From Gracilibacillus suaedae (GTDB lineage Bacteria > Bacillota > Bacilli > Bacillales > Amphibacillaceae): DNA of 64,000 nucleotides. The DNA lies in assembly GCF_017599345.1 (NCBI RefSeq), contig NZ_JAGFVL010000011.1, positions 1 to 64,000 of the forward strand, given 5' to 3'. Shown one piece after another: positions 1 through 64,000 of this stretch; position 1 is the stretch's first letter; the number at the start of each line of letters is the position of its first letter. The notes under the pieces were generated by a model, which had not been told where the DNA came from, searched no databases, and saw only the letters and a list, made by a program, of their open reading frames with translations. The position numbers were made by a program, and so were the translations under genes.

Positions 1-50
1 TAGGCACGCCGCCAGCGTTCGTCCTGAGCCAAGATCAAACTCTCAATAAA
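1..50 (-). rRNA. rrs: 16S ribosomal RNA, 5' end (partial)
   Basis: On the minus strand this reads as the conserved start of bacterial 16S rRNA, including GAGTTTGATCTTGGCTCAG and the following GACGAACGCTGGCGGCGTG. Only about the first 50 bases lie in the window; the gene runs off the left edge. The T in GATCTTGG, where GATCCTGG is usual, is a common variant. In B. subtilis an rRNA operon also lies beside pdaB, which fits the gene order here. Confidence 0.97.
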
Positions 51-161
51 AGTTGACTTGCGCTCGCTTCTATAAGCTAGCTTGTTTCATGTTTAAATCA
101 TACTGGTTGTTTTGTTCAGTTTTCAAAGATCAATGTTGTGTCGTTTTTTGCGACGAAATAT

Positions 162-190
162 AATATATCATGTATCAAAAAAGAAGTCAA
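162..190 (-). promoter_or_regulatory. rRNA operon promoter P2 (proximal)
   Basis: Minus-strand TTGACT (185-190) and TATATT (162-167) are separated by exactly 17 bases, about 110 bases upstream of 16S. Spacing and motifs fit a strong sigma-A promoter. The initial transcribed region resembles that of the upstream promoter. Confidence 0.8.
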
Positions 191-251
191 TGCCTTTTTT
201 GATTTTTTTCTTAGCTGTTCATCACTTCGTTTTCTAACGACGACAAAAGAT

Positions 252-280
252 AATATACCATAAACTTATATAGCAGACAA
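252..280 (-). promoter_or_regulatory. rRNA operon promoter P1 (distal)
   Basis: Minus-strand TTGTCT (275-280) and TATATT (252-257) are 17 bases apart, 90 bases upstream of the proximal promoter. Both are followed by a similar TTTTGTCGTCG / TTTCGTCG stretch, the tandem arrangement typical of Bacillus rRNA operons. Confidence 0.75.
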
Positions 281-320
281 GAGATTTTTTGACTTTTTTT
301 CTATACATAAAGTGAGGCTA

Positions 321-350
321 TGATCACTAGGGGGTGAACCCCACTGATCA
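321..350. repeat. Imperfect inverted repeat upstream of rRNA promoters
   Basis: TGATCA arms flank GGGG and CCCC arms, giving a hairpin of about 12 paired bases with one bulge. No T-run follows on either strand, so it is not a clear terminator. Apart from this hairpin and the two promoters, I see no gene in 51-492. Confidence 0.4.
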
Positions 351-492
351 TTATCGAAACATATCAGGATGTTAGTGTCTGTTATCCTCCAATTCGCTTC
401 CTTATCTCACTTGAAGCGGGGTCTTACAGTCGTTGTTTGTTAATAAAAATACTATATCTCTTAATACAAAGAAGATATAGCATCTACTTTCC

Positions 493-714
493 TTATTCAA
501 TTTGCACTTTCTTAGGTATATATTTCTTTATCTCTTCTTCACTAGCTACCCGAGTATACAATTGAAATATAACCTTATATCTTTCACACATTGCTTGTTT
601 CACCATTTTATCTATTCGATGATCTTCTAAGTCCAGCAGTAATTCTTCTAACTCTCTTTTTATCATATACTGCAATTCACTTTGCTCCTTATCATTAATT
701 AATAAGCCTAACAT
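493..714 (-). CDS. Conserved small protein of the pdaB locus
   Basis: A 73-residue, highly charged, helical protein that starts MLGLLINDKEQ. Proteins like it are found beside pdaB and the rRNA operon in many Bacillaceae; I know of no assigned function. An upstream in-frame GTG (723) overlaps the AGGGGTGG ribosome binding site, so the ATG at 714, a suitable distance behind that site, is the better start. There is no signal peptide or membrane segment, so it is probably cytoplasmic. It is divergent from pdaB. Confidence 0.7.
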   Translation of the reverse strand: MLGLLINDKEQSELQYMIKRELEELLLDLEDHRIDKMVKQAMCERYKVIFQLYTRVASEEEIKKYIPKKVQIE

Positions 715-873
715 CTTGTCCACCCCTAAAATCTATTTTAATAATGATAATCTCCCCACTATTTAATATCTATATTCCTGTTTTCTTTCAAAATTAAACA
801 TAATTAGACATCATATTAAAGAAATACTCTACATATAATGGAGACAAGCCCAACTAAATGGAGGGGATTTTCG

Positions 874-1644
874 GTGAGGCGTTTATATATTGTAGATATG
901 AAGAAACAAAAAAAAGCATTCCTCATTATTCCAGTCGCTTTTTTTGTTGCCCTGTTTTTATTTTTAGAATTTAATTACACCTCTACGGTTTTTTCTAATC
1001 AGGATAACCCACGCGCATTGAATGCTGGGAACAAGGACCACCCATCCGTCGCTTTAACTTTTAACATCAGTCATGGTGAAGAACAAGTTACCCCTATCTT
1101 AGAAAGGTTAAAGAAAGAAGATGTTCAAGCCACTTTCTTTGTGAGTGGTGAATGGGCTGAACGCCATCCTGATATTTTAGAACAAATTGCCGAGGACAAA
1201 CATGAGATTGGAATGCTTGGTTACCAATACCAATCATACGTCGAGCAAGAGATAGATGAAGTACGCAGCGATTTGAACAAAGCAAAAGATATCTTCTCTA
1301 AATTAGGTTATGAAGATATTTATTTGTTAAGAGCACCTAATGGCCATTTAAATGAAGAAGTGATTAGCTTAGCTGAGAGTCAAGGTCTTAAAGTGATCCA
1401 TTGGAGTATTAATCCAAATGATTGGCAGAACCCTGGAACTGAAAAGATTACCAATCATATTTTGAAAAATGTTCGCAATGGGTCGATCATTTTACTTCAT
1501 GCTTCAGATAGTGTGAAACAAACAGAACAGGCACTTGAGGCTGTCATCCCAGAGGTCAAAAGTGACAAAGAGTTTTTGACTATTTCTGAATTGATTACAC
1601 AAGCAGAAACAAACCAAGAAGAACTTCAATCTGAAAAGAAATAG
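874..1644 (+). CDS. pdaB: Polysaccharide deacetylase-family sporulation protein PdaB
   Basis: A 256-residue protein with an N-terminal membrane anchor (about residues 12-34) and a NodB-type domain. The GTG at 874 is preferred because GGAGGGG (860-866) precedes it by 7 bases; the earlier ATG at 838 has no ribosome binding site. PdaB is needed to maintain the spore cortex in B. subtilis. Motif 1 reads TFNISHG, so the usual catalytic aspartate is Asn64, and the HxxxH metal motif is replaced by MLGYQYQSY. Motifs LRAPNG, WSINPNDW and LLHAS remain. The PdaB family is known to be degenerate at its metal site, so a structural or binding role is likely. Confidence 0.9.
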   Translation: MRRLYIVDMKKQKKAFLIIPVAFFVALFLFLEFNYTSTVFSNQDNPRALNAGNKDHPSVALTFNISHGEEQVTPILERLKKEDVQATFFVSGEWAERHPDILEQIAEDKHEIGMLGYQYQSYVEQEIDEVRSDLNKAKDIFSKLGYEDIYLLRAPNGHLNEEVISLAESQGLKVIHWSINPNDWQNPGTEKITNHILKNVRNGSIILLHASDSVKQTEQALEAVIPEVKSDKEFLTISELITQAETNQEELQSEKK

Positions 1645-1679
1645 ACCGCTCCTTAAAGGGCAGGTCTATTTCTTTTCGG
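1642..1679 (+). terminator. Terminator after pdaB
   Basis: TAGACC and GGTCTA arms enclose an inner CC/GG pairing and are followed by TTTCTTTT. It overlaps the last codons of the convergent kbaA gene. Confidence 0.7.
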
Positions 1680-2253
1680 TTAAGCGATGTAGTATTAACA
1701 TCTGATATGTATTACATAATATCAATGGTACAATCATTAGCCAAGCATAGTCCCCGTTTTCTGTACGTAATCCCGGTACCCATTCAATCGATGTAATGAC
1801 AACCATAAAGAAAAGAGCTGGAATAAATGCTCTTTTGTTGGTTTCTTTTGCCTTAATCCCTGCAATAAACCAGCTATAAATAAATAATGCAATCGCAGTT
1901 AACAAAAACGGTGTGATCGTGCCATCTTCCACACTTCTATAGCGGAAATAAACTAGATCAAACAGGGCAAAGGCGATTAATACTACCTGAACGGTTGGCC
2001 AATAACGGCGGAAAACCCCTAAAGCAAATTGATTAACAGTTAAATAAGCGAAAAAGCCCATTTGACTGATCAAACTAAAAACAAAGCCCAACCCAGTGAA
2101 GAAAATAAGCAAGCCTAATATTTCGAACCAATCAATTGGATTAAGGTTTTCTGCATAAACTCCCGCTTTCACGAAAAAGCTCGCAATCAAGGTAGAAACC
2201 CCACCTAAAAGCAAAGTAGAAAAAAACAACCGCACAACATTACGACTTTTCAA
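1666..2253 (-). CDS. kbaA: KinB signalling pathway activation protein KbaA
   Basis: A 195-residue integral membrane protein with about six hydrophobic segments, matching KbaA by its overall pattern and its place between pdaB and gerD, as in B. subtilis. KbaA is needed for activity of the sporulation kinase KinB, which feeds the phosphorelay to Spo0A. The start is a TTG at 2253 with GGGGGA upstream. The C-terminal part contains SIEWVPGLRTENGDYAW, typical of the family. The gene is convergent with pdaB and divergent from gerD. Confidence 0.88.
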   Translation of the reverse strand: MKSRNVVRLFFSTLLLGGVSTLIASFFVKAGVYAENLNPIDWFEILGLLIFFTGLGFVFSLISQMGFFAYLTVNQFALGVFRRYWPTVQVVLIAFALFDLVYFRYRSVEDGTITPFLLTAIALFIYSWFIAGIKAKETNKRAFIPALFFMVVITSIEWVPGLRTENGDYAWLMIVPLILCNTYQMLILHRLTEKK

Positions 2254-2393
2254 AATAAAATCCCCCTACATTCTTATCTTGTTACGTATTTTACCACGAA
2301 CATCATTTTTTTTCGCTTGTCATACATATTAATTATAAATGACTCCATATTATAAATACAGGTTATTTTTTTATAAGAAAGGTAGCGGTAAAT

Positions 2394-3047
2394 ATGAACC
2401 GATTTTTATATATGTTAGGTATTACTCTACTGCTGCTTTCAGGATGTGGTGGCGGTGGAAACAATGCAGGTAATCAAGAGAGTGACGGCTATGAAGGAAC
2501 GAAAAAAATGGTCGCAGACATTCTTAAAACAGATGAAGGAAAAAAGGCGATTACAGAAGTATTGTCTAGCGATGACATGCAGCAAACTTATGTGGTCGAT
2601 TCAAAAGTCGTAAAAGATGCAATAACAGAAACACTCTCTTCTGATAAAGGTAAAGAATTTTGGGAAAAAATGTTCCAAGACCCGAAATTTGTAGAATCAT
2701 TTGCTAAAGCTTTACAGGATAAACAAGAGGATGTCACCAAAAAATTAATGAGTGACTCAGAATATCAGAAAAAATTAATGGAAGTACTCAAAAATCCAGA
2801 AATGGAACAACAATTAATGACAGCCCTAACTAGTCAAGAATTTCGTAGTCATTTAGAAAAGATAATGGAAGAAACCTTTGATTCTCCAATGTTCCAAGCA
2901 AAAATAACCGATTTACTTTTAAAAGCTGCTAAAGAAATGAAACCTTCAGAACAAGGTGGAGGTGAAGGCGGAGGATCAGGTGGAGCTTCGGGTGGTTCCG
3001 GCGGTGAAGAACAGCAGCAAGAGGAAGAGCAAAAAGGGCAAGAATAA
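2394..3047 (+). CDS. gerD: Spore germination lipoprotein GerD
   Basis: A 217-residue lipoprotein with signal peptide and lipobox LLSGC (Cys18), a central helical domain, and a low-complexity tail of Gly/Ser then Gln/Glu (about residues 183-217). GerD is a scaffold in the spore inner membrane that clusters germinant receptors into the germinosome. The central repeats resemble VLSSDDMQQTYV / LSSDKGKEFW, as in the family. In B. subtilis the gene is forespore-specific (sigma-G); I could not pick out a convincing sigma-G promoter here by eye. Confidence 0.9.
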   Translation: MNRFLYMLGITLLLLSGCGGGGNNAGNQESDGYEGTKKMVADILKTDEGKKAITEVLSSDDMQQTYVVDSKVVKDAITETLSSDKGKEFWEKMFQDPKFVESFAKALQDKQEDVTKKLMSDSEYQKKLMEVLKNPEMEQQLMTALTSQEFRSHLEKIMEETFDSPMFQAKITDLLLKAAKEMKPSEQGGGEGGGSGGASGGSGGEEQQQEEEQKGQE

Positions 3048-3064
3048 GAGCAACAACCAAGTAA

Positions 3065-3104
3065 CTAAAAAGAAGTGGAGCCTTTCGACCATTGGCTCCA
3101 CTTC
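3065..3104 (-). terminator. Bidirectional terminator between gerD and salA
   Basis: Perfect 11-bp arms GAAGTGGAGCC / GGCTCCACTTC. On the minus strand TTTTTAGTTA follows, so it best serves salA; on the plus strand a weaker T-rich stretch follows. A second inverted repeat (GGCTTTCGC / GCGAAAGCC, 3116-3145) lies just inside. Confidence 0.75.
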
Positions 3105-3153
3105 ATCATTATACGGCTTTCGCAACTAGCCCAGCGAAAGCCTTAGTTTATCT

Positions 3154-4200
3154 TTAAAATTGGTTCATGATTTGTTTCGCAACTTCCAGATATTCTTTAC
3201 CATTAGGATGGTCTTCTTGATATACGGATGGCGCAAATACACCTTCTTCTTCAAATGGCTGCTGCAGAGGAAGTCGACCGATTACTTGTGTATCTAATAC
3301 TTCTGCTAGCTTATCGCCTCCGCCTTTACCAAAAACATATTCTTTTTCACCGGTTACGTAACTCTCAAAGTATGCCATATTTTCGACTACACCCAAAATT
3401 TCATGATCGGTGTTTATCGCCATTTGACCGGCACGTGCTGCTACAAATGCCGCAGTAGGGTGTGGTGTAGTAACAATTAATTCTTTTGATGACGGAATCA
3501 TATTGTGTACATCTAATGCAACATCGCCTGTTCCAGGGGGTAAGTCTAATAAGAGATAGTCGAGTTCTCCCCACTCCACTTCCTTAAAGAAGCTTGTCAA
3601 CATTTTGCCTAGTCTTGGTCCACGCCAAATAACTGGAGAATTATCTTCTACAAAGAAGCCCATGGACATAATTTTGACACCGAAACGCTCCACCGGGACG
3701 ATCTTATTGCCGTTTAACTTCGGTCTTTCTTCCACGCCCATCATATCTGGTACACTAAAGCCATAAATATCAGCATCTATAATTCCTACTTTTTTCCCTA
3801 ACCTCGCCAAAGCAACAGCCGTATTTACTGTAACGGTTGACTTTCCAACGCCACCTTTACCACTGGCAATTGCCAAGAAATTTGTGTTGGAATCTTTGCT
3901 AAGTAAAGAAGGGTCTTCTTCTTTAGTTGGCTGGAATTTAGCGATTACTTCTTCAGGCAATTGACTAAAGCGCAGCCCAACTGTAGCCGCTCCTAATTGT
4001 TTTAATGCACCAACTAATTCTTGTTGTAATTGCATTTGCTCTGCAGTATTCGTCTTTGCAATCGCAAGTTTGACACTCACATGATTTTTTTCTTCCTTAA
4101 TAGAGACCTCTTCAATACCATCGGTTTCTTTAAACGTCTTATGTAAGAAGGGGTCTTTCATTTTATGCAAAAGATCAATTACACTTTGTTCTGTTAGCAA
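3154..4200 (-). CDS. salA: Mrp/ApbC-family P-loop ATPase SalA
   Basis: A 348-residue protein: N-terminal DUF59/MIP18-like region (1-75), then a ParA/Mrp-type ATPase with deviant Walker A GKGGVGKST (about 114-122) and downstream DLPPGTGD. Family members carry Fe-S clusters or, as SalA in B. subtilis, repress scoC and so raise exoenzyme production. No clear CxxC pair is present, which fits SalA rather than a typical Fe-S carrier. Start is TTG at 4200 after GAGGTGA. The place between gerD and cwlD matches B. subtilis. Confidence 0.9.
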   Translation of the reverse strand: MLTEQSVIDLLHKMKDPFLHKTFKETDGIEEVSIKEEKNHVSVKLAIAKTNTAEQMQLQQELVGALKQLGAATVGLRFSQLPEEVIAKFQPTKEEDPSLLSKDSNTNFLAIASGKGGVGKSTVTVNTAVALARLGKKVGIIDADIYGFSVPDMMGVEERPKLNGNKIVPVERFGVKIMSMGFFVEDNSPVIWRGPRLGKMLTSFFKEVEWGELDYLLLDLPPGTGDVALDVHNMIPSSKELIVTTPHPTAAFVAARAGQMAINTDHEILGVVENMAYFESYVTGEKEYVFGKGGGDKLAEVLDTQVIGRLPLQQPFEEEGVFAPSVYQEDHPNGKEYLEVAKQIMNQF

Positions 4201-4286
4201 AATAGGTCACCTCAATTTAAAACTATTTAGTCCTATTTGCTAGTATAACACAAATTGACCATTAACTAAGTGAGATGCATCAACGG

Positions 4287-4997
4287 CTATCGGGTTTGTT
4301 CGATGACATACTGTGAAATGCCTTCATATATGCTTGCCGCCATTTTTTTCTGATAATTAGCAGATTTCAGCAACTCTTTCTCTTCTTCATTCGATAAAAA
4401 ACCAATTTCTACTAATGCTCCCGGCGTTTCTGCGTATTTTAAAATAAACACCTGACTCATGGCCAAGGCTTCTCGGTTGGTATTCTCTAAATTACGACGA
4501 ATTTCAGACTGAATTGCTTTTGCTAACAATTCATTTTGTTCTCTTCCAGGGTGATAAAAAGTCTGAGCACCTTTCCATTGCTTTTCAGGTAAAGCATTTA
4601 AATGAATACTAAGAAAAAGATCCGCTTCCTTCTCTTTGATAAATGCTACCCGGTTTTGAATATCTTCTGACTTTCTCCGAGATAAACCAGTGGTTCCATC
4701 TTGGGCCAAATCATAGTCGCCTTCTCTCGTAAGATAAACAATTGCTCCTGCCTGCTGCAAATAATCCCTAAGCATCTTGGATACGTCGAGTGCAATATCC
4801 TTTTCCATTGTATCATCTGATGCTTCGGCACCTCCGTCGACGCCACCATGACCTGGATCAAGGACAATCGTTTTACCAGCTAGAGGTAATGACCATGTTT
4901 GCCACGAATCCAACGATCGTTGCATCGGGTATTGCATCAAAATAATTAATAAAAATAATCCAACTAACCACAGGACAACTTTAAATATCTTCGGCAT
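4287..4997 (-). CDS. cwlD: Germination-specific N-acetylmuramoyl-L-alanine amidase CwlD
   Basis: A 236-residue amidase (Amidase_3 fold) with an N-terminal membrane anchor/signal (about 5-22). Zinc-binding motifs are visible: VLDPGHGG near residue 48, LFLSIHLNALP, and the catalytic glutamate in ALVEIGF. CwlD removes the peptide side chain from muramic acid so that PdaA can form muramic-delta-lactam in the spore cortex, the mark recognised by germination lytic enzymes. It starts with ATG after GGGGGG. The neighbouring ybaJ/ybaK genes of B. subtilis are missing. Confidence 0.92.
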   Translation of the reverse strand: MPKIFKVVLWLVGLFLLIILMQYPMQRSLDSWQTWSLPLAGKTIVLDPGHGGVDGGAEASDDTMEKDIALDVSKMLRDYLQQAGAIVYLTREGDYDLAQDGTTGLSRRKSEDIQNRVAFIKEKEADLFLSIHLNALPEKQWKGAQTFYHPGREQNELLAKAIQSEIRRNLENTNREALAMSQVFILKYAETPGALVEIGFLSNEEEKELLKSANYQKKMAASIYEGISQYVIEQTR

Positions 4998-5216
4998 CCG
5001 CTTTTCCCCCTATAATTCTCCTGTAACCACTATATGGGACAAGCGGGAAAGTTATGCCAGCTTAAATATATTTTATAAAGATAATTCATTTTGATGATCA
5101 TGTATCATTATGTCCTGCTTTTCGATACTCATAACGATGTTACATCATTCTGCATGTATCTTCCTTTCTTATATATCCAGCCTCTTTTACTGCTTCGAAC
5201 GTAGTCAATCCATCAA

Positions 5217-5252
5217 AAAAACCCCTTCCATAAAATGGAGAGAGGGTTTTTA
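5217..5252 (-). terminator. Terminator of the TRAP transporter operon
   Basis: AAAACCC / GGGTTTT outer arms and TTCCAT / ATGGA inner arms; on the minus strand it ends in a run of seven T, just after the permease stop codon. Confidence 0.8.
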
Positions 5253-5264
5253 TCATTATACCGT

Positions 5265-7478
5265 TTACTCTTTATTCTTCTGCTTCTTGGAAAGAAACAA
5301 CTGCAGGATGAAGATAATAGCAAGTGTCACTATGGCAATAATATCTGTCAGTAAGTTGTTTTGGATAAACAATAATGCTGTAATCAGCGCTAATAACCTT
5401 TCATACCAATGATATGGTCTGATTAACCAGTTTTGAATGAACGAAGCAAAAGCAATCATTCCAATTATTGCTGTAATAATTGCCCAGATGATTTGATACC
5501 ACGTTACATCCGTGAGCAAAAGAATAGTTGGGTTCAATGTAAAAACAAACGGTAATAACAATGCTGCTGAATCATATTTAAACCCTTGAACACCAGTCGA
5601 AACTGGCCCTGCCTTAGCTATACCTGCTGTTGCGTAAGCAGGTAAATTAATCGGTGGTGTATCATCCGCTAACACCCCGTAATATAGTACAAACAGGTGA
5701 GCGATCAACACATGAACACCCATATCTGTTAAGACGGGAGCGACAATTGCTGCCAGGACAACATAGGTTGCCGTAGTCGGTAGACCTAAACCTAATAATA
5801 AACAAGCAAACACCGTTAATATTAATGCAAAGTATAACTGAGTATTATCTGTTACTAAAAAGTTTGGCATCGCATTCGTTAATGTTTCACTAAAGCCAAT
5901 CACAATTCTGGTAAATTTAGTAGATAAACCTGAAGTTGTGATTACACCAATCAGAATACCTGCAGTCGCACATGCTACAATAATGGATAGCGCATTTCGT
6001 GCAGCAGTTTCAAAGCCAGCCAGTGTTTGCTTCCAGCCAAAATGTACTGGTGGTGAATCTATCTTCATTTTTTTCTGTGACAAAGCAAAGATAAACGCTA
6101 TCCCTAGACTAATGAGTAGTAAGATTAAGATCTCTGACTTCCATCTGATCATCTCAGTACTGAAGAAATTGATATGAAAGATATCATTTAAAGCGTGTAA
6201 CCCTTGATTAATGGGACCAATCAAAAATTGTAATAATACAGTTATCGCTATTACCGCCAATGCAATGATAGAAGTACGACCAAGATTATCTTTAAACCGT
6301 TGTACAAATAACGATAGAACCAATAACACAATAATTGAGAAAAAGGCCGAATTATTAACTGAAACCCGAACATATACCAAATAATAGAGTAAAGCAATTA
6401 ATGGGATTAATAAATAGCCTTGTTGCATTAACAATTTCCTGCCTGATGCCAATTCACTTTTATCAATCCCGGTAATACCGTGTTTGGATGCCTCAAAATG
6501 CACCATAAATAATATACCAATATAGGCTAGTAAAGCTGGAATAATCGCACTTTGAATAATCTGATAATACGGAATTCCCGTAAACTCAACCATAATAAAT
6601 GCAGCTGCACCCATAATAGGGGGTAAGAATTGGCCACTTGAGGATGCCGCCACTTCTACTCCACCAGCTACATGCGGTTTGAAGCCGACTCTCTTCATTA
6701 ATGGGATCGTGAAAGTACCAGTAGTAACGGCATTTGCTGTAGAACTTCCGGAAATACTGCCCATTAGTCCACTCGCTACAACACTAGCCTTTGCCGGCCC
6801 ACCTTTATAGCGACCAAACATACGCAAGGCCAAGTCAATAAACATCTTTCCCGCACCTGTAGACTCGAGAATCGAACCAAATAGGATAAATATAAACACA
6901 AACTGGGCAGAGGCATAAATCGGTGTTCCAAATATGCCATTGTTACGATACGAAATTTCATAAACAAATCGTTCGAAGTCACCTCGTGTATGGTGAAACT
7001 GACCTGGCATATATTCACCTAAAAAGAAATAAGCTATAAAAACAAGAGCGATGATAACGAGCGGTTTTCCTACTACGCGGCGTGTCGCTTCAAGCACTAA
7101 AATAATTAAAGCTAAACCAATAAATAAATCGAGGTCTGTAGGCTGGCCTGACATAATGGAAGTTGCTGTTTGTTTTTGAATAATATATGTACCAACCGCT
7201 AAAGAGATAATGGCTAGTACAACATCATACCAAGGTATTGAGGTTTGGCGCAGACCTTTTTTGATTGGAAAAATACAAAAAACAAGTATTAGCCCAATGG
7301 TTAAATGCACTATTAAAAATGTCTTGGAGCCTATACCAGGTAATCCAAATCCTGCAACATATAAGTGGAAAGCAGATAAAAAAACACTAATGGCTAACAC
7401 AACAATACCCCAAAGCTTACGAAGCTCTCGATCACTTCCCTCTAATTCTTGTAACATCTTCTTTTGACGATCATCCAT
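5265..7478 (-). CDS. TRAP transporter permease, fused DctQ-DctM type (TAXI family)
   Basis: A 737-residue polytopic membrane protein in which the small 4-TM subunit (about residues 20-150) and the large 12-TM DctM subunit are fused. This is the layout typical of TAXI-type TRAP systems (TIGR02123-like). Conserved stretches include SGLMGSISGSSTANAVTTG and GLGLPTTATYVVLAA. TRAP transporters are ion-driven uptake systems that need a periplasmic or lipid-anchored binding protein, encoded by the first gene of this operon. It overlaps the upstream DUF1850 gene by 8 bases. The substrate cannot be told from sequence; organic acids or glutamate are usual. Confidence 0.93.
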   Translation of the reverse strand: MDDRQKKMLQELEGSDRELRKLWGIVVLAISVFLSAFHLYVAGFGLPGIGSKTFLIVHLTIGLILVFCIFPIKKGLRQTSIPWYDVVLAIISLAVGTYIIQKQTATSIMSGQPTDLDLFIGLALIILVLEATRRVVGKPLVIIALVFIAYFFLGEYMPGQFHHTRGDFERFVYEISYRNNGIFGTPIYASAQFVFIFILFGSILESTGAGKMFIDLALRMFGRYKGGPAKASVVASGLMGSISGSSTANAVTTGTFTIPLMKRVGFKPHVAGGVEVAASSSGQFLPPIMGAAAFIMVEFTGIPYYQIIQSAIIPALLAYIGILFMVHFEASKHGITGIDKSELASGRKLLMQQGYLLIPLIALLYYLVYVRVSVNNSAFFSIIVLLVLSLFVQRFKDNLGRTSIIALAVIAITVLLQFLIGPINQGLHALNDIFHINFFSTEMIRWKSEILILLLISLGIAFIFALSQKKMKIDSPPVHFGWKQTLAGFETAARNALSIIVACATAGILIGVITTSGLSTKFTRIVIGFSETLTNAMPNFLVTDNTQLYFALILTVFACLLLGLGLPTTATYVVLAAIVAPVLTDMGVHVLIAHLFVLYYGVLADDTPPINLPAYATAGIAKAGPVSTGVQGFKYDSAALLLPFVFTLNPTILLLTDVTWYQIIWAIITAIIGMIAFASFIQNWLIRPYHWYERLLALITALLFIQNNLLTDIIAIVTLAIIFILQLFLSKKQKNKE

Positions 7479-8025
7479 CTCTATCCCTCTCTTTATTCAA
7501 ATTCAAACTCTTCCACAATGAAGAACGTATTACATCTATTTCAATCACACGGCCAACAAAAGGCTGTTTCGAAAGATAGATGGTTTGATTCTGAAAGGAA
7601 AATGTATGCGGATACAAGTTAGATGGCTTCATTCTTAACACATCATCATGGATCGGACGATTAATATTTTTTAACACATAGTAACCATCCTCCATTGCAA
7701 CCTCACCTTCCCTTTGATATGGTAATCCTGCTCCAAAGGATTTTGTCCAACTTTCCAATGTCATTATTTCTCCCGTATCAGAAAATTGGAATACTTCTTT
7801 TACGGGGGACTTTTCGACCGAGTGAATATATCGATGAGCAAATCTATTTCCTTTTTCAATGGTGTCTGTCCATAAAATTTCCTTCGTTTTCATATCTCTT
7901 ATAACCAACTGATAGTGAGACGGAACTAATAACCATACACCTGCCACCAGCAATATTACTACTAAACTTGTTGCAAGAAAGGCATTGCGCCGTTGCAATG
8001 CCTTTCTCTTACTATTATTGTTCAT
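7471..8025 (-). CDS. DUF1850 domain protein of the TAXI-TRAP operon
   Basis: A 184-residue protein with one N-terminal membrane helix (about 16-36) and an extracellular domain with the DUF1850 pattern RYIHSVEKSPVKEVF. DUF1850 genes commonly sit between the TAXI receptor and TRAP permease; their role is unknown, perhaps as an accessory subunit. I chose the ATG at 8025, which overlaps the receptor stop by 11 bases and suggests translational coupling. A longer version starting at a TTG (8058) lacks a good ribosome binding site. It overlaps the permease gene by 8 bases. Confidence 0.85.
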   Translation of the reverse strand: MNNNSKRKALQRRNAFLATSLVVILLVAGVWLLVPSHYQLVIRDMKTKEILWTDTIEKGNRFAHRYIHSVEKSPVKEVFQFSDTGEIMTLESWTKSFGAGLPYQREGEVAMEDGYYVLKNINRPIHDDVLRMKPSNLYPHTFSFQNQTIYLSKQPFVGRVIEIDVIRSSLWKSLNLNKERDRDG

Positions 8026-9076
8026 CAAAATAGCGCTGTGCACCAGGGTGTAAGTCAATGGACATTCCGTCTAACGCCGAATCAATGGTTAAGTCTTTTC
8101 CACGTTCATGGGCATTTTCCATCGCATCTATATTTTCAAATATAGCTTTTACCATTTCATAGACTTGATCATCTGGAAGTTCATCACTAGCAATTAACAT
8201 CGCCTGTGGCGCAATGGTAGTTGCGGTAGCGTCAAAATTTTCATACGTATTCTCATCTAATTCTACTTTTGTATAGTATGGGTATTCCTCTGTTATTTGT
8301 TCGATTTTCTCTTCATTAATACTTACAATACGAATATCTGCACTTGCCGCTAGTTCTTGAATACTTCCAGTCGGTGTACCAGCAGTTACAAATGCAGCAT
8401 CGATATTACCGTCCTGCAGGTTAGTAGAAGCATCACCAAAGCCCATCCATTCAGCACTTAGATCTTCAAATGTTAAATCATGGGCAGCCAATATCTGACT
8501 TGCATTCGCTTCTGTACCAGACCCCACATCTCCAACTGCTACACGTTTCCCTTCCAAGTCTTCAACTGTTTCGATACCACTGTCAGCCAATGTTACAATC
8601 TGAATGGTTTCTGGATAAATCGTAAAGATCCCACTAAATCCATCGACTACCTCTTCAAACATATGCGAGCCTTCTTGTGCATAGTAGGCGATATCATTTT
8701 GAATCAATGCCAACTGTGCTTGGCTACCACTTACCTCATTTGCATTAACAACTGAAGCACCACTGGTAATACCTGTTGCACTAACACCATCGACATGCTC
8801 ATCAATAATTTCTGCCATTGCTACGCCTAATGGGAAGTAGACACCTGCTTCACCACCTGTTAAGAGCGTAACGTCTTCTACCCATCCATCTGTATTTGCT
8901 ACATTCTCTTCTTCTGTATCCTCTGATGATTCCTCTTGGGGCTCCTCTGAACTTTCTGGCGATTCTTCACTATCGCTATCACCATTATCCACCGCGTCAT
9001 CCGAAGCATCACCACATGCCACTAGAATCAACCCTAAAGCAAGTAACATGGCTACCAACCAAAACTTTTTCCCCAT
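8015..9076 (-). CDS. TAXI-family TRAP transporter solute-binding lipoprotein
   Basis: A 353-residue lipoprotein with signal peptide and lipobox LVAC (Cys21), an acidic Ser/Glu-rich linker (about 22-60) and a periplasmic-binding-protein-like domain starting VTLLTGGEAGVYFPLG, the TAXI signature. It captures the substrate outside the cell and hands it to the fused permease. It is the first gene of the three-gene operon, with GAGGGGG upstream. The unusually acidic linker fits a secreted protein of a salt-tolerant organism (inference). Confidence 0.93.
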   Translation of the reverse strand: MGKKFWLVAMLLALGLILVACGDASDDAVDNGDSDSEESPESSEEPQEESSEDTEEENVANTDGWVEDVTLLTGGEAGVYFPLGVAMAEIIDEHVDGVSATGITSGASVVNANEVSGSQAQLALIQNDIAYYAQEGSHMFEEVVDGFSGIFTIYPETIQIVTLADSGIETVEDLEGKRVAVGDVGSGTEANASQILAAHDLTFEDLSAEWMGFGDASTNLQDGNIDAAFVTAGTPTGSIQELAASADIRIVSINEEKIEQITEEYPYYTKVELDENTYENFDATATTIAPQAMLIASDELPDDQVYEMVKAIFENIDAMENAHERGKDLTIDSALDGMSIDLHPGAQRYFDEQ

Positions 9077-9169
9077 AAAAGATCCCCCTCTTTTTAGTAA
9101 AATTCTTACTTTAAGATGTATGCATGAAATGATTGAATCATCCCTTTTTTGTAAAAAAACTTACTCAAG

Positions 9170-9208
9170 AAAAAAACCCTTTCCCTCCAATAACGGAGGA
9201 AAAGGGGT
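9170..9208 (-). terminator. Terminator after the minus-strand CNNM gene
   Basis: Minus strand ACCCCTTTTCCTCC pairs with GGAGGGAAAGGGT and is followed by TTTTTTTC. Confidence 0.85.
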
Positions 9209-9211
9209 AAA

Positions 9212-10513
9212 CTATTGTGCCTCACTTAAATATTTTGTTTCAAAAAACGTACTATGGTTATATTCTTTTTCTTGCAACTCTATTTTAACTTTTTTCACTC
9301 GTCGATCTGACACTTCTTCAACTATAATTAAGAAATTGTTATATTGAAAAGAATCTCCTTTTGAAGGTATCGTTTCAATGTTTTCGATCACCCAACCTCC
9401 TATAGTATGATAGGAGCTTTCGGGTGGTTTAATATTAAATACTTCAGCAAAATCATCTAATTGAAATTGTGCATCAAACACATATAAGTGGTCATGAATT
9501 TTAGAAATAGCATTAACCTTTTCATCCTGCTCATCCCATATTTCTCCGACAATTTCCTCTAAAATATCTTCCAATGTAATTAAACCAGATGTGCCGCCAA
9601 ATTCGTCTAACACAATAGCTATATGGATCTTTTCTTTTTGTAATTGTGGTAGTAATGCTGATACCTTCATTGATTCCGTCACAAATAAAGGTTCTCTTAG
9701 TAATTCCCGAATATTTACTTTCTCATATTTTACTAAATGAGTAAGAAATTCTTTTTCTGATAATATACCAATAATATTGTCAACTGTATCTTCATACACT
9801 GGTATCCTTGAAAATCGCTCTTCAAAGAATACTTGTTTAATTTCATCGATAGACTGGTTGACTTCGATTGCCACCATATCAATACGTGGAGTTAAAACCT
9901 CTTCCGCAACCGTGTCATCAAAGTCCATAGAACGATATAAAAGTTCACGTTCTTCTTTATCAATTACTCCCTCTTCTTCACTAATGTCCAACATATATTT
10001 AATTTCCTCTTCTGTTACAGATGGAAGCTGATGCTTTTTAGCAAAGATTTTTGATACCAATGCCTTTAGTTGTAGAAAAAGAAAATTAACAGGAGTTAAT
10101 ATTTTGATTAAAACATATAGAACATTGGAAATGATCAGTGAATAGGATTCTGCATGTTCTTTAGCTAATGATTTGGGAAGAATTTCACCAAAAATAAGAA
10201 TCAGTATCGTCATCATTATCGTACTACCTATTAACGCAAGACTTCCTCCAAACAATTCTGCAGCTATTGTAGCAGAAATACTTGCCGCCGCAATATTTAC
10301 GATGTTGTTTCCAACTAATATGGTAGATAATGTTTGATCAAAATGCTCTGCAATGTGAAGAGCCCTTTCACTTCCCGCTCTTCCTTTTTCTGCGAAATGC
10401 TTTAACCTAATTTTATTGACACTTGAATAAGCAGTTTCCGCCGATGAAAAAAAAGCTGACAACATAATCAAGATTACTAATAGCGTAATGGCACTCAGTG
10501 GTATATCGTCCAA
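9212..10513 (-). CDS. CNNM/CorC-family transporter (DUF21-CBS-CorC_HlyC)
   Basis: A 433-residue protein: DUF21 membrane domain with about four helices (1-190), tandem CBS domains (about 205-330, with TPRIDMVAI and FSRIPVY) and a CorC_HlyC domain (about 345-420). Often annotated as hemolysin; family members such as MpfA in B. subtilis export magnesium. The TTG at 10513 has AGGAGAG nine bases upstream. It is divergent from a second CNNM gene. Confidence 0.92.
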   Translation of the reverse strand: MDDIPLSAITLLVILIMLSAFFSSAETAYSSVNKIRLKHFAEKGRAGSERALHIAEHFDQTLSTILVGNNIVNIAAASISATIAAELFGGSLALIGSTIMMTILILIFGEILPKSLAKEHAESYSLIISNVLYVLIKILTPVNFLFLQLKALVSKIFAKKHQLPSVTEEEIKYMLDISEEEGVIDKEERELLYRSMDFDDTVAEEVLTPRIDMVAIEVNQSIDEIKQVFFEERFSRIPVYEDTVDNIIGILSEKEFLTHLVKYEKVNIRELLREPLFVTESMKVSALLPQLQKEKIHIAIVLDEFGGTSGLITLEDILEEIVGEIWDEQDEKVNAISKIHDHLYVFDAQFQLDDFAEVFNIKPPESSYHTIGGWVIENIETIPSKGDSFQYNNFLIIVEEVSDRRVKKVKIELQEKEYNHSTFFETKYLSEAQ

Positions 10514-10771
10514 AAAAACTCACTCTCCTATTTTTTATTTTAAACGTTTACATCACTATTATATACTAATCAGGCAAAAAATAATACTAAAGCATTTTGA
10601 AATACTACTTATAAGGTTGAATCAATTACATCTGCAATGGTTCTCTCATCATATTTTATTGTAATCCTTTTTGTTAAAACTGTACAGCCCAACGCTTTAC
10701 TAGTAGAATGTAATTATATAACTTTTTTCATGAAATGGTGTTTGTTCAAATGTTAAGGAGGAATTTGTTTC

Positions 10772-11992
10772 ATGATTGTCGCCATCACCGCCCTTTTATT
10801 TGTCTCACTGTTTTTTTCTGGAAGTGAGACTGCTTTAACTGCTACAAATAAAATGAAGCTACAAACAAAAGCCCGCAATCAAGATAAAAAATCAGAAAAA
10901 CTACTTAACCTTATTTCCAAACCAAGTGAATTTATTACTGCGATCCTAATTGGAAATAACATTGCGAATATATTATTACCAACATTAGTCACAACCATTG
11001 CAATTGAATACGGGTTTAATGTCGGGCTTGCTTCTGCGATTCTGACTATTACTATTATTGTTTTTGCGGAAGTTATTCCGAAGTCCATTGCTGCCACATT
11101 TCCTGATCGGATCGCATACATAGTTTATCCTATTATAAAGACTGTTGTTGTCATATTAAAACCTATAACTATCCTACTAAACAAATTAACAGACTTTATT
11201 GCAAAGGTGTTGTCAAGAGGGCAGCAGCAAGATGCATCGATTTCAAAAGATGAACTACGAGCAATGGTTGATATAGCTGACTCAGAAGGAATGTTTCACC
11301 AAGAAGAATCATATCGGATCAAAGGGGTGCTTGACTTTTATAATTTAACTGTCAAGGATGTATTAAAAACTCCCCGAGTAGAAGTTGTGGCATTGGCTAG
11401 TACAGCAAGCTTTGAAGAAATCAGAGATATTGCAATTCAAAATCCGTTTACAAGGTACCCCATCTATGAAGAAGATATTGATACGATCATAGGAGTTTTT
11501 CATTCCAAATACTTATTATCATGGTCAACAGAACCTAACAAATCCCTTGAATCCTATAGCGATACCAATCCATTACTTGTATATGAATTTCAGTCGATCG
11601 AATGGGTTTTTCGCGAAATGACGAAGGAAAAAAAGCACATGGCAATCGTTCTGGATGAATACGGTGGAACAGAGGGGATACTGACCCATGAGGATATTAT
11701 TGAAGCAATGATCGGTTTAGAAATTGAAGATGAAACAGATTTAGAAAATGAAGGGTTAGTTGACACACTGACCGATACGGAAATGGTCTGTGACGGAAAA
11801 ATTTCTTTACGTCGCTTAAATTCCATTTTCCATACTGAAATTCCTGAGGAAGAGGATGTTCTAGCTGGTTATATTCTAAAAGAATTGAATTATTTCCCTA
11901 AAAAGGGGGAAACATTCGAAATAAATAATCTAAGCTACCAAATATTAGATACAGACGGCCGAACGATAAAGCAAGTAAGGATTATTAAATAA
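10772..11992 (+). CDS. Second CNNM/CorC-family transporter
   Basis: A 406-residue paralogue of the gene at 9212-10513, with DUF21 membrane domain (SGSETALTATNKMKL near the N terminus), CBS pair (PFTRYPIYEED, MAIVLDEYGGTEG) and CorC_HlyC C-terminal domain (LAGYILKELNYFPKKGE). It starts at ATG after AAGGAGG. The likely role is divalent cation, probably Mg2+, export or its control. The pair diverges from a 258-bp spacer in which I see no riboswitch. Confidence 0.92.
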   Translation: MIVAITALLFVSLFFSGSETALTATNKMKLQTKARNQDKKSEKLLNLISKPSEFITAILIGNNIANILLPTLVTTIAIEYGFNVGLASAILTITIIVFAEVIPKSIAATFPDRIAYIVYPIIKTVVVILKPITILLNKLTDFIAKVLSRGQQQDASISKDELRAMVDIADSEGMFHQEESYRIKGVLDFYNLTVKDVLKTPRVEVVALASTASFEEIRDIAIQNPFTRYPIYEEDIDTIIGVFHSKYLLSWSTEPNKSLESYSDTNPLLVYEFQSIEWVFREMTKEKKHMAIVLDEYGGTEGILTHEDIIEAMIGLEIEDETDLENEGLVDTLTDTEMVCDGKISLRRLNSIFHTEIPEEEDVLAGYILKELNYFPKKGETFEINNLSYQILDTDGRTIKQVRIIK

Positions 11993-12010
11993 AAGTGTAT
12001 CTTAGTCCTA

Positions 12011-12066
12011 AATAAATCCGAACGATGATTCCGCCGTGAACGGAGCAGTTCGGATTTATCTTTTTC
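12011..12066 (+). terminator. Terminator after the second CNNM gene
   Basis: 13-bp arms AATAAATCCGAAC / GTTCGGATTTAT enclose a second short stem (CCG / CGG) and are followed by CTTTTT. Confidence 0.85.
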
Positions 12067-12189
12067 CTAGTATCTTGGTGAATTATCTATAAACTGCGAA
12101 GTAAAGTGGACCTTCTTCTCTTGAGAGTGCTGTGCTTTCACAAAAGTGAACTTTCGTAGAGTTTTCTATGCAGTCTCGCATCCCACGGA

Positions 12190-12365
12190 AGGAGATATCC
12201 CCGGAAGCGACGTCCTGTTCCGAGGAAAAAATCTTCTCTTCCGAGGATAAGTGATTATATCCAGGGAAGGGAAAGTCATATCCCCGGAACGGATAGATAT
12301 ATCCAGGGAAGAGAAGGAGATATCCATGGAACGGAAAGATATATCCCCGGAAGGACCGTCCTGTT
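12190..12365. repeat. Tandem array of about eight 21-bp units
   Basis: The hexamer ATATCC starts at 12195, 12257, 12278, 12299, 12320 and 12341, so the last five are exactly 21 bases apart; two degenerate units (TTCCGAGGA) fill the gap after the first. A typical unit is GATATATCCCCGGAACGGA. Two forms alternate, with CCCCGGAA or CCAGGGAA. The array lies in an otherwise gene-free stretch (12067-12516). Its function is unknown. Confidence 0.85.
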
Positions 12366-12516
12366 AACTTTGCAACTAAATAGAATTTCCAATAGTTCGC
12401 AGTTTGTATCTACTATGAATAAGTATGTGATTTTTTTAAAAGCAAAATGCTATACTTTCTACCTTGAATCATTCGTTTCTTTCATGGAAAATTTCATCAT
12501 TTTGTCCCAACCTGTT

Positions 12517-13083
12517 TTAAAAATCATACTCTGCTTCTTTTTCTGCCTGGATTTGTTGATATGTTTTTGTTAGTGTAATAGTATCTTCAACGAGACGTTC
12601 AATGCGAAAGATTACGTCATCATTGGTAATTTCTTTTCGGTAAAAATCCACATCCTCTATATAGACATAGCTTTGAACTACTTGTGCCTTCATATAACCT
12701 AATATTGGTTTTAATTGTTGTTCCGGAATAAGATAATGGCGTTGTGAACCTGCTGTGACGATCATGCTTGCCACTTTACCCTCGAGTGCACTAGTTGGTA
12801 ATAGATCAAAAATATTTTTTAACGTTCCTGGAATCGATGCTTGAAAAATAGGCGTCCCAATCAGTAAAGCATCGGCCTTCATAATTGTTTCGGTTACTTT
12901 CTTCGTATCGCCCTTATAATCTAGATAATTCCTGCCATCACTAAACTGAATGTCATAATCAGCTAAATCTAGCAATGTCGTATCTATATCAGGATATTTA
13001 TTAGTGATTGTTTCGACTGCATATTGAATAGCTGTTTTTGTTTTAGAACCGACTATCGAACCTGCTATTGCAACTACCTTCAT
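12517..13083 (-). CDS. NADPH-dependent FMN reductase
   Basis: A 188-residue flavodoxin-like protein with the N-terminal phosphate-binding loop AGSIVGSKTKTA and the family motif GTPIFQASIPGTLKN. It would use NAD(P)H to reduce FMN. It lies 11 bases downstream of the LLM flavin-dependent oxidoreductase and shares its operon, so it probably supplies that enzyme with reduced flavin, as in two-component monooxygenases (inference). Ribosome binding site AAGGAGG. Confidence 0.9.
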   Translation of the reverse strand: MKVVAIAGSIVGSKTKTAIQYAVETITNKYPDIDTTLLDLADYDIQFSDGRNYLDYKGDTKKVTETIMKADALLIGTPIFQASIPGTLKNIFDLLPTSALEGKVASMIVTAGSQRHYLIPEQQLKPILGYMKAQVVQSYVYIEDVDFYRKEITNDDVIFRIERLVEDTITLTKTYQQIQAEKEAEYDF

Positions 13084-13094
13084 GGTAAACCTCC

Positions 13095-14150
13095 TTATTT
13101 CACTGTGTATTTTCGAATTGCTGGTAAAACTTCTTTTCCAATTATTTCGATATTTTTTCGTAATTTATCAAACGGAATTCCACCAAAATCCATTTGCGCA
13201 ATGTATCGTTGGTGACCAAATGTTTCGTGTTGATATAATATTTTTTCAATAACTTCCTGCGGGCTACCGATGTTCATTACATCGTGCGGATTAGCACCTT
13301 GAGCAAAAATCTGTTTCGCAAAGCCTCTGCCATTAGTCTTTTGCATACCTGCATTAATAAAAGGATATGTTTCTCGTTGTGCCTGCTGTGTTGTTTCTGC
13401 TAAATAGAAGAACCCTGCTGTAGATACCGGGAACTCATTCGGATCATGTCCAACTCGCTCTAGTGCATCACGATAAGAGTCAATAGTCCGCTTGAATAAT
13501 GTAGCCGGTCCTCCTAACATCGCTACAAAGATCGGTACACCTGCATATCCAGCCTTAACAGCACTAGAAGGATGACCACCAACCGCTCGCCAAATTGGTA
13601 ATGAGCCATTTAGCGGCCGGGGCAGCACATGAGCATTTTTTAGTGGTGCACGGAACTGACCTTCCCAATCCACATATTCGTTTTCATTAATTTTTAATAA
13701 TAGATCAAACTTTTCTTCATATAATTCTTCGTAATCATGCAAATCATAACCTAAAAGATCAAAGTTTCCAACACGAGAAGCTCTGCCTGCAACAATTTCC
13801 GTACGTCCTTTCGAAATTAAATCAATGGTGGCAAAGTCTTCATACACTCTGACAGGATCCAGTGTACTTATAATGGTTGATGAACTGGCAATTTTTATTT
13901 TCTCTGTTGCTTGTGCTATCGCAGCTAGTACAACAGCGTGTGCCTGTGTCGTGAAATAATCTTGATGACTCTCCCCAACACTAAAGAAGTCAATACCAGC
14001 ATCTTCCGCTATTTTCGCCAATTCAATAATTTCATCTAAACGCTGACTTGCCGGAATCCGTTCACCTGTCTCCGGATTGGGTAAATGATCACCTAATGTA
14101 TATAAACCAAATTCTAATCCTTTCCTAGGATCGATACGATATTTTTCCAT
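13095..14150 (-). CDS. LLM-class flavin-dependent oxidoreductase
   Basis: A 351-residue luciferase-like TIM-barrel protein, with FFSVGESHQDYF near the N terminus and the conserved VGGHPSSAVKAGYAGVP. Such enzymes are FMNH2-dependent monooxygenases or dehydrogenases; the substrate cannot be predicted. I prefer the ATG at 14150, nine bases after AAAGG, to the upstream ATG/TTG at 14171-14174, which would lengthen the protein by eight residues. It forms an operon with the FMN reductase and is divergent from the HxlR gene, the probable regulator. Confidence 0.9.
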   Translation of the reverse strand: MEKYRIDPRKGLEFGLYTLGDHLPNPETGERIPASQRLDEIIELAKIAEDAGIDFFSVGESHQDYFTTQAHAVVLAAIAQATEKIKIASSSTIISTLDPVRVYEDFATIDLISKGRTEIVAGRASRVGNFDLLGYDLHDYEELYEEKFDLLLKINENEYVDWEGQFRAPLKNAHVLPRPLNGSLPIWRAVGGHPSSAVKAGYAGVPIFVAMLGGPATLFKRTIDSYRDALERVGHDPNEFPVSTAGFFYLAETTQQAQRETYPFINAGMQKTNGRGFAKQIFAQGANPHDVMNIGSPQEVIEKILYQHETFGHQRYIAQMDFGGIPFDKLRKNIEIIGKEVLPAIRKYTVK

Positions 14151-14218
14151 TTTCAACAACCTTTCTAACATCAAAGTTTGCTATCATATGTTATTATGAA
14201 GCATAGAAGTGTAAAATG

Positions 14219-14232
14219 TAAGTACGCACTTA
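14219..14232. promoter_or_regulatory. Candidate HxlR operator
   Basis: Palindrome TAAGTACGCACTTA (5-bp arms, 4-bp spacer) lies between the divergent oxidoreductase and hxlR-type genes. A second inverted repeat, GGATA-N5-TATCC, follows at about 14235. Position and symmetry suit a dimeric winged-helix repressor. Confidence 0.5.
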
Positions 14233-14280
14233 AAGGATATATAGTATCCAAAAATATACTGTCAGATAGGGTGATGGATA

Positions 14281-14628
14281 ATGAAGTACGAACCGAATGC
14301 TTGTAGGGTAGAAGATGCTTTAAGTATACTTGTCGGCAAATGGAAGCCTATCATTTTACTTCATTTGCTGAATCATGGCACACAACGTTTTAATGAACTA
14401 AAGAGAAGTATGCCCGGAATCACACAAAAAATGTTGACCAAACAGTTACGTGAGCTAGAAGCGGAAGATATTGTCGAACGTGTAGTATATCCAGAGGTAC
14501 CGCCAAAAGTTGAATATTCTATGACGGAATACGGGAAGAGTCTACAACCTATTTTGGAGGCCATGCACGAATGGGGTGTAAAACATACGTTGCATAAGCA
14601 GGAGAAGTTAAAAGAACAGCATGGATGA
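14281..14628 (+). CDS. HxlR-family transcriptional regulator
   Basis: A 115-residue winged-helix protein of the HxlR (MarR-like) type, with the signature [15 protein letters not shown] and the helix-turn-helix [20 protein letters not shown]. Cys8 lies where redox- or aldehyde-sensing members such as HypR and HxlR carry a reactive cysteine. It probably controls the divergent FMN reductase/LLM oxidoreductase operon and itself (inference). Confidence 0.92.
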
Positions 14629-14636
14629 TTAGGAGG

Positions 14637-14676
14637 AAGGGCAATAACCCTTAAGGATAGGTTGTTGCCCTTCTTC
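14637..14676 (+). terminator. Terminator after the hxlR-type gene
   Basis: Arms AAGGGCAATAACC / GGTTGTTGCCCTT followed by CTTC. It also lies just beyond the stop codon of the convergent pectate-lyase-like gene and may serve both. Confidence 0.7.
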
Positions 14677-14684
14677 ACAAACCT

Positions 14685-17600
14685 TTATTTCAATTCTTCC
14701 ATATATGACTCTGCATAGTGATTTAACACTGTACTTGCTAGCGGTGAAATATGTTCCTTGTTTTTTTCTTTAGTAAGTTGCTCTCTATACTTAGAAAGGA
14801 ATTTTATTGCTTTTTGTGTTGAACCTTTTTCTACATGATGTTCCACTTGTTTTAATGTGTTAGTTAGTTGAGGTACAATTGGTCCAGTTATATCACCAGT
14901 CTGGTCATATTGCTGCATGTAATTCTTTAAAACCGTAATGTGCCCAGGAGTAACTTCTACTATATTTGATTCGTCTGATTCGCCACTGGCATTCTCTGCT
15001 TTAATGTAATACGTATAATGTACACCTGGTTCTGCCGTACGATCAAAGTAAGTATCTACCTTGGCATATCCAAGATATTCAACCTCTCCATCTGCTTTTC
15101 GATAAACATTATACTGATTTGCTCCACCTTGTGATGTCCAAGTCAAACCAACAACATCCGTTCCTATTAAACTAACGATTAAATCAGATGGTGTATTAGG
15201 ACGAGGCATGTCAATATGAAGCTCTTCCGAGAACTCTGACTCTCCCATTTCATTAACTGCCAATATTTTGTAACTGTATCCGGTATGATTTATACTTACA
15301 CTATCATCTTTATAGTCTGATGAATCTGTACTAGCAATTTTGCTAAATGTACTTTCTTCATTCGCTTTGCGGTAAATATCATAATTTTCTGCCTCTTCTA
15401 TAGAGTCCCAGTTAATTTCAAATGTAGAACTAGTTATTTCCCCTGCTGAAAGTCCTTGCGGCACTTCTGGAAGATCAATAGCTTCTTCTGTAGTTGTACT
15501 TACTGCATTTGACATGTCAGATTCTCCGCCAATACTTGTTGCTGATACTTTGTAGTAATATGTCGTAGAAGAATCGACAGGCTTATCCGTGTAAGAAGGA
15601 CTTATTGTATCTGCTACTTTTTTAAATTCTCCATCAGGTTCAGTAGTTCTGAAAACGCCGTAACTAATAGCGTCTTCAACCTCCTTCCATTCTAATTCAA
15701 CTGTTATACTCTTGGTTTCGGTGACGGTTAGTTCAGCTGGTGTATCTGGGGTGGGTTCATTAGGATCAAAGAAAAAGATTTCTGTTGGTTTAGACAGTTC
15801 AGATTCTCCACCAGCATTTATTGCAGAAATCTTATATTGATATGTCACACCTAATTCAACTGTATCATCTTTGTAATTACTTTCTTCCGTGCTTGCAATT
15901 GCTCTAAACGAAGGGTCTTTGGACGATGAGCGATAGATTAAATACAATTCCTCTTCATTAACCGACGACCAATTCAATGAAACCTCGTCTACTGCAATCT
16001 CTCCCTCTAAGTCCTTAGGTACTTCATTTGGTGGCTCCTCCTGACTCGTCGGTTGAATTAATGCAAAATAATTCATGCGACTACTGTTATTATTTGGCCC
16101 CATTACTACGTAGGATCCAGCCGGGTAATGCTTCTTATAGAGCTCAAATGTTACAGGTTGATCATCTTCAATCGTTTGTCCGGTGTTATCGTATTCTGAT
16201 GATAACCATTCTGGCTTTGAACTTACTCTTGAATCATGAGCAACATATACATCTGCATCTGCAGCTAGATAAAAGGTAACGAGATCTTCACTTGTAGCAC
16301 TTCTTGAATTCACTGCTGAGCGAATCCATTCCACACCTAGTAACTCTTCTGGTATATCGGTAAATCGATAACCATCTCGATCACCAGCTACCAGGTCCCC
16401 CTCTTGGAGGTTCTCTTCAATGGACCAATTCCTTGCATTTTGACCTCCTCCACTACTGTTATCATTAATCATGAGGTTTTTCGTGATTTCTCCATTCAAT
16501 ACTGGTAATGGTTCAGGTTCTGTGTCTGGTTCGGGTTCTGTATCTTCTTCTGGCGGTACAAATGGATCACCTGACCATGCTGGTGGTTCCATTGGATAAT
16601 TATTTGGAAAAGATGAAGTAGCTAATTCATTTAAATATTCCTCTAAATTAGTATAGCCATTACCATTTTTGTCTCCATTTCTATCCTCTGGGTTATTTGG
16701 GTCAAATCCATTTGCTAGCTCCCATTCATCTGGCATTCCATCCCGGTCCGTATCCTTTGGAGCAGTTCCCTTCTCTAATTCTGGGAAACCACCAACATCT
16801 TCTTCATGCCCAATAATAGCGCCCGTTTGATTTCTAACATCGTGAATCACTCTTTGATCCACACTATCTCTTACTAATGAAGAACCTGCATAATCTAAAA
16901 CATGTTGATAAGCTTTTTCAGGCTCCTCTATATTAGTTAACGGATATTCAAAACGTTTATCCACAATAACACTTGGTCTTTCCACTTCCATCATTTCTGC
17001 TCCCGTGTCCGCTCCATCTAAAATACCATTCTTATTACTATCTATTCGGTTGTTTTCTAGGAATAAGCTATAATTTTCATTTCCGCGTACTACGGCATAT
17101 TCTGGATTTCCTGAATTCACACCCGCTATAAAGTAATTGCCTACCACATTACCATAGCCTTTCGTTCCTGATTCACCACCAGCAACATAAGGATACTGAC
17201 CCCAGTTATATACAACATTATTTACAAAATCGATTTGCCCTTTTGTTTTAGGATTTCTATCATTATTATGGGCATAAAGGTTATGATGCATGGTGATAGT
17301 ATTCATCTCAATTAGTCCACCCATTGAATGTGTTAAAAGTCCTTCTGAGATGATAGACCATTGTACGGTTATATTTTTTGATTCTGGATTATCATAATCC
17401 TTACTTAATATAGATAAGTTTTCGTCAGTTCCCCAAGAAAATGAGGAATGATCAATGATCACATTCTGACTATCTTCAAAATATAAAGCATCATCTTGGA
17501 AATCATTCTTTCCTAAACGAAATCGCATGAAGCGGATAACGATATCGTTACTATCAATAAAACGAACATTATTTCCTTTTATGGTTACACCATCTCCTGG

Positions 17601-17930
17601 AGCAGTTTGACCAGCTATGGTGATATTGGATTTATTACGAACAATAATTTGTGGTATCCTAATTTCTCCGGATATATCAAATACAATGGTTCGAGGGATA
17701 TCACCAGCAGTTGTCAGTGCATCATGAAACGTTCCAGGACCTGTCAACTCATAACTATTTACATGATAAACTTCACCACCACGACCACCCTTGGAATACT
17801 GCCCAAATCCTTCAGCACCAGGAAAGGCTAGAAGTTCTTCATCTTCAGTAGCATTGACAATTGGATTCACAAAAGGAAGCATGAAAAAACAGACAGTAAA
17901 ACATAGCATACTATAAAATAATTTCCTCAT
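14685..17930 (-). CDS. Secreted pectate-lyase-like multidomain protein (beta-helix, Ca-binding repeat, Fn3 repeats, FIMAH)
   Basis: A 1081-residue exported protein. After the signal peptide (about 1-28) comes a right-handed beta-helix starting LAFPGAEGFGQYSKGGRGG, typical of PL1-type pectate lyases. Then follow a thrombospondin type-3/dockerin-like calcium motif (DTDRDGMPDEWELANGFDP), an acidic Pro/Glu linker, a jelly-roll-like region (RNWSIEENLQEGD onward), three or four fibronectin type III domains and a C-terminal FIMAH-like helical domain. It probably cleaves pectin or a related polysaccharide at the cell surface. The ATG at 17930 follows CGGAGG; the longer start at 17957 has no site. No transporter or hydrolase neighbours share its operon. 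Confidence 0.88.
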   Translation of the reverse strand: MRKLFYSMLCFTVCFFMLPFVNPIVNATEDEELLAFPGAEGFGQYSKGGRGGEVYHVNSYELTGPGTFHDALTTAGDIPRTIVFDISGEIRIPQIIVRNKSNITIAGQTAPGDGVTIKGNNVRFIDSNDIVIRFMRFRLGKNDFQDDALYFEDSQNVIIDHSSFSWGTDENLSILSKDYDNPESKNITVQWSIISEGLLTHSMGGLIEMNTITMHHNLYAHNNDRNPKTKGQIDFVNNVVYNWGQYPYVAGGESGTKGYGNVVGNYFIAGVNSGNPEYAVVRGNENYSLFLENNRIDSNKNGILDGADTGAEMMEVERPSVIVDKRFEYPLTNIEEPEKAYQHVLDYAGSSLVRDSVDQRVIHDVRNQTGAIIGHEEDVGGFPELEKGTAPKDTDRDGMPDEWELANGFDPNNPEDRNGDKNGNGYTNLEEYLNELATSSFPNNYPMEPPAWSGDPFVPPEEDTEPEPDTEPEPLPVLNGEITKNLMINDNSSGGGQNARNWSIEENLQEGDLVAGDRDGYRFTDIPEELLGVEWIRSAVNSRSATSEDLVTFYLAADADVYVAHDSRVSSKPEWLSSEYDNTGQTIEDDQPVTFELYKKHYPAGSYVVMGPNNNSSRMNYFALIQPTSQEEPPNEVPKDLEGEIAVDEVSLNWSSVNEEELYLIYRSSSKDPSFRAIASTEESNYKDDTVELGVTYQYKISAINAGGESELSKPTEIFFFDPNEPTPDTPAELTVTETKSITVELEWKEVEDAISYGVFRTTEPDGEFKKVADTISPSYTDKPVDSSTTYYYKVSATSIGGESDMSNAVSTTTEEAIDLPEVPQGLSAGEITSSTFEINWDSIEEAENYDIYRKANEESTFSKIASTDSSDYKDDSVSINHTGYSYKILAVNEMGESEFSEELHIDMPRPNTPSDLIVSLIGTDVVGLTWTSQGGANQYNVYRKADGEVEYLGYAKVDTYFDRTAEPGVHYTYYIKAENASGESDESNIVEVTPGHITVLKNYMQQYDQTGDITGPIVPQLTNTLKQVEHHVEKGSTQKAIKFLSKYREQLTKEKNKEHISPLASTVLNHYAESYMEELK

Positions 17931-18061
17931 AAAATACCTCCGTTTTTTTAGTGTCACAATTGGTAGCAGTTTCTTTTTTTATATAACTTTTCAATAGGGA
18001 ATCCACTCCTCCTCTCTATTTATAGAATAGTTAGGTGCTTCCCTTTTAGGTTAAATGCACA

Positions 18062-18075
18062 CGTAAGCGTTAACA
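18062..18075 (-). promoter_or_regulatory. Probable cre site (CcpA)
   Basis: CGTAAGCGTTAACA matches the cre consensus TGWAANCGNTNWCA at 13 of 14 positions. It lies about 130 bases upstream of the pectate-lyase-like gene, which would make that gene subject to carbon catabolite repression. Confidence 0.6.
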
Positions 18076-18194
18076 ACTAACTATTCTCACAATTTATATA
18101 CAAAAACAACAGTGACCGTTAAGAGACAATGTTCATGTCCTCTTCATGGAGGAATTGGACGATTAAATGAAATCATTCGTTTTCTAATTGACAG

Positions 18195-18230
18195 TAAAAA
18201 CCCCCGTAAGCCTCATTGACTCACGGGGGA
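18195..18230 (-). terminator. Terminator of the DJ-1/PfpI gene
   Basis: Minus-strand CCCCCGT / ACGGGGG arms with a 15-base loop, followed by TTTTTACTG. Confidence 0.85.
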
Positions 18231-18237
18231 TTAATCT

Positions 18238-18750
18238 TTATGGCAATAGTTGAAGTGATTCTTCAACAAATGCAGTAATATCATCAGGTTGCCGACTGGT
18301 AACCAATTGATCACCACAAACAACCACTCTCTCATCATGCACATTAGCGCCAGCGTATTCTAAGTCTACTAGTATTGATTTGAAACCAGTGACATCACGA
18401 CCCTCTAATTTTTTGGCTGTTATTAGTAGCTGTGGTCCGTGACAGATAGCGAAGACCGGTTTCTTCTCATCCATGAAATGTTTAGCGAATGTCACAAAAC
18501 GGTCATCCGCTCTCAGCATATCAGGAGAGAACCCTCCTGGAATAAACAATGCATCAAAATCCTCTGGCGTTACATCATCGATTCCATAATCAATAGAAAC
18601 TGTTGCGTCACCTTGTTTACCTTCTACTGTTTTGCCTGCATTTTTTTCTATCGTTACTACTTTATGACCTATACCTTCAAATTCCCTCGCTGGTGATGTG
18701 TACTCGACATCTTCAAACATATCTGTAATCACTGTTGCTATTTTAGCCAT
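18238..18750 (-). CDS. DJ-1/PfpI family protein (general stress protein 18-like)
   Basis: A 170-residue class I glutamine amidotransferase-like protein with the nucleophile elbow AICHGPQLL (Cys103) and the early glutamate in FEDVEYTSPA. Relatives act as glyoxalase III/protein deglycases or as general stress proteins (YfkM/GSP18 in B. subtilis). It is cytoplasmic and monocistronic, with AAGGAGG before the ATG. The exact activity is not settled for this subfamily. Confidence 0.9.
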   Translation of the reverse strand: MAKIATVITDMFEDVEYTSPAREFEGIGHKVVTIEKNAGKTVEGKQGDATVSIDYGIDDVTPEDFDALFIPGGFSPDMLRADDRFVTFAKHFMDEKKPVFAICHGPQLLITAKKLEGRDVTGFKSILVDLEYAGANVHDERVVVCGDQLVTSRQPDDITAFVEESLQLLP

Positions 18751-18802
18751 TATTTATTACTCCTCCTTAAATAATAGAATTAATATTCTCTTTGTTTTCA
18801 AT

Positions 18803-18829
18803 AATTCCACGTGTGAGTTTTTGGTAAAC
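18803..18829 (-). promoter_or_regulatory. Possible sigma-B promoter of the stress gene
   Basis: Minus-strand GTTTAC (824-829) and GGAATT (803-808), 15 bases apart, resemble the sigma-B consensus GTTTAA-N13-15-GGGTAT. The -10 element is weak, so this is tentative. Confidence 0.35.
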
Positions 18830-18926
18830 ATTACAGATATTATACAAAACAGTGCTGAACCACTAAGTTTGTGAAAGTTTTGTCCATAGCAGCATATAAT
18901 GAATTAATACTGTCAGGAGGTTACTC

Positions 18927-19652
18927 ATGCTGTTATTACCTATTTTCATATCATCACTTTGTACAAGCCTAGGAGCTCTTCCAATTTTATTGGTAAAAAA
19001 TGTATCCCATAAAAGTAAAGATACTCTACTCGCTTATACTGCTGGTATTATGGTTGCTGCATCTGCCTATGGTCTAATACCATCTGCGCTTAAATTGTCT
19101 AACTTGGTTGTTTTGGTCAGCGGCATCTTAGTGGGTACTTTTGTTCTAACCTTAATAGAGAGCTTACTGCCGCACATTGATCTAGATCATTCTAATCATT
19201 CCTCTGGTAATTCAACAGTTATCTTATTATTTCTTATCGCTATGTCTATTCATAATCTACCTGAAGGATTGTCAGTTGGGATAAGCACCCTAAATAATGT
19301 GAATAGCATAGGTTCACTTGTTGCTTTTGCAATCGGACTGCAAAATGTGCCAGACGGATTTCTAGTAGCTTTATTTTTAGTAACCCAAGGTATAAGACCT
19401 ATCAAAGCCTTTCTTTTATCCAGCCTTACTGGACTAATTGAAATGTGTGCAGGATTAGTCGGTTTTATCTTTGGAGGAGCGTTTGAAAATATTGTTCCTT
19501 TTGGATTAGCTTTTGCGGCAGGTGCTATGCTTTTTGTGGTCTATAAAGAATTAATTCCGGAAAGCCATGGTGATGGTAATGAAAGAACGGCTACCTGGGC
19601 GTTTATTATTGGCTTTATTACCATGATTCTTCTGACAGAATGGTTTCGCTGA
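18927..19652 (+). CDS. ZIP family metal transporter
   Basis: A 241-residue membrane protein with about eight helices, a His-rich loop (HIDLDHSNHSS) and the ZIP metal-binding motifs SIHNLPEG and QNVPDG in helices 4 and 5. It would import Zn2+ or another divalent metal. It is monocistronic, with AGGAGG upstream of the ATG. No Zur box could be recognised. Confidence 0.92.
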   Translation: MLLLPIFISSLCTSLGALPILLVKNVSHKSKDTLLAYTAGIMVAASAYGLIPSALKLSNLVVLVSGILVGTFVLTLIESLLPHIDLDHSNHSSGNSTVILLFLIAMSIHNLPEGLSVGISTLNNVNSIGSLVAFAIGLQNVPDGFLVALFLVTQGIRPIKAFLLSSLTGLIEMCAGLVGFIFGGAFENIVPFGLAFAAGAMLFVVYKELIPESHGDGNERTATWAFIIGFITMILLTEWFR

Positions 19653-19743
19653 ACTACTATTTTCATTGTGACATATGGAAGAACGTAACTCCTAGGTAGG
19701 TACATGACTTAAATACGACGGGTGGGAATTAATTACGCCATCT

Positions 19744-19790
19744 GCAAGACCTCTTTGCTTTTGGTACAGGAAAGAGGCCTTGCATGTTTT
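19744..19790 (+). terminator. Terminator-like hairpin before the rpsI-type attachment scar
   Basis: 13-bp arms GCAAGACCTCTTT / AAAGAGGCCTTGC with one mismatch, followed by ATGTTTT. It lies directly left of the prophage scar and could be the old host terminator of the region. The remaining intergenic sequence (19653-19743) shows nothing else. Confidence 0.5.
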
Positions 19791-19858
19791 GGTATATAAT
19801 TAACTATGGTGTCTATTAAGCGTTTCATTTACTTATATATATGGTGTATAATGTGTAA

Positions 19859-19867
19859 TTATCCACA
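19859..19867 (+). promoter_or_regulatory. DnaA-box-like TTATCCACA at scar left end
   Basis: The same nonamer in the same context (followed by TGTTTATAAACAG here and GGTTTATAAACAG at 24212) occurs 50-60 bases inside both left ends. It may be an integrase arm site rather than a true DnaA site. Confidence 0.4.
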
Positions 19868-19991
19868 TGTTTATAAACAGTTCTTTCTTTTTCAATGAAG
19901 GCTGAAATCCATTGACTACCTTAACCCATGTAATTGCTAAAGCTATTGTTCTTATGGCTGTACTTTGATCCATGCTCTTCACTTCCTTCAT

Positions 19992-20024
19992 ATAAAAAAT
20001 CAGTCCTAATCCGGACTGATTTTG
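19992..20024 (-). terminator. Terminator of the scar gene
   Basis: AAATCAGTCC / GGACTGATTT arms, with TTTTTTATATG following on the minus strand; it overlaps the gene's stop codon. Confidence 0.85.
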
Positions 20025-20305
20025 TCAATTCTTTGATGTGCTTGTTTAGTAGATTCTTCTACCCTGGTTACTCTTTCCGAGATTTCAGCAACATCTTTTT
20101 CATTAGCTTTCAGATCAACTTTTATGTCATCAATTCCTCTGCTAATGTAAAGAAGCGATGTTCTAACTTCAGCATCTTTCTCAGTTTCTGATTTCAAACT
20201 TTGATCTGATTGCAATTGTTGTCTTTGTTTATTGATTTGATAACCCATGTAGGCAATAATCAGAGATAGTGCTGCAATAATAGTCCCCATAAATTCTACG
20301 CTCAT
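20006..20305 (-). CDS. Phage-type membrane-anchored coiled-coil protein (lysis-cassette type)
   Basis: A 99-residue protein: one N-terminal membrane helix, then a helical region with ISRGIDDIKVDLKANEKD and ERVTRVEESTKQAHQRID. It is strongly similar along its whole length to the protein at 32912-33208 in the neighbouring prophage. The ATG at 20305 follows AAGGGGG; the longer reading adds an unlikely leader. In the intact copy the gene sits just upstream of the holin and endolysin, so a role in lysis or phage membrane remodelling is likely, but the family function is not known to me. Confidence 0.8.
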   Translation of the reverse strand: MSVEFMGTIIAALSLIIAYMGYQINKQRQQLQSDQSLKSETEKDAEVRTSLLYISRGIDDIKVDLKANEKDVAEISERVTRVEESTKQAHQRIDKISPD

Positions 20306-20479
20306 GAGCACACCCCCTTGTACATCATATGTTATCCTTTGATGATTCGTATACACATTTCCCCTTTTAAAAGACTGTGTTATGAGTTATGGTTTTCTCA
20401 TTTTTACCATCCATTTCATTAAGAGCAGCTACTCATTGCAATAGATATGCTATGAGAAAGGGGCTGCTTTAGGATTTTT

Positions 20480-20594
20480 CTGTATATTTCGAATAATTTT
20501 TTGCAGAAATTTAAACAAATCTATATATAGCAAAAATCCCCAACCATAGGCGGTTGGGGATTTCGTGAAACATATAATCTTAACGTTTTGAGAA
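20480..20594. repeat. Prophage right-end repeat, copy 1 (with old rpsI 3' end)
   Basis: Nearly identical to 41752-41877: CTGTATATTTCG, GAAATTTAAACAAATC, a hairpin with CCCCAACC / GGTTGGGG arms, and CTTAACGTTTTGAGAA, which is the reverse complement of the last rpsI codons. It ends inside the rpsI-derived core. The rest of 20357-20799 shows only AT-rich DNA with a short direct repeat TTGAACCAA (about 20693-20710). Confidence 0.85.
20529..20563 (-). terminator. Former rpsI terminator carried by the scar
   Basis: AATCCCCAACC / GGTTGGGGATT arms with a 6-base loop and TTTTTG on the minus strand, the same hairpin as the one now behind rpsI at 41814-41843. Confidence 0.85.
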
Positions 20595-20799
20595 ATATAC
20601 TTGTCCATTTAAAGTATATTGAGTCCATTGCAATCCATTTATATCAACATTTCAGGAAAAATGTATGAAAAAGGATTTAAAATGATATTACTTGAACCAA
20701 TTTGAACCAAAATGATAGATGTTAGTTGAATATAATACTAAGTGTTATTTTATTTCTAATCATGACTTATATATTCTGATATTTCATATATACATAAAC

Positions 20800-23772
20800 T
20801 TAAGCTTTTCTTCTTCTCATGAAGAGGAAGAACATGCCACTTAAGAAGAGGAAAAATCCTGCTAATAAGTACTGATAGACCGTAGTGACAGTTTCCGGTA
20901 GTTTTTGCCCGTCGTCCGTAACAGGCTGTTGTTCCATTGCTTCCTGTTCAAAAACGGTATAGGTGCTGAAGTGATCGGTTTGTGCTGTCACGTTTCCATC
21001 TTGCCATTCTCCGCCGATTGCTTCCCATTCTTCAAGTTCTGGATTCCAATAGAACAGTTGCACCTGATCTTTATCATTTACTTTGTCGCTATCAACAGAA
21101 AAAGTCAGTGTCACTTTTTCGTCGAAGGTATCCAATTGTTTTTTGCCTTGTTTGATCTCAAAGTCATAGACCACACTCAATGCTTGATCAATGTCAGCTA
21201 AACGCTCTAACTGGACTGTTGCAGCCTCGGATGCATTAGTGAAATTGGAGGCAGCTAGTTGCAAGCTAACATTTTTTAACTGAATGTTGATCGTTATACG
21301 GTGTTCCTTCAGCCATTTTATTTGGTCAGAAGTAAATGCTAGGTTAACAGTATCATTATGATCACGTAAATCAATCCATAATTCACCGTCATCAGCTAGT
21401 TGATCGAACGAACCTGTTTCGATCGTTGTCTCGTCATTCGTAACATCAGGCATTACGGTAATACGGGTTTGTTTCTTTGGTTTTTCTGGTTTCTCAGGAT
21501 CTTCAGGATCGGCTGGGTCTTTAGGATCTTCCGGATTGACAGGATTTTCAGGGTCTGGTGAAACGGGATTAGAAGTATCGATTTCTTGGATATGTGCAAC
21601 GACACTATTATTATTATAGGTGAGAGTTACCTTGTAATCATCTGCAGTCACATTATCGAATTTACCTTCCACCTTGTCGGCAGTCATTAAAGTAATATTT
21701 GCTGCCTTGTCTATTTCATAATTAGAAAGATCCAAATTCAGATCCCCACCATCAAGGTATAACAGTCCACCTACATTTAGGTGAATTTCGTCATTATCCA
21801 TTGCAATATCAAGGTTTCCAGCTTCCATTGTTAAGTTACCACTTACATTCAAAGGTCCATCTACATTAACTAAAACTGTACCATCCTCCACATAAAGATC
21901 GCCTTCTCCAAAAGCAGTCTCAGAAGTAGCTTCTAACGTTCCTCCTTGTAGCAATGTTCCTCCTGAATAACTATTATTTCCGGTCAATGTAAGTGTTCCT
22001 GTTCCTTGCTTGGTAAGCATACCACTGCCAGTTATATCATTTCTCCACCAATCATGGGCATTAAATCTTCCTTTTGACGCATCCATATTTACTGTTACAT
22101 TGCTTAAAAACGCACCATATCCATCAGATGCTGTTACCAAATCAAGTCTTCCCCAACCATTTGATTCGTCTATTACAGGATAACCTGATTCAATTTCTGT
22201 GGTATACAATACTTCCCTACGTTGTTTATCGGTCAAATAAGGCTGACGAGTTTCCAATAAAACTTCAGCCCCTTTAGGTACTACAGGGTCTAAACCTTTT
22301 GTGCCTGTTTGAGGTAATCCGTATGTAAGTTTTTCCCGATAGAATGCTTTATTTGCTTCATGATCTTCCCACTTTTCTTCATCATACGCACTTTCAAACG
22401 TATAATCCTCTGTTACTGTATGTGCATATTCGTACAAGCTCATTTCTTTTGATGCAGCTAATTCACCGAATACTTCTCCTGCATTTTGATAAGCCTTATC
22501 CAATACCTCTTGGTTTTCTGAAAGATTGTATGCGTAGGCAGTCATTGCTGTAGCTTGTATTCTTGCTCCTATAACATCAAGCGGAGAGTGCATGCCGGTC
22601 ACTATTCTATTTTCTCCCATTTGAGCTGCTCTTGTTAAGAATTCAGCATATCTTTCCGGTGTTGCGTATGCAAATCCGAATGTTGATAAATAAGCTGCAC
22701 TCGTATGTCCGCTTGGAAAAGCTCCATCTTTACCTCTCCCGTCTTCCGCTTTTCTTTTTACATATTCTAATGCAGGAATTACCTCCACATTCGTTTCATA
22801 TTGCTGGTAATGTCTTTCTCCCGTCTCTTTCTTACCGCCTGAAGGTAATGCTTCTACTGTACTTTCACCACTGCCGATTGTGTCCCAAACAGGTAAACCG
22901 TTCTCATCAACAATTTCTTTCACTTCTCCATTTGCATTCATTCTGTAAGGTCTTGGAGAAGAAAAAAAGTATTTAGAAGGATTAGACGAAGAAGGATTCC
23001 TAAATCTAATTAAATGAACTAAATCCATCGCATCTTCTAGTGCAGATCCCTCCCATTGCCCCATCCCTTGGGCTTGGTCTTCAACAGTCGCTTCTTCCAA
23101 TACTTTATCCATGTCCTCTGCAGATCTGACAACACTTGTGATCGGGTTAACGACCTCTACGTAGGCATTAGCTAAAGGCCCGTAAGCATCCATCATACTA
23201 TATACCTTATCTCTTTGATCATCATAATAGGCTGCTAACGCCTCTTCATTCGTTCTATTTTTAGTAACCTCTTCTACATATTTTATATTAGCTTCCCAAG
23301 TCTCTGGAGCTCTGATTTCTTCGTTAGCATATGTCTTCTTTTCTGCTACTACCTTTGTCTTATCATTTTTATATCCATCAAAATAAACGGTAGGACCATC
23401 ACCATATTTTGCAATCTCTCCATTTGCACCTGGTATAGTTAACGCTGTTCCGTCTCTCCAATCTGGTTGATTCATAGACCATACTTGATCAAAACCATCT
23501 AAAATATTGATAAAAGGGTTAGTTTCAGCTATATTCTTTAAGATAGGATCGTTAGCATTTCCGCCATTATCCACTGCTGGTAAAGGTTGCTCGACTTCAG
23601 GAGCATCTGTATTTATTTCTTCAGTAGTCCCTTGTGGCTTTGAAGGTTTTGAAAGCTCCTTTTCAGAATATTGACTAGCGGCCTGAACAGGAAGCTCAAA
23701 AGATGCCATAGTTAGCACTGCAAGTAGTAGTATTATCGATATTTTTTTCATGAGTTTCATAACTTTTTTCAT
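20800..23772 (-). CDS. Secreted PAP2-type phosphatase with autotransporter-like beta repeats and C-terminal anchor
   Basis: A 990-residue exported protein. After the signal peptide (about 1-33) and a Pro-rich stretch comes a class A acid phosphatase/PAP2 domain with all three signature motifs: KYFFSSPRP, PSGHTS and ENRIVTGMHSPLDVIGAR. Next comes an autotransporter-associated beta-strand repeat region (GTGTLTLTGNNSYSGGTLL), a Pro/Asp/Glu repeat linker, a further beta domain, and a C-terminal LPETV, hydrophobic helix and RRRKA tail like a sortase anchor, but with V for G. ATG at 23772 follows AAGGAG. It probably releases phosphate from organic esters at the wall. It lies alone between two attachment-site copies. 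Confidence 0.88.
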   Translation of the reverse strand: MKKVMKLMKKISIILLLAVLTMASFELPVQAASQYSEKELSKPSKPQGTTEEINTDAPEVEQPLPAVDNGGNANDPILKNIAETNPFINILDGFDQVWSMNQPDWRDGTALTIPGANGEIAKYGDGPTVYFDGYKNDKTKVVAEKKTYANEEIRAPETWEANIKYVEEVTKNRTNEEALAAYYDDQRDKVYSMMDAYGPLANAYVEVVNPITSVVRSAEDMDKVLEEATVEDQAQGMGQWEGSALEDAMDLVHLIRFRNPSSSNPSKYFFSSPRPYRMNANGEVKEIVDENGLPVWDTIGSGESTVEALPSGGKKETGERHYQQYETNVEVIPALEYVKRKAEDGRGKDGAFPSGHTSAAYLSTFGFAYATPERYAEFLTRAAQMGENRIVTGMHSPLDVIGARIQATAMTAYAYNLSENQEVLDKAYQNAGEVFGELAASKEMSLYEYAHTVTEDYTFESAYDEEKWEDHEANKAFYREKLTYGLPQTGTKGLDPVVPKGAEVLLETRQPYLTDKQRREVLYTTEIESGYPVIDESNGWGRLDLVTASDGYGAFLSNVTVNMDASKGRFNAHDWWRNDITGSGMLTKQGTGTLTLTGNNSYSGGTLLQGGTLEATSETAFGEGDLYVEDGTVLVNVDGPLNVSGNLTMEAGNLDIAMDNDEIHLNVGGLLYLDGGDLNLDLSNYEIDKAANITLMTADKVEGKFDNVTADDYKVTLTYNNNSVVAHIQEIDTSNPVSPDPENPVNPEDPKDPADPEDPEKPEKPKKQTRITVMPDVTNDETTIETGSFDQLADDGELWIDLRDHNDTVNLAFTSDQIKWLKEHRITINIQLKNVSLQLAASNFTNASEAATVQLERLADIDQALSVVYDFEIKQGKKQLDTFDEKVTLTFSVDSDKVNDKDQVQLFYWNPELEEWEAIGGEWQDGNVTAQTDHFSTYTVFEQEAMEQQPVTDDGQKLPETVTTVYQYLLAGFFLFLSGMFFLFMRRRKA

Positions 23773-24063
23773 TTCTCCTTTTCTGCTGCAAATTTTTAAA
23801 TCACTTAACCACACTACTTCTACGTTAATGACTGTATATTAAATGAATATAGGAAAAACGTTAAAATTATGTAATTTTATGCAGAAGGGAAGAGACTTAT
23901 TACGAAAATAAACGGGTATAGGGAACCTTTCTTTTGAAAATCTTTCGAATAGCACTCCCAAAAGTTATTACAACTATTAATGTGAAAAATGGAAGAAAGC
24001 GATGGAACAGCCATGTGACCGATGAAGCGAAGGAGAAAACAGGCGAGTTTTTTCAGAAACACA

Positions 24064-24100
24064 TAAAAAACCCTCTCTGCTCCATAAGAGCAAAGAGGGT
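24064..24100 (-). terminator. Terminator next to the attL copy
   Basis: ACCCTCT / AGAGGGT arms with inner GCTC / GAGC pairing, and TTTTTTATG on the minus strand. It lies 22 bases left of an rpsI 3'-end copy, the position a terminator of rpsI would hold. No convincing gene is seen in 23815-24121. Confidence 0.75.
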
Positions 24101-24121
24101 AAACCCTTGTATATAAGGTTT

Positions 24122-24145
24122 CTTAACGTTTTGAGAACTGTGGTG
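24122..24145. repeat. Attachment site copy (attL), 24-bp repeat of the rpsI 3' end
   Basis: A perfect 24-base match to 41862-41885, starting CTTAACGTTTTGAGAACTG and ending TGGTG. It equals the reverse complement of the final seven codons, stop and one more base of rpsI. It marks the left boundary of the integrated prophage. Confidence 0.9.
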
Positions 24146-24202
24146 TCTAGTAAAACCAAGTGTTTCAGCCATTTTTGTATATTGTATGTGTATTATGCTT
24201 AG

Positions 24203-24211
24203 TTATCCACA
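24203..24211 (+). promoter_or_regulatory. DnaA-box-like TTATCCACA at prophage left end
   Basis: A perfect match to the DnaA nonamer, 58 bases inside attL, followed by GGTTTATAAACAG. The element recurs at the same place in the neighbouring scar, so it has been kept for some phage-end function, perhaps integrase arm binding. Confidence 0.4.
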
Positions 24212-24279
24212 GGTTTATAAACAGTTTTAATGACTCTTGTCATTTTAATTATACATAAAAAATCTATTTAACACTACTA

Positions 24280-24504
24280 TTAAATCGACCTAGTAAGCTC
24301 CTCATTACAACGAACTTTCCAATGCCTCAAGCTTATTCTACTAGCCATATTTTCTACTTTTTCTCTGTATTTTACATCGATCATCATTTTATGTACTTCT
24401 TGTTCGTCGTCGTATTGTTTACGTTCAACTGTTGACATAGTCTTATAGCTTCTGTCTAGTTCATTGAAGTGATTGATTAGATCAAGTATCTTTTTATAAC
24501 GCAT
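24280..24504 (-). CDS. Small charged protein of unknown function
   Basis: A 74-residue, helical, strongly charged protein (starts MRYKKILDLINHF). The ATG at 24504 has AAGGAGGTGA just upstream, which supports expression. It is the outermost gene at the left end of the prophage. I do not recognise the family; no membrane segment or DNA-binding motif stands out. It may be a host gene or phage accessory gene. Confidence 0.6.
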   Translation of the reverse strand: MRYKKILDLINHFNELDRSYKTMSTVERKQYDDEQEVHKMMIDVKYREKVENMASRISLRHWKVRCNEELTRSI

Positions 24505-24807
24505 GAACAATCACCTCCTTCCATCCGCAACATATATACTAGTACTTTCGACACTATCCTCCCATTTTTTATAATTTGCATAAAATTAACAATTTAATAT
24601 GAGGATATGTAAATGCACACTCCCTATGCACCTGCATCACCTAAATAATAATTTAGCATACCGAACTATGTATATTTTAATTAGATTAATTAAATTAAAG
24701 AAAAATCTACCACTATAATATCCTCATATTTACAAATATAACAAAACATGATATTTTAATTGTATGCGGTTTCATTAGTCGTAAATAATTTAAACGGAGG
24801 GATCTAG

Positions 24808-25374
24808 ATGGTCTTAAAGAAGGCAAAGCTTGCAATTCTACTGGTGTGTCTGTTCCTATTGTTGGTATTTCCGTTGTCTGCATCAGCTACTGTTTGGGGA
24901 GGGGGGAAAAACGGAAGTGGATATACAGATTATTGGGTTAGTCCTTCAGTTAGTGAATACGGATACTCTTCTGTTTTCTCAGCAGCTGTAACAAGATGGG
25001 AAGGAGTTTCAAGCGAAGTGGTTTTCGACAAAGTTAATACTGCTATTTCTACTGCTGATAGGTATTATGTTGGTACAGCAGCAGGTGATGTTACTGGGAG
25101 AATTTATCCGTACGATTCCTCGGGAAATGTAGTGGGAACTTGGCAGTATTGGACAAGGGTTCATGCGTGGCTATATCATAATAATATGTATCAAGCCAAT
25201 TTTTCTTATACTAACAAAGTTGCAACTGCCACACATGAAATTGGTCACACATTGAAACTGGCACACCCTCAATCGAATCTTGATTTAAATAATATTATGG
25301 AGCAAGGCAAAAAAAATTATTCTACTCTGTCTTGGTATGATAAGTCTAGTTTAAGATCAAAGTGGGGTAATTAA
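24808..25374 (+). CDS. Secreted metzincin-like zinc metalloprotease
   Basis: A 188-residue exported protein with a signal peptide ending near ASA (about residue 27) and the zinc motif HEIGHTLKLAH (His143, Glu144, His147, His153), followed by a likely Met-turn at NNIMEQG (Met164). This is the matrixin/M10-like pattern HExxHxxGxxH, except that the usual Gly is Lys150. There is no long propeptide. The gene is followed after 17 bases by an unknown secreted-protein gene with its own GGAG site, suggesting a two-gene unit. It belongs to the cargo of the prophage, not its morphogenesis. Confidence 0.8.
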   Translation: MVLKKAKLAILLVCLFLLLVFPLSASATVWGGGKNGSGYTDYWVSPSVSEYGYSSVFSAAVTRWEGVSSEVVFDKVNTAISTADRYYVGTAAGDVTGRIYPYDSSGNVVGTWQYWTRVHAWLYHNNMYQANFSYTNKVATATHEIGHTLKLAHPQSNLDLNNIMEQGKKNYSTLSWYDKSSLRSKWGN

Positions 25375-25391
25375 AAAGAAGGAGTGTTAAT

Positions 25392-26063
25392 ATGAAAAAA
25401 TGGTTGATCTTAATCTCTATAACACTAGTTTTCTTAATTCCTTATGTTGCAACACAAGTGGTAGCAAGTGATGATTCAGAAACACAGCAAAATGAAGAAA
25501 CTGGACTAGATAAGAGCAAGGAGAATGGACTGGATGTTATTCCAACACTAGCAGATTACCTAGAACACACGAAATTATCTCCCATGGAAGATAGTGCCGA
25601 CCTAATTGTTGTAGGAACACCTACTAAAGACTTTACCGATAGAGAACATAAAGAAATATACAACGAAGATGATAAAGCCTTAATGGATTTTTATACAATC
25701 ACCAATATTAAAGTTAGGAATATTATTAAAGACAAAAATAATGCTGTCTCTAATAATACTTTAGATGTTATTGAGCCTATAAGTGTAATAGAGGAAGAGG
25801 GAACAGAAAAAATTATTACAACAGATGTATATTCCTATATGAAAAAAGATTCAACATATGTAATATTTCTTAAAGAAAATACATTTGGCGATTATACTGT
25901 GATAAACTTGAATGGTGGTAAATATGATCTGTCAGGCAAAGATGAAGATGATTTGAGAGGATACAATAGTGAGAAACTATTAGAGTTTAGACCTGATAAA
26001 ACTGAAATAAAAAAGAAAATTTTTGAAGAGATTAAAAATAGCTATAAAATTGATATTCAATAA
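25392..26063 (+). CDS. Exported protein of unknown function, paired with the metalloprotease
   Basis: A 223-residue protein with a signal peptide (about 1-26) and an acidic, mixed alpha/beta extracellular region containing SADLIVVGTPTKDFTD and VIFLKENTFGDYTVINLNGG. The second stretch recalls small secreted proteins that follow protease genes in bacilli, but I cannot name the family. It starts 18 bases after the metalloprotease stop, with AAGGAG upstream, and is followed by a terminator. A partner, substrate or immunity role is only a guess. Confidence 0.65.
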   Translation: MKKWLILISITLVFLIPYVATQVVASDDSETQQNEETGLDKSKENGLDVIPTLADYLEHTKLSPMEDSADLIVVGTPTKDFTDREHKEIYNEDDKALMDFYTITNIKVRNIIKDKNNAVSNNTLDVIEPISVIEEEGTEKIITTDVYSYMKKDSTYVIFLKENTFGDYTVINLNGGKYDLSGKDEDDLRGYNSEKLLEFRPDKTEIKKKIFEEIKNSYKIDIQ

Positions 26064-26075
26064 CAATCTAACTTT

Positions 26076-26118
26076 GAGGGAATAAAATCACTGAATATTG
26101 GTTTTATTTCCTCCTTTC
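26076..26118 (+). terminator. Terminator after the metalloprotease pair
   Basis: GAGGGAATAAAATC pairs with GGTTTTATTTCCTC, followed by CTTTCT. Confidence 0.75.
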
Positions 26119-26292
26119 TATGTAATAGAATACACAACTCATACTATAAATTAATTAAAATCTACTTTTATGAAGTATTACAAGATTTACTGAATTCGAA
26201 TTTCCTTCTAAAACAATATATTGTTAATATAATATAATAGTGATGTTCTAAAAATAGTAATATTACAATGACATCCTAGAAAGGGGAATATT

Positions 26293-26754
26293 ATGCTGAA
26301 CAAAAAGTTTTTTCATCTATCTTTTGTAACAATATTCCTAATAGTAATTTGTTTTCCCATTAAATCTATAGCTACTTCTTGGGCATATGATTTTGTAGTC
26401 TGGGATGGCTATGTGTATGAAGTTACTGAAGAAAAAGTTGAGATGGTTGATGAAAAAATAGGAGAAGTAACGAAGTATTCTGATATGTATCAATATGAAG
26501 GTAATTTTTCTAATAAATACCCCAAAAATACCAAGTATTTCTCGATTAAAGGCACAAGTACAAATGAAGCTATTGCCGTTGAAACAGAAAACGAAGTATA
26601 CAATAAAGCAATACGTAAAGGTCCATATGTTGGTGAGAAACGCGAAGTGAATAAGTTTAAGATTGAATACTTTATAATTTTTTTCTTTACTTTTATCGTA
26701 TTGGCTGTGATTGTATCTATCGTACTTACATTTAAGAACAGAAATCATAACTAG
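26293..26754 (+). CDS. Exported protein with C-terminal membrane anchor, unknown function
   Basis: A 153-residue protein with an N-terminal signal sequence (about 1-26), an extracellular domain rich in Glu, Lys and Tyr (YVYEVTEEKVEMVDEKIGEV) and a C-terminal membrane helix (about 125-147) ending in KNRNHN. The domain resembles none that I can name. Ribosome binding site AAAGGGG. It has its own promoter region and no clear operon partner. Confidence 0.65.
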   Translation: MLNKKFFHLSFVTIFLIVICFPIKSIATSWAYDFVVWDGYVYEVTEEKVEMVDEKIGEVTKYSDMYQYEGNFSNKYPKNTKYFSIKGTSTNEAIAVETENEVYNKAIRKGPYVGEKREVNKFKIEYFIIFFFTFIVLAVIVSIVLTFKNRNHN

Positions 26755-27124
26755 CACTTTCTTGTTATTTTCGCCTAACTCAAAAGTAATAATTCATCTC
26801 CAATAAGGTATAGTTGCATGCATCAAGTTACCATTAATGATTGCGTTCGCAAAGTGATGTTTCCGTTCACATTAATCAGACTTTTTTGAGATTATCGAAA
26901 TTTGGTTTTAAAGCCCCATCGACACACATCAATTATTAAAATTTATAATAAAGGGTTAACACTAATTAATTTTAACGAAATTCGTCGACCTTATTATGAA
27001 CAAAGGAAATATAGTTGACAAATAATAAACAAACCATCGACAACAGAATAGATGAATTGTGCATCCTTTAGATGGCACAAAAGGTTACATGATTCAATGG
27101 TAGATACAACAATACTGATCTTAA
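26755..27124. other. AT-rich gene-free stretch
   Basis: I see no coding region, tRNA or clear terminator here, only AT-rich DNA with stop codons in all frames, consistent with decayed sequence next to the gene fragment on its right. Confidence 0.4.
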
Positions 27125-27307
27125 AAAATTATTTTAGATTATTTCATTATACCATATGTAATTGGAGTAGGTGATAATAGTTATTAGCAAAAATTTGATG
27201 GGGATCCCGCTAATTATGTTAAACACAAAGAAAATAAGAATTATTTTAATCCGGCTAGTCGGAAGAAGGTGCTTGTTATATTGGAGGAATTGATTAAGGA
27301 TTTATAA
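27125..27307 (+). pseudogene. Decayed gene fragment (C-terminal part with in-frame stop)
   Basis: One frame reads DYFIIPYVIGVGDNSY, a TAG stop at 27185-27187, then QKFDGDPANYVKHKENKNYF and on to ILEELIKDL and TAA. The composition after the stop looks like real protein, and there is no start codon or ribosome binding site. I do not recognise the family. It is probably the remnant of an accessory gene. Confidence 0.4.
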
Positions 27308-27490
27308 ATAAAATAATTACCTTAAACATTCTACCTGATAAAGAAGAAACGACCATTTATAATTTTATATGAAACTATACATATATTATATTCATAAAAG
27401 CATCCTCTCAGATCCTTGTTTTACATATATATTATTTATATAATAAAGGAACGATAAACAAAGAATTCACCAAGATAATCGGAGGCTTAT

Positions 27491-28756
27491 ATGGCACTTG
27501 ATCTAGCAACACTTCTACTAGTTACGGGCATCATTAATTTTATGGCATTAACATTAATGGTTTTTTTATGGAGAATTAACCCTATGGTAAAAGGGCCTGC
27601 TTTCTGGACTTGGGCGACTGTGAGCTGGTTTGTGAGCTTTATTAGTATCTATTTTTTTGATGGAAGTTTGATCACATTCTTAAACAATTGCTGTACATTG
27701 ATCGGTGCAATTCTATTAATGGAAGGAATCCTTAGATTTCGCAATTTTGGTAATGAAAGAAAAAGACAAAAACTAATAATAGCGTTAATTCTGTTATCCG
27801 TTATCATGTCGTTTATAAATCAAACCAATCCTACTGCGAGATATCTTTACCATGATTTTATTGTCGTATTGCTTGCAGTGATTTCGATAGTGGCTATGCT
27901 TTATAAAACAAATAAAGTTCAATTTTTGGTACATTTATATGCAGTTGTTTCAGCCGTTTTGATCGTCCCAGTTTTTTCTTATAGATGGTATTTAGCATTT
28001 AGCGGTCAAATCGAGGATCAGCTAATTGGACCGACACAACATTCATTCCAAGTTTTATTAGTTTTATTAATTATCCCTCTTTACATTGGATTGCCTTTAG
28101 GATTAGGACTGGCTTTATCTTATCAAATGAGACAGGAATTGAAATCCGCAATGAACACAAAATGGCTGCAAGCACAAATACAGCCCCATTTTATTTTTAA
28201 TACCTTAAATTCTATTAATGCATTAAGCATCGTAGACGTTGAAAAAATGCGTCGATTAGTAGATGAATTTAGTGAATTTCTAAGGAGTAAATTTGACTCT
28301 GATTCCTTTAACAAATGGATACCTTTTGAAGAGGAAATTTCCGTCGTAGAATCCTATATGTATATAGAGAAAGTAAGGTTTGGCGACAAATTAAGAGTTC
28401 ATTGGAATGTAGAAGATGTAGAAGGATTTTATCTACCGACGCTGACAATTCAACCACTTGTTGAAAATGCAATAAAACACGGGATTATGCCAAGGGCTTC
28501 TGGTGGAACAATTGAAATTAAAGTTTTTCAAAAATATGATTATTTGCGAGTCATCATTAAAGATGATGGAGTTGGAATGAGCAATGACGTCATTCGCTCT
28601 ATTAAACACATGGATTTAGTCAATTCTAAAGGTATAGGACTCAAAAACACTGATAGGAGACTAACCGAAGGCTTCGGAACAGGAATACAAATTAAAAGTC
28701 GAGTAAAAGTGGGGACTGTGATTGCCTTTAACATTACCAAAAAGATTTCACCATAG
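27491..28756 (+). CDS. LytS/YehU-type sensor histidine kinase (orphan)
   Basis: A 421-residue membrane kinase: about six or seven N-terminal helices (5-210), a His_kinase domain with the phospho-acceptor in QAQIQPHFIFNTLNS (His233), then an HATPase domain with N-box TIQPLVENAIKHG and G-box DDGVGMS / GIGLKNTDRRL. Proteins of this class usually pair with a LytTR response regulator encoded alongside; none is present in the window. GGAGG precedes the ATG. Its place among secreted-protein genes suggests it may sense an envelope signal, but its target is unknown. Confidence 0.9.
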   Translation: MALDLATLLLVTGIINFMALTLMVFLWRINPMVKGPAFWTWATVSWFVSFISIYFFDGSLITFLNNCCTLIGAILLMEGILRFRNFGNERKRQKLIIALILLSVIMSFINQTNPTARYLYHDFIVVLLAVISIVAMLYKTNKVQFLVHLYAVVSAVLIVPVFSYRWYLAFSGQIEDQLIGPTQHSFQVLLVLLIIPLYIGLPLGLGLALSYQMRQELKSAMNTKWLQAQIQPHFIFNTLNSINALSIVDVEKMRRLVDEFSEFLRSKFDSDSFNKWIPFEEEISVVESYMYIEKVRFGDKLRVHWNVEDVEGFYLPTLTIQPLVENAIKHGIMPRASGGTIEIKVFQKYDYLRVIIKDDGVGMSNDVIRSIKHMDLVNSKGIGLKNTDRRLTEGFGTGIQIKSRVKVGTVIAFNITKKISP

Positions 28757-28830
28757 TAAAGAAACGGTGCGTGGAGATTTCTCATGACACCACGACTAGT
28801 TTCCTTTTTTTTACGTATTCATGACTAAAC

Positions 28831-28918
28831 CCACCACTTAATAGTGATGGAGGTGGAGCAAGGGCAGTGTTACCTTACTGGCACTGTGTCTAAAAAATGT
28901 GTAGGAAGCCATACACAC
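28831..28918. repeat. Cluster of three consecutive hairpins
   Basis: Three inverted repeats in 90 bases: CCACC...GGTGG around CACT-TAAT-AGTG (28831-28856), CAGTG / CACTG (28865-28886) and TGTGTA / TACACA (28899-28918). No T-run follows. It could be a structured RNA, the end of an IS200/IS605-like element or a complex terminator; sequence alone does not decide. Confidence 0.4.
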
Positions 28919-28965
28919 TCGTTCTCGCACAGTTTATATTACACTCCCTTTGATAAAACAAATTT

Positions 28966-29289
28966 TTAATCGATAACTTTATATTGCTTCACCTTACCTT
29001 TAGGTGGGTTACTATCTGTCAATTCTCCATCAAACCACACTTCAAGTTTTTCCCCATTTTGAATATTTTCCATATCTAAAGAATTATCATAAACTACTAA
29101 AACTTCATCTTCATATCCATAGTCAGTAATTGTTCCTGTGTGTATATCCAATAACAATTCCGAATCTCTTGTAGAAATGACCTCCCCAATAACATCAGGA
29201 TTTTCTTTAAGTTCTTCATTCTTATTGTCTAAACATCCCACTAAAAGAAGAGTTAAAAACAATATTAAGTATAAAGAAAAGTACTTCAT
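28966..29289 (-). CDS. Small DUF3221-like lipoprotein
   Basis: A 107-residue lipoprotein with lipobox LLVGC (Cys19) and an OB-like beta domain: GEVISTRDSELLLDI followed by NGEKLEVWFDGELTDSNPP. This pattern (DUF3221, YobA-like) is widespread in bacilli, with unknown function, and is often found in small-protein arrays on mobile DNA. The ATG follows a run of eight G that serves as ribosome binding site. Confidence 0.75.
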   Translation of the reverse strand: MKYFSLYLILFLTLLLVGCLDNKNEELKENPDVIGEVISTRDSELLLDIHTGTITDYGYEDEVLVVYDNSLDMENIQNGEKLEVWFDGELTDSNPPKGKVKQYKVID

Positions 29290-29438
29290 ATTTTATCCCC
29301 CCCCAATTTAATGATCTTGGTATCGATTACTATAACATAAAACCAATCAATTTAACAAATATTTCTATTATTGTAAATTAAGTAATATAATGGTATTATA
29401 ATGTCATATTCTTAAAAATTACTAGAGGAGGTTTTATT

Positions 29439-30737
29439 TTGAAGAAAATAGTGTTATTTTTTACGTTTTTTCTTTTAAGTAGTTTTGTATATGGTTTCGA
29501 ATTGGACGCTTCAGAGAATATACCTTCTAATAATGAAATGGTTGAAAAGAATGTTGCATTTAGAGAACAGTTTGGTCTTAACTCTCATGAAAATAGAGTA
29601 AAAGATATTGTTCAGAATAGTTCTTCAAAAGAAAAATACGGTTACTTTTTTACCGAAGAAGAATTTGAGAATTTAAATAGTAGAATTGCAGAGCAAGAAT
29701 CATCTATCCCTCAGATAAAAAGAATATTGGGGAGTGATTATACACTATTTATAGATCAAAAGAACGGTGGAATTACAAATATAGGAACTAAGGAATCTAT
29801 AAAGTCTTCTGAAAAAAATCAAATTTTATCTTTATTCGAAGATGATGATAAAATCAACTTTTATAATGTGAATTATACATCCAACGATTTAACAACTATA
29901 GTACAAGAAATTTCTGAAGATAGAAAGACTATTGCTAGTAACTATAATATTGAGATTTTAGGAGTTTCATCAGATATTCAAAGTGAGACTATTGATATTC
30001 AAATTAATGAACCTACAGATAAAAAAGTTAATATATTACAAGAACTTTATGGTAAGGATTTAATTACAGTGTCAAAAGGGTACGTACAAAAAAATGATGC
30101 CTATGAATCTAATAGATTCAATCACCCAGGTTATATATTTGGAGGCGCCGCAATAGCTAAAGACCGATCTGAATCTACTAGCTACACTTATGCTGATTGT
30201 TCTGCAGGGTTTACGGCAAGATCTTATGCATCGCCTTTTTATTACTATGTTATCACGGCGGGGCATTGTGCAGATTCAAGTGGACAAAATTGGTACCAAG
30301 GTGGTACATTTATCGGGGACTGGGTAAGTAGTAAAGATGTTGAAGATGGCAATGTCGATGCTGGTGCAATTCATCTTTCTGTAAACACTAGTAACTGGGT
30401 TGCCGGAAATGGCAATACTCAACATATTCAATTAAACAATTCAGCCAGTTCTTCCGAACATGTAGAGGGTAGAGCTGCTTGTATATCTGGTATGAAATCA
30501 GGTACAAACTGTGGAATAATAGAAGATTCATATAGTTGCGCCACTTTTGATAATGGATATTTTTGCGGCGTTCAGACTGACTACACTGCAGTTGGTGGTG
30601 ATAGTGGAGCTACAGTTTTTACTTATTACAATAACACTTTACTTGGGATACATAAAGGTGGTACAACCCATGAATGGTATTCCAGAGTAAATAATGTAGC
30701 TGCCGACTTAAACATTACACCATTAGCTGACCTATAA
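29439..30737 (+). CDS. Secreted trypsin-like serine protease with propeptide
   Basis: A 432-residue exported protein: signal peptide (about 1-20), a propeptide of about 200 residues, then an S1-family domain from about residue 230. Catalytic residues are visible: His276 in ITAGHC, Asp307 in NVDAGA and Ser389 in GGDSGA. Several paired cysteines (253/277, 348/358, 367/376) suggest disulfides, as in streptogrisin/alpha-lytic proteases. The long propeptide also fits that group. Start is TTG at 29439 after GAGGAGG. It is the second secreted protease in the prophage cargo. Confidence 0.87.
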   Translation: MKKIVLFFTFFLLSSFVYGFELDASENIPSNNEMVEKNVAFREQFGLNSHENRVKDIVQNSSSKEKYGYFFTEEEFENLNSRIAEQESSIPQIKRILGSDYTLFIDQKNGGITNIGTKESIKSSEKNQILSLFEDDDKINFYNVNYTSNDLTTIVQEISEDRKTIASNYNIEILGVSSDIQSETIDIQINEPTDKKVNILQELYGKDLITVSKGYVQKNDAYESNRFNHPGYIFGGAAIAKDRSESTSYTYADCSAGFTARSYASPFYYYVITAGHCADSSGQNWYQGGTFIGDWVSSKDVEDGNVDAGAIHLSVNTSNWVAGNGNTQHIQLNNSASSSEHVEGRAACISGMKSGTNCGIIEDSYSCATFDNGYFCGVQTDYTAVGGDSGATVFTYYNNTLLGIHKGGTTHEWYSRVNNVAADLNITPLADL

Positions 30738-30767
30738 ATATATAAACAGAATTAAGTGAAATATTTC

Positions 30768-30798
30768 AAGCCCAGGCTTTCCACACCTGGGCTTTTTC
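30768..30798 (+). terminator. Terminator after the serine protease
   Basis: AAGCCCAGG / CCTGGGCTT arms with a 9-base loop and a T5 tail. Almost identical to the hairpin at 31533-31563. Confidence 0.9.
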
Positions 30799-30879
30799 TA
30801 TTTCATGCAAAGTTTATGATACAATTAAATTGTTGATTGTGAAGGAATGTACTTCAACTAAAAAAGGGAGAGAAAAATT

Positions 30880-31461
30880 ATGGAGATAACACCAGTAGAA
30901 TTAATGGGGGATAGAGTAAAGATACAACCAATGGAAGATTATCACGTACAGGAATTATTTGATGCGGGGAAAAATCCAGATATATGGGCATATATGCCAA
31001 TGAAGGTTCAATCGATTGAAGATATGAAGTACCTTGTGAATGGAGCACTTTTAGCGAGAGAGCAAGGAAACGAATTTCCTTTTGTTATCTTTGATAAGGA
31101 TTCAGGGAAAATTGTGGGAAGCACTCGTTTTCTTAATATATCCATACCAAACCGGAACTTAGAAATTGGTTGGACATGGCTGTCTCCAACTGTTTGGCGA
31201 ACTAGAATAAATACGGAATGTAAGTATCTTCTTTTGAAACACTGCTTTGAAACACTTGGGGCCATTCGTGTTCAATTGAAAACAGATAGTCGAAATGTGC
31301 GATCTCAGCAGGCAATGGAACGGATAGGTGCGGTAAAAGAAGGAGTGCTTAGGAATCATGTAGTTATGCCTGACGGTTATCTAAGAGACTCTGTTTTTTA
31401 CAGTATAATCGACCAAGAATGGGTGCTAGTGAAGGACAAATTGGAAAGTATGCTACGATAA
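30880..31461 (+). CDS. GNAT family N-acetyltransferase (RimJ/RimL-like)
   Basis: A 193-residue acetyltransferase with the RimJ/RimL pattern: GSTRFLNISIPNRNLEIGWTW, acetyl-CoA loop region around SPTVWRTRINTECKYLLL, and QQAMERIGAVKEGVLRNH near the C terminus. It would acetylate an N-terminal amine or small molecule. It is a single-gene unit between two near-identical terminators in the prophage cargo, as expected of a moron. A similar protein exists in many bacilli outside phages. Confidence 0.88.
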   Translation: MEITPVELMGDRVKIQPMEDYHVQELFDAGKNPDIWAYMPMKVQSIEDMKYLVNGALLAREQGNEFPFVIFDKDSGKIVGSTRFLNISIPNRNLEIGWTWLSPTVWRTRINTECKYLLLKHCFETLGAIRVQLKTDSRNVRSQQAMERIGAVKEGVLRNHVVMPDGYLRDSVFYSIIDQEWVLVKDKLESMLR

Positions 31462-31532
31462 TCCAGTATTTTCGAAGTGTTGCTTATTATACTAAACAGG
31501 TTGCTTTAGTTGTACAGTATATAATAGATTTT

Positions 31533-31563
31533 TAAGCCCAGGTTTTCCACGCCTGGGCTTTTG
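31533..31563. terminator. Terminator between the GNAT gene and the endolysin
   Basis: AAGCCCAGG / CCTGGGCTT arms followed by TTGTT on the plus strand. Differs from the hairpin at 30768 by only a few loop and tail bases. It can serve the GNAT gene and, less well, the convergent endolysin gene. Confidence 0.85.
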
Positions 31564-31598
31564 TTAACTACATAGATATTGTATTCACGACTTAGTAT

Positions 31599-32510
31599 TT
31601 AAAATGTACCCTTATTCAGTTGTCTTTGCAATTCTTTCACTACCAGTGACGGTTCACTCAATTCACCATCTACCACAGTACCTAGATATTGTTGTAATTT
31701 CCGGATTGTTTGTGGTCCAAGATAACCATCAACCTTAGCACCAATTAAACTCTGTAAAGCCTTGATGACTAAGCTGCCACCTTTACCAAAAGTAATACCT
31801 GATACGATCTTTGAAGTAACTGCATTTCGTAATTGATTGCTAATTACACTATCTGTCACAGTGCCAAGTGCCGCTTGCAATGCAAGCGTGGTAAGCTCTC
31901 CCCACCATCCATCTACTTTGATTTTTGCTGTACTAGATGATTTCGAGTTTTCACCACTACCTTTACTCGATTTTTTTAAATTGAAAATTTTAATCAAACC
32001 ATCTACATGACCTTGAGCAATGTCATCTAAGAACGAATCCTTTTTCAGTCTCGATGCATCGTTGTTAGCATCGATAAAGCCGTTTTCTGTTAGTAATGCT
32101 GGCATATTAGATTCTCTTAACATGTGGAAATTAGCTTTTTTCTTTCCACGATTAGGTAGATGGACTTGATCAATGATCGCTTGGTGCATAATTGCACGCA
32201 TGTGTTCTGTCTCGGAACTAGATGACAAGCGATTGTAAATAAAATCTTCATAGCCAGTTCCACCACCAGCATTAATATGAACAGACATTAAATAATTTGC
32301 TCCCCAGTTATTAGCATCATTCGTACGTTGATTTAACGATAGTGTTTTATCAGTAGTACGACTTAATCTAGTAGAAACACCTTGATATTTTCTTAATTTT
32401 TCTCGTATTTTTAACGAGATTGCTAGTGTTAAATCCTTTTCTTTTAGACCATTTGCTGTTGCTCCTGGGTCTGTTCCACCATGCCCTGGGTCAATATATA
32501 TTTTAACCAT
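31599..32510 (-). CDS. Phage endolysin, N-acetylmuramoyl-L-alanine amidase with C-terminal wall-binding repeats
   Basis: A 303-residue protein without a signal peptide: Amidase_3 domain (1-175) with zinc ligands in YIDPGHGGTDPG, EKDLTLAI and MSVHINA and the catalytic glutamate in LLTENGF; then a Ser/Lys linker and two related peptidoglycan-binding-like repeats (KVDGWWGELTTLALQ and KVDGYLGPQTIRKLQ). It shares the fold of host CwlD at 4287 but is a lytic enzyme. Its stop overlaps no other gene; its start overlaps the stop of the holin gene by one base, so the two are translationally coupled. Confidence 0.93.
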   Translation of the reverse strand: MVKIYIDPGHGGTDPGATANGLKEKDLTLAISLKIREKLRKYQGVSTRLSRTTDKTLSLNQRTNDANNWGANYLMSVHINAGGGTGYEDFIYNRLSSSSETEHMRAIMHQAIIDQVHLPNRGKKKANFHMLRESNMPALLTENGFIDANNDASRLKKDSFLDDIAQGHVDGLIKIFNLKKSSKGSGENSKSSSTAKIKVDGWWGELTTLALQAALGTVTDSVISNQLRNAVTSKIVSGITFGKGGSLVIKALQSLIGAKVDGYLGPQTIRKLQQYLGTVVDGELSEPSLVVKELQRQLNKGTF

Positions 32511-32761
32511 TATTTACCCTCCTTCATTGCTTCTAAATGATTGTCAGCAATTTTCGCTTTTTTGGTATAACTGTTATTTTTCCAGTGGTTCCACGCTTCT
32601 GTTCCCAGCATAGCGACAATAGAAATACCGTTAACAATTTCCCCATTGCTGAACGGTAGTAATTCATATCCCATGATCATTGCACTTGAATTAACGGAAA
32701 CAACAAGCCACGCAATCAATCTTACCCATTTGTTATTGATCTTTTTTAATTTCTCCTTCAC
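32510..32761 (-). CDS. Phage holin (SPP1/phi-LC3 type)
   Basis: An 83-residue protein with two hydrophobic segments (about 13-31 and 42-57) and a charged C-terminal tail, with NGISIVAMLGTEAWNHWKNNS, typical of PF04688-type holins. It would open the membrane to release the endolysin. It lies immediately upstream of the endolysin gene in the minus-strand lysis cassette. Confidence 0.82.
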   Translation of the reverse strand: MKEKLKKINNKWVRLIAWLVVSVNSSAMIMGYELLPFSNGEIVNGISIVAMLGTEAWNHWKNNSYTKKAKIADNHLEAMKEGK

Positions 32762-32787
32762 ACGATCACAACCTTTCCAATTTTCTA

Positions 32788-32910
32788 TTACCGTTCGGTG
32801 ACAATTTCCCCATTCAATCGAACCAAGGCAATCACTTTACCTGCTTGATCTTCAATCCATCCTTTCCATCCTGTTTTGTTAGGACTTCGATATTCAATAA
32901 ACTTTTTCAT
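32788..32910 (-). CDS. 40-residue conserved-looking protein of the lysis cassette
   Basis: A short ORF starting MKKFIEYRSPNKTGWKGWI and ending IVTER, with a strong GGAGG site 6 bases before the ATG. It lies between the membrane-anchored coiled-coil gene and the holin gene. It is basic at the N terminus, with three Trp/Gly-rich turns, and has no membrane segment. Its place recalls XkdX-like small proteins of phage tail-lysis junctions, but the sequence is not clearly of that family. Confidence 0.7.
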   Translation of the reverse strand: MKKFIEYRSPNKTGWKGWIEDQAGKVIALVRLNGEIVTER

Positions 32911-32911
32911 G

Positions 32912-33208
32912 TTATCCCTCCTTTCCTTGTAAATTGTCTATACGCTTATGTGCTTGTTTTGCAGATTCTTCAACTCTTGTAACTCGTTCGGCTACTTCTT
33001 GTGTGATCTTCTCGTTTGCCCTCAAATCAACCTTGATATCGTCCACCCCTCGGCTTATATATTGGAGTGACGTTCTTAGTTCGGTGTCATTTTTCGTGTC
33101 TGACTTCAAATTGTGATCTGAGTTGGTTTGCTTTTTCAGTTGGTACCCCTGATAAGCAACAAGTAAAGCAAGTGCTGCAATAATTACGGACATAACTTCT
33201 ACACTCAT
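32912..33208 (-). CDS. Phage membrane-anchored coiled-coil protein of the lysis cassette
   Basis: A 98-residue protein with an N-terminal membrane helix (about 3-22) and a long coiled coil (SRGVDDIKVDLRANEK, ERVTRVEESAKQAHKRIDNL). It is a clear paralogue of the protein at 20006-20305, matching residue by residue over most of its length. Its place before the small ORF, holin and endolysin suggests a lysis-related membrane role. I would not call it a holin from sequence alone. Confidence 0.82.
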   Translation of the reverse strand: MSVEVMSVIIAALALLVAYQGYQLKKQTNSDHNLKSDTKNDTELRTSLQYISRGVDDIKVDLRANEKITQEVAERVTRVEESAKQAHKRIDNLQGKEG

Positions 33209-33281
33209 GCTCGACCTCCTTATTACATCATGTGATTGCGTTAATGCTTGCCAGCATACACATCACCCCTTTCAAGTATGT

Positions 33282-33315
33282 AAAAAAGACAACGGATTAC
33301 TTTCCGCTGTCTTTG
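33282..33315 (-). terminator. Terminator after the coiled-coil protein gene
   Basis: AAAGACA / TGTCTTT arms with inner CGG / CCG pairing and TTTTTTAC on the minus strand, overlapping the stop codon of the upstream gene. It lies inside the prophage operon, so it may attenuate rather than end transcription of the lysis genes. Confidence 0.75.
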
Positions 33316-33644
33316 TTCGCTTTCTTATTCACTTTTTCATGCTCTTTTTTAATCTGTTCAGCTGTTTTGGTGACCTTATTATGTTCTTTAGACTTTTCTT
33401 TTTCATCATTCAACTTTTTTAATTGCTTTTCTAAATGTTCCACCTTTTTCTGTAACTCTGCATTATCCTTCTCTAATTGTTTCTTATTAGCGTCAGAGGT
33501 TTGTAATTCTTGGTATAAATCATCTACTCTAACGTGTAAAATAGCATTTTCCTTATTGATATCGCTAACCATATCGCTATTTTTACGAGTTAACACATCG
33601 ATCACTTTATTTCCCTCTACTGCATTACCTTGATTCTGTACCAT
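33297..33644 (-). CDS. Coiled-coil phage protein downstream of the tail-tip gene
   Basis: A 115-residue protein, almost wholly one Lys/Glu-rich coiled coil (about 25-90), starting MVQNQGNAVEGNKVIDVL. AAGGAG lies about 12 bases before the ATG. Its position directly after the tail-tip gene is where phages often encode receptor-binding accessory or baseplate proteins, but no receptor-binding fold is visible. Its low complexity makes family assignment unsafe. Confidence 0.7.
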   Translation of the reverse strand: MVQNQGNAVEGNKVIDVLTRKNSDMVSDINKENAILHVRVDDLYQELQTSDANKKQLEKDNAELQKKVEHLEKQLKKLNDEKEKSKEHNKVTKTAEQIKKEHEKVNKKANKDSGK

Positions 33645-33651
33645 GATTACA

Positions 33652-36600
33652 TTACGCTCCTTTTAATTGATTAATTTCATATGTTAACTGATCTAAGATT
33701 TCGTAAACATTGTCAAATTCCTTATCATGATTTCTTATTTTCAATTCTTGCTCTTGATTCATTACACCAAGTGCAGAAGTTAGTGAGTAGTTATTAATTC
33801 CATTCTCGTCTCGAAAAGCTCTATGAGATTCTTCTGCAAGTAACCCGATTTTCAACTTGTCATAAATCCCTCTATCTAAATCTGATTGTCGGTAATAGGT
33901 ATGGAAATTCTGATCCATTATCACCTCTGTAGCTGTAGATTCAAAAGTTTCCTCAAAACTTTGTATATTTGTTTTTCCTGTGACAGATGAAGCTGTTACA
34001 AAGTCGGATGCTCTGACTTCTCTATAGTCAGGGTTTCCGCCATTATAACCAGTCTCAGAAACCCACACAGCACCTTTAGGCTGTAAATATAAGTTATTAG
34101 AACCGTTGACTATATAATTACTTGAATGGACACCGTTAATTATTTCTACAGAACCATCACTATCTCGTATAAGAAAGTACCTATCGCCTCCTGATTCTTT
34201 TGAAATACCAAAGTCTCCATATGGTAAGTCTATCTGCCAATTACCCCAGTAATTAGGGTCATCACGTGAAAAAGCTAAATATCCATAAGCACCACTCTTA
34301 GTGACACTAAAGTGATCAGTTGCTTGAAATGACCTAGAAGTAATAACCTCTGGTTCTGATAAACCATGTATAATATTAGACAACTCATTTTCTGGAGCAT
34401 ACGGAGTGGCTATGTCATGCTCTACTAGCTGTACTCCGTCTATCAACAACCAGTTACTGCCTGCTGTTCTAGGTCGCAACTCAATAAATGATGTATTAGA
34501 TGGTGTTGTGAAGGTAGTGTCATATCTATATGTTGTACTACTATTAAAAGGCGCTGTAAAATCTTCCGAGTGAGAACTCAAAACATTATAGTCATAGTCT
34601 AGAAATTGTACATATAATCTAGGTGTTGCTGAAGTATAATCTGGATGTTTTCTGAAATGTGCAGACAAATTAAACGTAGCATTACCTGTTGCTGCAATTC
34701 TTTGTCGTAGGTAGTTACTACTGTTTACTAAAGCCTGTTTCAAACCAAACATTATCCATAATTTATCTCCGCCTGTCTGATATATGCTCATTACCCTTGG
34801 ACTACCCACAGCACTCCACCCATTGACCATATTTTGCTGTTTAGGCGCTATTGCTTCGAATACATACTGACCTGTCTGTTGGGAACCTGCTCTTATACTT
34901 TCAAAAGAGTGGTCTGCTACAAGGTTGTTTTTAAACATGGCTGTACTGATCATATTTGTAACTGAATCTTTCAAAATTAAATTACCGTCTAATATCTCAA
35001 TACCTACATCGTCTATAGTTACTGTGTTATTACCAATCACTACATCATCAGTATAGATGTTACCAGCATAGATATCGCCTAAGTCTGCACTTAATGCAGA
35101 TAATCGGGATACATCTATTTCATTTGCAGTTACTGAATTAGTATAGATATCTCCACCATTTATTTTAGTAGTGCCGGGATATGCCCATAAATCCCGATAT
35201 TCTTTAGCATCATTTAACGCTTGATTAGCTTTTGCTTGCGCTCCTTCTGTATCTTCTACCTCTCTCCAATTTGACCAAACAGGATAGGTTGAAGGGTGAA
35301 CCTCTCTCACTACTACCTTATTATCTGCATCGACATATTCTTGTCTAGCACGTTGCTCAGCACTCCAATAAGTAGTAACAACTCCATACGTAGAACCTGT
35401 CGCACCGCTCCAACCGCTAGTAACCTGCATTACAGCTACACTAGGTTTCGGGTTATATGCAGAAGCGTCATCGCTTTCTGTAAAGGTGTTATTAGGATAA
35501 TGGTATACCCTTTGATCTGTGTAGCTTTTTGAATTTTTTTCTGAAATATTCGCTTGAATCTCAGCGTAATCTACAGAACTAAGAATATCGTTTGTTAAAG
35601 ATGGTAAATAACCGATTGGTGGATACTCACCATCATTATTTACATCATTTGTTCTAACGTAAAACTTACCATCTGCTTGAAATTTCATAATTGCAGTAGA
35701 CGAACCTATTTGTGTACCGCTACCAGAATCATCTCCTACAGAAACATCCATAGGGTTATTTCTTGATGCACTTGTTAAATCATGCGTATTATATAACGTC
35801 CATTTTCCTGCATTGTTATCCCACAAGTAAGTGTTAACTGTACAAGGCTCAATGGTTCGTATCTCATACCCATCTACAGGGTGAGGTGTCACGTAATTAT
35901 CTGAACATGCTTCCCAAGCTACAGCACTCTCACCGTCTCCGCCTGCACCATCAGCAGTATTCATTGCCAAGATATATCCATCTGATGAATAAAAACCATT
36001 ACCATGATTGGTGAATCCTTTTCCATCAAAATCAAGAATACCTTCATTTGGTGAAGTCCATATTAAAATCTCTTTTGAAGCAGGGAAAAATGTTATACAA
36101 TCCCCTGAACCGTTATTACCATCTTTCTCACCAATAAATTCAATGTTACTTGTCAAATAGTATTGATGCCCATTATCGTCATCATCAATCGTTATATTTG
36201 CACGTTGGTAAGCTGTAACGTCAATAGTATAATCAGGTGTTGCTTTGGTTGGGTCGTCTTGTCTTACTTCAATAACCCCATCTTCTTCTGCATAAACACG
36301 TACCCTGTGTGGACTATACCTGTCTGTAATAAAACCTGTACGTTTTGTTTTTAGATTCATAGAAGGAACAGGAGAAGGCTTATCTGCATAAATCAAAGCA
36401 ATAGGTTTATTACTTGTTATCTCATCTTCATAGTCACATGAAAAGGTTCCAAAGATATCATCCTGACTAGAATCGATCTGTAATGTGCCATTTATATATA
36501 TCTTTGTAGATTTATCAAAACAAGCATAACGAATAGTAGCAGAATGTAATACAACACGCTTAGAAAATGCACCGTTTGCCATGGACGCTTTTTTATCCAT

Positions 36601-38376
36601 CGTTTTAGCCAATGCTTCATTTAACGCTTGTTTGTATGCTTCATCCGCTTTTGTTTGTGCACCGCTTGGAGTTTCTTTTGTGCTTGGGTCATAATTAGGG
36701 TCGTAAGAAGTATCAGAACCTACAGTAATGCTTCCTGCGCTTAATCTTCCATCGATATGTGCATCGGTTATGATCGCTTCATTTAGGTGTACTTTTTCAA
36801 TAATCGCTTCTTCTGCTAGCAATGATCTAGTAATAGTTTGATCTGCGATGTCTGTATTAGCATCTATTTGTAACGTTTGTGCTGTTACCTCTCCTGATAA
36901 GTCCGATCTCGTTCCATGTGTATTAAATGCTCTTAGCCTGAAATACCATTGCTCATTAGTATTAGCATCGAACACATATCCACCGCTTTTTCCTCTCCAC
37001 ACAAGGTTAGTATCATCATCAGGTACAAATCCCGACGTCTGAGAAGCGTATAATTCATAACCAGCAATATAACTAGATGCGTCATAATCCCAACTTAACT
37101 GAACAGTCTTAAATGCTCCTGTCGCTGTTAATCCAGTAGGTGTTAAAGGTACAGTATAGGGAAAGTTATCATCATCTACAGTAGGGTCGGTACTTTCATC
37201 CCACATACCTGAATTGTTTTTAACCTTTTCTACAACCCACTCGATATCTTGATCTCTCTCATCCAACTGTAAGAAATTTCCTAGTGTTACATCCCCAGTT
37301 GAAGGGTCACCGATATCATATACTAACTTTAAAACTCGTGATTCAATTACAATAATAGGCTTTATTTTCATATCCCTAGCAATGCCTGTATCCCCTACAA
37401 AAACCTGTTCATGTTCTTTTCCTGATATCTTATAGTAAGTTGCAATAGACATTTCATATTCCGCTTGTGTTTCTTTTTTAGTTTGTAAATTCTCATAAGT
37501 AGATTGCAGCAAGGCTTCTTTATCCGTTTCGTCATTAAATTCTACATGTCCGAAACGATGTTCCATTTGTTGAGTATCAGGATTCCAAATACCATATGCC
37601 TGTTTGGCTTCTTCATCTCCTACCCATTCCTGACCAAGTGGCTTGTCTACAGGGTCGCCGTTTGCTGTTGACCATTCTATATCTGCAAATGTGATTTTTC
37701 TACTGTATCCATCCCCTGATTCAACACTTGAACCTCTACCATATAACGCGGTTTTTGGATAAAACAGCTTCGTTCTTCTAATACTTGTAATATCCTTGCC
37801 GATTTCAAACCGTTTACCGTTATTTACTCCTTTGCTGGCCACAATATCAACATATCTACCTGCTATGCCTGTGTCGTCTACCTCAATACGATCTATAAAT
37901 TCCCCTGTGAATTGTTTTGATGCTTCTTGTAAAGAGGCATAACCAAAGACATAATAGAAATTCATAGATTGTAACCCTAAATCAGCCACATTTCCTCGTT
38001 TCCATCGAGACTTTTCTAAAATAGCATCTAATACCTCTGCCATTGTTGCATCTGACAATCGTCTGTCCTCTATCAATACATCGTCTAATTCTTGAATACA
38101 AGGAAGGCATTTAACAGTCCTCTCGACTGTATCTGCATGTTCGTCATCTTCTTCCCTGATCACAAACAATCGAAATCTACCTTGTAAATCCTTAAAGGCT
38201 ACTTGGTTACCACCTATTAAATGTTTTGCATCTTCATCCTCAGCAGGAAAAGTAACCGTAAGTGCAACAGGTTTCTCGGTTTCTTCCTCGAAAGGTGCTT
38301 CTATATAGTTATCTGTAATGGTTAAAAGGTTATCTTGCTTATCAAAAATGTAAATGGGTGTCTTTTCAAATCCCAT
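33652..38376 (-). CDS. Phage tail-tip protein (Tal/prophage endopeptidase tail) with Fn3 and C-terminal S74-like domain
   Basis: A 1574-residue structural protein. The N-terminal 350-400 residues match phage minor structural/tail endopeptidase proteins that form the tail tip. A fibronectin type III domain follows (about 415-510), then phage-fibre helical segments (DITRSLLAEEAII-like), jelly-roll regions in the middle, and a C-terminal part with KTNIQSFEETF and KLKIGLLAEES, like the self-cleaving S74 chaperone. ATG at 38376 overlaps the Dit stop (TAATG), with AGGTGG upstream. The host-recognition part would be in the middle third. Confidence 0.88.
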   Translation of the reverse strand: MGFEKTPIYIFDKQDNLLTITDNYIEAPFEEETEKPVALTVTFPAEDEDAKHLIGGNQVAFKDLQGRFRLFVIREEDDEHADTVERTVKCLPCIQELDDVLIEDRRLSDATMAEVLDAILEKSRWKRGNVADLGLQSMNFYYVFGYASLQEASKQFTGEFIDRIEVDDTGIAGRYVDIVASKGVNNGKRFEIGKDITSIRRTKLFYPKTALYGRGSSVESGDGYSRKITFADIEWSTANGDPVDKPLGQEWVGDEEAKQAYGIWNPDTQQMEHRFGHVEFNDETDKEALLQSTYENLQTKKETQAEYEMSIATYYKISGKEHEQVFVGDTGIARDMKIKPIIVIESRVLKLVYDIGDPSTGDVTLGNFLQLDERDQDIEWVVEKVKNNSGMWDESTDPTVDDDNFPYTVPLTPTGLTATGAFKTVQLSWDYDASSYIAGYELYASQTSGFVPDDDTNLVWRGKSGGYVFDANTNEQWYFRLRAFNTHGTRSDLSGEVTAQTLQIDANTDIADQTITRSLLAEEAIIEKVHLNEAIITDAHIDGRLSAGSITVGSDTSYDPNYDPSTKETPSGAQTKADEAYKQALNEALAKTMDKKASMANGAFSKRVVLHSATIRYACFDKSTKIYINGTLQIDSSQDDIFGTFSCDYEDEITSNKPIALIYADKPSPVPSMNLKTKRTGFITDRYSPHRVRVYAEEDGVIEVRQDDPTKATPDYTIDVTAYQRANITIDDDDNGHQYYLTSNIEFIGEKDGNNGSGDCITFFPASKEILIWTSPNEGILDFDGKGFTNHGNGFYSSDGYILAMNTADGAGGDGESAVAWEACSDNYVTPHPVDGYEIRTIEPCTVNTYLWDNNAGKWTLYNTHDLTSASRNNPMDVSVGDDSGSGTQIGSSTAIMKFQADGKFYVRTNDVNNDGEYPPIGYLPSLTNDILSSVDYAEIQANISEKNSKSYTDQRVYHYPNNTFTESDDASAYNPKPSVAVMQVTSGWSGATGSTYGVVTTYWSAEQRARQEYVDADNKVVVREVHPSTYPVWSNWREVEDTEGAQAKANQALNDAKEYRDLWAYPGTTKINGGDIYTNSVTANEIDVSRLSALSADLGDIYAGNIYTDDVVIGNNTVTIDDVGIEILDGNLILKDSVTNMISTAMFKNNLVADHSFESIRAGSQQTGQYVFEAIAPKQQNMVNGWSAVGSPRVMSIYQTGGDKLWIMFGLKQALVNSSNYLRQRIAATGNATFNLSAHFRKHPDYTSATPRLYVQFLDYDYNVLSSHSEDFTAPFNSSTTYRYDTTFTTPSNTSFIELRPRTAGSNWLLIDGVQLVEHDIATPYAPENELSNIIHGLSEPEVITSRSFQATDHFSVTKSGAYGYLAFSRDDPNYWGNWQIDLPYGDFGISKESGGDRYFLIRDSDGSVEIINGVHSSNYIVNGSNNLYLQPKGAVWVSETGYNGGNPDYREVRASDFVTASSVTGKTNIQSFEETFESTATEVIMDQNFHTYYRQSDLDRGIYDKLKIGLLAEESHRAFRDENGINNYSLTSALGVMNQEQELKIRNHDKEFDNVYEILDQLTYEINQLKGA

Positions 38377-39098
38377 TACAACCACCTCTCAATATAATCT
38401 GTGCTTAATGTGGTAGAAGCAGGGGTTAATGTGAAATTATTTTCCCCTGCTACTAAACTTGGAAAATCTGCTTTCATCAAATCGATAGCATTCATCTGTA
38501 ATTCACCATCAATAGAAACCTTATTATTTTCGCAATCTATCTCCACCACATTGCCTGCCACTAAGTTATAGTTAATAACGATTTCTTCTCCTGTTTCTTG
38601 ATGTACTACCGATAAAGAATTAGTTGATTCCTGAATAGTTGCGGTAATAATAGGTGGTGTTTTTGCAGTGCTATTTAAAGTAATCGTTGTACCAGTTTGA
38701 TTCGTTTTATTTGCTCCATATTTATCAGGGTCACTGCAATAAAAAACTAGCGTAATCGGTTTGTTTGATACTTCTTCTTCCGATTCGCTAGTTTGCTCAT
38801 TAATACCGTAATACTTCTTTACAGGGTCATCTGTAAAATAGATTTCTCGTTCTTTTTCGCTATACAGTAGACCATTCATTCTTTCGATCTCAGTTCTTAA
38901 TGCTTCGGGACTACTGGCAGATAATGTACCGTCTACCTCTAAAATTCTCGGAGGTCTTGTTGCACCTCGATATAAAGAACCTTTTTTATTTGCTATTTCG
39001 GTTGCATTGATTTCCTGATTAACTGGACCTCTGCCACGAATAGCAGTGACAATAAAATCAAATTCTTCTTCATAATTAATTCCGTTTACCACTAACAT
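38376..39098 (-). CDS. Phage distal tail protein Dit (SPP1 gp19.1-like)
   Basis: A 240-residue protein: N-terminal Dit ring domain (VVNGINYEEEFDFIVTAIRGRGP, then ATRPPRILEVDGTLS) and a galectin-like C-terminal domain (PPIITATIQE onward). Dit forms the hexameric hub joining the tail tube to the tip in siphophages. It is encoded between the tape-measure fragment and Tal, the normal siphophage order. It appears intact. Confidence 0.9.
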   Translation of the reverse strand: MLVVNGINYEEEFDFIVTAIRGRGPVNQEINATEIANKKGSLYRGATRPPRILEVDGTLSASSPEALRTEIERMNGLLYSEKEREIYFTDDPVKKYYGINEQTSESEEEVSNKPITLVFYCSDPDKYGANKTNQTGTTITLNSTAKTPPIITATIQESTNSLSVVHQETGEEIVINYNLVAGNVVEIDCENNKVSIDGELQMNAIDLMKADFPSLVAGENNFTLTPASTTLSTDYIERWL

Positions 39099-39114
39099 GT
39101 ATTCTCACCACCTA

Positions 39115-39519
39115 CTATGACCTTCTCAAACGGTATGTTTTTCTTTGTTGCAATTTCGTTATATCATCTACAAATACCTCAAAATCACGACCAGCTAAAC
39201 GTAATGTAAGATGCAAGGCTTGTGGTGCACTTCCTGTAGCATCTCCTTTAATTGCACGAACCAATTCGCCCAACACACCTTTTAATTCTTGCTGGATGAT
39301 TGATCTTAACATTTTCTGTGGTGCGACAATCTCAGGGTTACCAGCACCAGCATCCCCGACCATTGCTACTGTTGGCTTGTCTACTACACCACCAGTTGCT
39401 AATGCAGGTATCTTTGGTACCCATCCGAAACCAACGCTATAACCACCTAAAGTCACCTCCTGGTTACCAATTCTAAGCTTTTCATCTACATCTATTTTAA
39501 TTTTCTTTTGTTTTCTTAA
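39115..39519 (-). pseudogene. Truncated tape-measure protein gene (C-terminal about 130 codons)
   Basis: The frame is open from a stop at 39520 to 39115. It gives IDVDEKLRIGNQEVTLGGYS, then FGWVPKIPALATGGVVDKPT and GEAGP-like VGDAGAGNPEIVAPQ, the usual end of a siphophage tape-measure protein, which normally has hundreds to thousands of residues. There is no start codon before residue 22, and the upstream part is gone. The cut falls directly beside the switch region, so a large deletion is the simplest cause. Confidence 0.8.
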
Positions 39520-39547
39520 TTATACAAGAACAAACATTCTATTTCGA
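39519..39547 (-). promoter_or_regulatory. Divergent promoter toward tail-tip/lysis genes, with operator in spacer
   Basis: Minus-strand TCGAAA (542-547), 17 bases, TATAAT (519-524). The -35 matches 4 of 6 bases. The spacer contains the palindrome GAACAAACATTC (39528-39539). Transcription would enter the tape-measure fragment, Dit, Tal and the lysis cassette. Confidence 0.5.
39528..39539. promoter_or_regulatory. SOS-box-like operator 1
   Basis: GAACAAACATTC, fitting GAACRWAYRTTC, close to the Bacillus LexA consensus GAACRNRYGTTY; one base short of it at the second half-site. Confidence 0.55.
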
Positions 39548-39562
39548 TCTAATTATTTTTGA

Positions 39563-39590
39563 TTGACTAAAGGAACGTATGTTCTATAAT
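39563..39590 (+). promoter_or_regulatory. Promoter of the immA-like gene, with operator in spacer
   Basis: TTGACT (563-568), 16 bases, perfect TATAAT (585-590). The spacer is filled by the perfect palindrome GAACGTATGTTC. This is the layout of a repressor-controlled promoter. Confidence 0.7.
39573..39584. promoter_or_regulatory. SOS-box-like operator 2 (GAACGTATGTTC)
   Basis: A perfect palindrome that fits the Bacillus LexA core GAACRNRYGTTY at every base; the flanks G and T deviate from the outer C and G. A phage repressor with similar specificity is the alternative. Confidence 0.65.
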
Positions 39591-39622
39591 ATGAATAAGC
39601 ACTACTAAATTATTACTATGCA

Positions 39623-39643
39623 GGAATTACTTTTGGTAATTCC
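39623..39643. repeat. Perfect 8-bp hairpin in the immA leader
   Basis: GGAATTAC / GTAATTCC with a 5-base loop, inside the transcript leader of the immA-like gene. No T-run follows, so it is not a standard terminator. Confidence 0.5.
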
Positions 39644-39683
39644 CTACCTCCTTATACGAGGTGTTTATTTTTCACTCTAAAAG

Positions 39684-39695
39684 GAACATACATTC
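39684..39695. promoter_or_regulatory. SOS-box-like operator 3
   Basis: GAACATACATTC, one base different from operator 1, ending 3 bases before the GAAGGAG ribosome binding site of the immA-like gene, where a bound repressor would block transcription. Confidence 0.55.
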
Positions 39696-39715
39696 TGTGA
39701 AGGAGCTGTTTGCCT

Positions 39716-40413
39716 ATGGATTACATCCCAACAAATTTAGAAATGGAAGTCGAAAAAGAACTGAAAAGATTAAATGTCATTTCTCCAATACAACTGTTAG
39801 ATATAGAAGGTATAGCGTATAAATATAACATTTTATTAAAAAGTCATAGAGGACCATCTGTATCTGGTATTTTTTCGGGAGTGAAAATAATCAAAGTGGA
39901 TTCACGATTGCATTACTTAGCACAAGACAGCAATTTTTCCATGAACTTGGCCATGTCTTATATCACTATGGCGATCAACAAGAATTACCGAAATCCTTTA
40001 AGGATTTGCAGGAGTATAAAGCTAGAAATTTCGCTTTACATTATGCAATACCCACATTTATGCTACATCATCTAGACTTACCTGAATCTCGGTTTGCAGC
40101 AATTGAGTATATAGCAACTACTTTTCAGGTTACTTATGAATTCGCTAAAGAGCGATTAACACATTTTGAAAATCAAATCACAGGAGCATTATTTTTAAAG
40201 GAGTTGAACATGCACTTTACTAATCATCAACAAATACAAGAGCAACCTGACTCGATCGACCTATATGATGATTTACCTTTTTGGGAACAACCCGACTTCA
40301 AATCATTCTTAGCAGATTTAGAGAAAGCAGGATTTAAAGAAAATGAGATTAAAAATATAGTGAATCAAATTAAACGTAAAGAAGCTGCCACTCATTCACA
40401 ACAAGGAAATTAA
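39716..40413 (+). pseudogene. ImmA/IrrE-type metallopeptidase gene, frameshifted
   Basis: Frame 1 gives residues 1 to about 66 (MDYIPTNLEMEV to IIKVDSRLHYL). At about 39915 the reading shifts, and a second frame continues STRQQFFHELGHVLYHYGDQ, with the zinc motif HELGH, to the stop at 40413. One missing base explains it. ImmA peptidases cleave phage or ICE repressors (ImmR) to induce excision after DNA damage. The ATG at 39716 sits 10 bases after GAAGGAG. No ImmR-type repressor gene is present. A sequencing error cannot be excluded. Confidence 0.82.
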
Positions 40414-40438
40414 TTTTCTTTTGGAAGGAGCTAGTCGA

Positions 40439-40612
40439 ATGAATTTGGATGATTCAATTCGCAAATTAGAAAGGTTAATAGCTATTTATTACTTAGGAAA
40501 CAACTACGTTAGTGGAGGGGTTGAGTTATCTAGAGCGGAATCGAAACTAGTTATGCGTCAAATAATGCATTCTCTGGAGATAGCTGAAATGATTAGAGAT
40601 AAGAAATTGTAA
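40439..40612 (+). CDS. Small helical protein between immA and integrase
   Basis: A 57-residue protein starting MNLDDSIRKLERLIAIYYLG. The ATG at 40439 follows GGAAGGAG; the TTG at 40421 lies inside that site. It is cytoplasmic and predicted mostly helical. Its place just before the integrase gene suggests an excisionase-like or regulatory part, but no winged-helix motif is clear. Confidence 0.65.
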   Translation: MNLDDSIRKLERLIAIYYLGNNYVSGGVELSRAESKLVMRQIMHSLEIAEMIRDKKL

Positions 40613-40679
40613 TTTTTCAATGATGATAACTCACAAATATTCCAGTTACAATAAACCAAAAATAAAAAGGTGATAGGTT

Positions 40680-41714
40680 ATGAAAAATCCAAACGGATAC
40701 GGATCTGTTTTTAAATTATCCGGGAAAAGAAGAAGACCATTCGCTGTAAGAATAACAGTAGGATGGGATGACGAAGGTAAACAACAATACGATTATTTAG
40801 GTTATTATGCAAGCAGAAAAGAAGCGATGGTTGCATTAGCTGAGTACAATGAGAATCCTTATGCGCTAGAATCAACAAAAATAACATTTGCATCTATGTA
40901 CCAGATGTTTTATAAAGAAAAATTTAAGAATATCCCTAATCATAAAGAAAAATCAAGTAAAAATGGATATAGTGCTGCATACAATCATTCGAAAGATTTA
41001 CACGAGATGCGATTTATCGATATTAAAACCAGTCACCTTCAAGATTTAATTGATAAATGCGAAAAAGGGCATGGTACCAAAAGGAAAATAAAAGTTCTTT
41101 TTAACCAAATGTATAAATTCGCAATGAAAAATGACATGGTTTCTAAAGATTACTCTAAATATATTGTTATGCCTAAAAATGAATCAGGAAGTAACCGTAG
41201 TCCATTTACGCAACATGAAATTAATTTATTATGGGATAATATAGGTCACATAGAAGACGTTGATACTGCTTTAATTATGATTTACTCAGGATTGCGTCCA
41301 GGCGAGCTTATAGAGATAAAGAATAAAGACATCCATCTTAAAGAAAGACACTTCCGAGGTGGAATAAAAACTGCTGCAGGTAAAAACAGGATCATTCCTA
41401 TTCATAAAAAAATCCATACATTAATTGAAAAGCGAATGGATCCGGAAAATGAGTATCTAATTGTTAACCAGGATAATAAGCATTTGAGTTACTATACGTA
41501 TTACCATAATCGCTGGAAGAAAATGATGGAACAATTAGGACTTAATCACAAACCTCATGATTGTCGACATACCTTTGCAACATTAATGAACAATGCTGAA
41601 GCTAATAAAGTTGCTATTCAAAGAATAATGGGACATGCCTCAAAAGACATCACAGATAAAGTCTATACACACAAAGATATTGAGCAGCTACTCATAGCGA
41701 TAGACATGCTATAG
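40680..41714 (+). CDS. int: Phage tyrosine integrase
   Basis: A 344-residue tyrosine recombinase: N-terminal arm-binding AP2-like domain (FAVRITVGWDDEGKQQYDYLG), SAM-like core-binding domain (about 70-165) and catalytic domain with Arg206 (SGLRPGEL), Lys230, His293 and Arg296 (HDCRHTFAT), His319 (IMGHAS) and nucleophile Tyr329 (KVYTHK). All catalytic residues are present. It lies 148 bases from the right attachment site and points toward it, the normal arrangement. It is the likely enzyme for insertion into rpsI. Confidence 0.95.
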   Translation: MKNPNGYGSVFKLSGKRRRPFAVRITVGWDDEGKQQYDYLGYYASRKEAMVALAEYNENPYALESTKITFASMYQMFYKEKFKNIPNHKEKSSKNGYSAAYNHSKDLHEMRFIDIKTSHLQDLIDKCEKGHGTKRKIKVLFNQMYKFAMKNDMVSKDYSKYIVMPKNESGSNRSPFTQHEINLLWDNIGHIEDVDTALIMIYSGLRPGELIEIKNKDIHLKERHFRGGIKTAAGKNRIIPIHKKIHTLIEKRMDPENEYLIVNQDNKHLSYYTYYHNRWKKMMEQLGLNHKPHDCRHTFATLMNNAEANKVAIQRIMGHASKDITDKVYTHKDIEQLLIAIDML

Positions 41715-41751
41715 GAAGGCTGTTTTCCTCTTTAAAATAAGTGTCTATTAC

Positions 41752-41877
41752 CTGTATATTTCGTGTATATTACGAGTGATTTTTTGTAGAAATTTAAACA
41801 AATCTATATATAGTAAAAATCCCCAACCATAGGCGGTTGGGGACTTCGTAAAACATATAAACTTAACGTTTTGAGAA
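41752..41877. repeat. Prophage right-end repeat, copy 2
   Basis: Near-identical to 20480-20594, with a 10-base insertion (TGTATATTAC) near the left edge and about five substitutions. It contains the rpsI terminator and runs into the rpsI stop codon. Confidence 0.85.
41814..41843 (-). terminator. Terminator of rplM-rpsI, supplied by the prophage end
   Basis: CCCCAACC / GGTTGGGG arms with a 6-base loop and TTTTTAC on the minus strand, 20 bases beyond the rpsI stop. It lies on the prophage side of the att core, so the element provides it. Confidence 0.85.
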
Positions 41878-41885
41878 CTGTGGTG
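41862..41885. repeat. Attachment site (attR) within the rpsI 3' end
   Basis: 24-bp perfect direct repeat of 24122-24145, covering the final rpsI codons (PQFSKR and stop). Integration here leaves the rpsI product unchanged. Confidence 0.9.
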
Positions 41886-42255
41886 CACGACGAGCTTTTT
41901 TAAGACCGTATTTTTTACGTTCTTTAGCACGCGCGTCACGAGTTAAGAATCCTGCACGTTTAAGTGTTGTGCGGTATTCTGGGTCAGCTTCTAATAATGC
42001 ACGAGCAACGCCATGACGAATTGCACCAGCTTGACCAGTGTATCCTCCACCATCAACGTTTACTAATACATCATAGCTACCTTCTGTTTCAGTAGATGCT
42101 AATGGTTGCTTAATGATTGTACGTAGTGTTTCATATGGGAAGTAATCTTCCGCATCACGGTTATTTACAACGATTCGTCCAGTACCTGGAACTAAACGTA
42201 CACGTGCAGTTGAAGTTTTACGGCGTCCGGTACCGTAGTATTGTACTTGTGCCAC
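41863..42255 (-). CDS. rpsI: 30S ribosomal protein S9
   Basis: A 130-residue protein with the typical start [19 protein letters not shown] and C-terminal RRAPQFSKR, whose basic tail reaches the P-site tRNA. It is downstream of rplM with a 20-base gap and shares its promoter. The last codons form the attachment core used by the element stack to its left. Confidence 0.98.
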
Positions 42256-42275
42256 TATTCGTTACCTCCTTTTAA

Positions 42276-42713
42276 TTATCCGCGAAGTGTGTAAACTTCT
42301 GGTTGTTGAGCTTCATGTTTATGGTCTGCTCCACGATAAACATGTAGTTTTTTACCCATTTTACGTCCTAATTTACCTTTTGGTAGCATCCCTTTAATGG
42401 TTAGTTCTAACATTTGTTCAGGATATTTTTCACGCATTTCGTTAGCAGTACGTGTTTTTAAACCACCTGGGTGATTAGAGTGACGGTGATATAACTTATC
42501 GCTAAGTTTTTTACCTGTAAGTTCGATTTTTTCCGCGTTGATAATGATCACATGATCACCAGTGTCAACATGCGGTGTATATGTTGGTTTGTGCTTACCG
42601 CGAAGGATTGTAGCAATCTCACTTGCTAAACGACCTAACGTTTGACCTTCTGCGTCGACAACAAACCATTTGCGTTCAATATTATCTTCATTTGCCATGA
42701 AAGTTGTGCGCAT
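42276..42713 (-). CDS. rplM: 50S ribosomal protein L13
   Basis: A 145-residue protein with the L13 pattern [19 protein letters not shown] and [14 protein letters not shown]13 is an early 50S assembly protein and in Firmicutes controls its own operon through a leader RNA. Good AGGAGG site; first gene of rplM-rpsI. Confidence 0.98.
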
Positions 42714-42719
42714 GATCGG

Positions 42720-42932
42720 TTACCTCCTAAATCAATGTTTCTTAAGTGTTTTTTAATTTGTATAGCTCCGAGCGCCCAAAAAACTAGTGCCTAACACTTG
42801 CGCTCTGTACGATAAGTCATCATCAGCTCCTTCGTCGCTGTGATTCCTTTATCTCGCTTTTCTAGTTCCGAATTTATATTCTAACACGAGTAACTTTCCG
42901 GGGCTATTCGTGGTTTAGAAAATAAAATGCCA
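42720..42932 (-). ncRNA. Probable L13 leader (autoregulatory 5' UTR)
   Basis: About 210 bases of transcript leader precede rplM. It includes hairpins GAGCGC / GCGCTC (with TTTTTTGGG inside) and CAGC / GCTG around GACGAAGGA. Firmicutes carry a known L13 leader at this place that binds L13; position and structure fit, but I could not test the covariance model. Confidence 0.55.
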
Positions 42933-42938
42933 TAGACC

Positions 42939-42967
42939 ATAATATAATATACAACCCCAAATGTCAA
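42939..42967 (-). promoter_or_regulatory. rplM-rpsI promoter
   Basis: Minus-strand TTGACA (962-967), 17 bases, TATTAT (939-944), a near-consensus sigma-A promoter just downstream of truA. Confidence 0.85.
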
Positions 42968-42997
42968 TAGATAGTACGCAAGGATTCGTTGTTTTTA

Positions 42998-43747
42998 TCA
43001 GCTTTTTTTATCATAACTTACTTCCCATAAATACAACCCTTGTGGAGGAGCGGTTTTGCCAGCCTTTGAACGATCTTGGGCAGCGATGATCTCTGTAATT
43101 TCCTCTGGCTCTCGTTTACCTAGTCCGATATCAATTAAAGTACCAACAATAATCCGTACCATATTATATAAAAAGCCAGTACCTCTTACTCGAACGATGA
43201 TGTCGTTTTCTTCTTGATTGACCGTAATGTCTGTAATCGTACGTACCTTATCTCCTTTTACATTACTGTTTGCTGCACAGAAAGAGGAAAAATCATGACT
43301 GCCTAGAAAATGTTGACTTGCTTCATACATTGCTTCCAGATCAAGCTCGCCTTCTACAAAATGGGTATAATGGCGGCGAAACAAATTTTTCTCCTGTGCG
43401 TTCAAGATATAATAACGATATTCTTTCTCACTAACATCATACCGAGCATGAAAATCATCCGGAACTTCTGTAATGGATACCACCTCGACATCATCTGGAA
43501 GCATGGTGTTTAAAGCTCGTAACCAGTTTTCAGATGGGATCTCTAATTCCGTATCAAAGTGAAGCACCTGTCCCACTGCATGAACTCCCTGATCGGTTCT
43601 GCCTGATGCCGTTACACGGACATGATTACCTTTATGCATTTTTGTTAGAACCTTTTCGATTACCCCTTGTACCGTTCGGCCATTTGGCTGTACTTGATAG
43701 CCTGAAAAAAACGTACCATCATATTGAATAATTGCTTTTAATCTCAT
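42998..43747 (-). CDS. truA: tRNA pseudouridine(38-40) synthase TruA
   Basis: A 249-residue protein with catalytic Asp52 in ASGRTDQGVHA and the later motif RVRGTGFLYNMVRIIVGTL. It converts uridines 38-40 of many tRNAs to pseudouridine. It follows ecfT with a 13-base gap, in the same minus-strand operon as the ECF genes. Confidence 0.97.
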   Translation of the reverse strand: MRLKAIIQYDGTFFSGYQVQPNGRTVQGVIEKVLTKMHKGNHVRVTASGRTDQGVHAVGQVLHFDTELEIPSENWLRALNTMLPDDVEVVSITEVPDDFHARYDVSEKEYRYYILNAQEKNLFRRHYTHFVEGELDLEAMYEASQHFLGSHDFSSFCAANSNVKGDKVRTITDITVNQEENDIIVRVRGTGFLYNMVRIIVGTLIDIGLGKREPEEITEIIAAQDRSKAGKTAPPQGLYLWEVSYDKKS

Positions 43748-43760
43748 TTTACTTTTCTCC

Positions 43761-44558
43761 TTAATTACGCAGACTGAAAAAGATAATGATAATCGAAACG
43801 TAGATGATCATCGCCATAAAATCTAACGACTTAAACTGTAATTTTCTTAGTTTCGTTCGACCTTCACTTCCTCGATAACCTCTGGCTTCCATAGCCATCG
43901 CTAACTCCTCTGCACGTTTAAAGGCACTAATAAATAATGGTACTAATAATGGAACTATCGCATAAATACGGTCTTTTATCGATCCTGTTCGTAAGTCCAC
44001 ACCTCGAGACGCTTGTGCCTTAGAGATTTTCTCTGTTTCATCTAGCAATGTCGGAATAAACCGGAGTGAGATTGACATCATAAGTGCTAATTCATGTACC
44101 GGTACTTTTATCTTCTTTAATGGTCCCAGAAGCGCTTCGATTGCATCTGTAATTTCCATCGGGGATGTCGTTAGCGTTAATAAAGAAGTGACTAACACCA
44201 GCAAGAAAAAACGCAACGAGATCGTTAACCCTTGGAGAACTCCACCCTCATGTATAGTAAAGCCGGCTATTTCTATTAAAACAGACCCTTCCTTTGTAAT
44301 AATGAGATGAAGGATAAAGGTAAAGAAAATTAAAAACCATACAGGTGTAATACCTTTTAAGATATAACCGATACGTAATCTCGTTAATAGGACCAATATA
44401 AGTGCGAATAAAGTTAACCAACCGTAACTCCAACTATTGTTTGCGAAGAAGACAATAATGACAAATGTAAAGATAACAATCAATTTGGTCCTAGGATCTA
44501 AGCGATGAATCAAGGAATTACCTGGTACATATTGTCCTATGATCATAAATGACTTCAT
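43761..44558 (-). CDS. ecfT: ECF transporter transmembrane subunit EcfT
   Basis: A 265-residue membrane protein with about six helices and the coupling-helix motifs ARG: SKAQASRGVD and AMEARGYRG, which contact the two ATPases. It is the shared membrane component of group II energy-coupling factor vitamin transporters, working with EcfA1, EcfA2 and exchangeable S components encoded elsewhere. It overlaps ecfA2 by four bases. Confidence 0.95.
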   Translation of the reverse strand: MKSFMIIGQYVPGNSLIHRLDPRTKLIVIFTFVIIVFFANNSWSYGWLTLFALILVLLTRLRIGYILKGITPVWFLIFFTFILHLIITKEGSVLIEIAGFTIHEGGVLQGLTISLRFFLLVLVTSLLTLTTSPMEITDAIEALLGPLKKIKVPVHELALMMSISLRFIPTLLDETEKISKAQASRGVDLRTGSIKDRIYAIVPLLVPLFISAFKRAEELAMAMEARGYRGSEGRTKLRKLQFKSLDFMAMIIYVSIIIIFFSLRN

Positions 44559-45424
44559 AATGGCTTGTTCTCCCTTAATTGCTCCACTATTTCTTTAGCT
44601 AGTTCATCTGGTTTTTGCCGTTTATAGCAAAGATCAGTACCGAATTTTTGATTGATTTGATTCATTAATGAAAGGATATCAGGCATATCAAGGTTCGCCT
44701 CTTCTAGCGATTCCACTTGCGAAAAGATTTGCTCAGGAGCTCCTTTCATATGCACACGACCATCCGCAAGTACAAAGATATGATCTGCATAATTAAGTGC
44801 ATGATTCATCTGGTGTGTAACTAAGATCGTTGTCATATTTTTCGTTTTATGCAAATCATAAAACATGTTCATGATATCATGTTGTCCCTTAGGATCAAGA
44901 CCTGCTGTCGGTTCGTCCAATATTAATACTTCTGGATTCATCGCAAGCACACCAGCAATCGCCACCCTACGCATTTGCCCCCCACTTAATTCAAACGGAG
45001 ATTTCTGTAAAACATCATCTGATAAATGGACTTTTTCTAGCGCACTGGCAATTCTTGCTTGTGTTTCTTCCGCTGGCACTTGAAAGTTTTTCAAACCAAA
45101 GCTTATATCACGTTCTACTGTCTCCTCAAACAATTGATGTTCTGGATATTGAAAAACAACCCCTACTTTCTCCCGCAACTTCTTCAAATCTTGTCTCTTA
45201 TTGTCTCTTGAGAGTCGGAAATTTCCTACTTGTACTTGACCTTCAGTAGGAAGAAGCAATCCATTGATATGTTGGAGAAGTGTTGACTTTCCAGAACCTG
45301 TATGTCCCACTACTGCCACAAATTCCCCTGTTTTTATTTCCATGTTAATATCTTTTAGTGCTTGATAGGAAAAAGGTGTATTCATTTGATACGTATAACT
45401 CACTCTTTCAAATTGGATGTCCAT
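44555..45424 (-). CDS. ecfA2: ECF transporter ATPase EcfA2
   Basis: A 289-residue ABC ATPase with Walker A GHTGSGKST, signature LSGGQMRRVAIAG, Walker B VLILDEPT and H-loop TILVTHQM. It pairs with EcfA1. Gene order ecfA1-ecfA2-ecfT-truA matches B. subtilis, and it overlaps the 3' end of ecfA1 by 25 bases. Confidence 0.95.
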   Translation of the reverse strand: MDIQFERVSYTYQMNTPFSYQALKDINMEIKTGEFVAVVGHTGSGKSTLLQHINGLLLPTEGQVQVGNFRLSRDNKRQDLKKLREKVGVVFQYPEHQLFEETVERDISFGLKNFQVPAEETQARIASALEKVHLSDDVLQKSPFELSGGQMRRVAIAGVLAMNPEVLILDEPTAGLDPKGQHDIMNMFYDLHKTKNMTTILVTHQMNHALNYADHIFVLADGRVHMKGAPEQIFSQVESLEEANLDMPDILSLMNQINQKFGTDLCYKRQKPDELAKEIVEQLRENKPL

Positions 45425-46239
45425 AATGCTTCCAAAAACTCCTCATTATCTAATGGATATGTTGTAAATTGATAATCATATTGCCGCTCTAATTCTATTG
45501 CTAACTCGACCGTTAATGGTAATGACAAGCCGATAGACTGCAGCCCTTGATAATCATTGAATAAATGATCTACGGTAGTATCTTTATAAATCTGTCCTTG
45601 ATTCATGACAATAACCCGATCAGTTAAGATAATCTCATGTAAATCATGGGTGATCATCACCATCGTAATCTCTAATTCTTCCTTCAGATCATGAATGGTC
45701 GACAGTATTTCCTTTCTACCTCTTGGGTCTAACATAGAGGTGGCTTCATCTAACAAAAGGATCTCTGGATATGTCGCCATGACACTCGCAATCGCTACCC
45801 GTTGCTTCTGTCCACCTGAAAGGTTGTGTGGTTCATGATTTTGATAGTTTTCCATTCCGACCTGGGTTAAAGAAGTATGAATTCGCTCGATCATTTCCTT
45901 ACGAGGTATACCACGGTTTTCCAGACCAAACGCTACATCGTCTCTTACCGTTGTTCCAACAAATTGATTTTCAGGGTTTTGAAACACCATTCCGATGTTC
46001 TGCCGTATCTCCCATACGTTAGAAGCGGTCAGCTTTCTGCCATTAACCAGGATATCCCCAGCTTGTGGTACTAGTAAACCATTTGCTAATTTTGCGATGG
46101 TCGATTTACCTGATCCGTTATGACCGATAATAGCAACAGTCTCATTTTCTTCTATCTTTAAATTGAACTTTTTTAATACCCATGGGGCATCTTCATTATA
46201 TCGAAAATAAACATCACGAAATTCTATCGCAGTCATCAT
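45400..46239 (-). CDS. ecfA1: ECF transporter ATPase EcfA1
   Basis: A 279-residue ABC ATPase with Walker A GHNGSGKST, Q-loop GMVFQNPENQF, signature LSGGQKQRVAIA, Walker B ILLLDEAT and H-loop MVMITHD. It is the first gene of the ecfA1-ecfA2-ecfT-truA operon. AAGGAGAAG precedes the ATG. An MM start is possible; the second Met fits the family. Confidence 0.95.
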   Translation of the reverse strand: MMTAIEFRDVYFRYNEDAPWVLKKFNLKIEENETVAIIGHNGSGKSTIAKLANGLLVPQAGDILVNGRKLTASNVWEIRQNIGMVFQNPENQFVGTTVRDDVAFGLENRGIPRKEMIERIHTSLTQVGMENYQNHEPHNLSGGQKQRVAIASVMATYPEILLLDEATSMLDPRGRKEILSTIHDLKEELEITMVMITHDLHEIILTDRVIVMNQGQIYKDTTVDHLFNDYQGLQSIGLSLPLTVELAIELERQYDYQFTTYPLDNEEFLEALWTSNLKE

Positions 46240-46510
46240 TACTTCTCCTTAAAGTCATTATTTCCCGGGTAATATTCATCAACGTCTATTGTATCATAAT
46301 ACACCCTTTATTAAGTTCTACAAATCTTGTTCCGGTTCATTTTTTTGAGATATTCTGATAGTGATTTTATTTTGATTCTCAAATTAAGAAAATTGACGTA
46401 GACCACTATTCTAGATAAACCCACCACTAACAAGAAATCAAATTGTTACATCTTTCCATTTATCATGATAAAATGTAAATACATATCTTCAGCATTTAGG
46501 AGAGATGATT

Positions 46511-46966
46511 TTGAAAAATAACCGATTACTTTGGAAGCTTGTTGTAGTATTATTCATTATCATTGTGGGGACTTTCATAGTAGATCAATGGAGAACAACT
46601 ACTTATAAAGAAGTACTATCGGATTTAATTCCGGAAGATGAAGAAATTAGAGCAATTGACATTACCTATATTAACAATAATGAAGTCGGACGTGAACGGA
46701 AAGACATGTATCTTAACAACAATGATGAGATAATGAAAATAATGGAGCATTCTGCAAATATGAAATTAAAAAAAACAACACAACGAGGAAACCCAATATA
46801 TTTAATGACAGTTAGAACTAGTAAAGGTGCTTATTCGATCAGTATTGATGATAAGGATAACCTATTTATCGAAGGAGATAGGTACAATTATCACATCATA
46901 AGTGATAACGAGTTGGTTAAAGCTATCGAATCATATGGAGATAAATGGGAAATAAGAGAAGGGTAA
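46511..46966 (+). CDS. Membrane-anchored small protein, unknown function
   Basis: A 151-residue protein with a single N-terminal membrane helix (about 7-25) and an extracellular domain containing IRAIDITYINNN and KGAYSISIDDKDNLFIEGD. The TTG at 46511 lies 8 bases after AGGAG; the ATG at 46505 would be too close. It is a lone plus-strand gene between ribosomal and ECF operons; the family is not known to me. Confidence 0.7.
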   Translation: MKNNRLLWKLVVVLFIIIVGTFIVDQWRTTTYKEVLSDLIPEDEEIRAIDITYINNNEVGRERKDMYLNNNDEIMKIMEHSANMKLKKTTQRGNPIYLMTVRTSKGAYSISIDDKDNLFIEGDRYNYHIISDNELVKAIESYGDKWEIREG

Positions 46967-47011
46967 TGTTTCATCATCTTCTAAGCAGTGTTCAAGTGAG
47001 TACTCTATATT

Positions 47012-47046
47012 TCTAAAGAAAGAGGCCAATATACTAGCCTCTTTCC
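47012..47046 (-). terminator. Terminator-like hairpin
   Basis: GAAAGAGGC / GCCTCTTTC arms with a T-rich TTCTTTAG tail on the minus strand. It lies between the small membrane-protein gene and the convergent decayed gene. Confidence 0.6.
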
Positions 47047-47057
47047 AAAATCCCTAA

Positions 47058-47432
47058 TCACAAGGAAGTCTCTTCTCTTAATTCGCCTATCTCCTCAATT
47101 CATTCTTCTACTTCTTCTTTTATTTCTTTTGCTTCGGTATCTACTAGTGTTTTGTTTTCATCTCATAATGTAGCGTTTAAAGCTTCAAGTGCTTGTTTAC
47201 GCTCATCCGAGATCTCTTCCAATTGAGTTAATTGTTCTTCTGGTATCCATTCTTCTTCCTTTAATAAGCTCACAACAGAACGAAAACGATGCTCTTCTCG
47301 TGAAATAACAGCTGACCAATCACTGCTTATCTCACAAACTTTTTCTTGTTTTCGCATGATCTCCCAGCCAACTGGTGCTAAGTTTACCGGTGCCCAGCTA
47401 ATTAGGGAACGAGTGGAAGTTGATGACATCAA
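47058..47432 (-). pseudogene. Decayed gene with in-frame TGA stops
   Basis: The open frame (47432 to 47166) reads TSTRSLISWAPVNLAPVGW and continues as a Glu-rich coiled coil. It meets TGA at 47163-47165, reads on in the same frame as DENKTLVDTEAKEIKEEVEE, then TGA at 47100-47102, then IEEIGELREETSL and TGA at 47058-47060. The two inner TGA codons fall where Trp would be natural. It has no clear ribosome binding site. I do not know the family. Confidence 0.55.
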
Positions 47433-47483
47433 GACAATTTTACTTAGATGACACTAGAATTTTTTGGTAAAGAAAATGCAGAC

Positions 47484-47660
47484 GGACATTTAGTGCGTTA
47501 TTTGATCAAATTATCACCATTTATCCATGTTGGCGGACATATAATCCTTTATTTGATGGTTTTTGGCCAAAATTAACACAATTTTGGTTGAATAGCGGAA
47601 TAGATGTCCACCAACTTAACAAAAACGGCATTATTGTCACAAATAGCGGAACCAATGTCC
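47484..47660. repeat. Four dispersed copies of a GGACAT...TTATTTG motif
   Basis: Two direct copies (47484-47504 and 47535-47555) and two inverted copies (47591-47609 and 47641-47660) of about 20 bases: GGACAT, five to eight variable bases, then (C)CG(C/T)TATTTG or similar. The two inverted copies differ at only a few positions (AATAGCGGAAT versus AATAGCGGAAC). The stretch 47433-47712 holds nothing else. Confidence 0.65.
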
Positions 47661-47712
47661 GGCAACGGCATTCGTAGTTTTTGTGAAGAGACTTCAATTC
47701 TTTTAATTCAAC

Positions 47713-47760
47713 AAAAAAAGGGCTTGGATGCACCTCTTAAAGAGATCTGCTCCTGCCCTT
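47713..47760 (-). terminator. Terminator of the ribosomal supercluster (after rplQ)
   Basis: Minus-strand AGGGCAGG pairs with CC...GCCCT and ends in TTTTTTTG. It is placed 25 bases after rplQ. Confidence 0.8.
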
Positions 47761-47784
47761 GCCTTGCTTTGCTTTGCTATGGAA

Positions 47785-48138
47785 TTATACTAACTCGATT
47801 ACTGCCATTTCAGCTCCGTCACCGCGACGAGGTCCTAATTTCAGCACTCTTGTATATCCACCTTGGCGATCTTCGTAGCGACCTGCAATGTCGTTGAAAA
47901 GCTTTTGTACAGCATCTTCGTTTTCGTTCGCTTCAGCATTGTATAAGAAAGATGCAGCTTGACGACGTGCGTGAAGGTCACCGCGCTTACCAAGTGTAAT
48001 CATTTTGTCAACAACTGAGCGTAGTTCTTTAGCCTTTGCTTCTGTTGTTTCTAAACGTTCATGGATAATAAGGTCCGTTGCTAAACCTCGAAGCAAAGCC
48101 ATACGTTGATCCGTTGTACGTCCTAATTTTCTAGCCAT
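47785..48138 (-). CDS. rplQ: 50S ribosomal protein L17
   Basis: A 117-residue protein with [20 protein letters not shown] and ending in [12 protein letters not shown], typical L17. It is the last gene of the alpha operon, 43 bases after rpoA. It binds 23S rRNA in the 50S subunit near the exit tunnel. Confidence 0.98.
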
Positions 48139-48181
48139 GGAATATCCCTCCTTCGTTCGAAATCTCTAAAAGGTGTTGTGA

Positions 48182-49126
48182 TTAATCTTCGTTTCGTAGT
48201 CCAAGACCTAGATCTTCTAATTTATGCTTCACTTCTTCTAGTGATTTACGACCTAAGTTTCGCACCTTCATCATATCTTCTTCTGATTTATGAGCTAATT
48301 CCTGTACAGTATTAATTCCTGCTCGTTTCAAGCAGTTATAAGACCTTACAGATAAATCAAGCTCTTCGATTGTCATTTCAAGAACTTTTTCTTTTTGGTC
48401 TTCTTCTTTCTCGATCATAATTTCAGCGTTTTTCGCTTCGTCTGTTAAACCAACAAAAATATTCATATGTTCCGTGAAGATTTTAGCTCCTAGAGAAACT
48501 GCTTCTTCAGGACGAATACTTCCATCTGTTAACACATCAAAAGTAAGCTTATCATAATTGGCATCTTCACCAACACGGGTATTTTCTACTTGATAGGTTA
48601 CTTTTGAAACTGGAGTGAAGATAGAGTCCACTGGAATAACACCAATAGGACGATCCTCATGGTTATTAGAGTCAGCTGGGCGGTATCCTCGGCCGCTTTG
48701 AGCTGAAATTTTCATTTTTAAATGGCCATTACTACCAACCGTAGCAATATGAAGATCCGGATTTAAAATTTCGACATCACTATCAAAAATGATATCCGCA
48801 GCCGTAACTTTCCCTTCTCCCTGTACATCTACTTCAAGTGTTTTCTCTTCATCTGAATAGATTTTAAGAGCTAGTTTCTTTAAGTTTAAGATAATAGTTG
48901 TCACATCTTCGACAACACCTTCAACCGTCGAAAACTCATGTAACGCTCCATCAATTTGAACAGATGTAACAGCAGCGCCAGGAAGTGAAGATAATAGGAT
49001 ACGACGCAAGGAGTTACCAAGTGTAGTACCATAACCACGCTCTAGTGGTTCTACAACGAATTTGCCATAATTAGCATCATCACTGATTTCTACTGTTTCT
49101 ATTTTTGGTTTTTCAATTTCGATCAT
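48182..49126 (-). CDS. rpoA: RNA polymerase alpha subunit
   Basis: A 314-residue protein with an N-terminal dimerisation domain ([21 protein letters not shown]) and a C-terminal DNA-binding domain ([18 protein letters not shown] and [14 protein letters not shown]). It assembles core RNA polymerase and contacts UP elements and activators. Upstream 205 bases contain a strong hairpin. Confidence 0.98.
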
Positions 49127-49158
49127 CTATTAAACCCTCCTCTAAAACGTCGAAACCC

Positions 49159-49181
49159 CGGTTAGACTCAGGGTCTAACCG
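49159..49181 (-). other. Stable hairpin in the rpsK-rpoA gap
   Basis: Perfect 9-bp arms CGGTTAGAC / GTCTAACCG with a 5-base loop, 33 bases before rpoA. Only three T follow (GGGGTTTCG), so it is at most a weak terminator. The gap itself (49127-49331) is unusually long for this cluster. It may be an attenuator or RNA processing site. Confidence 0.5.
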
Positions 49182-49331
49182 AAATTCCCCAGGTAGGCAG
49201 TTCCCGTTTCTGCACTATGCAATTGTGATTTTGTGTCTGTCGAAAGCAATGGTGTCATTAATAAACATCTAAAAAACTTTATTAAGCTATCATAAACCAT
49301 TATAGACAGATTAACAAATAATATACTGTGA

Positions 49332-49721
49332 TTATACTCGACGACGTTTTGGCGGGCGACAACCATTGTGAGGAACTGGTGTTACATCACGAATGGCAGT
49401 TACTTCAATACCTGCTGCTTGAAGTGAACGGATTGCTGCTTCACGTCCAGCACCAGGTCCTTTCACTGTAACCTCTAAAGATTTTACACCGTGATCCTGA
49501 GCCGCTTTTGCTGCAGCTTCAGCAGCCATTTGCGCTGCGAAAGGAGTAGATTTACGAGAACCTTTGAAACCTAGCGCTCCTGCGCTGCTCCAGCTAACCG
49601 CGTTTCCTTGAACATCAGTAATCGTTACGATTGTGTTATTGAATGTAGAACGAATATGTGCAATACCCGTGTCTATATTCTTTTTCACACGACGTTTACG
49701 TGTATTAGTTTTACGAGCCAT
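49332..49721 (-). CDS. rpsK: 30S ribosomal protein S11
   Basis: A 129-residue protein with the pattern [19 protein letters not shown] and C-terminal [16 protein letters not shown]11 forms part of the 30S platform near the mRNA exit. Gap to rpsM is 23 bases, with AGGAGG. Confidence 0.98.
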
Positions 49722-49744
49722 AAGTAAGCAAACCTCCTTTTATC

Positions 49745-50110
49745 TTATTTCTTTTTGTTAGCCATTGTTTTTCTTGGACCTTTACGAGTACGTGAGTTGT
49801 TTTTCGTTTTTTGTCCTCGAACAGGTAAACCTCGGCGATGACGTACACCACGATAGGAACCAATTTCAATCAGACGCTTAATGTTTAAGGATACTTCACG
49901 ACGAAGGTCACCTTCTACAGTATAGCTGTCAATTGTTTGACGAATTTGACCTAATTCTTCTTCTGTTAAATCACGAACACGAGTGTCCTCATTAACACCA
50001 GCTTCTTCCAATACTTTCTTAGCAGTTGTTTTTCCAATACCGTAAATATAGGTTAAAGCAATCACTACGCGTTTATCACGCGGAACATCTACACCAGCAA
50101 TACGTGCCAT
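49745..50110 (-). CDS. rpsM: 30S ribosomal protein S13
   Basis: A 121-residue protein, [20 protein letters not shown] at the start and a basic tail [15 protein letters not shown] that touches the P-site tRNA. It is in the 30S head and bridges to the 50S. Follows rpmJ after 17 bases. Confidence 0.98.
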
Positions 50111-50127
50111 AGAGTGATTACACCTCC

Positions 50128-50271
<144 letters not shown>

Positions 50272-50490
50272 TTATTTATAACGGTACGTAATACGACCTC
50301 TTGTTAAATCATATGGAGAAAGTTCAACCGTTACTTTGTCACCAGGTAAAATTCGAATGAAGTGCATTCTAATTTTACCAGAAACATGTGCTAACACGGT
50401 GTGACCATTCTCTAGTTCTACTTTAAACATTGCATTCGGTAATGTATCAATTACCGTACCTTCGACTTCAATTGCATCGTCTTTCGCCAT
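50272..50490 (-). CDS. infA: Translation initiation factor IF-1
   Basis: A 72-residue OB-fold protein with the conserved [22 protein letters not shown]. It occupies the A site of the 30S during initiation. Its start overlaps the upstream KOW-protein gene by 23 bases. Confidence 0.97.
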
Positions 50491-50803
50491 CGAGTTGATC
50501 TCCCTTCTTCAAATCTGTCTTCGTTTCTTCGACAAATTTATTAATAGCATAACGCAATTTACCATTGGTTACGCGCCCTGTTTCGAGAAGGCTTCTTTGA
50601 ACTTCAGGAGATATAAAGCTTGTGTACGCAACATGATGCACATTCTTCTTCTTTGGTCGATCATATTTGCGTTTATCTCCATCCGCCAACAACACAAAAC
50701 GACTGTCTACTCTTCCAATTACAATTGCAAACTGACCTGCTTCGCGTCCCTGTAGGATTTGAACAACCTGACCTAATTCCGGATAACTCTCCGTCTCGCT
50801 CAA
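50468..50803 (-). CDS. KOW-domain RNA-binding protein (YbzG/L14e-like)
   Basis: A 111-residue protein with an N-terminal KOW motif ([22 protein letters not shown]) and a charged C-terminal extension. Many Firmicutes encode such a protein of L14e/L6e type just before infA. Its role is not established. It overlaps infA by 23 bases. In B. subtilis map lies upstream of it; here adk is directly upstream. Confidence 0.85.
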
Positions 50804-50883
50804 CCATCATCACCTTCATTTAGGTTTTACGTTATACCTATTTTCATTGTTAGTAACATTATACCAACTTTGGCGACATTTCA

Positions 50884-52872
<1,989 letters not shown>

Positions 52873-52873
<1 letters not shown>

Positions 52874-53310
52874 TAAATCACCTCAGTTTGACCGCCCGCT
52901 GCTTCAATTGCATCTTTAGCTGAAGCAGAAAACTTATGAGCTTTTACGGTTAATTTCTTTTCTAACGTGCCGTTTCCAAGAATCTTAACACCAGATTTGA
53001 CCTTGCTAATGGTACCAGTCTCAAGTAAAAGCTCAGGTGTCACTTCGGTACCTTCGTCAAAATTATTCAATGTTTCAAGGTTAACAATTGCGAAGTCTTT
53101 ACGGTTGATGTTTGTAAAACCTCGCTTCGGTATACGTTGGAATAGTGGCATTTGTCCACCTTCAAATCCTGGACGTACACCTCCACCAGAACGTGCCTTT
53201 TGACCTTTGTGACCACGCCCAGATGTTTTACCATTACCTGATGACATACCACGACCAACGCGGTTGCGTTGTTTCTTCGCTTGTGATGGTTTTAATTCAT
53301 GAAGTTTCAT
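52873..53310 (-). CDS. rplO: 50S ribosomal protein L15
   Basis: A 145-residue protein, [20 protein letters not shown], then the Gly/Lys-rich stretch [20 protein letters not shown] and C-terminal [18 protein letters not shown]. Part of the late 50S assembly. Its stop overlaps the secY start by one base. Confidence 0.98.
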
Positions 53311-53340
53311 GCGAGCACCTCCTCTTTACAACAATTTTTA

Positions 53341-53523
53341 TTAAACTTCTTTCACGTCAACTAAATGTGATACTTTGTTAATCATGCCTCGCACGACAGG
53401 AGTATCTTCACGGACTACTGATTGATGAATCTTTTTAAGACCTAGTGTTTGAACAGTAGCTTTTTGTACTTCTGATCTACCGATGACACTGCGTTTGAGG
53501 GTAATTTCTATCTTATTAGACAT
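53341..53523 (-). CDS. rpmD: 50S ribosomal protein L30
   Basis: A 60-residue protein with the pattern [20 protein letters not shown] and [13 protein letters not shown]. Gap of 30 bases to rplO and 13 to rpsE. Confidence 0.97.
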
Positions 53524-53536
53524 TTCGTTTCCCTCC

Positions 53537-54043
53537 TTATCCTAACAATTCTTCTACAGACTTGCCACGAAGTTTTGCCACTTCTTCAGCACGTTTTAAT
53601 TCGCTAAGTCCATTGATTGTTGCCCGAACCATGTTGATTGGTGTGTTAGAACCTAGTGATTTAGATAAAATATCACCTACACCAGCTAGTTCTAATACGG
53701 CACGTACAGGTCCACCTGCGATAACTCCGGTACCTTCAATAGCTGGTTTCATTAAGATGTTACCAGCTCCGAACTGACCGTGAATTTCGTGTGGAATTGT
53801 AGTACCAACGATCGGTACATTGACTAAGTTTTTCTTTGCATCATCAATTGCCTTTTTAATAGCATCTGGTACCTCTTGTGCTTTACCAGTACCAAATCCT
53901 ACATGGCCATTTTTATCTCCGACTACTACCAATGCAGCAAAACGAAAACGACGTCCACCTTTTACAACTTTTGCTACACGGTTGATTGTTACAACGCGTT
54001 CTTCTAAATCTAATTTGTTTGGGTCGATGTTAGTACGCAACAT
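53537..54043 (-). CDS. rpsE: 30S ribosomal protein S5
   Basis: A 168-residue protein with the double-stranded RNA-binding part [18 protein letters not shown] and a C-terminal domain [20 protein letters not shown]5 affects translational fidelity and helicase activity at the mRNA entry. ATG start after GGAGGG. Confidence 0.98.
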
Positions 54044-54061
54044 ATGTCCCTCCTTTTTTGA

Positions 54062-54424
54062 TTAAAATTCAAGACCTGCTTCGCGAGCAGCATCTGCTAG
54101 AGATTTAACTCGACCATGATATAAATATCCACCACGATCAAAAACAACATTTGTCAATCCTTTATCGATTGCACGTTTAGCGATAAGCTCTCCAACTTGC
54201 TTAGCAGCTTCTACATTTCCTGTTGCTTCTAAGTTTAACTCATTATCTACCGTAGATGCACTAACTAATGTTACATTGTTAACATCATCGATTAGTTGTG
54301 CGTAGATGTGTTTATTTGAACGAAATACGTTTAGACGCGGGCGTTCCTGTGTTCCGAATAGGTTCTTACGGATACGCTGATGTCTTTTTTTACGTACACT
54401 ATTTTTATCAGGCTTTGTGATCAT
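54062..54424 (-). CDS. rplR: 50S ribosomal protein L18
   Basis: A 120-residue protein with [20 protein letters not shown] and [20 protein letters not shown], typical L18, the 5S rRNA-binding protein of the central protuberance. Confidence 0.98.
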
Positions 54425-54456
54425 CTAGGTCACTCCTTTCTGCTTGCTACGTAAAC

Positions 54457-54993
54457 TTACTTAGCAGTTTTACCTTCTTTACGACGTACATATTCACCTT
54501 CATAACGGATACCTTTACCTTTATACGGCTCAGGTGGGCGAATAGCGCGGATGTTTGCTGCAACAGCACCAACTAATTCTTTGTCGATACCTTTAACAAC
54601 TACTTTTGTATTAGCTGGAACTTCAATGTCGATACCGTCAACTGGTTCCACTTCTACCGGGTGAGAATAACCAGCATTAACAACAAGTTTATTTCCTTGT
54701 TTTTGCGCACGGTATCCTACACCTTGAATTTCAAGAGCTTTTTCGAAACCTTTATGGACACCTTCAACCATATTACCGATTAGGCTTCGAGTTGTACCGT
54801 GTAATGCCTTGTGCTGTTTTGAGTCACTTGGACGCTCAACAGTCAACACATTATCCTCAATATTTATTTTCATTTCACTGTCAAAAGAACGGCTTAATTC
54901 ACCTTTTGGTCCTTTAACAGTAATGTTGTTTCCGTCTACTTTGATTTCCACACCTTCTGGAATCTCTAAAAGTTTTAAACCTATACGAGACAT
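54457..54993 (-). CDS. rplF: 50S ribosomal protein L6
   Basis: A 178-residue protein with two L6 domains, the second with [19 protein letters not shown]. It lies near the factor-binding site of the 50S. ATG after AGGAGG. Confidence 0.98.
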
Positions 54994-55024
54994 GCTACTA
55001 CACCTCCTGTCTTCTAAGAATATC

Positions 55025-55423
55025 TTACCAAATATATGCTAGCACTTCGCCACCGATTGCTTGTGCACGTGCTTCTTTATCAGATAATACCCCTTTTGAA
55101 GTAGAAACGATCGCAATACCTAAACCATTCAATACTTTAGGAAGCTCTTCTGCTTTTGCATAAACACGTAAACCTGGTTTGCTGATTCGTTTTAAACCTG
55201 AGATTACACGTTCTTCGTTTGTACCATACTTCAAAAAGATACGAAGGATTCCTTGTTTGTTATCCTCAACATACTCATAGTCACGGATAAACCCTTCACG
55301 TTTTAAAATATCTGCAATTTCTTTCTTAAGTTTCGACGCTGGGAACTCCAATTTCTCATGGCGAACCATGTTAGCGTTACGAATACGAGTAAGCATATCT
55401 GCAATTGGATCTGTCATAACCAT
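55025..55423 (-). CDS. rpsH: 30S ribosomal protein S8
   Basis: A 132-residue protein, [20 protein letters not shown] to [21 protein letters not shown]8 binds helix 21 of 16S rRNA and in E. coli represses its own operon. Gap of 30 bases to rpsN. Confidence 0.98.
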
Positions 55424-55453
55424 TTCTCATTACCTCCTTCCCTAAACGGGGAT

Positions 55454-55651
<198 letters not shown>

Positions 55652-55668
55652 TTATTTTAGCTTTTCGC

Positions 55669-56208
55669 TTATTTTTGGAAAGGCATGCCAAGTTGTGTTA
55701 AGAGTTCTGCAGCTTCTTCGTCAGAATCAGCTGTTGTAACGATAACAACGTCCATCCCTCTCACTTTGTTTACTTGGTCATAATTAATTTCTGGGAAAAT
55801 TAATTGTTCTTTTACACCTAAAGTGTAGTTACCACGGCCATCAAATGCTTTTTTAGAGATACCACGGAAGTCACGTACACGTGGTAGTGATATATCGATA
55901 AGCTTTTGAAGGAAGTCATACATACGCTCACCGCGCAATGTTACCTTCGCACCGATTGGCATTCCTTCACGTAAACGGAAGCCTGCGATTGATTTCTTTG
56001 CTTTTGTTACAACAGGTTTTTGACCAGTGATTTGTGCCAATTCTTCTACTGCAGCATCAAGTGCCTTAGAGTTTTGCACTGCATCACCAACACCCATGTT
56101 CACAACAATTTTTTCGACCTTTGGTACTTCCATTACGGATTCATAATTAAATTTTTCAACTAATGAAGAAACAATTTCATTATTGTACTTTTCTTTTAAA
56201 GTGTTCAT
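55669..56208 (-). CDS. rplE: 50S ribosomal protein L5
   Basis: A 179-residue protein with [20 protein letters not shown] and [24 protein letters not shown] directly before the ATG could also start translation; the ATG at 56208 fits the family and the AAGGAGG spacing (8 bases). L5 binds 5S rRNA and touches the P-site tRNA. Confidence 0.98.
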
Positions 56209-56235
56209 CACGTAAACCTCCTTTCACCGCTAAGA

Positions 56236-56547
56236 CTATTTATCTAAAGATTCACCAGATTTTTTAGCGATACGAACTTTCTTTCCATCACGTACTTCAT
56301 ATCCAACACGAGTTGGTTCGCCAGATTTAGGATCTAATGGCATTACATTGGATACATGAATCGCTGCTTCTTGATTCAAGATACCACCTTGTGGGTTTTC
56401 CTGAGAAGGCTTTGCGTGTTTCTTCACAACATTAACACCTTCTACAAGCACACGATCTTTTTTCGGAAATGCAGCTAAAACAGTACCCTGCTTTCCTTTA
56501 TCTTTACCTGTAATTACTTGTACTTTATCACCTTTTTTGACATGCAT
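56236..56547 (-). CDS. rplX: 50S ribosomal protein L24
   Basis: A 103-residue protein with KOW motif [20 protein letters not shown] and [20 protein letters not shown]. It initiates 50S assembly. 27 bases separate it from rplE. Confidence 0.98.
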
Positions 56548-56586
56548 GCTATCCGCACCTCCTTACACGGTTTTTCCGTAACGTGC

Positions 56587-56955
56587 TTATAATACTTCTG
56601 GAGCTAGAGATACGATTTTCATGAATTTCGCATCACGCAATTCACGTGCAACTGGTCCAAAAATACGAGTACCTCTTGGACTTTGGTCATCACGAACGAT
56701 GACAGCTGCATTCTCATCAAATCGAATATAAGAACCATCTTTACGTCTTACTCCGCTCTTAGAACGTACAATTACTGCTTTTACGACTTCACCTTTTTTA
56801 ACAACGCCCCCAGGTGTTGCTTGTTTTACCGAGCAAACAATTACATCACCAATGTTCGCTGTTTTACGACCAGAACCACCTAGTACTTTAATCGCTTGTA
56901 CTTCACGAGCACCAGAGTTATCTGCTACTTTTAAACGAGATTCTTGTTGGATCAT
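56587..56955 (-). CDS. rplN: 50S ribosomal protein L14
   Basis: A 122-residue protein with [19 protein letters not shown] and [20 protein letters not shown]. It forms part of an intersubunit bridge and is the target of RsfS in other bacteria. Confidence 0.98.
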
Positions 56956-56998
56956 ATTCGTGTACCCTCCCTTCGGAACTTATCCGAGCGAACTTAAA

Positions 56999-57262
56999 TT
57001 AAATAATTACTGCTTCTTCCACAACTTCAACTAGACGGAAACGTTTTGTTTTAGATTGTGGCTTAGTTTCCATGATTCGTACAACATCGCCGATTTTTGC
57101 TTGATTGTTTTCATCATGTGCTTTGAATTTTTTAGAGTATCTAACACGTTTGCCATATAAAGTGTGAAATTTATATGTCTCAACTACAACAGTGATTGTC
57201 TTATCCATTTTGTCAGATACGACACGTCCGGTATAGACCTTACGATTATTACGCTCACTCAT
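56999..57262 (-). CDS. rpsQ: 30S ribosomal protein S17
   Basis: An 87-residue OB-fold protein with [19 protein letters not shown] and [21 protein letters not shown] primary 16S-binding protein. 22-base gap to rpmC. Confidence 0.98.
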
Positions 57263-57284
57263 CTGAGGCTAACCTCCTTTATTA

Positions 57285-57485
57285 TCAGTTATTTACGCTT
57301 AGCTCTCTTTCGCGAACAACAGTCTTCATACGTGCAATGGACTTACGCACTTCGCGTAGACGTGCTGTGTTTTCCAACTGACCTGTTGCAAGTTGGAAAC
57401 GCAAATTAAAAAGCTCTTCTTTTAATGACTTGATCTTTTGTTCAATTTCGGCAGTGGTTAGTTCTCTAATTTCATTAGCCTTCAT
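57285..57485 (-). CDS. rpmC: 50S ribosomal protein L29
   Basis: A 66-residue helical protein, [20 protein letters not shown]. The ATG at 57485 matches the family; an in-frame TTG at 57500 would add five odd residues. It overlaps the rplP stop by 11 bases, as in other bacilli. Confidence 0.97.
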
Positions 57486-57909
57486 TGATTTCACCACCAA
57501 TTTCTTCTCGTTTTACGAATTTCGTTTTGATTGGTAATTTGTGAGATGCAAGACGAAGTGCTTCACGTGCTACCTCTTCCGATACACCCGCAATCTCAAA
57601 CATTATCTTACCAGGTTTTACTACTGCTACCCATCCTTCAGGAGCACCTTTACCAGAACCCATACGAACCTCTAGAGGCTTAGCTGTATAAGGTTTATCT
57701 GGGAAAATTTTGATCCATACTTTACCACCACGCTTCATATAACGAGTCATCGCTATACGAGCTGCTTCGATTTGACGGCTAGTAATCCATGCAGCTTCAA
57801 CAGCCTGAAGACCGTATTCACCAAATGCTACTGACGTACCGCCTTTCGCTTTACCTTTCATATTACCACGATGTTGCTTACGATGTTTTACACGTTTTGG
57901 CATTAACAT
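57475..57909 (-). CDS. rplP: 50S ribosomal protein L16
   Basis: A 144-residue protein with [20 protein letters not shown] and the hydroxylation-site region [19 protein letters not shown]. It helps position A-site tRNA in the 50S. Confidence 0.98.
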
Positions 57910-57927
57910 AATGCTTTGCCCCCTTCC

Positions 57928-58569
57928 TTAGTTATTGTTTTTTGTTGGAAGGACTTCTCCACGATAAATCCATACTTTAACACCTAGTTTACCGTAAGTT
58001 GTGTCTGCTTCTGCAGTACCATAATCGATATCTGCACGTAAAGTATGAAGTGGAACAGTTCCTTCACTATAACTTTCAGCTCTCGCCATATCTGCACCAC
58101 CAAGACGACCTGATACTTGTGTACGAATACCTTTCGCACCTGCACGCATAGCGCGTTGGATCGTTTGTTTCTGTGCACGACGGAATGATACACGGTTTTC
58201 TAATTGACGAGCGATATTTTCTGCAACTAATTTAGCATCTAAATCTGCTTTTTTCACTTCGACAATATTAATGTGTACTCTTTTACCAGTTAGTTGGTTT
58301 AAGGATTTACGTAATGCTTCTACTTCAGAACCACCTTTACCAATTACCATACCTGGTTTAGCTGTAGAAATAGAGATATTCACACGATTTGCTGCTCTTT
58401 CAATTTCAACTTTAGAAACAGCACCATCTTTCAAACGTTCTTCGATATATTCACGAATTTTAATATCTTCATGTAAAAGGTCTGCGTAATCTTTACCTGC
58501 ATACCACTTAGATTCCCAATCACGGATAACTCCGACACGAAGACCAGTTGGATTTACTTTTTGACCCAC
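57928..58569 (-). CDS. rpsC: 30S ribosomal protein S3
   Basis: A 213-residue protein with KH domain [20 protein letters not shown] and [19 protein letters not shown]. It lies at the mRNA entry channel. Three bases separate it from rplV. Confidence 0.98.
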
Positions 58570-58572
58570 AGA

Positions 58573-58914
58573 TTATCCCTCCTTTTTCTCAGATAAAACC
58601 ACTGTAATGTGGCTAGTTCGTTTATTGATTTGTGTTGCACGACCTTGTGCACGTGGGCGGAAACGTTTCAAAGTAACACCTTCGTTTACAAACGCTTCTG
58701 ACACTACTAAATTCTCAGGATTCATTTCATAATTGTGCTCTGCATTTGCGATAGCAGAGTTTAATAATTTCTCCACAACTGGTGAAGCACCGCGTTGTGT
58801 ATGTTTTAAAATCGCAATTGCTTCTCCTACTTCTTTGCCTCGGATTAAATCGATCACTAGGCGGACTTTACGAGGAGCAATACGAACTGATTTTGCAACA
58901 GCTTTTGCTTGCAT
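58573..58914 (-). CDS. rplV: 50S ribosomal protein L22
   Basis: A 113-residue protein, [20 protein letters not shown] to [20 protein letters not shown], with the beta-hairpin loop that lines the peptide exit tunnel and where macrolide-resistance changes occur. Confidence 0.98.
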
Positions 58915-58933
58915 TAGGAGTACCTCCTCTCAA

Positions 58934-59212
58934 TTAACGTTTTGTTTTCTTGTCGTCTCCAGCGTGTCCTCTATACGTACGTGTTGGAGCAAATTCACCT
59001 AATTTGTGTCCAACCATATCTTCTGTTACGTATACTGGAACATGTTTGCGACCATCATATACCGCAATCGTATGACCGACAAAGTTAGGGAAAATAGTAG
59101 AGCGACGAGACCACGTCTTCACTACTGTCTTTTTGTCATCCTCGTTCAATTTGTCGATCTTTTTCATTAAATGGTCATCTGCGAAAGGTCCTTTTTTTAA
59201 GCTACGACCCAT
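58934..59212 (-). CDS. rpsS: 30S ribosomal protein S19
   Basis: A 92-residue protein with [20 protein letters not shown] and [20 protein letters not shown]. It forms a complex with S13 in the 30S head. Confidence 0.98.
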
Positions 59213-59269
59213 GGATAAGCCTCCCTTCGCGATTGTCGGACGGGAATTAATGCCCGTCGTTCAACCCCG

Positions 59270-60100
59270 TTATTTTTTACGTTTACGTACAATAAATTTA
59301 TCTGATTGTTTGTTACGCTGACGTGTTTTGTAACCAAGTGTTGGTTTACCCCAAGGTGACATTGGTGATTTACGTCCGATTGGCGCACGTCCTTCACCAC
59401 CACCGTGTGGGTGATCGTTAGGGTTCATTACAGAACCACGAACTGTTGGGCGCTTGCCTTGCCAACGAGAACGTCCAGCTTTACCTACATTGATTAATTC
59501 GTGCTCTAAGTTACCTACTTGACCAACAGTCGCGCGGCAAGTCGCTAAGACTAAACGTACTTCACCTGAAGCCAAACGTACTAATACGTACTTACCTTCA
59601 CGACCAAGAATTTGTGCTTGAGCACCTGCAGATCTAGCTAATTGTGCACCACGACCTGGTTTTAATTCAATGTTATGAATAGTTGTACCTACTGGGATAT
59701 CTCCAAGAGGTAAAGCATTACCTAATTTAATATCTGCATCTGGACCAGATACAATTTCATGACCTACTTGGATACCTTTTGGTGCAATAATATAACGTTT
59801 TTCTCCATCTGCATAATGGATTAATGCGATGTTTGCAGAACGGTTTGGATCGTATTCGATTGTAGCAACTTTGCCTGGTATTCCATCTTTGTCACGTTTG
59901 AAATCGATAATACGATACTTACGCTTATGTCCACCGCCTTGATGACGAACTGTTAACTTACCTTGATTATTACGACCACCACGTTTACTCAATGGTGCGA
60001 GTAAAGATTTTTCTGGTTGATCAGTAGTGATTTCAGCAAAATCAGATACCGTCATACCTCTACGACCATTGGAAGTTGGTTTATACTTTTTAATCGCCAT
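59270..60100 (-). CDS. rplB: 50S ribosomal protein L2
   Basis: A 276-residue protein with the conserved [20 protein letters not shown], including the histidine implicated near the peptidyl transferase centre. It is among the most conserved ribosomal proteins. Confidence 0.98.
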
Positions 60101-60126
60101 CTGTTTTCCCTCCTTTATAATTCAAA

Positions 60127-60417
60127 TTATAATGTTTCAAAGAAATCTAATTCTTTACTGTCTTCAGATAACTGAACAATTGCTTTTTTACGGTTAGGGC
60201 GATAGCCGCCATAACGTCCCATGCGCTTGAACTTACCTTTTTTGTTTAATGTGTTTACATTTACGACTTGAACACCAAAGATTTCTTCTACAGCATCTTT
60301 GATTTGTGTTTTGTTTGCTTCTTTACTTACTTCGAAAGTATATTTCTTTTCTGCCATTAAGTCTGCAGAGTGTTCTGTAATGATCGGGCGCTTAATAATA
60401 TCACGTGCATCTGCCAT
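60127..60417 (-). CDS. rplW: 50S ribosomal protein L23
   Basis: A 96-residue protein with [20 protein letters not shown] and [18 protein letters not shown]. It sits at the tunnel exit and docks trigger factor and SRP. It overlaps the rplD stop by one base. Confidence 0.98.
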
Positions 60418-61040
60418 TATGCAAGCACCTCCCCTGCTTTTTCAGCTGCTTCTTTCGTTAAGATCAGCTTGTCATGCGTAAGCAAGTCTAATACATTTAC
60501 TTCGCTTACTGATAGTACTTTTACGTTTTGAAGATTATTAGCTGATTTCGCTAATACATCGTCTTTATCTGCTGTAACGATTAATGCTTTCGCATCAACG
60601 TTTAATGAAGAAAGCATAGAAACAACTTCTTTTGTTTTTGGTGTTTCGATTGCAATTCCTTCTAATACTACTAAGCTATCTTCTTTCACTTTAGAAGAAA
60701 GAGCAGATTTAAGCGCTAATCTACGCACTTTCTTAGGTAGTTTGTAGCTATAGCTTCTTGGCGTAGGTCCAAATACAGTTCCACCGCCTACCCATTGTGG
60801 CGAGCGAATGGAACCTTGACGTGCACGACCTGTTCCCTTTTGGCGCCATGGTTTACGTCCACCACCACGTACGTCAGAACGATTCTTTACTGCATGTGTA
60901 CCTTGACGTAATGATGCGCGTTGCATCAAAACAGCGTCATGTAGTACATGTTCATTTGGTTCGATTCCGAACACCGCGTCGTTGATTTCTACATCACCAA
61001 CTTGTGATCCACTTTGATTATATAGTGCTACTTTAGGCAT
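60417..61040 (-). CDS. rplD: 50S ribosomal protein L4
   Basis: A 207-residue protein with the tunnel-loop sequence [19 protein letters not shown]. In gamma-proteobacteria L4 represses the S10 operon; in bacilli this is not established. Confidence 0.98.
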
Positions 61041-61065
61041 GACATATCCTCCCTTCGATTAATAA

Positions 61066-61698
61066 TTAGTTAGCCTTTATTGCACTCGTTACTTTCACGA
61101 ATGATTTTTTTGCACCTGGAACGTTACCTTTGATTAATAACAGGTTACGCTCTGCGTCAACTTTAACAACTTCTAAGTTTTGGATTGTAATTTGTTCTCC
61201 ACCCATTTGTCCAGGAAGTTTTTTACCTTTAAAAACTCGCGCTGGGTCAGCGGCAGCTCCCATTGAACCTGCTGCTCTGTGGTAGTGAGAACCGTGAGTT
61301 TCGGGTCCACGTTGTTGATTGTGGCGCTTAATCGCACCTTGGAACCCTTTCCCTTTAGAAGTACCTGTTACATCGATTTTATCTCCCGCTTCAAAAACCT
61401 CTACGTTTATCTCTTGACCTAAATCATATTCATCAAGATTTACGTCACGGATTTCACGAACGAAGCGCTTAGGAGTAGTATTTGCTTTTTCAGCATGCCC
61501 TTGCTCTGGTTTATTCGCACGATTTTTCTTTTCGTCAGCAAAACCAATTTGAATTGCTTCATATCCATCGTTTTCTTCTGTTCGCTTTTGCAGCACAACG
61601 TTTGGTTCAGCTTGAACTACTGTTACAGGGATTAACTCGCCCTCTTCAGAGAAAATTTGCGTCATGCCGACTTTGCGACCTAAGATTCCTTTCGTCAT
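61066..61698 (-). CDS. rplC: 50S ribosomal protein L3
   Basis: A 210-residue protein with [20 protein letters not shown] and the loop [20 protein letters not shown] that reaches the peptidyl transferase centre. 31 bases follow rpsJ. Confidence 0.98.
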
Positions 61699-61729
61699 CC
61701 GTTACACCTCCTAGAATGTTAAATTTATA

Positions 61730-62143
<414 letters not shown>

Positions 62144-62173
62144 TCATCGCCTGTTTTATGACCAACATTGTTT

Positions 62174-62202
62174 ATTATATTAAAACCAGCGGCAAAATGC
62201 AA
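62174..62202 (-). promoter_or_regulatory. S10 operon promoter
   Basis: Minus-strand TTGCAT (197-202), 17 bases, perfect TATAAT (174-179), about 135 bases before the rpsJ start. Leader length fits S10 operons of bacilli. Confidence 0.85.
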
Positions 62203-62271
62203 GATAAAATACGGATTTATCTAAATTTAATTTAACATTCGAGAATTTTGTCGAAATAAGTCGGTTTTGAT

Positions 62272-62297
62272 TAAGAAACTACTGTGAAATCCGATAT
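62272..62297 (+). promoter_or_regulatory. Sigma-D-type (motility) promoter of the chemoreceptor gene
   Basis: TAAG (272-275), 14 bases, TCCGATAT (290-297) matches the sigma-D consensus TAAA-N14-16-GCCGATAT at 10 of 12 positions, 45 bases before the ATG. Confidence 0.65.
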
Positions 62298-62341
62298 ATA
62301 ATTTAGGAACTATTATTATACTAACACAGGGGGCATTTAAC

Positions 62342-64000
62342 ATGAGGGTTAATGGTTTTTGGAAAAACCAATCCATTGGTTGGAAATACGGTTTTGTCTT
62401 TACAATTGTAATACTATTCTTTATCGCATCCGTATCTATTACATATTTCTTATTAGACCGAACCAACCATTCAATAAAGAACACTCGAACAAAAAATGAA
62501 ATTGTTGTGGATGTCAATAATTTAATGTCACTATATCAGGAAAAATACTTATTTGTGCCTGAATTTTTAGTTAATGAAACAGATCAGTACTTACTTGATT
62601 ACTTAGAAAAAAGCGAGGCTTTTGTGAACCAAGCAAAAACGCTAAGCACAAAGTTAACATCCGATAGTCAGCATGAAGCATTAAATAAAATTATCGAAAA
62701 TAATCACTTATTAGACGAGTATTTCTTTAGTGAAATTGTACCAAATGTTCAACAAATTAATACAAGCACTTTTACAGAACTACAGAAAGAAGCAAGTGAA
62801 TTAAAAAGTGAAACGTTAGCTTTAGGAAAAACATTAACCGATGAAGCGACTGTATCAAACAATAAATCAATAACAAATGCTGAAAATAATATCCAAACAA
62901 CGATTCTTACTTTAATTTTATCTCTACTTGTTTCACTTATGCTTTCGATTACTTTGATGTTGTTTATTAACCGAGCAATTAGAAAAAGCTTAAATAATGT
63001 AGTAGACATTAGCGATGAGATTGCTAATGGAAACTTAAATGTCGACGATTTAGACGATAACAGCAAAAATGAAATTGGTAGACTAGCCCACTCCATCAAT
63101 TTTATGAAAAGTAGTTTAAAAAATATGATTCAAGAAATATCTAGTGTCACAGATACTGTAAATACACATATTAATAGCTTCCACACTATAGCCTCAGACG
63201 TAAAAGAAGGTAGTGAGCAAGTTGCGATTACCATTGAGGAATTGGCCAACGGTGCAACAAGCCAGGCTGATGAATCAAGTACTATTTCTGAACAAATGCA
63301 GGCATTTAATGAAAAAATCAGCTCAGCAAATGAAAATGGTGAGAGTCTTGCGCAATATTCAAAGGATGTACTTTCTGTATCGATTGATGGAGACAAACAA
63401 ATGAAGGCATCATTAAGTCAAATGAAGATAATTACTCAAACAGTCCAGGAATCTGTTCAGAAAGTAAATGCATTAGAAAAGCAAACTTCAGCGATTTCAG
63501 AATTTGTAACTGTAATACGTTCCATTTCAGAACAGACTAATCTATTAGCTTTAAACGCATCCATTGAGGCTGCACGTGCTGGTGAAGCTGGTAAAGGTTT
63601 TGCTGTAGTTGCTGAGGAAGTTCGAAAGCTTGCAGAAGAAGTCGGTGATTCCTCAGATAGTATCACTTCTATCGTAAATGAAATAAAAGAGGACATTTCT
63701 ATCATGGTCACTGATTTAAATAATGGATACAGTGAAGTAAATAGAGGAAAAGAACAAATTGAAACTTCTGGTCAGTATTTCTTTGAGATAAAAGATAAAA
63801 TTACTACAATCTCAGAAAAAGTCGATGATATTTCTAGTACTTTGGCATACTTCCAGAAAGCGGGGGATGAAATCAATACATCTGTTGAACACATAGCCGC
63901 TATCTCAGAAGAATCTGCTGCAGGTTCTGAAGAAATTTCTGCTTCTGCCATTCAACAAAAAGAAGCAATCGAGCATGTATCAAATGGTTCTAACGAATTG
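62342..64000 (+). CDS. Methyl-accepting chemotaxis protein (3' end outside the window)
   Basis: 553 codons are visible and remain open at the window edge. Topology: N-terminal helix (about 15-38), extracellular helical sensor (about 40-180), second helix (about 180-205), HAMP (about 205-260), then the cytoplasmic signalling domain with the hairpin tip [20 protein letters not shown] and [17 protein letters not shown]. It transmits ligand signals to CheA/CheW. The sensor is a four-helix-bundle type and the ligand cannot be told. AGGGGG precedes the ATG. Confidence 0.95.

Follow-up and report, generated by a model that had tools for sequence, protein, structure and literature searches.

In a strain of Gracilibacillus suaedae, the DNA behind rpsI is very probably a tandem accretion island at the 3' end of this gene, as judged by sequence. 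It consists, counted from rpsI, of a prophage (C), a composite unit (B), and a prophage scar (A). The pile appears to hold three or more mobile elements in partial decay, all of which used one short insertion site at the end of rpsI. The gene (41863–42255, minus strand) lies in the analyzed window—the whole 64-kb stretch of DNA—and encodes an intact ribosomal protein S9; an rpsI match occurs in 16 of 17 genus genomes, the window's included. The site has a 15-base core, formed by the four final sense codons of rpsI together with its stop codon. The S9 protein is unaltered by the insertion: It is 100% identical between the window and its closest relative, G007, with the first residue read as M, and 99.2% identical if the GTG start of the window gene is read as V. 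In the window, 36.9 kb separate rpsI from an Amidase_3 gene (4287–4997); intervals of 4.3, 5.2, and 14.8 kb are found in G014, G016, and G013, respectively. A reading made from the letters alone, hereafter the sequence-only reading, called the Amidase_3 gene cwlD and had the island splitting a cwlD–rpsI neighborhood; this holds for the approximately 22 kb of the interval that the island accounts for, but the other 15 kb are mostly genes found behind rpsI in G007 and G013 too. Beyond the stack lies a terminator-like hairpin (19720–19790, minus strand; fold −23.7 kcal/mol, z −4.8), a candidate for the original rpsI terminator.

The attachment cores are direct repeats. Exact copies of the 16-mer CTTAACGTTTTGAGAA lie at 20579, 24122, and 41862, always on one strand and with no match on the other in the 64-kb window, where 8e-5 matches are expected by chance (base composition, both strands). 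The longer 24-mer CTTAACGTTTTGAGAACTGTGGTG is exact at 24122 and 41862 and defines the distal (24122–24145) and proximal (41862–41885) cores of C, while the core between B and scar A spans 16 bases (20579–20594). Since the 15-mer core with up to three mismatches yields 7 matches versus 5.6 expected—an unremarkable count—the weight rests on the exact copies and their flanks. At 20579, the homology exceeds 16 bases: Positions 20474–20594, core included, are 92% identical to 41756–41877 (E 7e-43). A fourth core persists as a deleted trace at 19802 (AACTATGGTGTCTA compared with AACTGTGGTGTCTA at 24136). It is the remainder of a left attachment arm that lost approximately nine core bases, and the arm following it (19834–19882) is 84% identical to 24178–24226 over 50 columns (E 3e-6). 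Hence, each boundary carries a core in the same orientation, the fourth only as this trace. These observations bear out the sequence-only reading in its list of rpsI-end repeats and in its degraded trace near 19801, and the boundary alignment that it had proposed identifies the stack boundaries as homologous attachment arms.

Prophage C, a siphovirus prophage that has suffered deletion and retains its integrase at full length, occupies the 17.7 kb between the cores at 24123 and 41863. Its proximal arm (41715–41862, minus strand), aligned with nine rpsI-adjacent relatives and with scar A, features a terminator-like hairpin approximately 20 nt after the rpsI stop (RNA fold z −7.1), followed by 12-bp direct repeats (GTAATATACAA-like, by eye) that extend to the integrase stop. 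The tyrosine integrase (40680–41714, plus strand; PF00589, E 5e-26; phrog_1) belongs to family I1 and converges on rpsI; a PF00589 integrase approximately 150 bp from rpsI is found in the window and nine other family genomes. The next gene encodes an M78/ImmA-like peptidase (39710–40413, plus strand; phrog_87, E 3e-8; PF06114 narrowly under the Pfam cut-off, E 4e-4) and is split into two overlapping reading frames. Between it and a C-terminal remnant of the tape-measure protein (39115–39456, minus strand; phrog_1535, profile positions 1046–1144 of 1152) lies an internal deletion. The minus strand continues with the distal tail protein Dit (38376–39098; PF22768, PF05709), the tail-tip or tail endopeptidase protein Tal (33652–38385; PF06605, phrog_19445), a phrog_1863 gene common to scar A (32912–33208), an SPP1-type holin (32510–32761; PF04688), and an amidase endolysin (31599–32510; PF01520, phrog_2742). 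Cargo at the distal end (24808–31461) comprises a histidine kinase, a DUF3221 protein, a GNAT acetyltransferase, two unassigned genes, a matrixin-like protein scoring narrowly under the cut-off, and a possible serine protease with a weak match and no match among solved structures. The distal arm (24146–24235) is homologous by alignment to that of scar A.

No head, packaging, or replication genes were found among 17 ORFs of C of at least 80 aa by Pfam or PHROGs; the PHROGs category "head and packaging" on Tal is a label of the tail-tip families. By its gene content, C would thus not pass as a functional temperate siphovirus, which is expected to carry such genes. G073 harbors an I1 prophage of 38.5 kb at the rpsI site, and that prophage has the terminase, portal, head, and replication genes absent from C. 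It may be that C is able to excise at present; an excisionase was not identified in the stack. The C integrase has its best match in named phages at 41% and no close relatives in IMG/VR, and a scan of genome contigs returned one relative (55%, Oceanobacillus sp. J11TS1), with no rpsI in the surrounding DNA.

Scar A consists, by its sequence, of the two ends of an older prophage related to C (family I1) and one gene. The proximal arm (20474–20578, minus strand) bears the same terminator-like hairpin as C and accounts for the 92% match to C noted above. The sole remaining gene (20006–20356, minus strand) is a phrog_1863 member whose G007 ortholog is 92% identical. The distal arm (19802–19882), assigned by homology to that of C, includes the reduced core, and beyond it lies TTAATTATAT, as behind the core of G013. 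Of the two flanking cores of scar A, one is thus partly deleted, and its integrase is lost.

Unit B appears to be a composite rather than one clean element: a remnant in which three integrase types have left traces. Its former rpsI-proximal arm (24066–24122, minus strand) carries a terminator-like hairpin (fold of 24060–24122, −28.6 kcal/mol, z −7.0) and lies directly behind rpsI in G007 and G013. Adjacent to it is the fossil C-terminus of a family-I3 integrase (HVTDEAKEKTGEFFQK; 24009–24065, plus strand; tblastn 74%, E 5e-6), with a counterpart in G007 (79%, E 2e-7), followed by a fragment like residues 270–285 of the family-I1 integrase (23963–24010, plus strand; 62.5%). The match of this fragment in the window is weak (E 0.07); the G013 fossil at the orthologous position reaches 60% over 30 aa (E 1e-7), part of it being oppositely oriented. 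The cargo is a PAP2 phosphatase (20800–23814, minus strand; PF01569, PF12951; an LPxTATN sorting-signal model narrowly under the cut-off). The distal arm (20595–20755) is of family-I2 type: Together with the core, it resembles the distal arms of 8.8-kb I2-type units in G005 (78%, E 4e-22) and G001 (81%, E 2e-34). B has cores on both sides and an integrase left only as a fossil, as would a CIME, a decayed element that keeps both att sites but has no recombinase or transfer genes; a conjugative origin of either B or A would be hypothetical. The contents named by the sequence-only reading—a one-gene scar, a phosphatase segment, and a prophage—are thus recovered as the phrog_1863 gene, the PAP2 gene, and C; the phosphatase segment does lie between cores, but its three integrase traces speak against a single unit.

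Relatives without individual units join at a single core. In G007, B and scar A are present and C is absent; instead of the two cores that lie 17.7 kb apart in the window, this genome has one, and the flanks of C, joined, match this empty site at 210 of 215 positions. C is the newest insertion since it is absent from this closest relative. In G013, B is followed by a core and then by other sequence with its own hairpin; A is absent, and its far side in the window matches this open site over only approximately 10 bases. An order for the insertions of A and B can be put forward only tentatively. Cores themselves decay: The A–B boundary core is lost in G007, and the PAP2 segment has no intact distal direct core in G010, which has an inverted copy with two mismatches instead, or in G003, which has a truncated copy. 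The comparison of relatives with and without inserts that the sequence-only reading had proposed thus yields G007 for C and G013 for A.

The exact core is present in 132 of 159 family genomes—a reversed control gave two matches in all—with two or more copies in 30 genomes and three in six. Of these 30 multi-core genomes, 26 are among the matches listed: 16 have two copies on the same contig and strand within 40 kb, eight on different contigs, and two far apart, so not every extra core is shown to be a stack member. Three integrase families (I1, I2, and I3), 24 to 31% identical to one another, are represented by genes or gene pieces next to rpsI in 29 of 159 family genomes from 14 genera. Among 24 I1-like places (L037–L060), 14 have no rpsI in the surrounding DNA; in L047, L048, and L054, the sequence stops 134 to 143 bp past the integrase. 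That rpsI is a repeated landing site, as first proposed from the letters, is supported by these 29 genomes, the empty-site relatives, the arm homology, and the fossil integrases.

Three alternatives bear on this reading. Duplication of a segment at the rpsI end, with no integrase involved, would account for the repeats and finds a parallel in I3 units of other genomes, which carry copies of the last 20 to 28 rpsI codons. In the window, however, the rpsI homology stops at the core in both downstream copies, with arms on each side, and the empty site of G007 joins at the core; the latter refutes duplication for C, and for the repeats as a whole this explanation is highly improbable. It is likewise improbable, if less extremely so, that the PAP2 segment is inherited chromosome, with only C and A integrated and the repeat at 20579 a secondary attachment site. 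Five of the 16 genus genomes that gave an rpsI match do have PAP2 between that gene and PfpI, but PAP2 is missing behind rpsI in the more distant G011 and G016, integrase fossils adjoin the proximal arm of the PAP2 unit, and the distal arm of this unit recurs in I2-type units of G005 and G001. In addition, the PAP2 identities run against those of flanking genes: The window PAP2 is 92% identical to that of G003, where PfpI reaches 78% and a 1090-aa protein 74%, and 91% identical to that of G007, where the neighbors reach 95 to 96%. This conflict fits transfer of B rather than descent.

Alternatively, one integrase could act on an I3-type proximal arm and an I2-type distal arm, which would make B a single element and not two or three collapsed ones. 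The same pairing occurs with an open I3 integrase gene in G070 (cores 701 and 11631), but in G002, G048, and G068 the distal boundary of the I3-type unit is a copy of the rpsI 3' end and not an I2-type arm, and B holds an I1-like fragment too; a single element is rather unlikely.

In the favored and very probable reading, tandem accretion, tyrosine integrases of at least three families recognize the 15-base core and recombine it with an identical core of the element, such that the rpsI sequence is kept and the element comes to lie directly behind it. An inserted element is flanked by cores, so later elements can re-enter at rpsI or at the far core. In B, PAP2 cargo lies between the family-I3 proximal and the family-I2 distal arm, along with the I1 integrase fragment, and internal deletions have shrunk C, B, and A while largely sparing the arms.

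The proximal arms share a terminator-like hairpin. A strict scan detected it in 23 of 29 loci; the six loci missed by the U-run rule are all of family I1 and feature the hairpin with a shorter U-run in the alignment. With 20 shuffles per locus, the observed value was reached once in the I2 locus L095 and in none of the other 22 site-bearing loci. In I1 and I3 loci, the hairpin lies 15 to 25 nt past the rpsI stop; in I2 loci, the distance is approximately 80 to 90 nt. In an alignment of 13 sequences—leaving out I1-type arms seen later, for example, those of G055 and G104—its pairs are formed in 97.9% of cells. None of 500 shuffles reached the observed percentage paired, cells changed on both sides, or covariation score; less favorably, 60 and 26 of 500 reached the pair-count and type-count measures. 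RNA folds covered seven stretches, of which L022:400–470 was uninformative. The hairpin behind rpsI is that of C in the window and that of B in G007—a swap behind an essential ribosomal gene that is visible by sequence comparison between two close relatives and testable by transcript-end mapping. Because the proximal arms carry a hairpin, integration would replace the one behind rpsI besides the last codons, and it may function as the rpsI terminator. It is a serious though tentative possibility that rpsI elements are selected to bring a replacement terminator in the attachment arm, like replacement codons, given that three distant integrase families do so. If this is true, repeated stacking behind an essential gene would be nearly neutral, and such piles could grow. 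A limited search of partly available literature found no paper on a terminator carried in attP, "terminator" in the rpsI and integrase papers examined concerning other matters; this hairpin seems less discussed.

The island is a well-documented new case and not a new phenomenon, stacks of this kind having been described in other bacteria. The sequence-only reading took rpsI for a less usual target than tRNA genes and is corrected here: Publications on Streptococcus and Macrococcus establish rpsI as a hotspot, now extended to a family sample of 159 genomes, in which relatives at intermediate steps show the building and collapse of a prophage stack. According to the available text of the S. salivarius report, 16 of 37 composite islands lie at rpsI (PMC7563491), and the island resembles these composite islands and CIMEs in its tandem elements, decayed flanked remnants, rpsI 3' end, and tyrosine integrases. 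Those islands hold ICEs, IMEs, and their remnants, whereas C and A are prophage-derived and reside in another host family. For streptococcal IMEs, three distinct tyrosine integrase families targeting rpsI and tandem accretion are described in the portion available (PMC5357655); unlike C and A, these elements are conjugation-mobilized (PMC5357655, PMC5090054). The prophage GBSInt5 also uses the rpsI 3' end, in another host, where it is mixed with ICE pieces and PICI-like elements occur at rpsI; the sections available describe no stack of prophage remnants (PMC7487436). In Macrococcus caseolyticus, McRImecD-1 and McCI share with the island a tyrosine integrase beside rpsI and a core that includes the rpsI 3' end, and three direct repeats bound two units there; integrases next to rpsI are reported for Bacillus in the same paper (PMC5341023). 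Their cargo differs, and circular forms were detected in that system, whereas the stack in the window is known from sequence.

The 16-mer CTTAACGTTTTGAGAA occurs in the window at 20579, 24122 and 41862, each time on the same strand, and was not found on the opposite strand; base composition predicts 8e-5 copies by chance. The copy at 41862 is the 3' end of rpsI (41863–42255, minus strand), and at two of the three positions the match is 24 bases long. A fourth boundary, at 19802, still shows AACTATGGTGTCTA, with some nine core bases missing. As judged by homology, the boundaries are attachment arms rather than bare repeats: 20474–20594 and 41756–41877 are 92% identical (E 7e-43), both terminating in a core (the latter at rpsI), and the sequence past 19802 matches that past 24122 at 84% identity over 50 columns (E 3e-6). 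Because both arm pairs match, the small unit at 19802–20594 (scar A) and the prophage at 24122–41885 (C) have their two ends in common, and both carry a phrog_1863 gene. The sequence-only reading had reported the three copies plus a degraded fourth, borne out by exact matches and arm homology, and had called the small unit a prophage scar; its two ends and the shared gene agree, and it is, on this homology, the remnant of a related prophage.

From rpsI onward, C carries a full-length tyrosine integrase, a broken M78 peptidase gene, a tape-measure C-terminus, Dit, a tail-tip protein, phrog_1863, a holin, an amidase and ~6.6 kb of cargo; no head, packaging or replication genes were found among its 17 scanned ORFs. 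A relative at the same site in G073 measures 38.5 kb from core to core, encodes an integrase 67% identical to that of C and matches five further C proteins in conserved order at 29–48% identity. Its M78-like and tape-measure genes are separated by ~22 kb. Ten G073 proteins were scanned—nine from this stretch and the M78-like protein—with matches including small and large terminase, portal, minor head, repressor, RecE, RecT and a DnaD-like helicase loader. Since this relative has ~22 kb with head and replication genes where C has none, C is, by comparative gene content, a prophage shortened by deletion that has kept both cores. Its M78/ImmA-like gene (39710–40413) is split into two overlapping frames beside the large internal deletion.

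The phosphatase segment (B) was taken as one unit of the stack; it is indeed bounded by cores but is more mixed than proposed. Directly inside its proximal (rpsI-side) hairpin, 24009–24065 encodes the C-terminus of an integrase of family I3, joined to a fragment resembling residues 270–285 of the I1 family, to which the integrase of C belongs (E 0.07 in the window, which is weak; 0.001 in G007, 4e-5 in G003 and 1e-7 in G013). The distal arm and core of B resemble those of 8.8-kb units of the third family, I2, in G005 (78% identity, open integrase gene) and G001 (81%, just the end of that gene). Between the window and G003, PAP2 is 92% identical, PfpI 78% and a 1090-aa protein 74%; the corresponding values are 91, 96 and 95% for G007 and 87, 92 and 83% for G010. 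Given these identities, the integrase fossils and the I2-type distal arm, PAP2 probably belongs to the cargo of two or three elements that have collapsed together, rather than to the old chromosome. A single element with mixed arms is a less likely alternative, for which G070 speaks, where an I3 proximal arm is likewise paired with an I2-type distal arm. The phosphatase (20800–23814) has an unusual combination of domains, including a passenger-associated repeat and possibly a sorting signal of the LPxTATN type.

An rpsI match was obtained in 16 of the 17 genus genomes, and the 15 besides the window were inspected up to 20 kb behind rpsI. Within this span, relatives lacking the inserts, to be expected of a stack of integrated elements as earlier proposed, are represented by G007 and G013. 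In G007, the nearest relative, rpsI is followed by the hairpin of window 24066–24122, PAP2 and the phrog_1863 gene; C is absent, and when the window sequences on either side of C are joined at the core, 210 of 215 positions agree with G007. In G013, scar A is absent and the order is rpsI, PAP2, a core (L021:4115), TTATATTTCAACACC and a hairpin of its own; in the window, the sequence beyond A opens with TTAATTATAT, a short match to G013. G012 (L023) has an I1-type arm behind rpsI, but the matching integrase lies 41 kb off; the first 20 kb between them hold genes that look transposase-like and metal-transport-like by sequence. In G010, PAP2 is followed by an inverted core copy with two mismatches (L024:7967); its rpsI-like flank is accompanied by a hairpin, an arrangement that suggests a local inversion.

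A hairpin opens the arm soon after the rpsI stop in ten rpsI-adjacent I1 loci (including the window) and in scar A. In an alignment of 13 sequences the hairpin pairs in 97.9% of cells; 0 of 500 shuffles reach its covariation score, and 60 of 500 match its 3 of 11 pairs changed on both sides. As the sequences are related to one another, these shuffle counts should not be read as probabilities. A strict terminator scan of 130 nt (a hairpin, then five or more T in 6) gave sites in 23 of 29 rpsI-adjacent loci: 8/8 for I3 (15–25 nt past the stop), 11/11 for I2 (77–90 nt) and 4/10 for I1, the six missed loci having the hairpin with a shorter U-run. The hairpin behind rpsI is that of B in G007 and that of C in the window, where B's is displaced by 17.7 kb. 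Because the hairpin behind rpsI is positioned between convergent genes, it may serve the integrase alone.

The three integrase queries all match Pfam Phage_integrase and share 24 to 31% pairwise identity. In the 159-genome family sample, the I1 query, which is the window's integrase, finds 24 places in 22 genomes; ten of these places (in ten genomes) have rpsI ~150 bp off and converging on the integrase. Eight of nine I3 places adjoin rpsI, one in each of eight genomes. For I2 (16 places, 14 genomes), full rpsI adjoins 11; three others have a partial rpsI copy or a locus edge and two lack rpsI. Together, rpsI-adjacent integrases occur in 29 different genomes from 14 genera, a count that takes in some truncated or broken genes. 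The exact 15-base core is present in 132 of the 159 genomes, with at least two copies in 30 and three in six; the reversed control pattern occurs twice in total. Among the 26 multi-core genomes with listed positions, two copies share a contig and strand within 40 kb of each other in 16, sit on different contigs in eight and are far apart in two. Three-copy genomes inspected in whole or part are the window's, G045, G070 and G142, plus two of three cores in G114; the sixth such genome is G157.

The G070 stack (L062–L063) has three cores and an I3 integrase gene with an open reading frame; its other parts are an I2-type distal arm, a second I3-type arm, a distal copy of rpsI and an arm of I1 type. 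It shares the I3/I2 pairing with B. In G045, contig C28 (L049) has an I1 integrase behind rpsI and contig C31 (L075) an I1-like distal arm, a core and an I2 unit terminating in another core; these look like one stack cut by assembly, their adjacency being inferred. G034 (L091) and G146 (L094) carry two different I2-class integrases in tandem at rpsI, the nearer 76–77% and the farther 39–49% identical to that of G005. The 8.8-kb I2-type units at rpsI bring along defence genes of the restriction type: the G005 unit (L032:3976-9058) encodes part of a methylase together with a ResIII/Eco57I protein, and the G001 unit (L034:10936-19250) has a type III methylase, a Res gene that is split, a GmrSD protein and a Phd/ParE pair.

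The gene rpsI is an already described integration hotspot. Studies of Streptococcus describe at this gene ICEs (PMC4701971), IMEs of three integrase families with tandem accretion (PMC5357655), IMESag-rpsI (PMC5090054), a prophage alongside PICI-like elements (PMC7487436) and composite islands that contain decayed units (PMC7563491); for Macrococcus, one report describes a composite island with three repeats and notes rpsI-adjacent integrases in Bacillus (PMC5341023). The view of rpsI as a less-exemplified target is thus superseded (PMC5357655, PMC7563491, PMC5341023). Because the hotspot is published in Streptococcus and Macrococcus, the window stack is a further case of a known island type, to which it adds prophage-derived units and good intermediate relatives.
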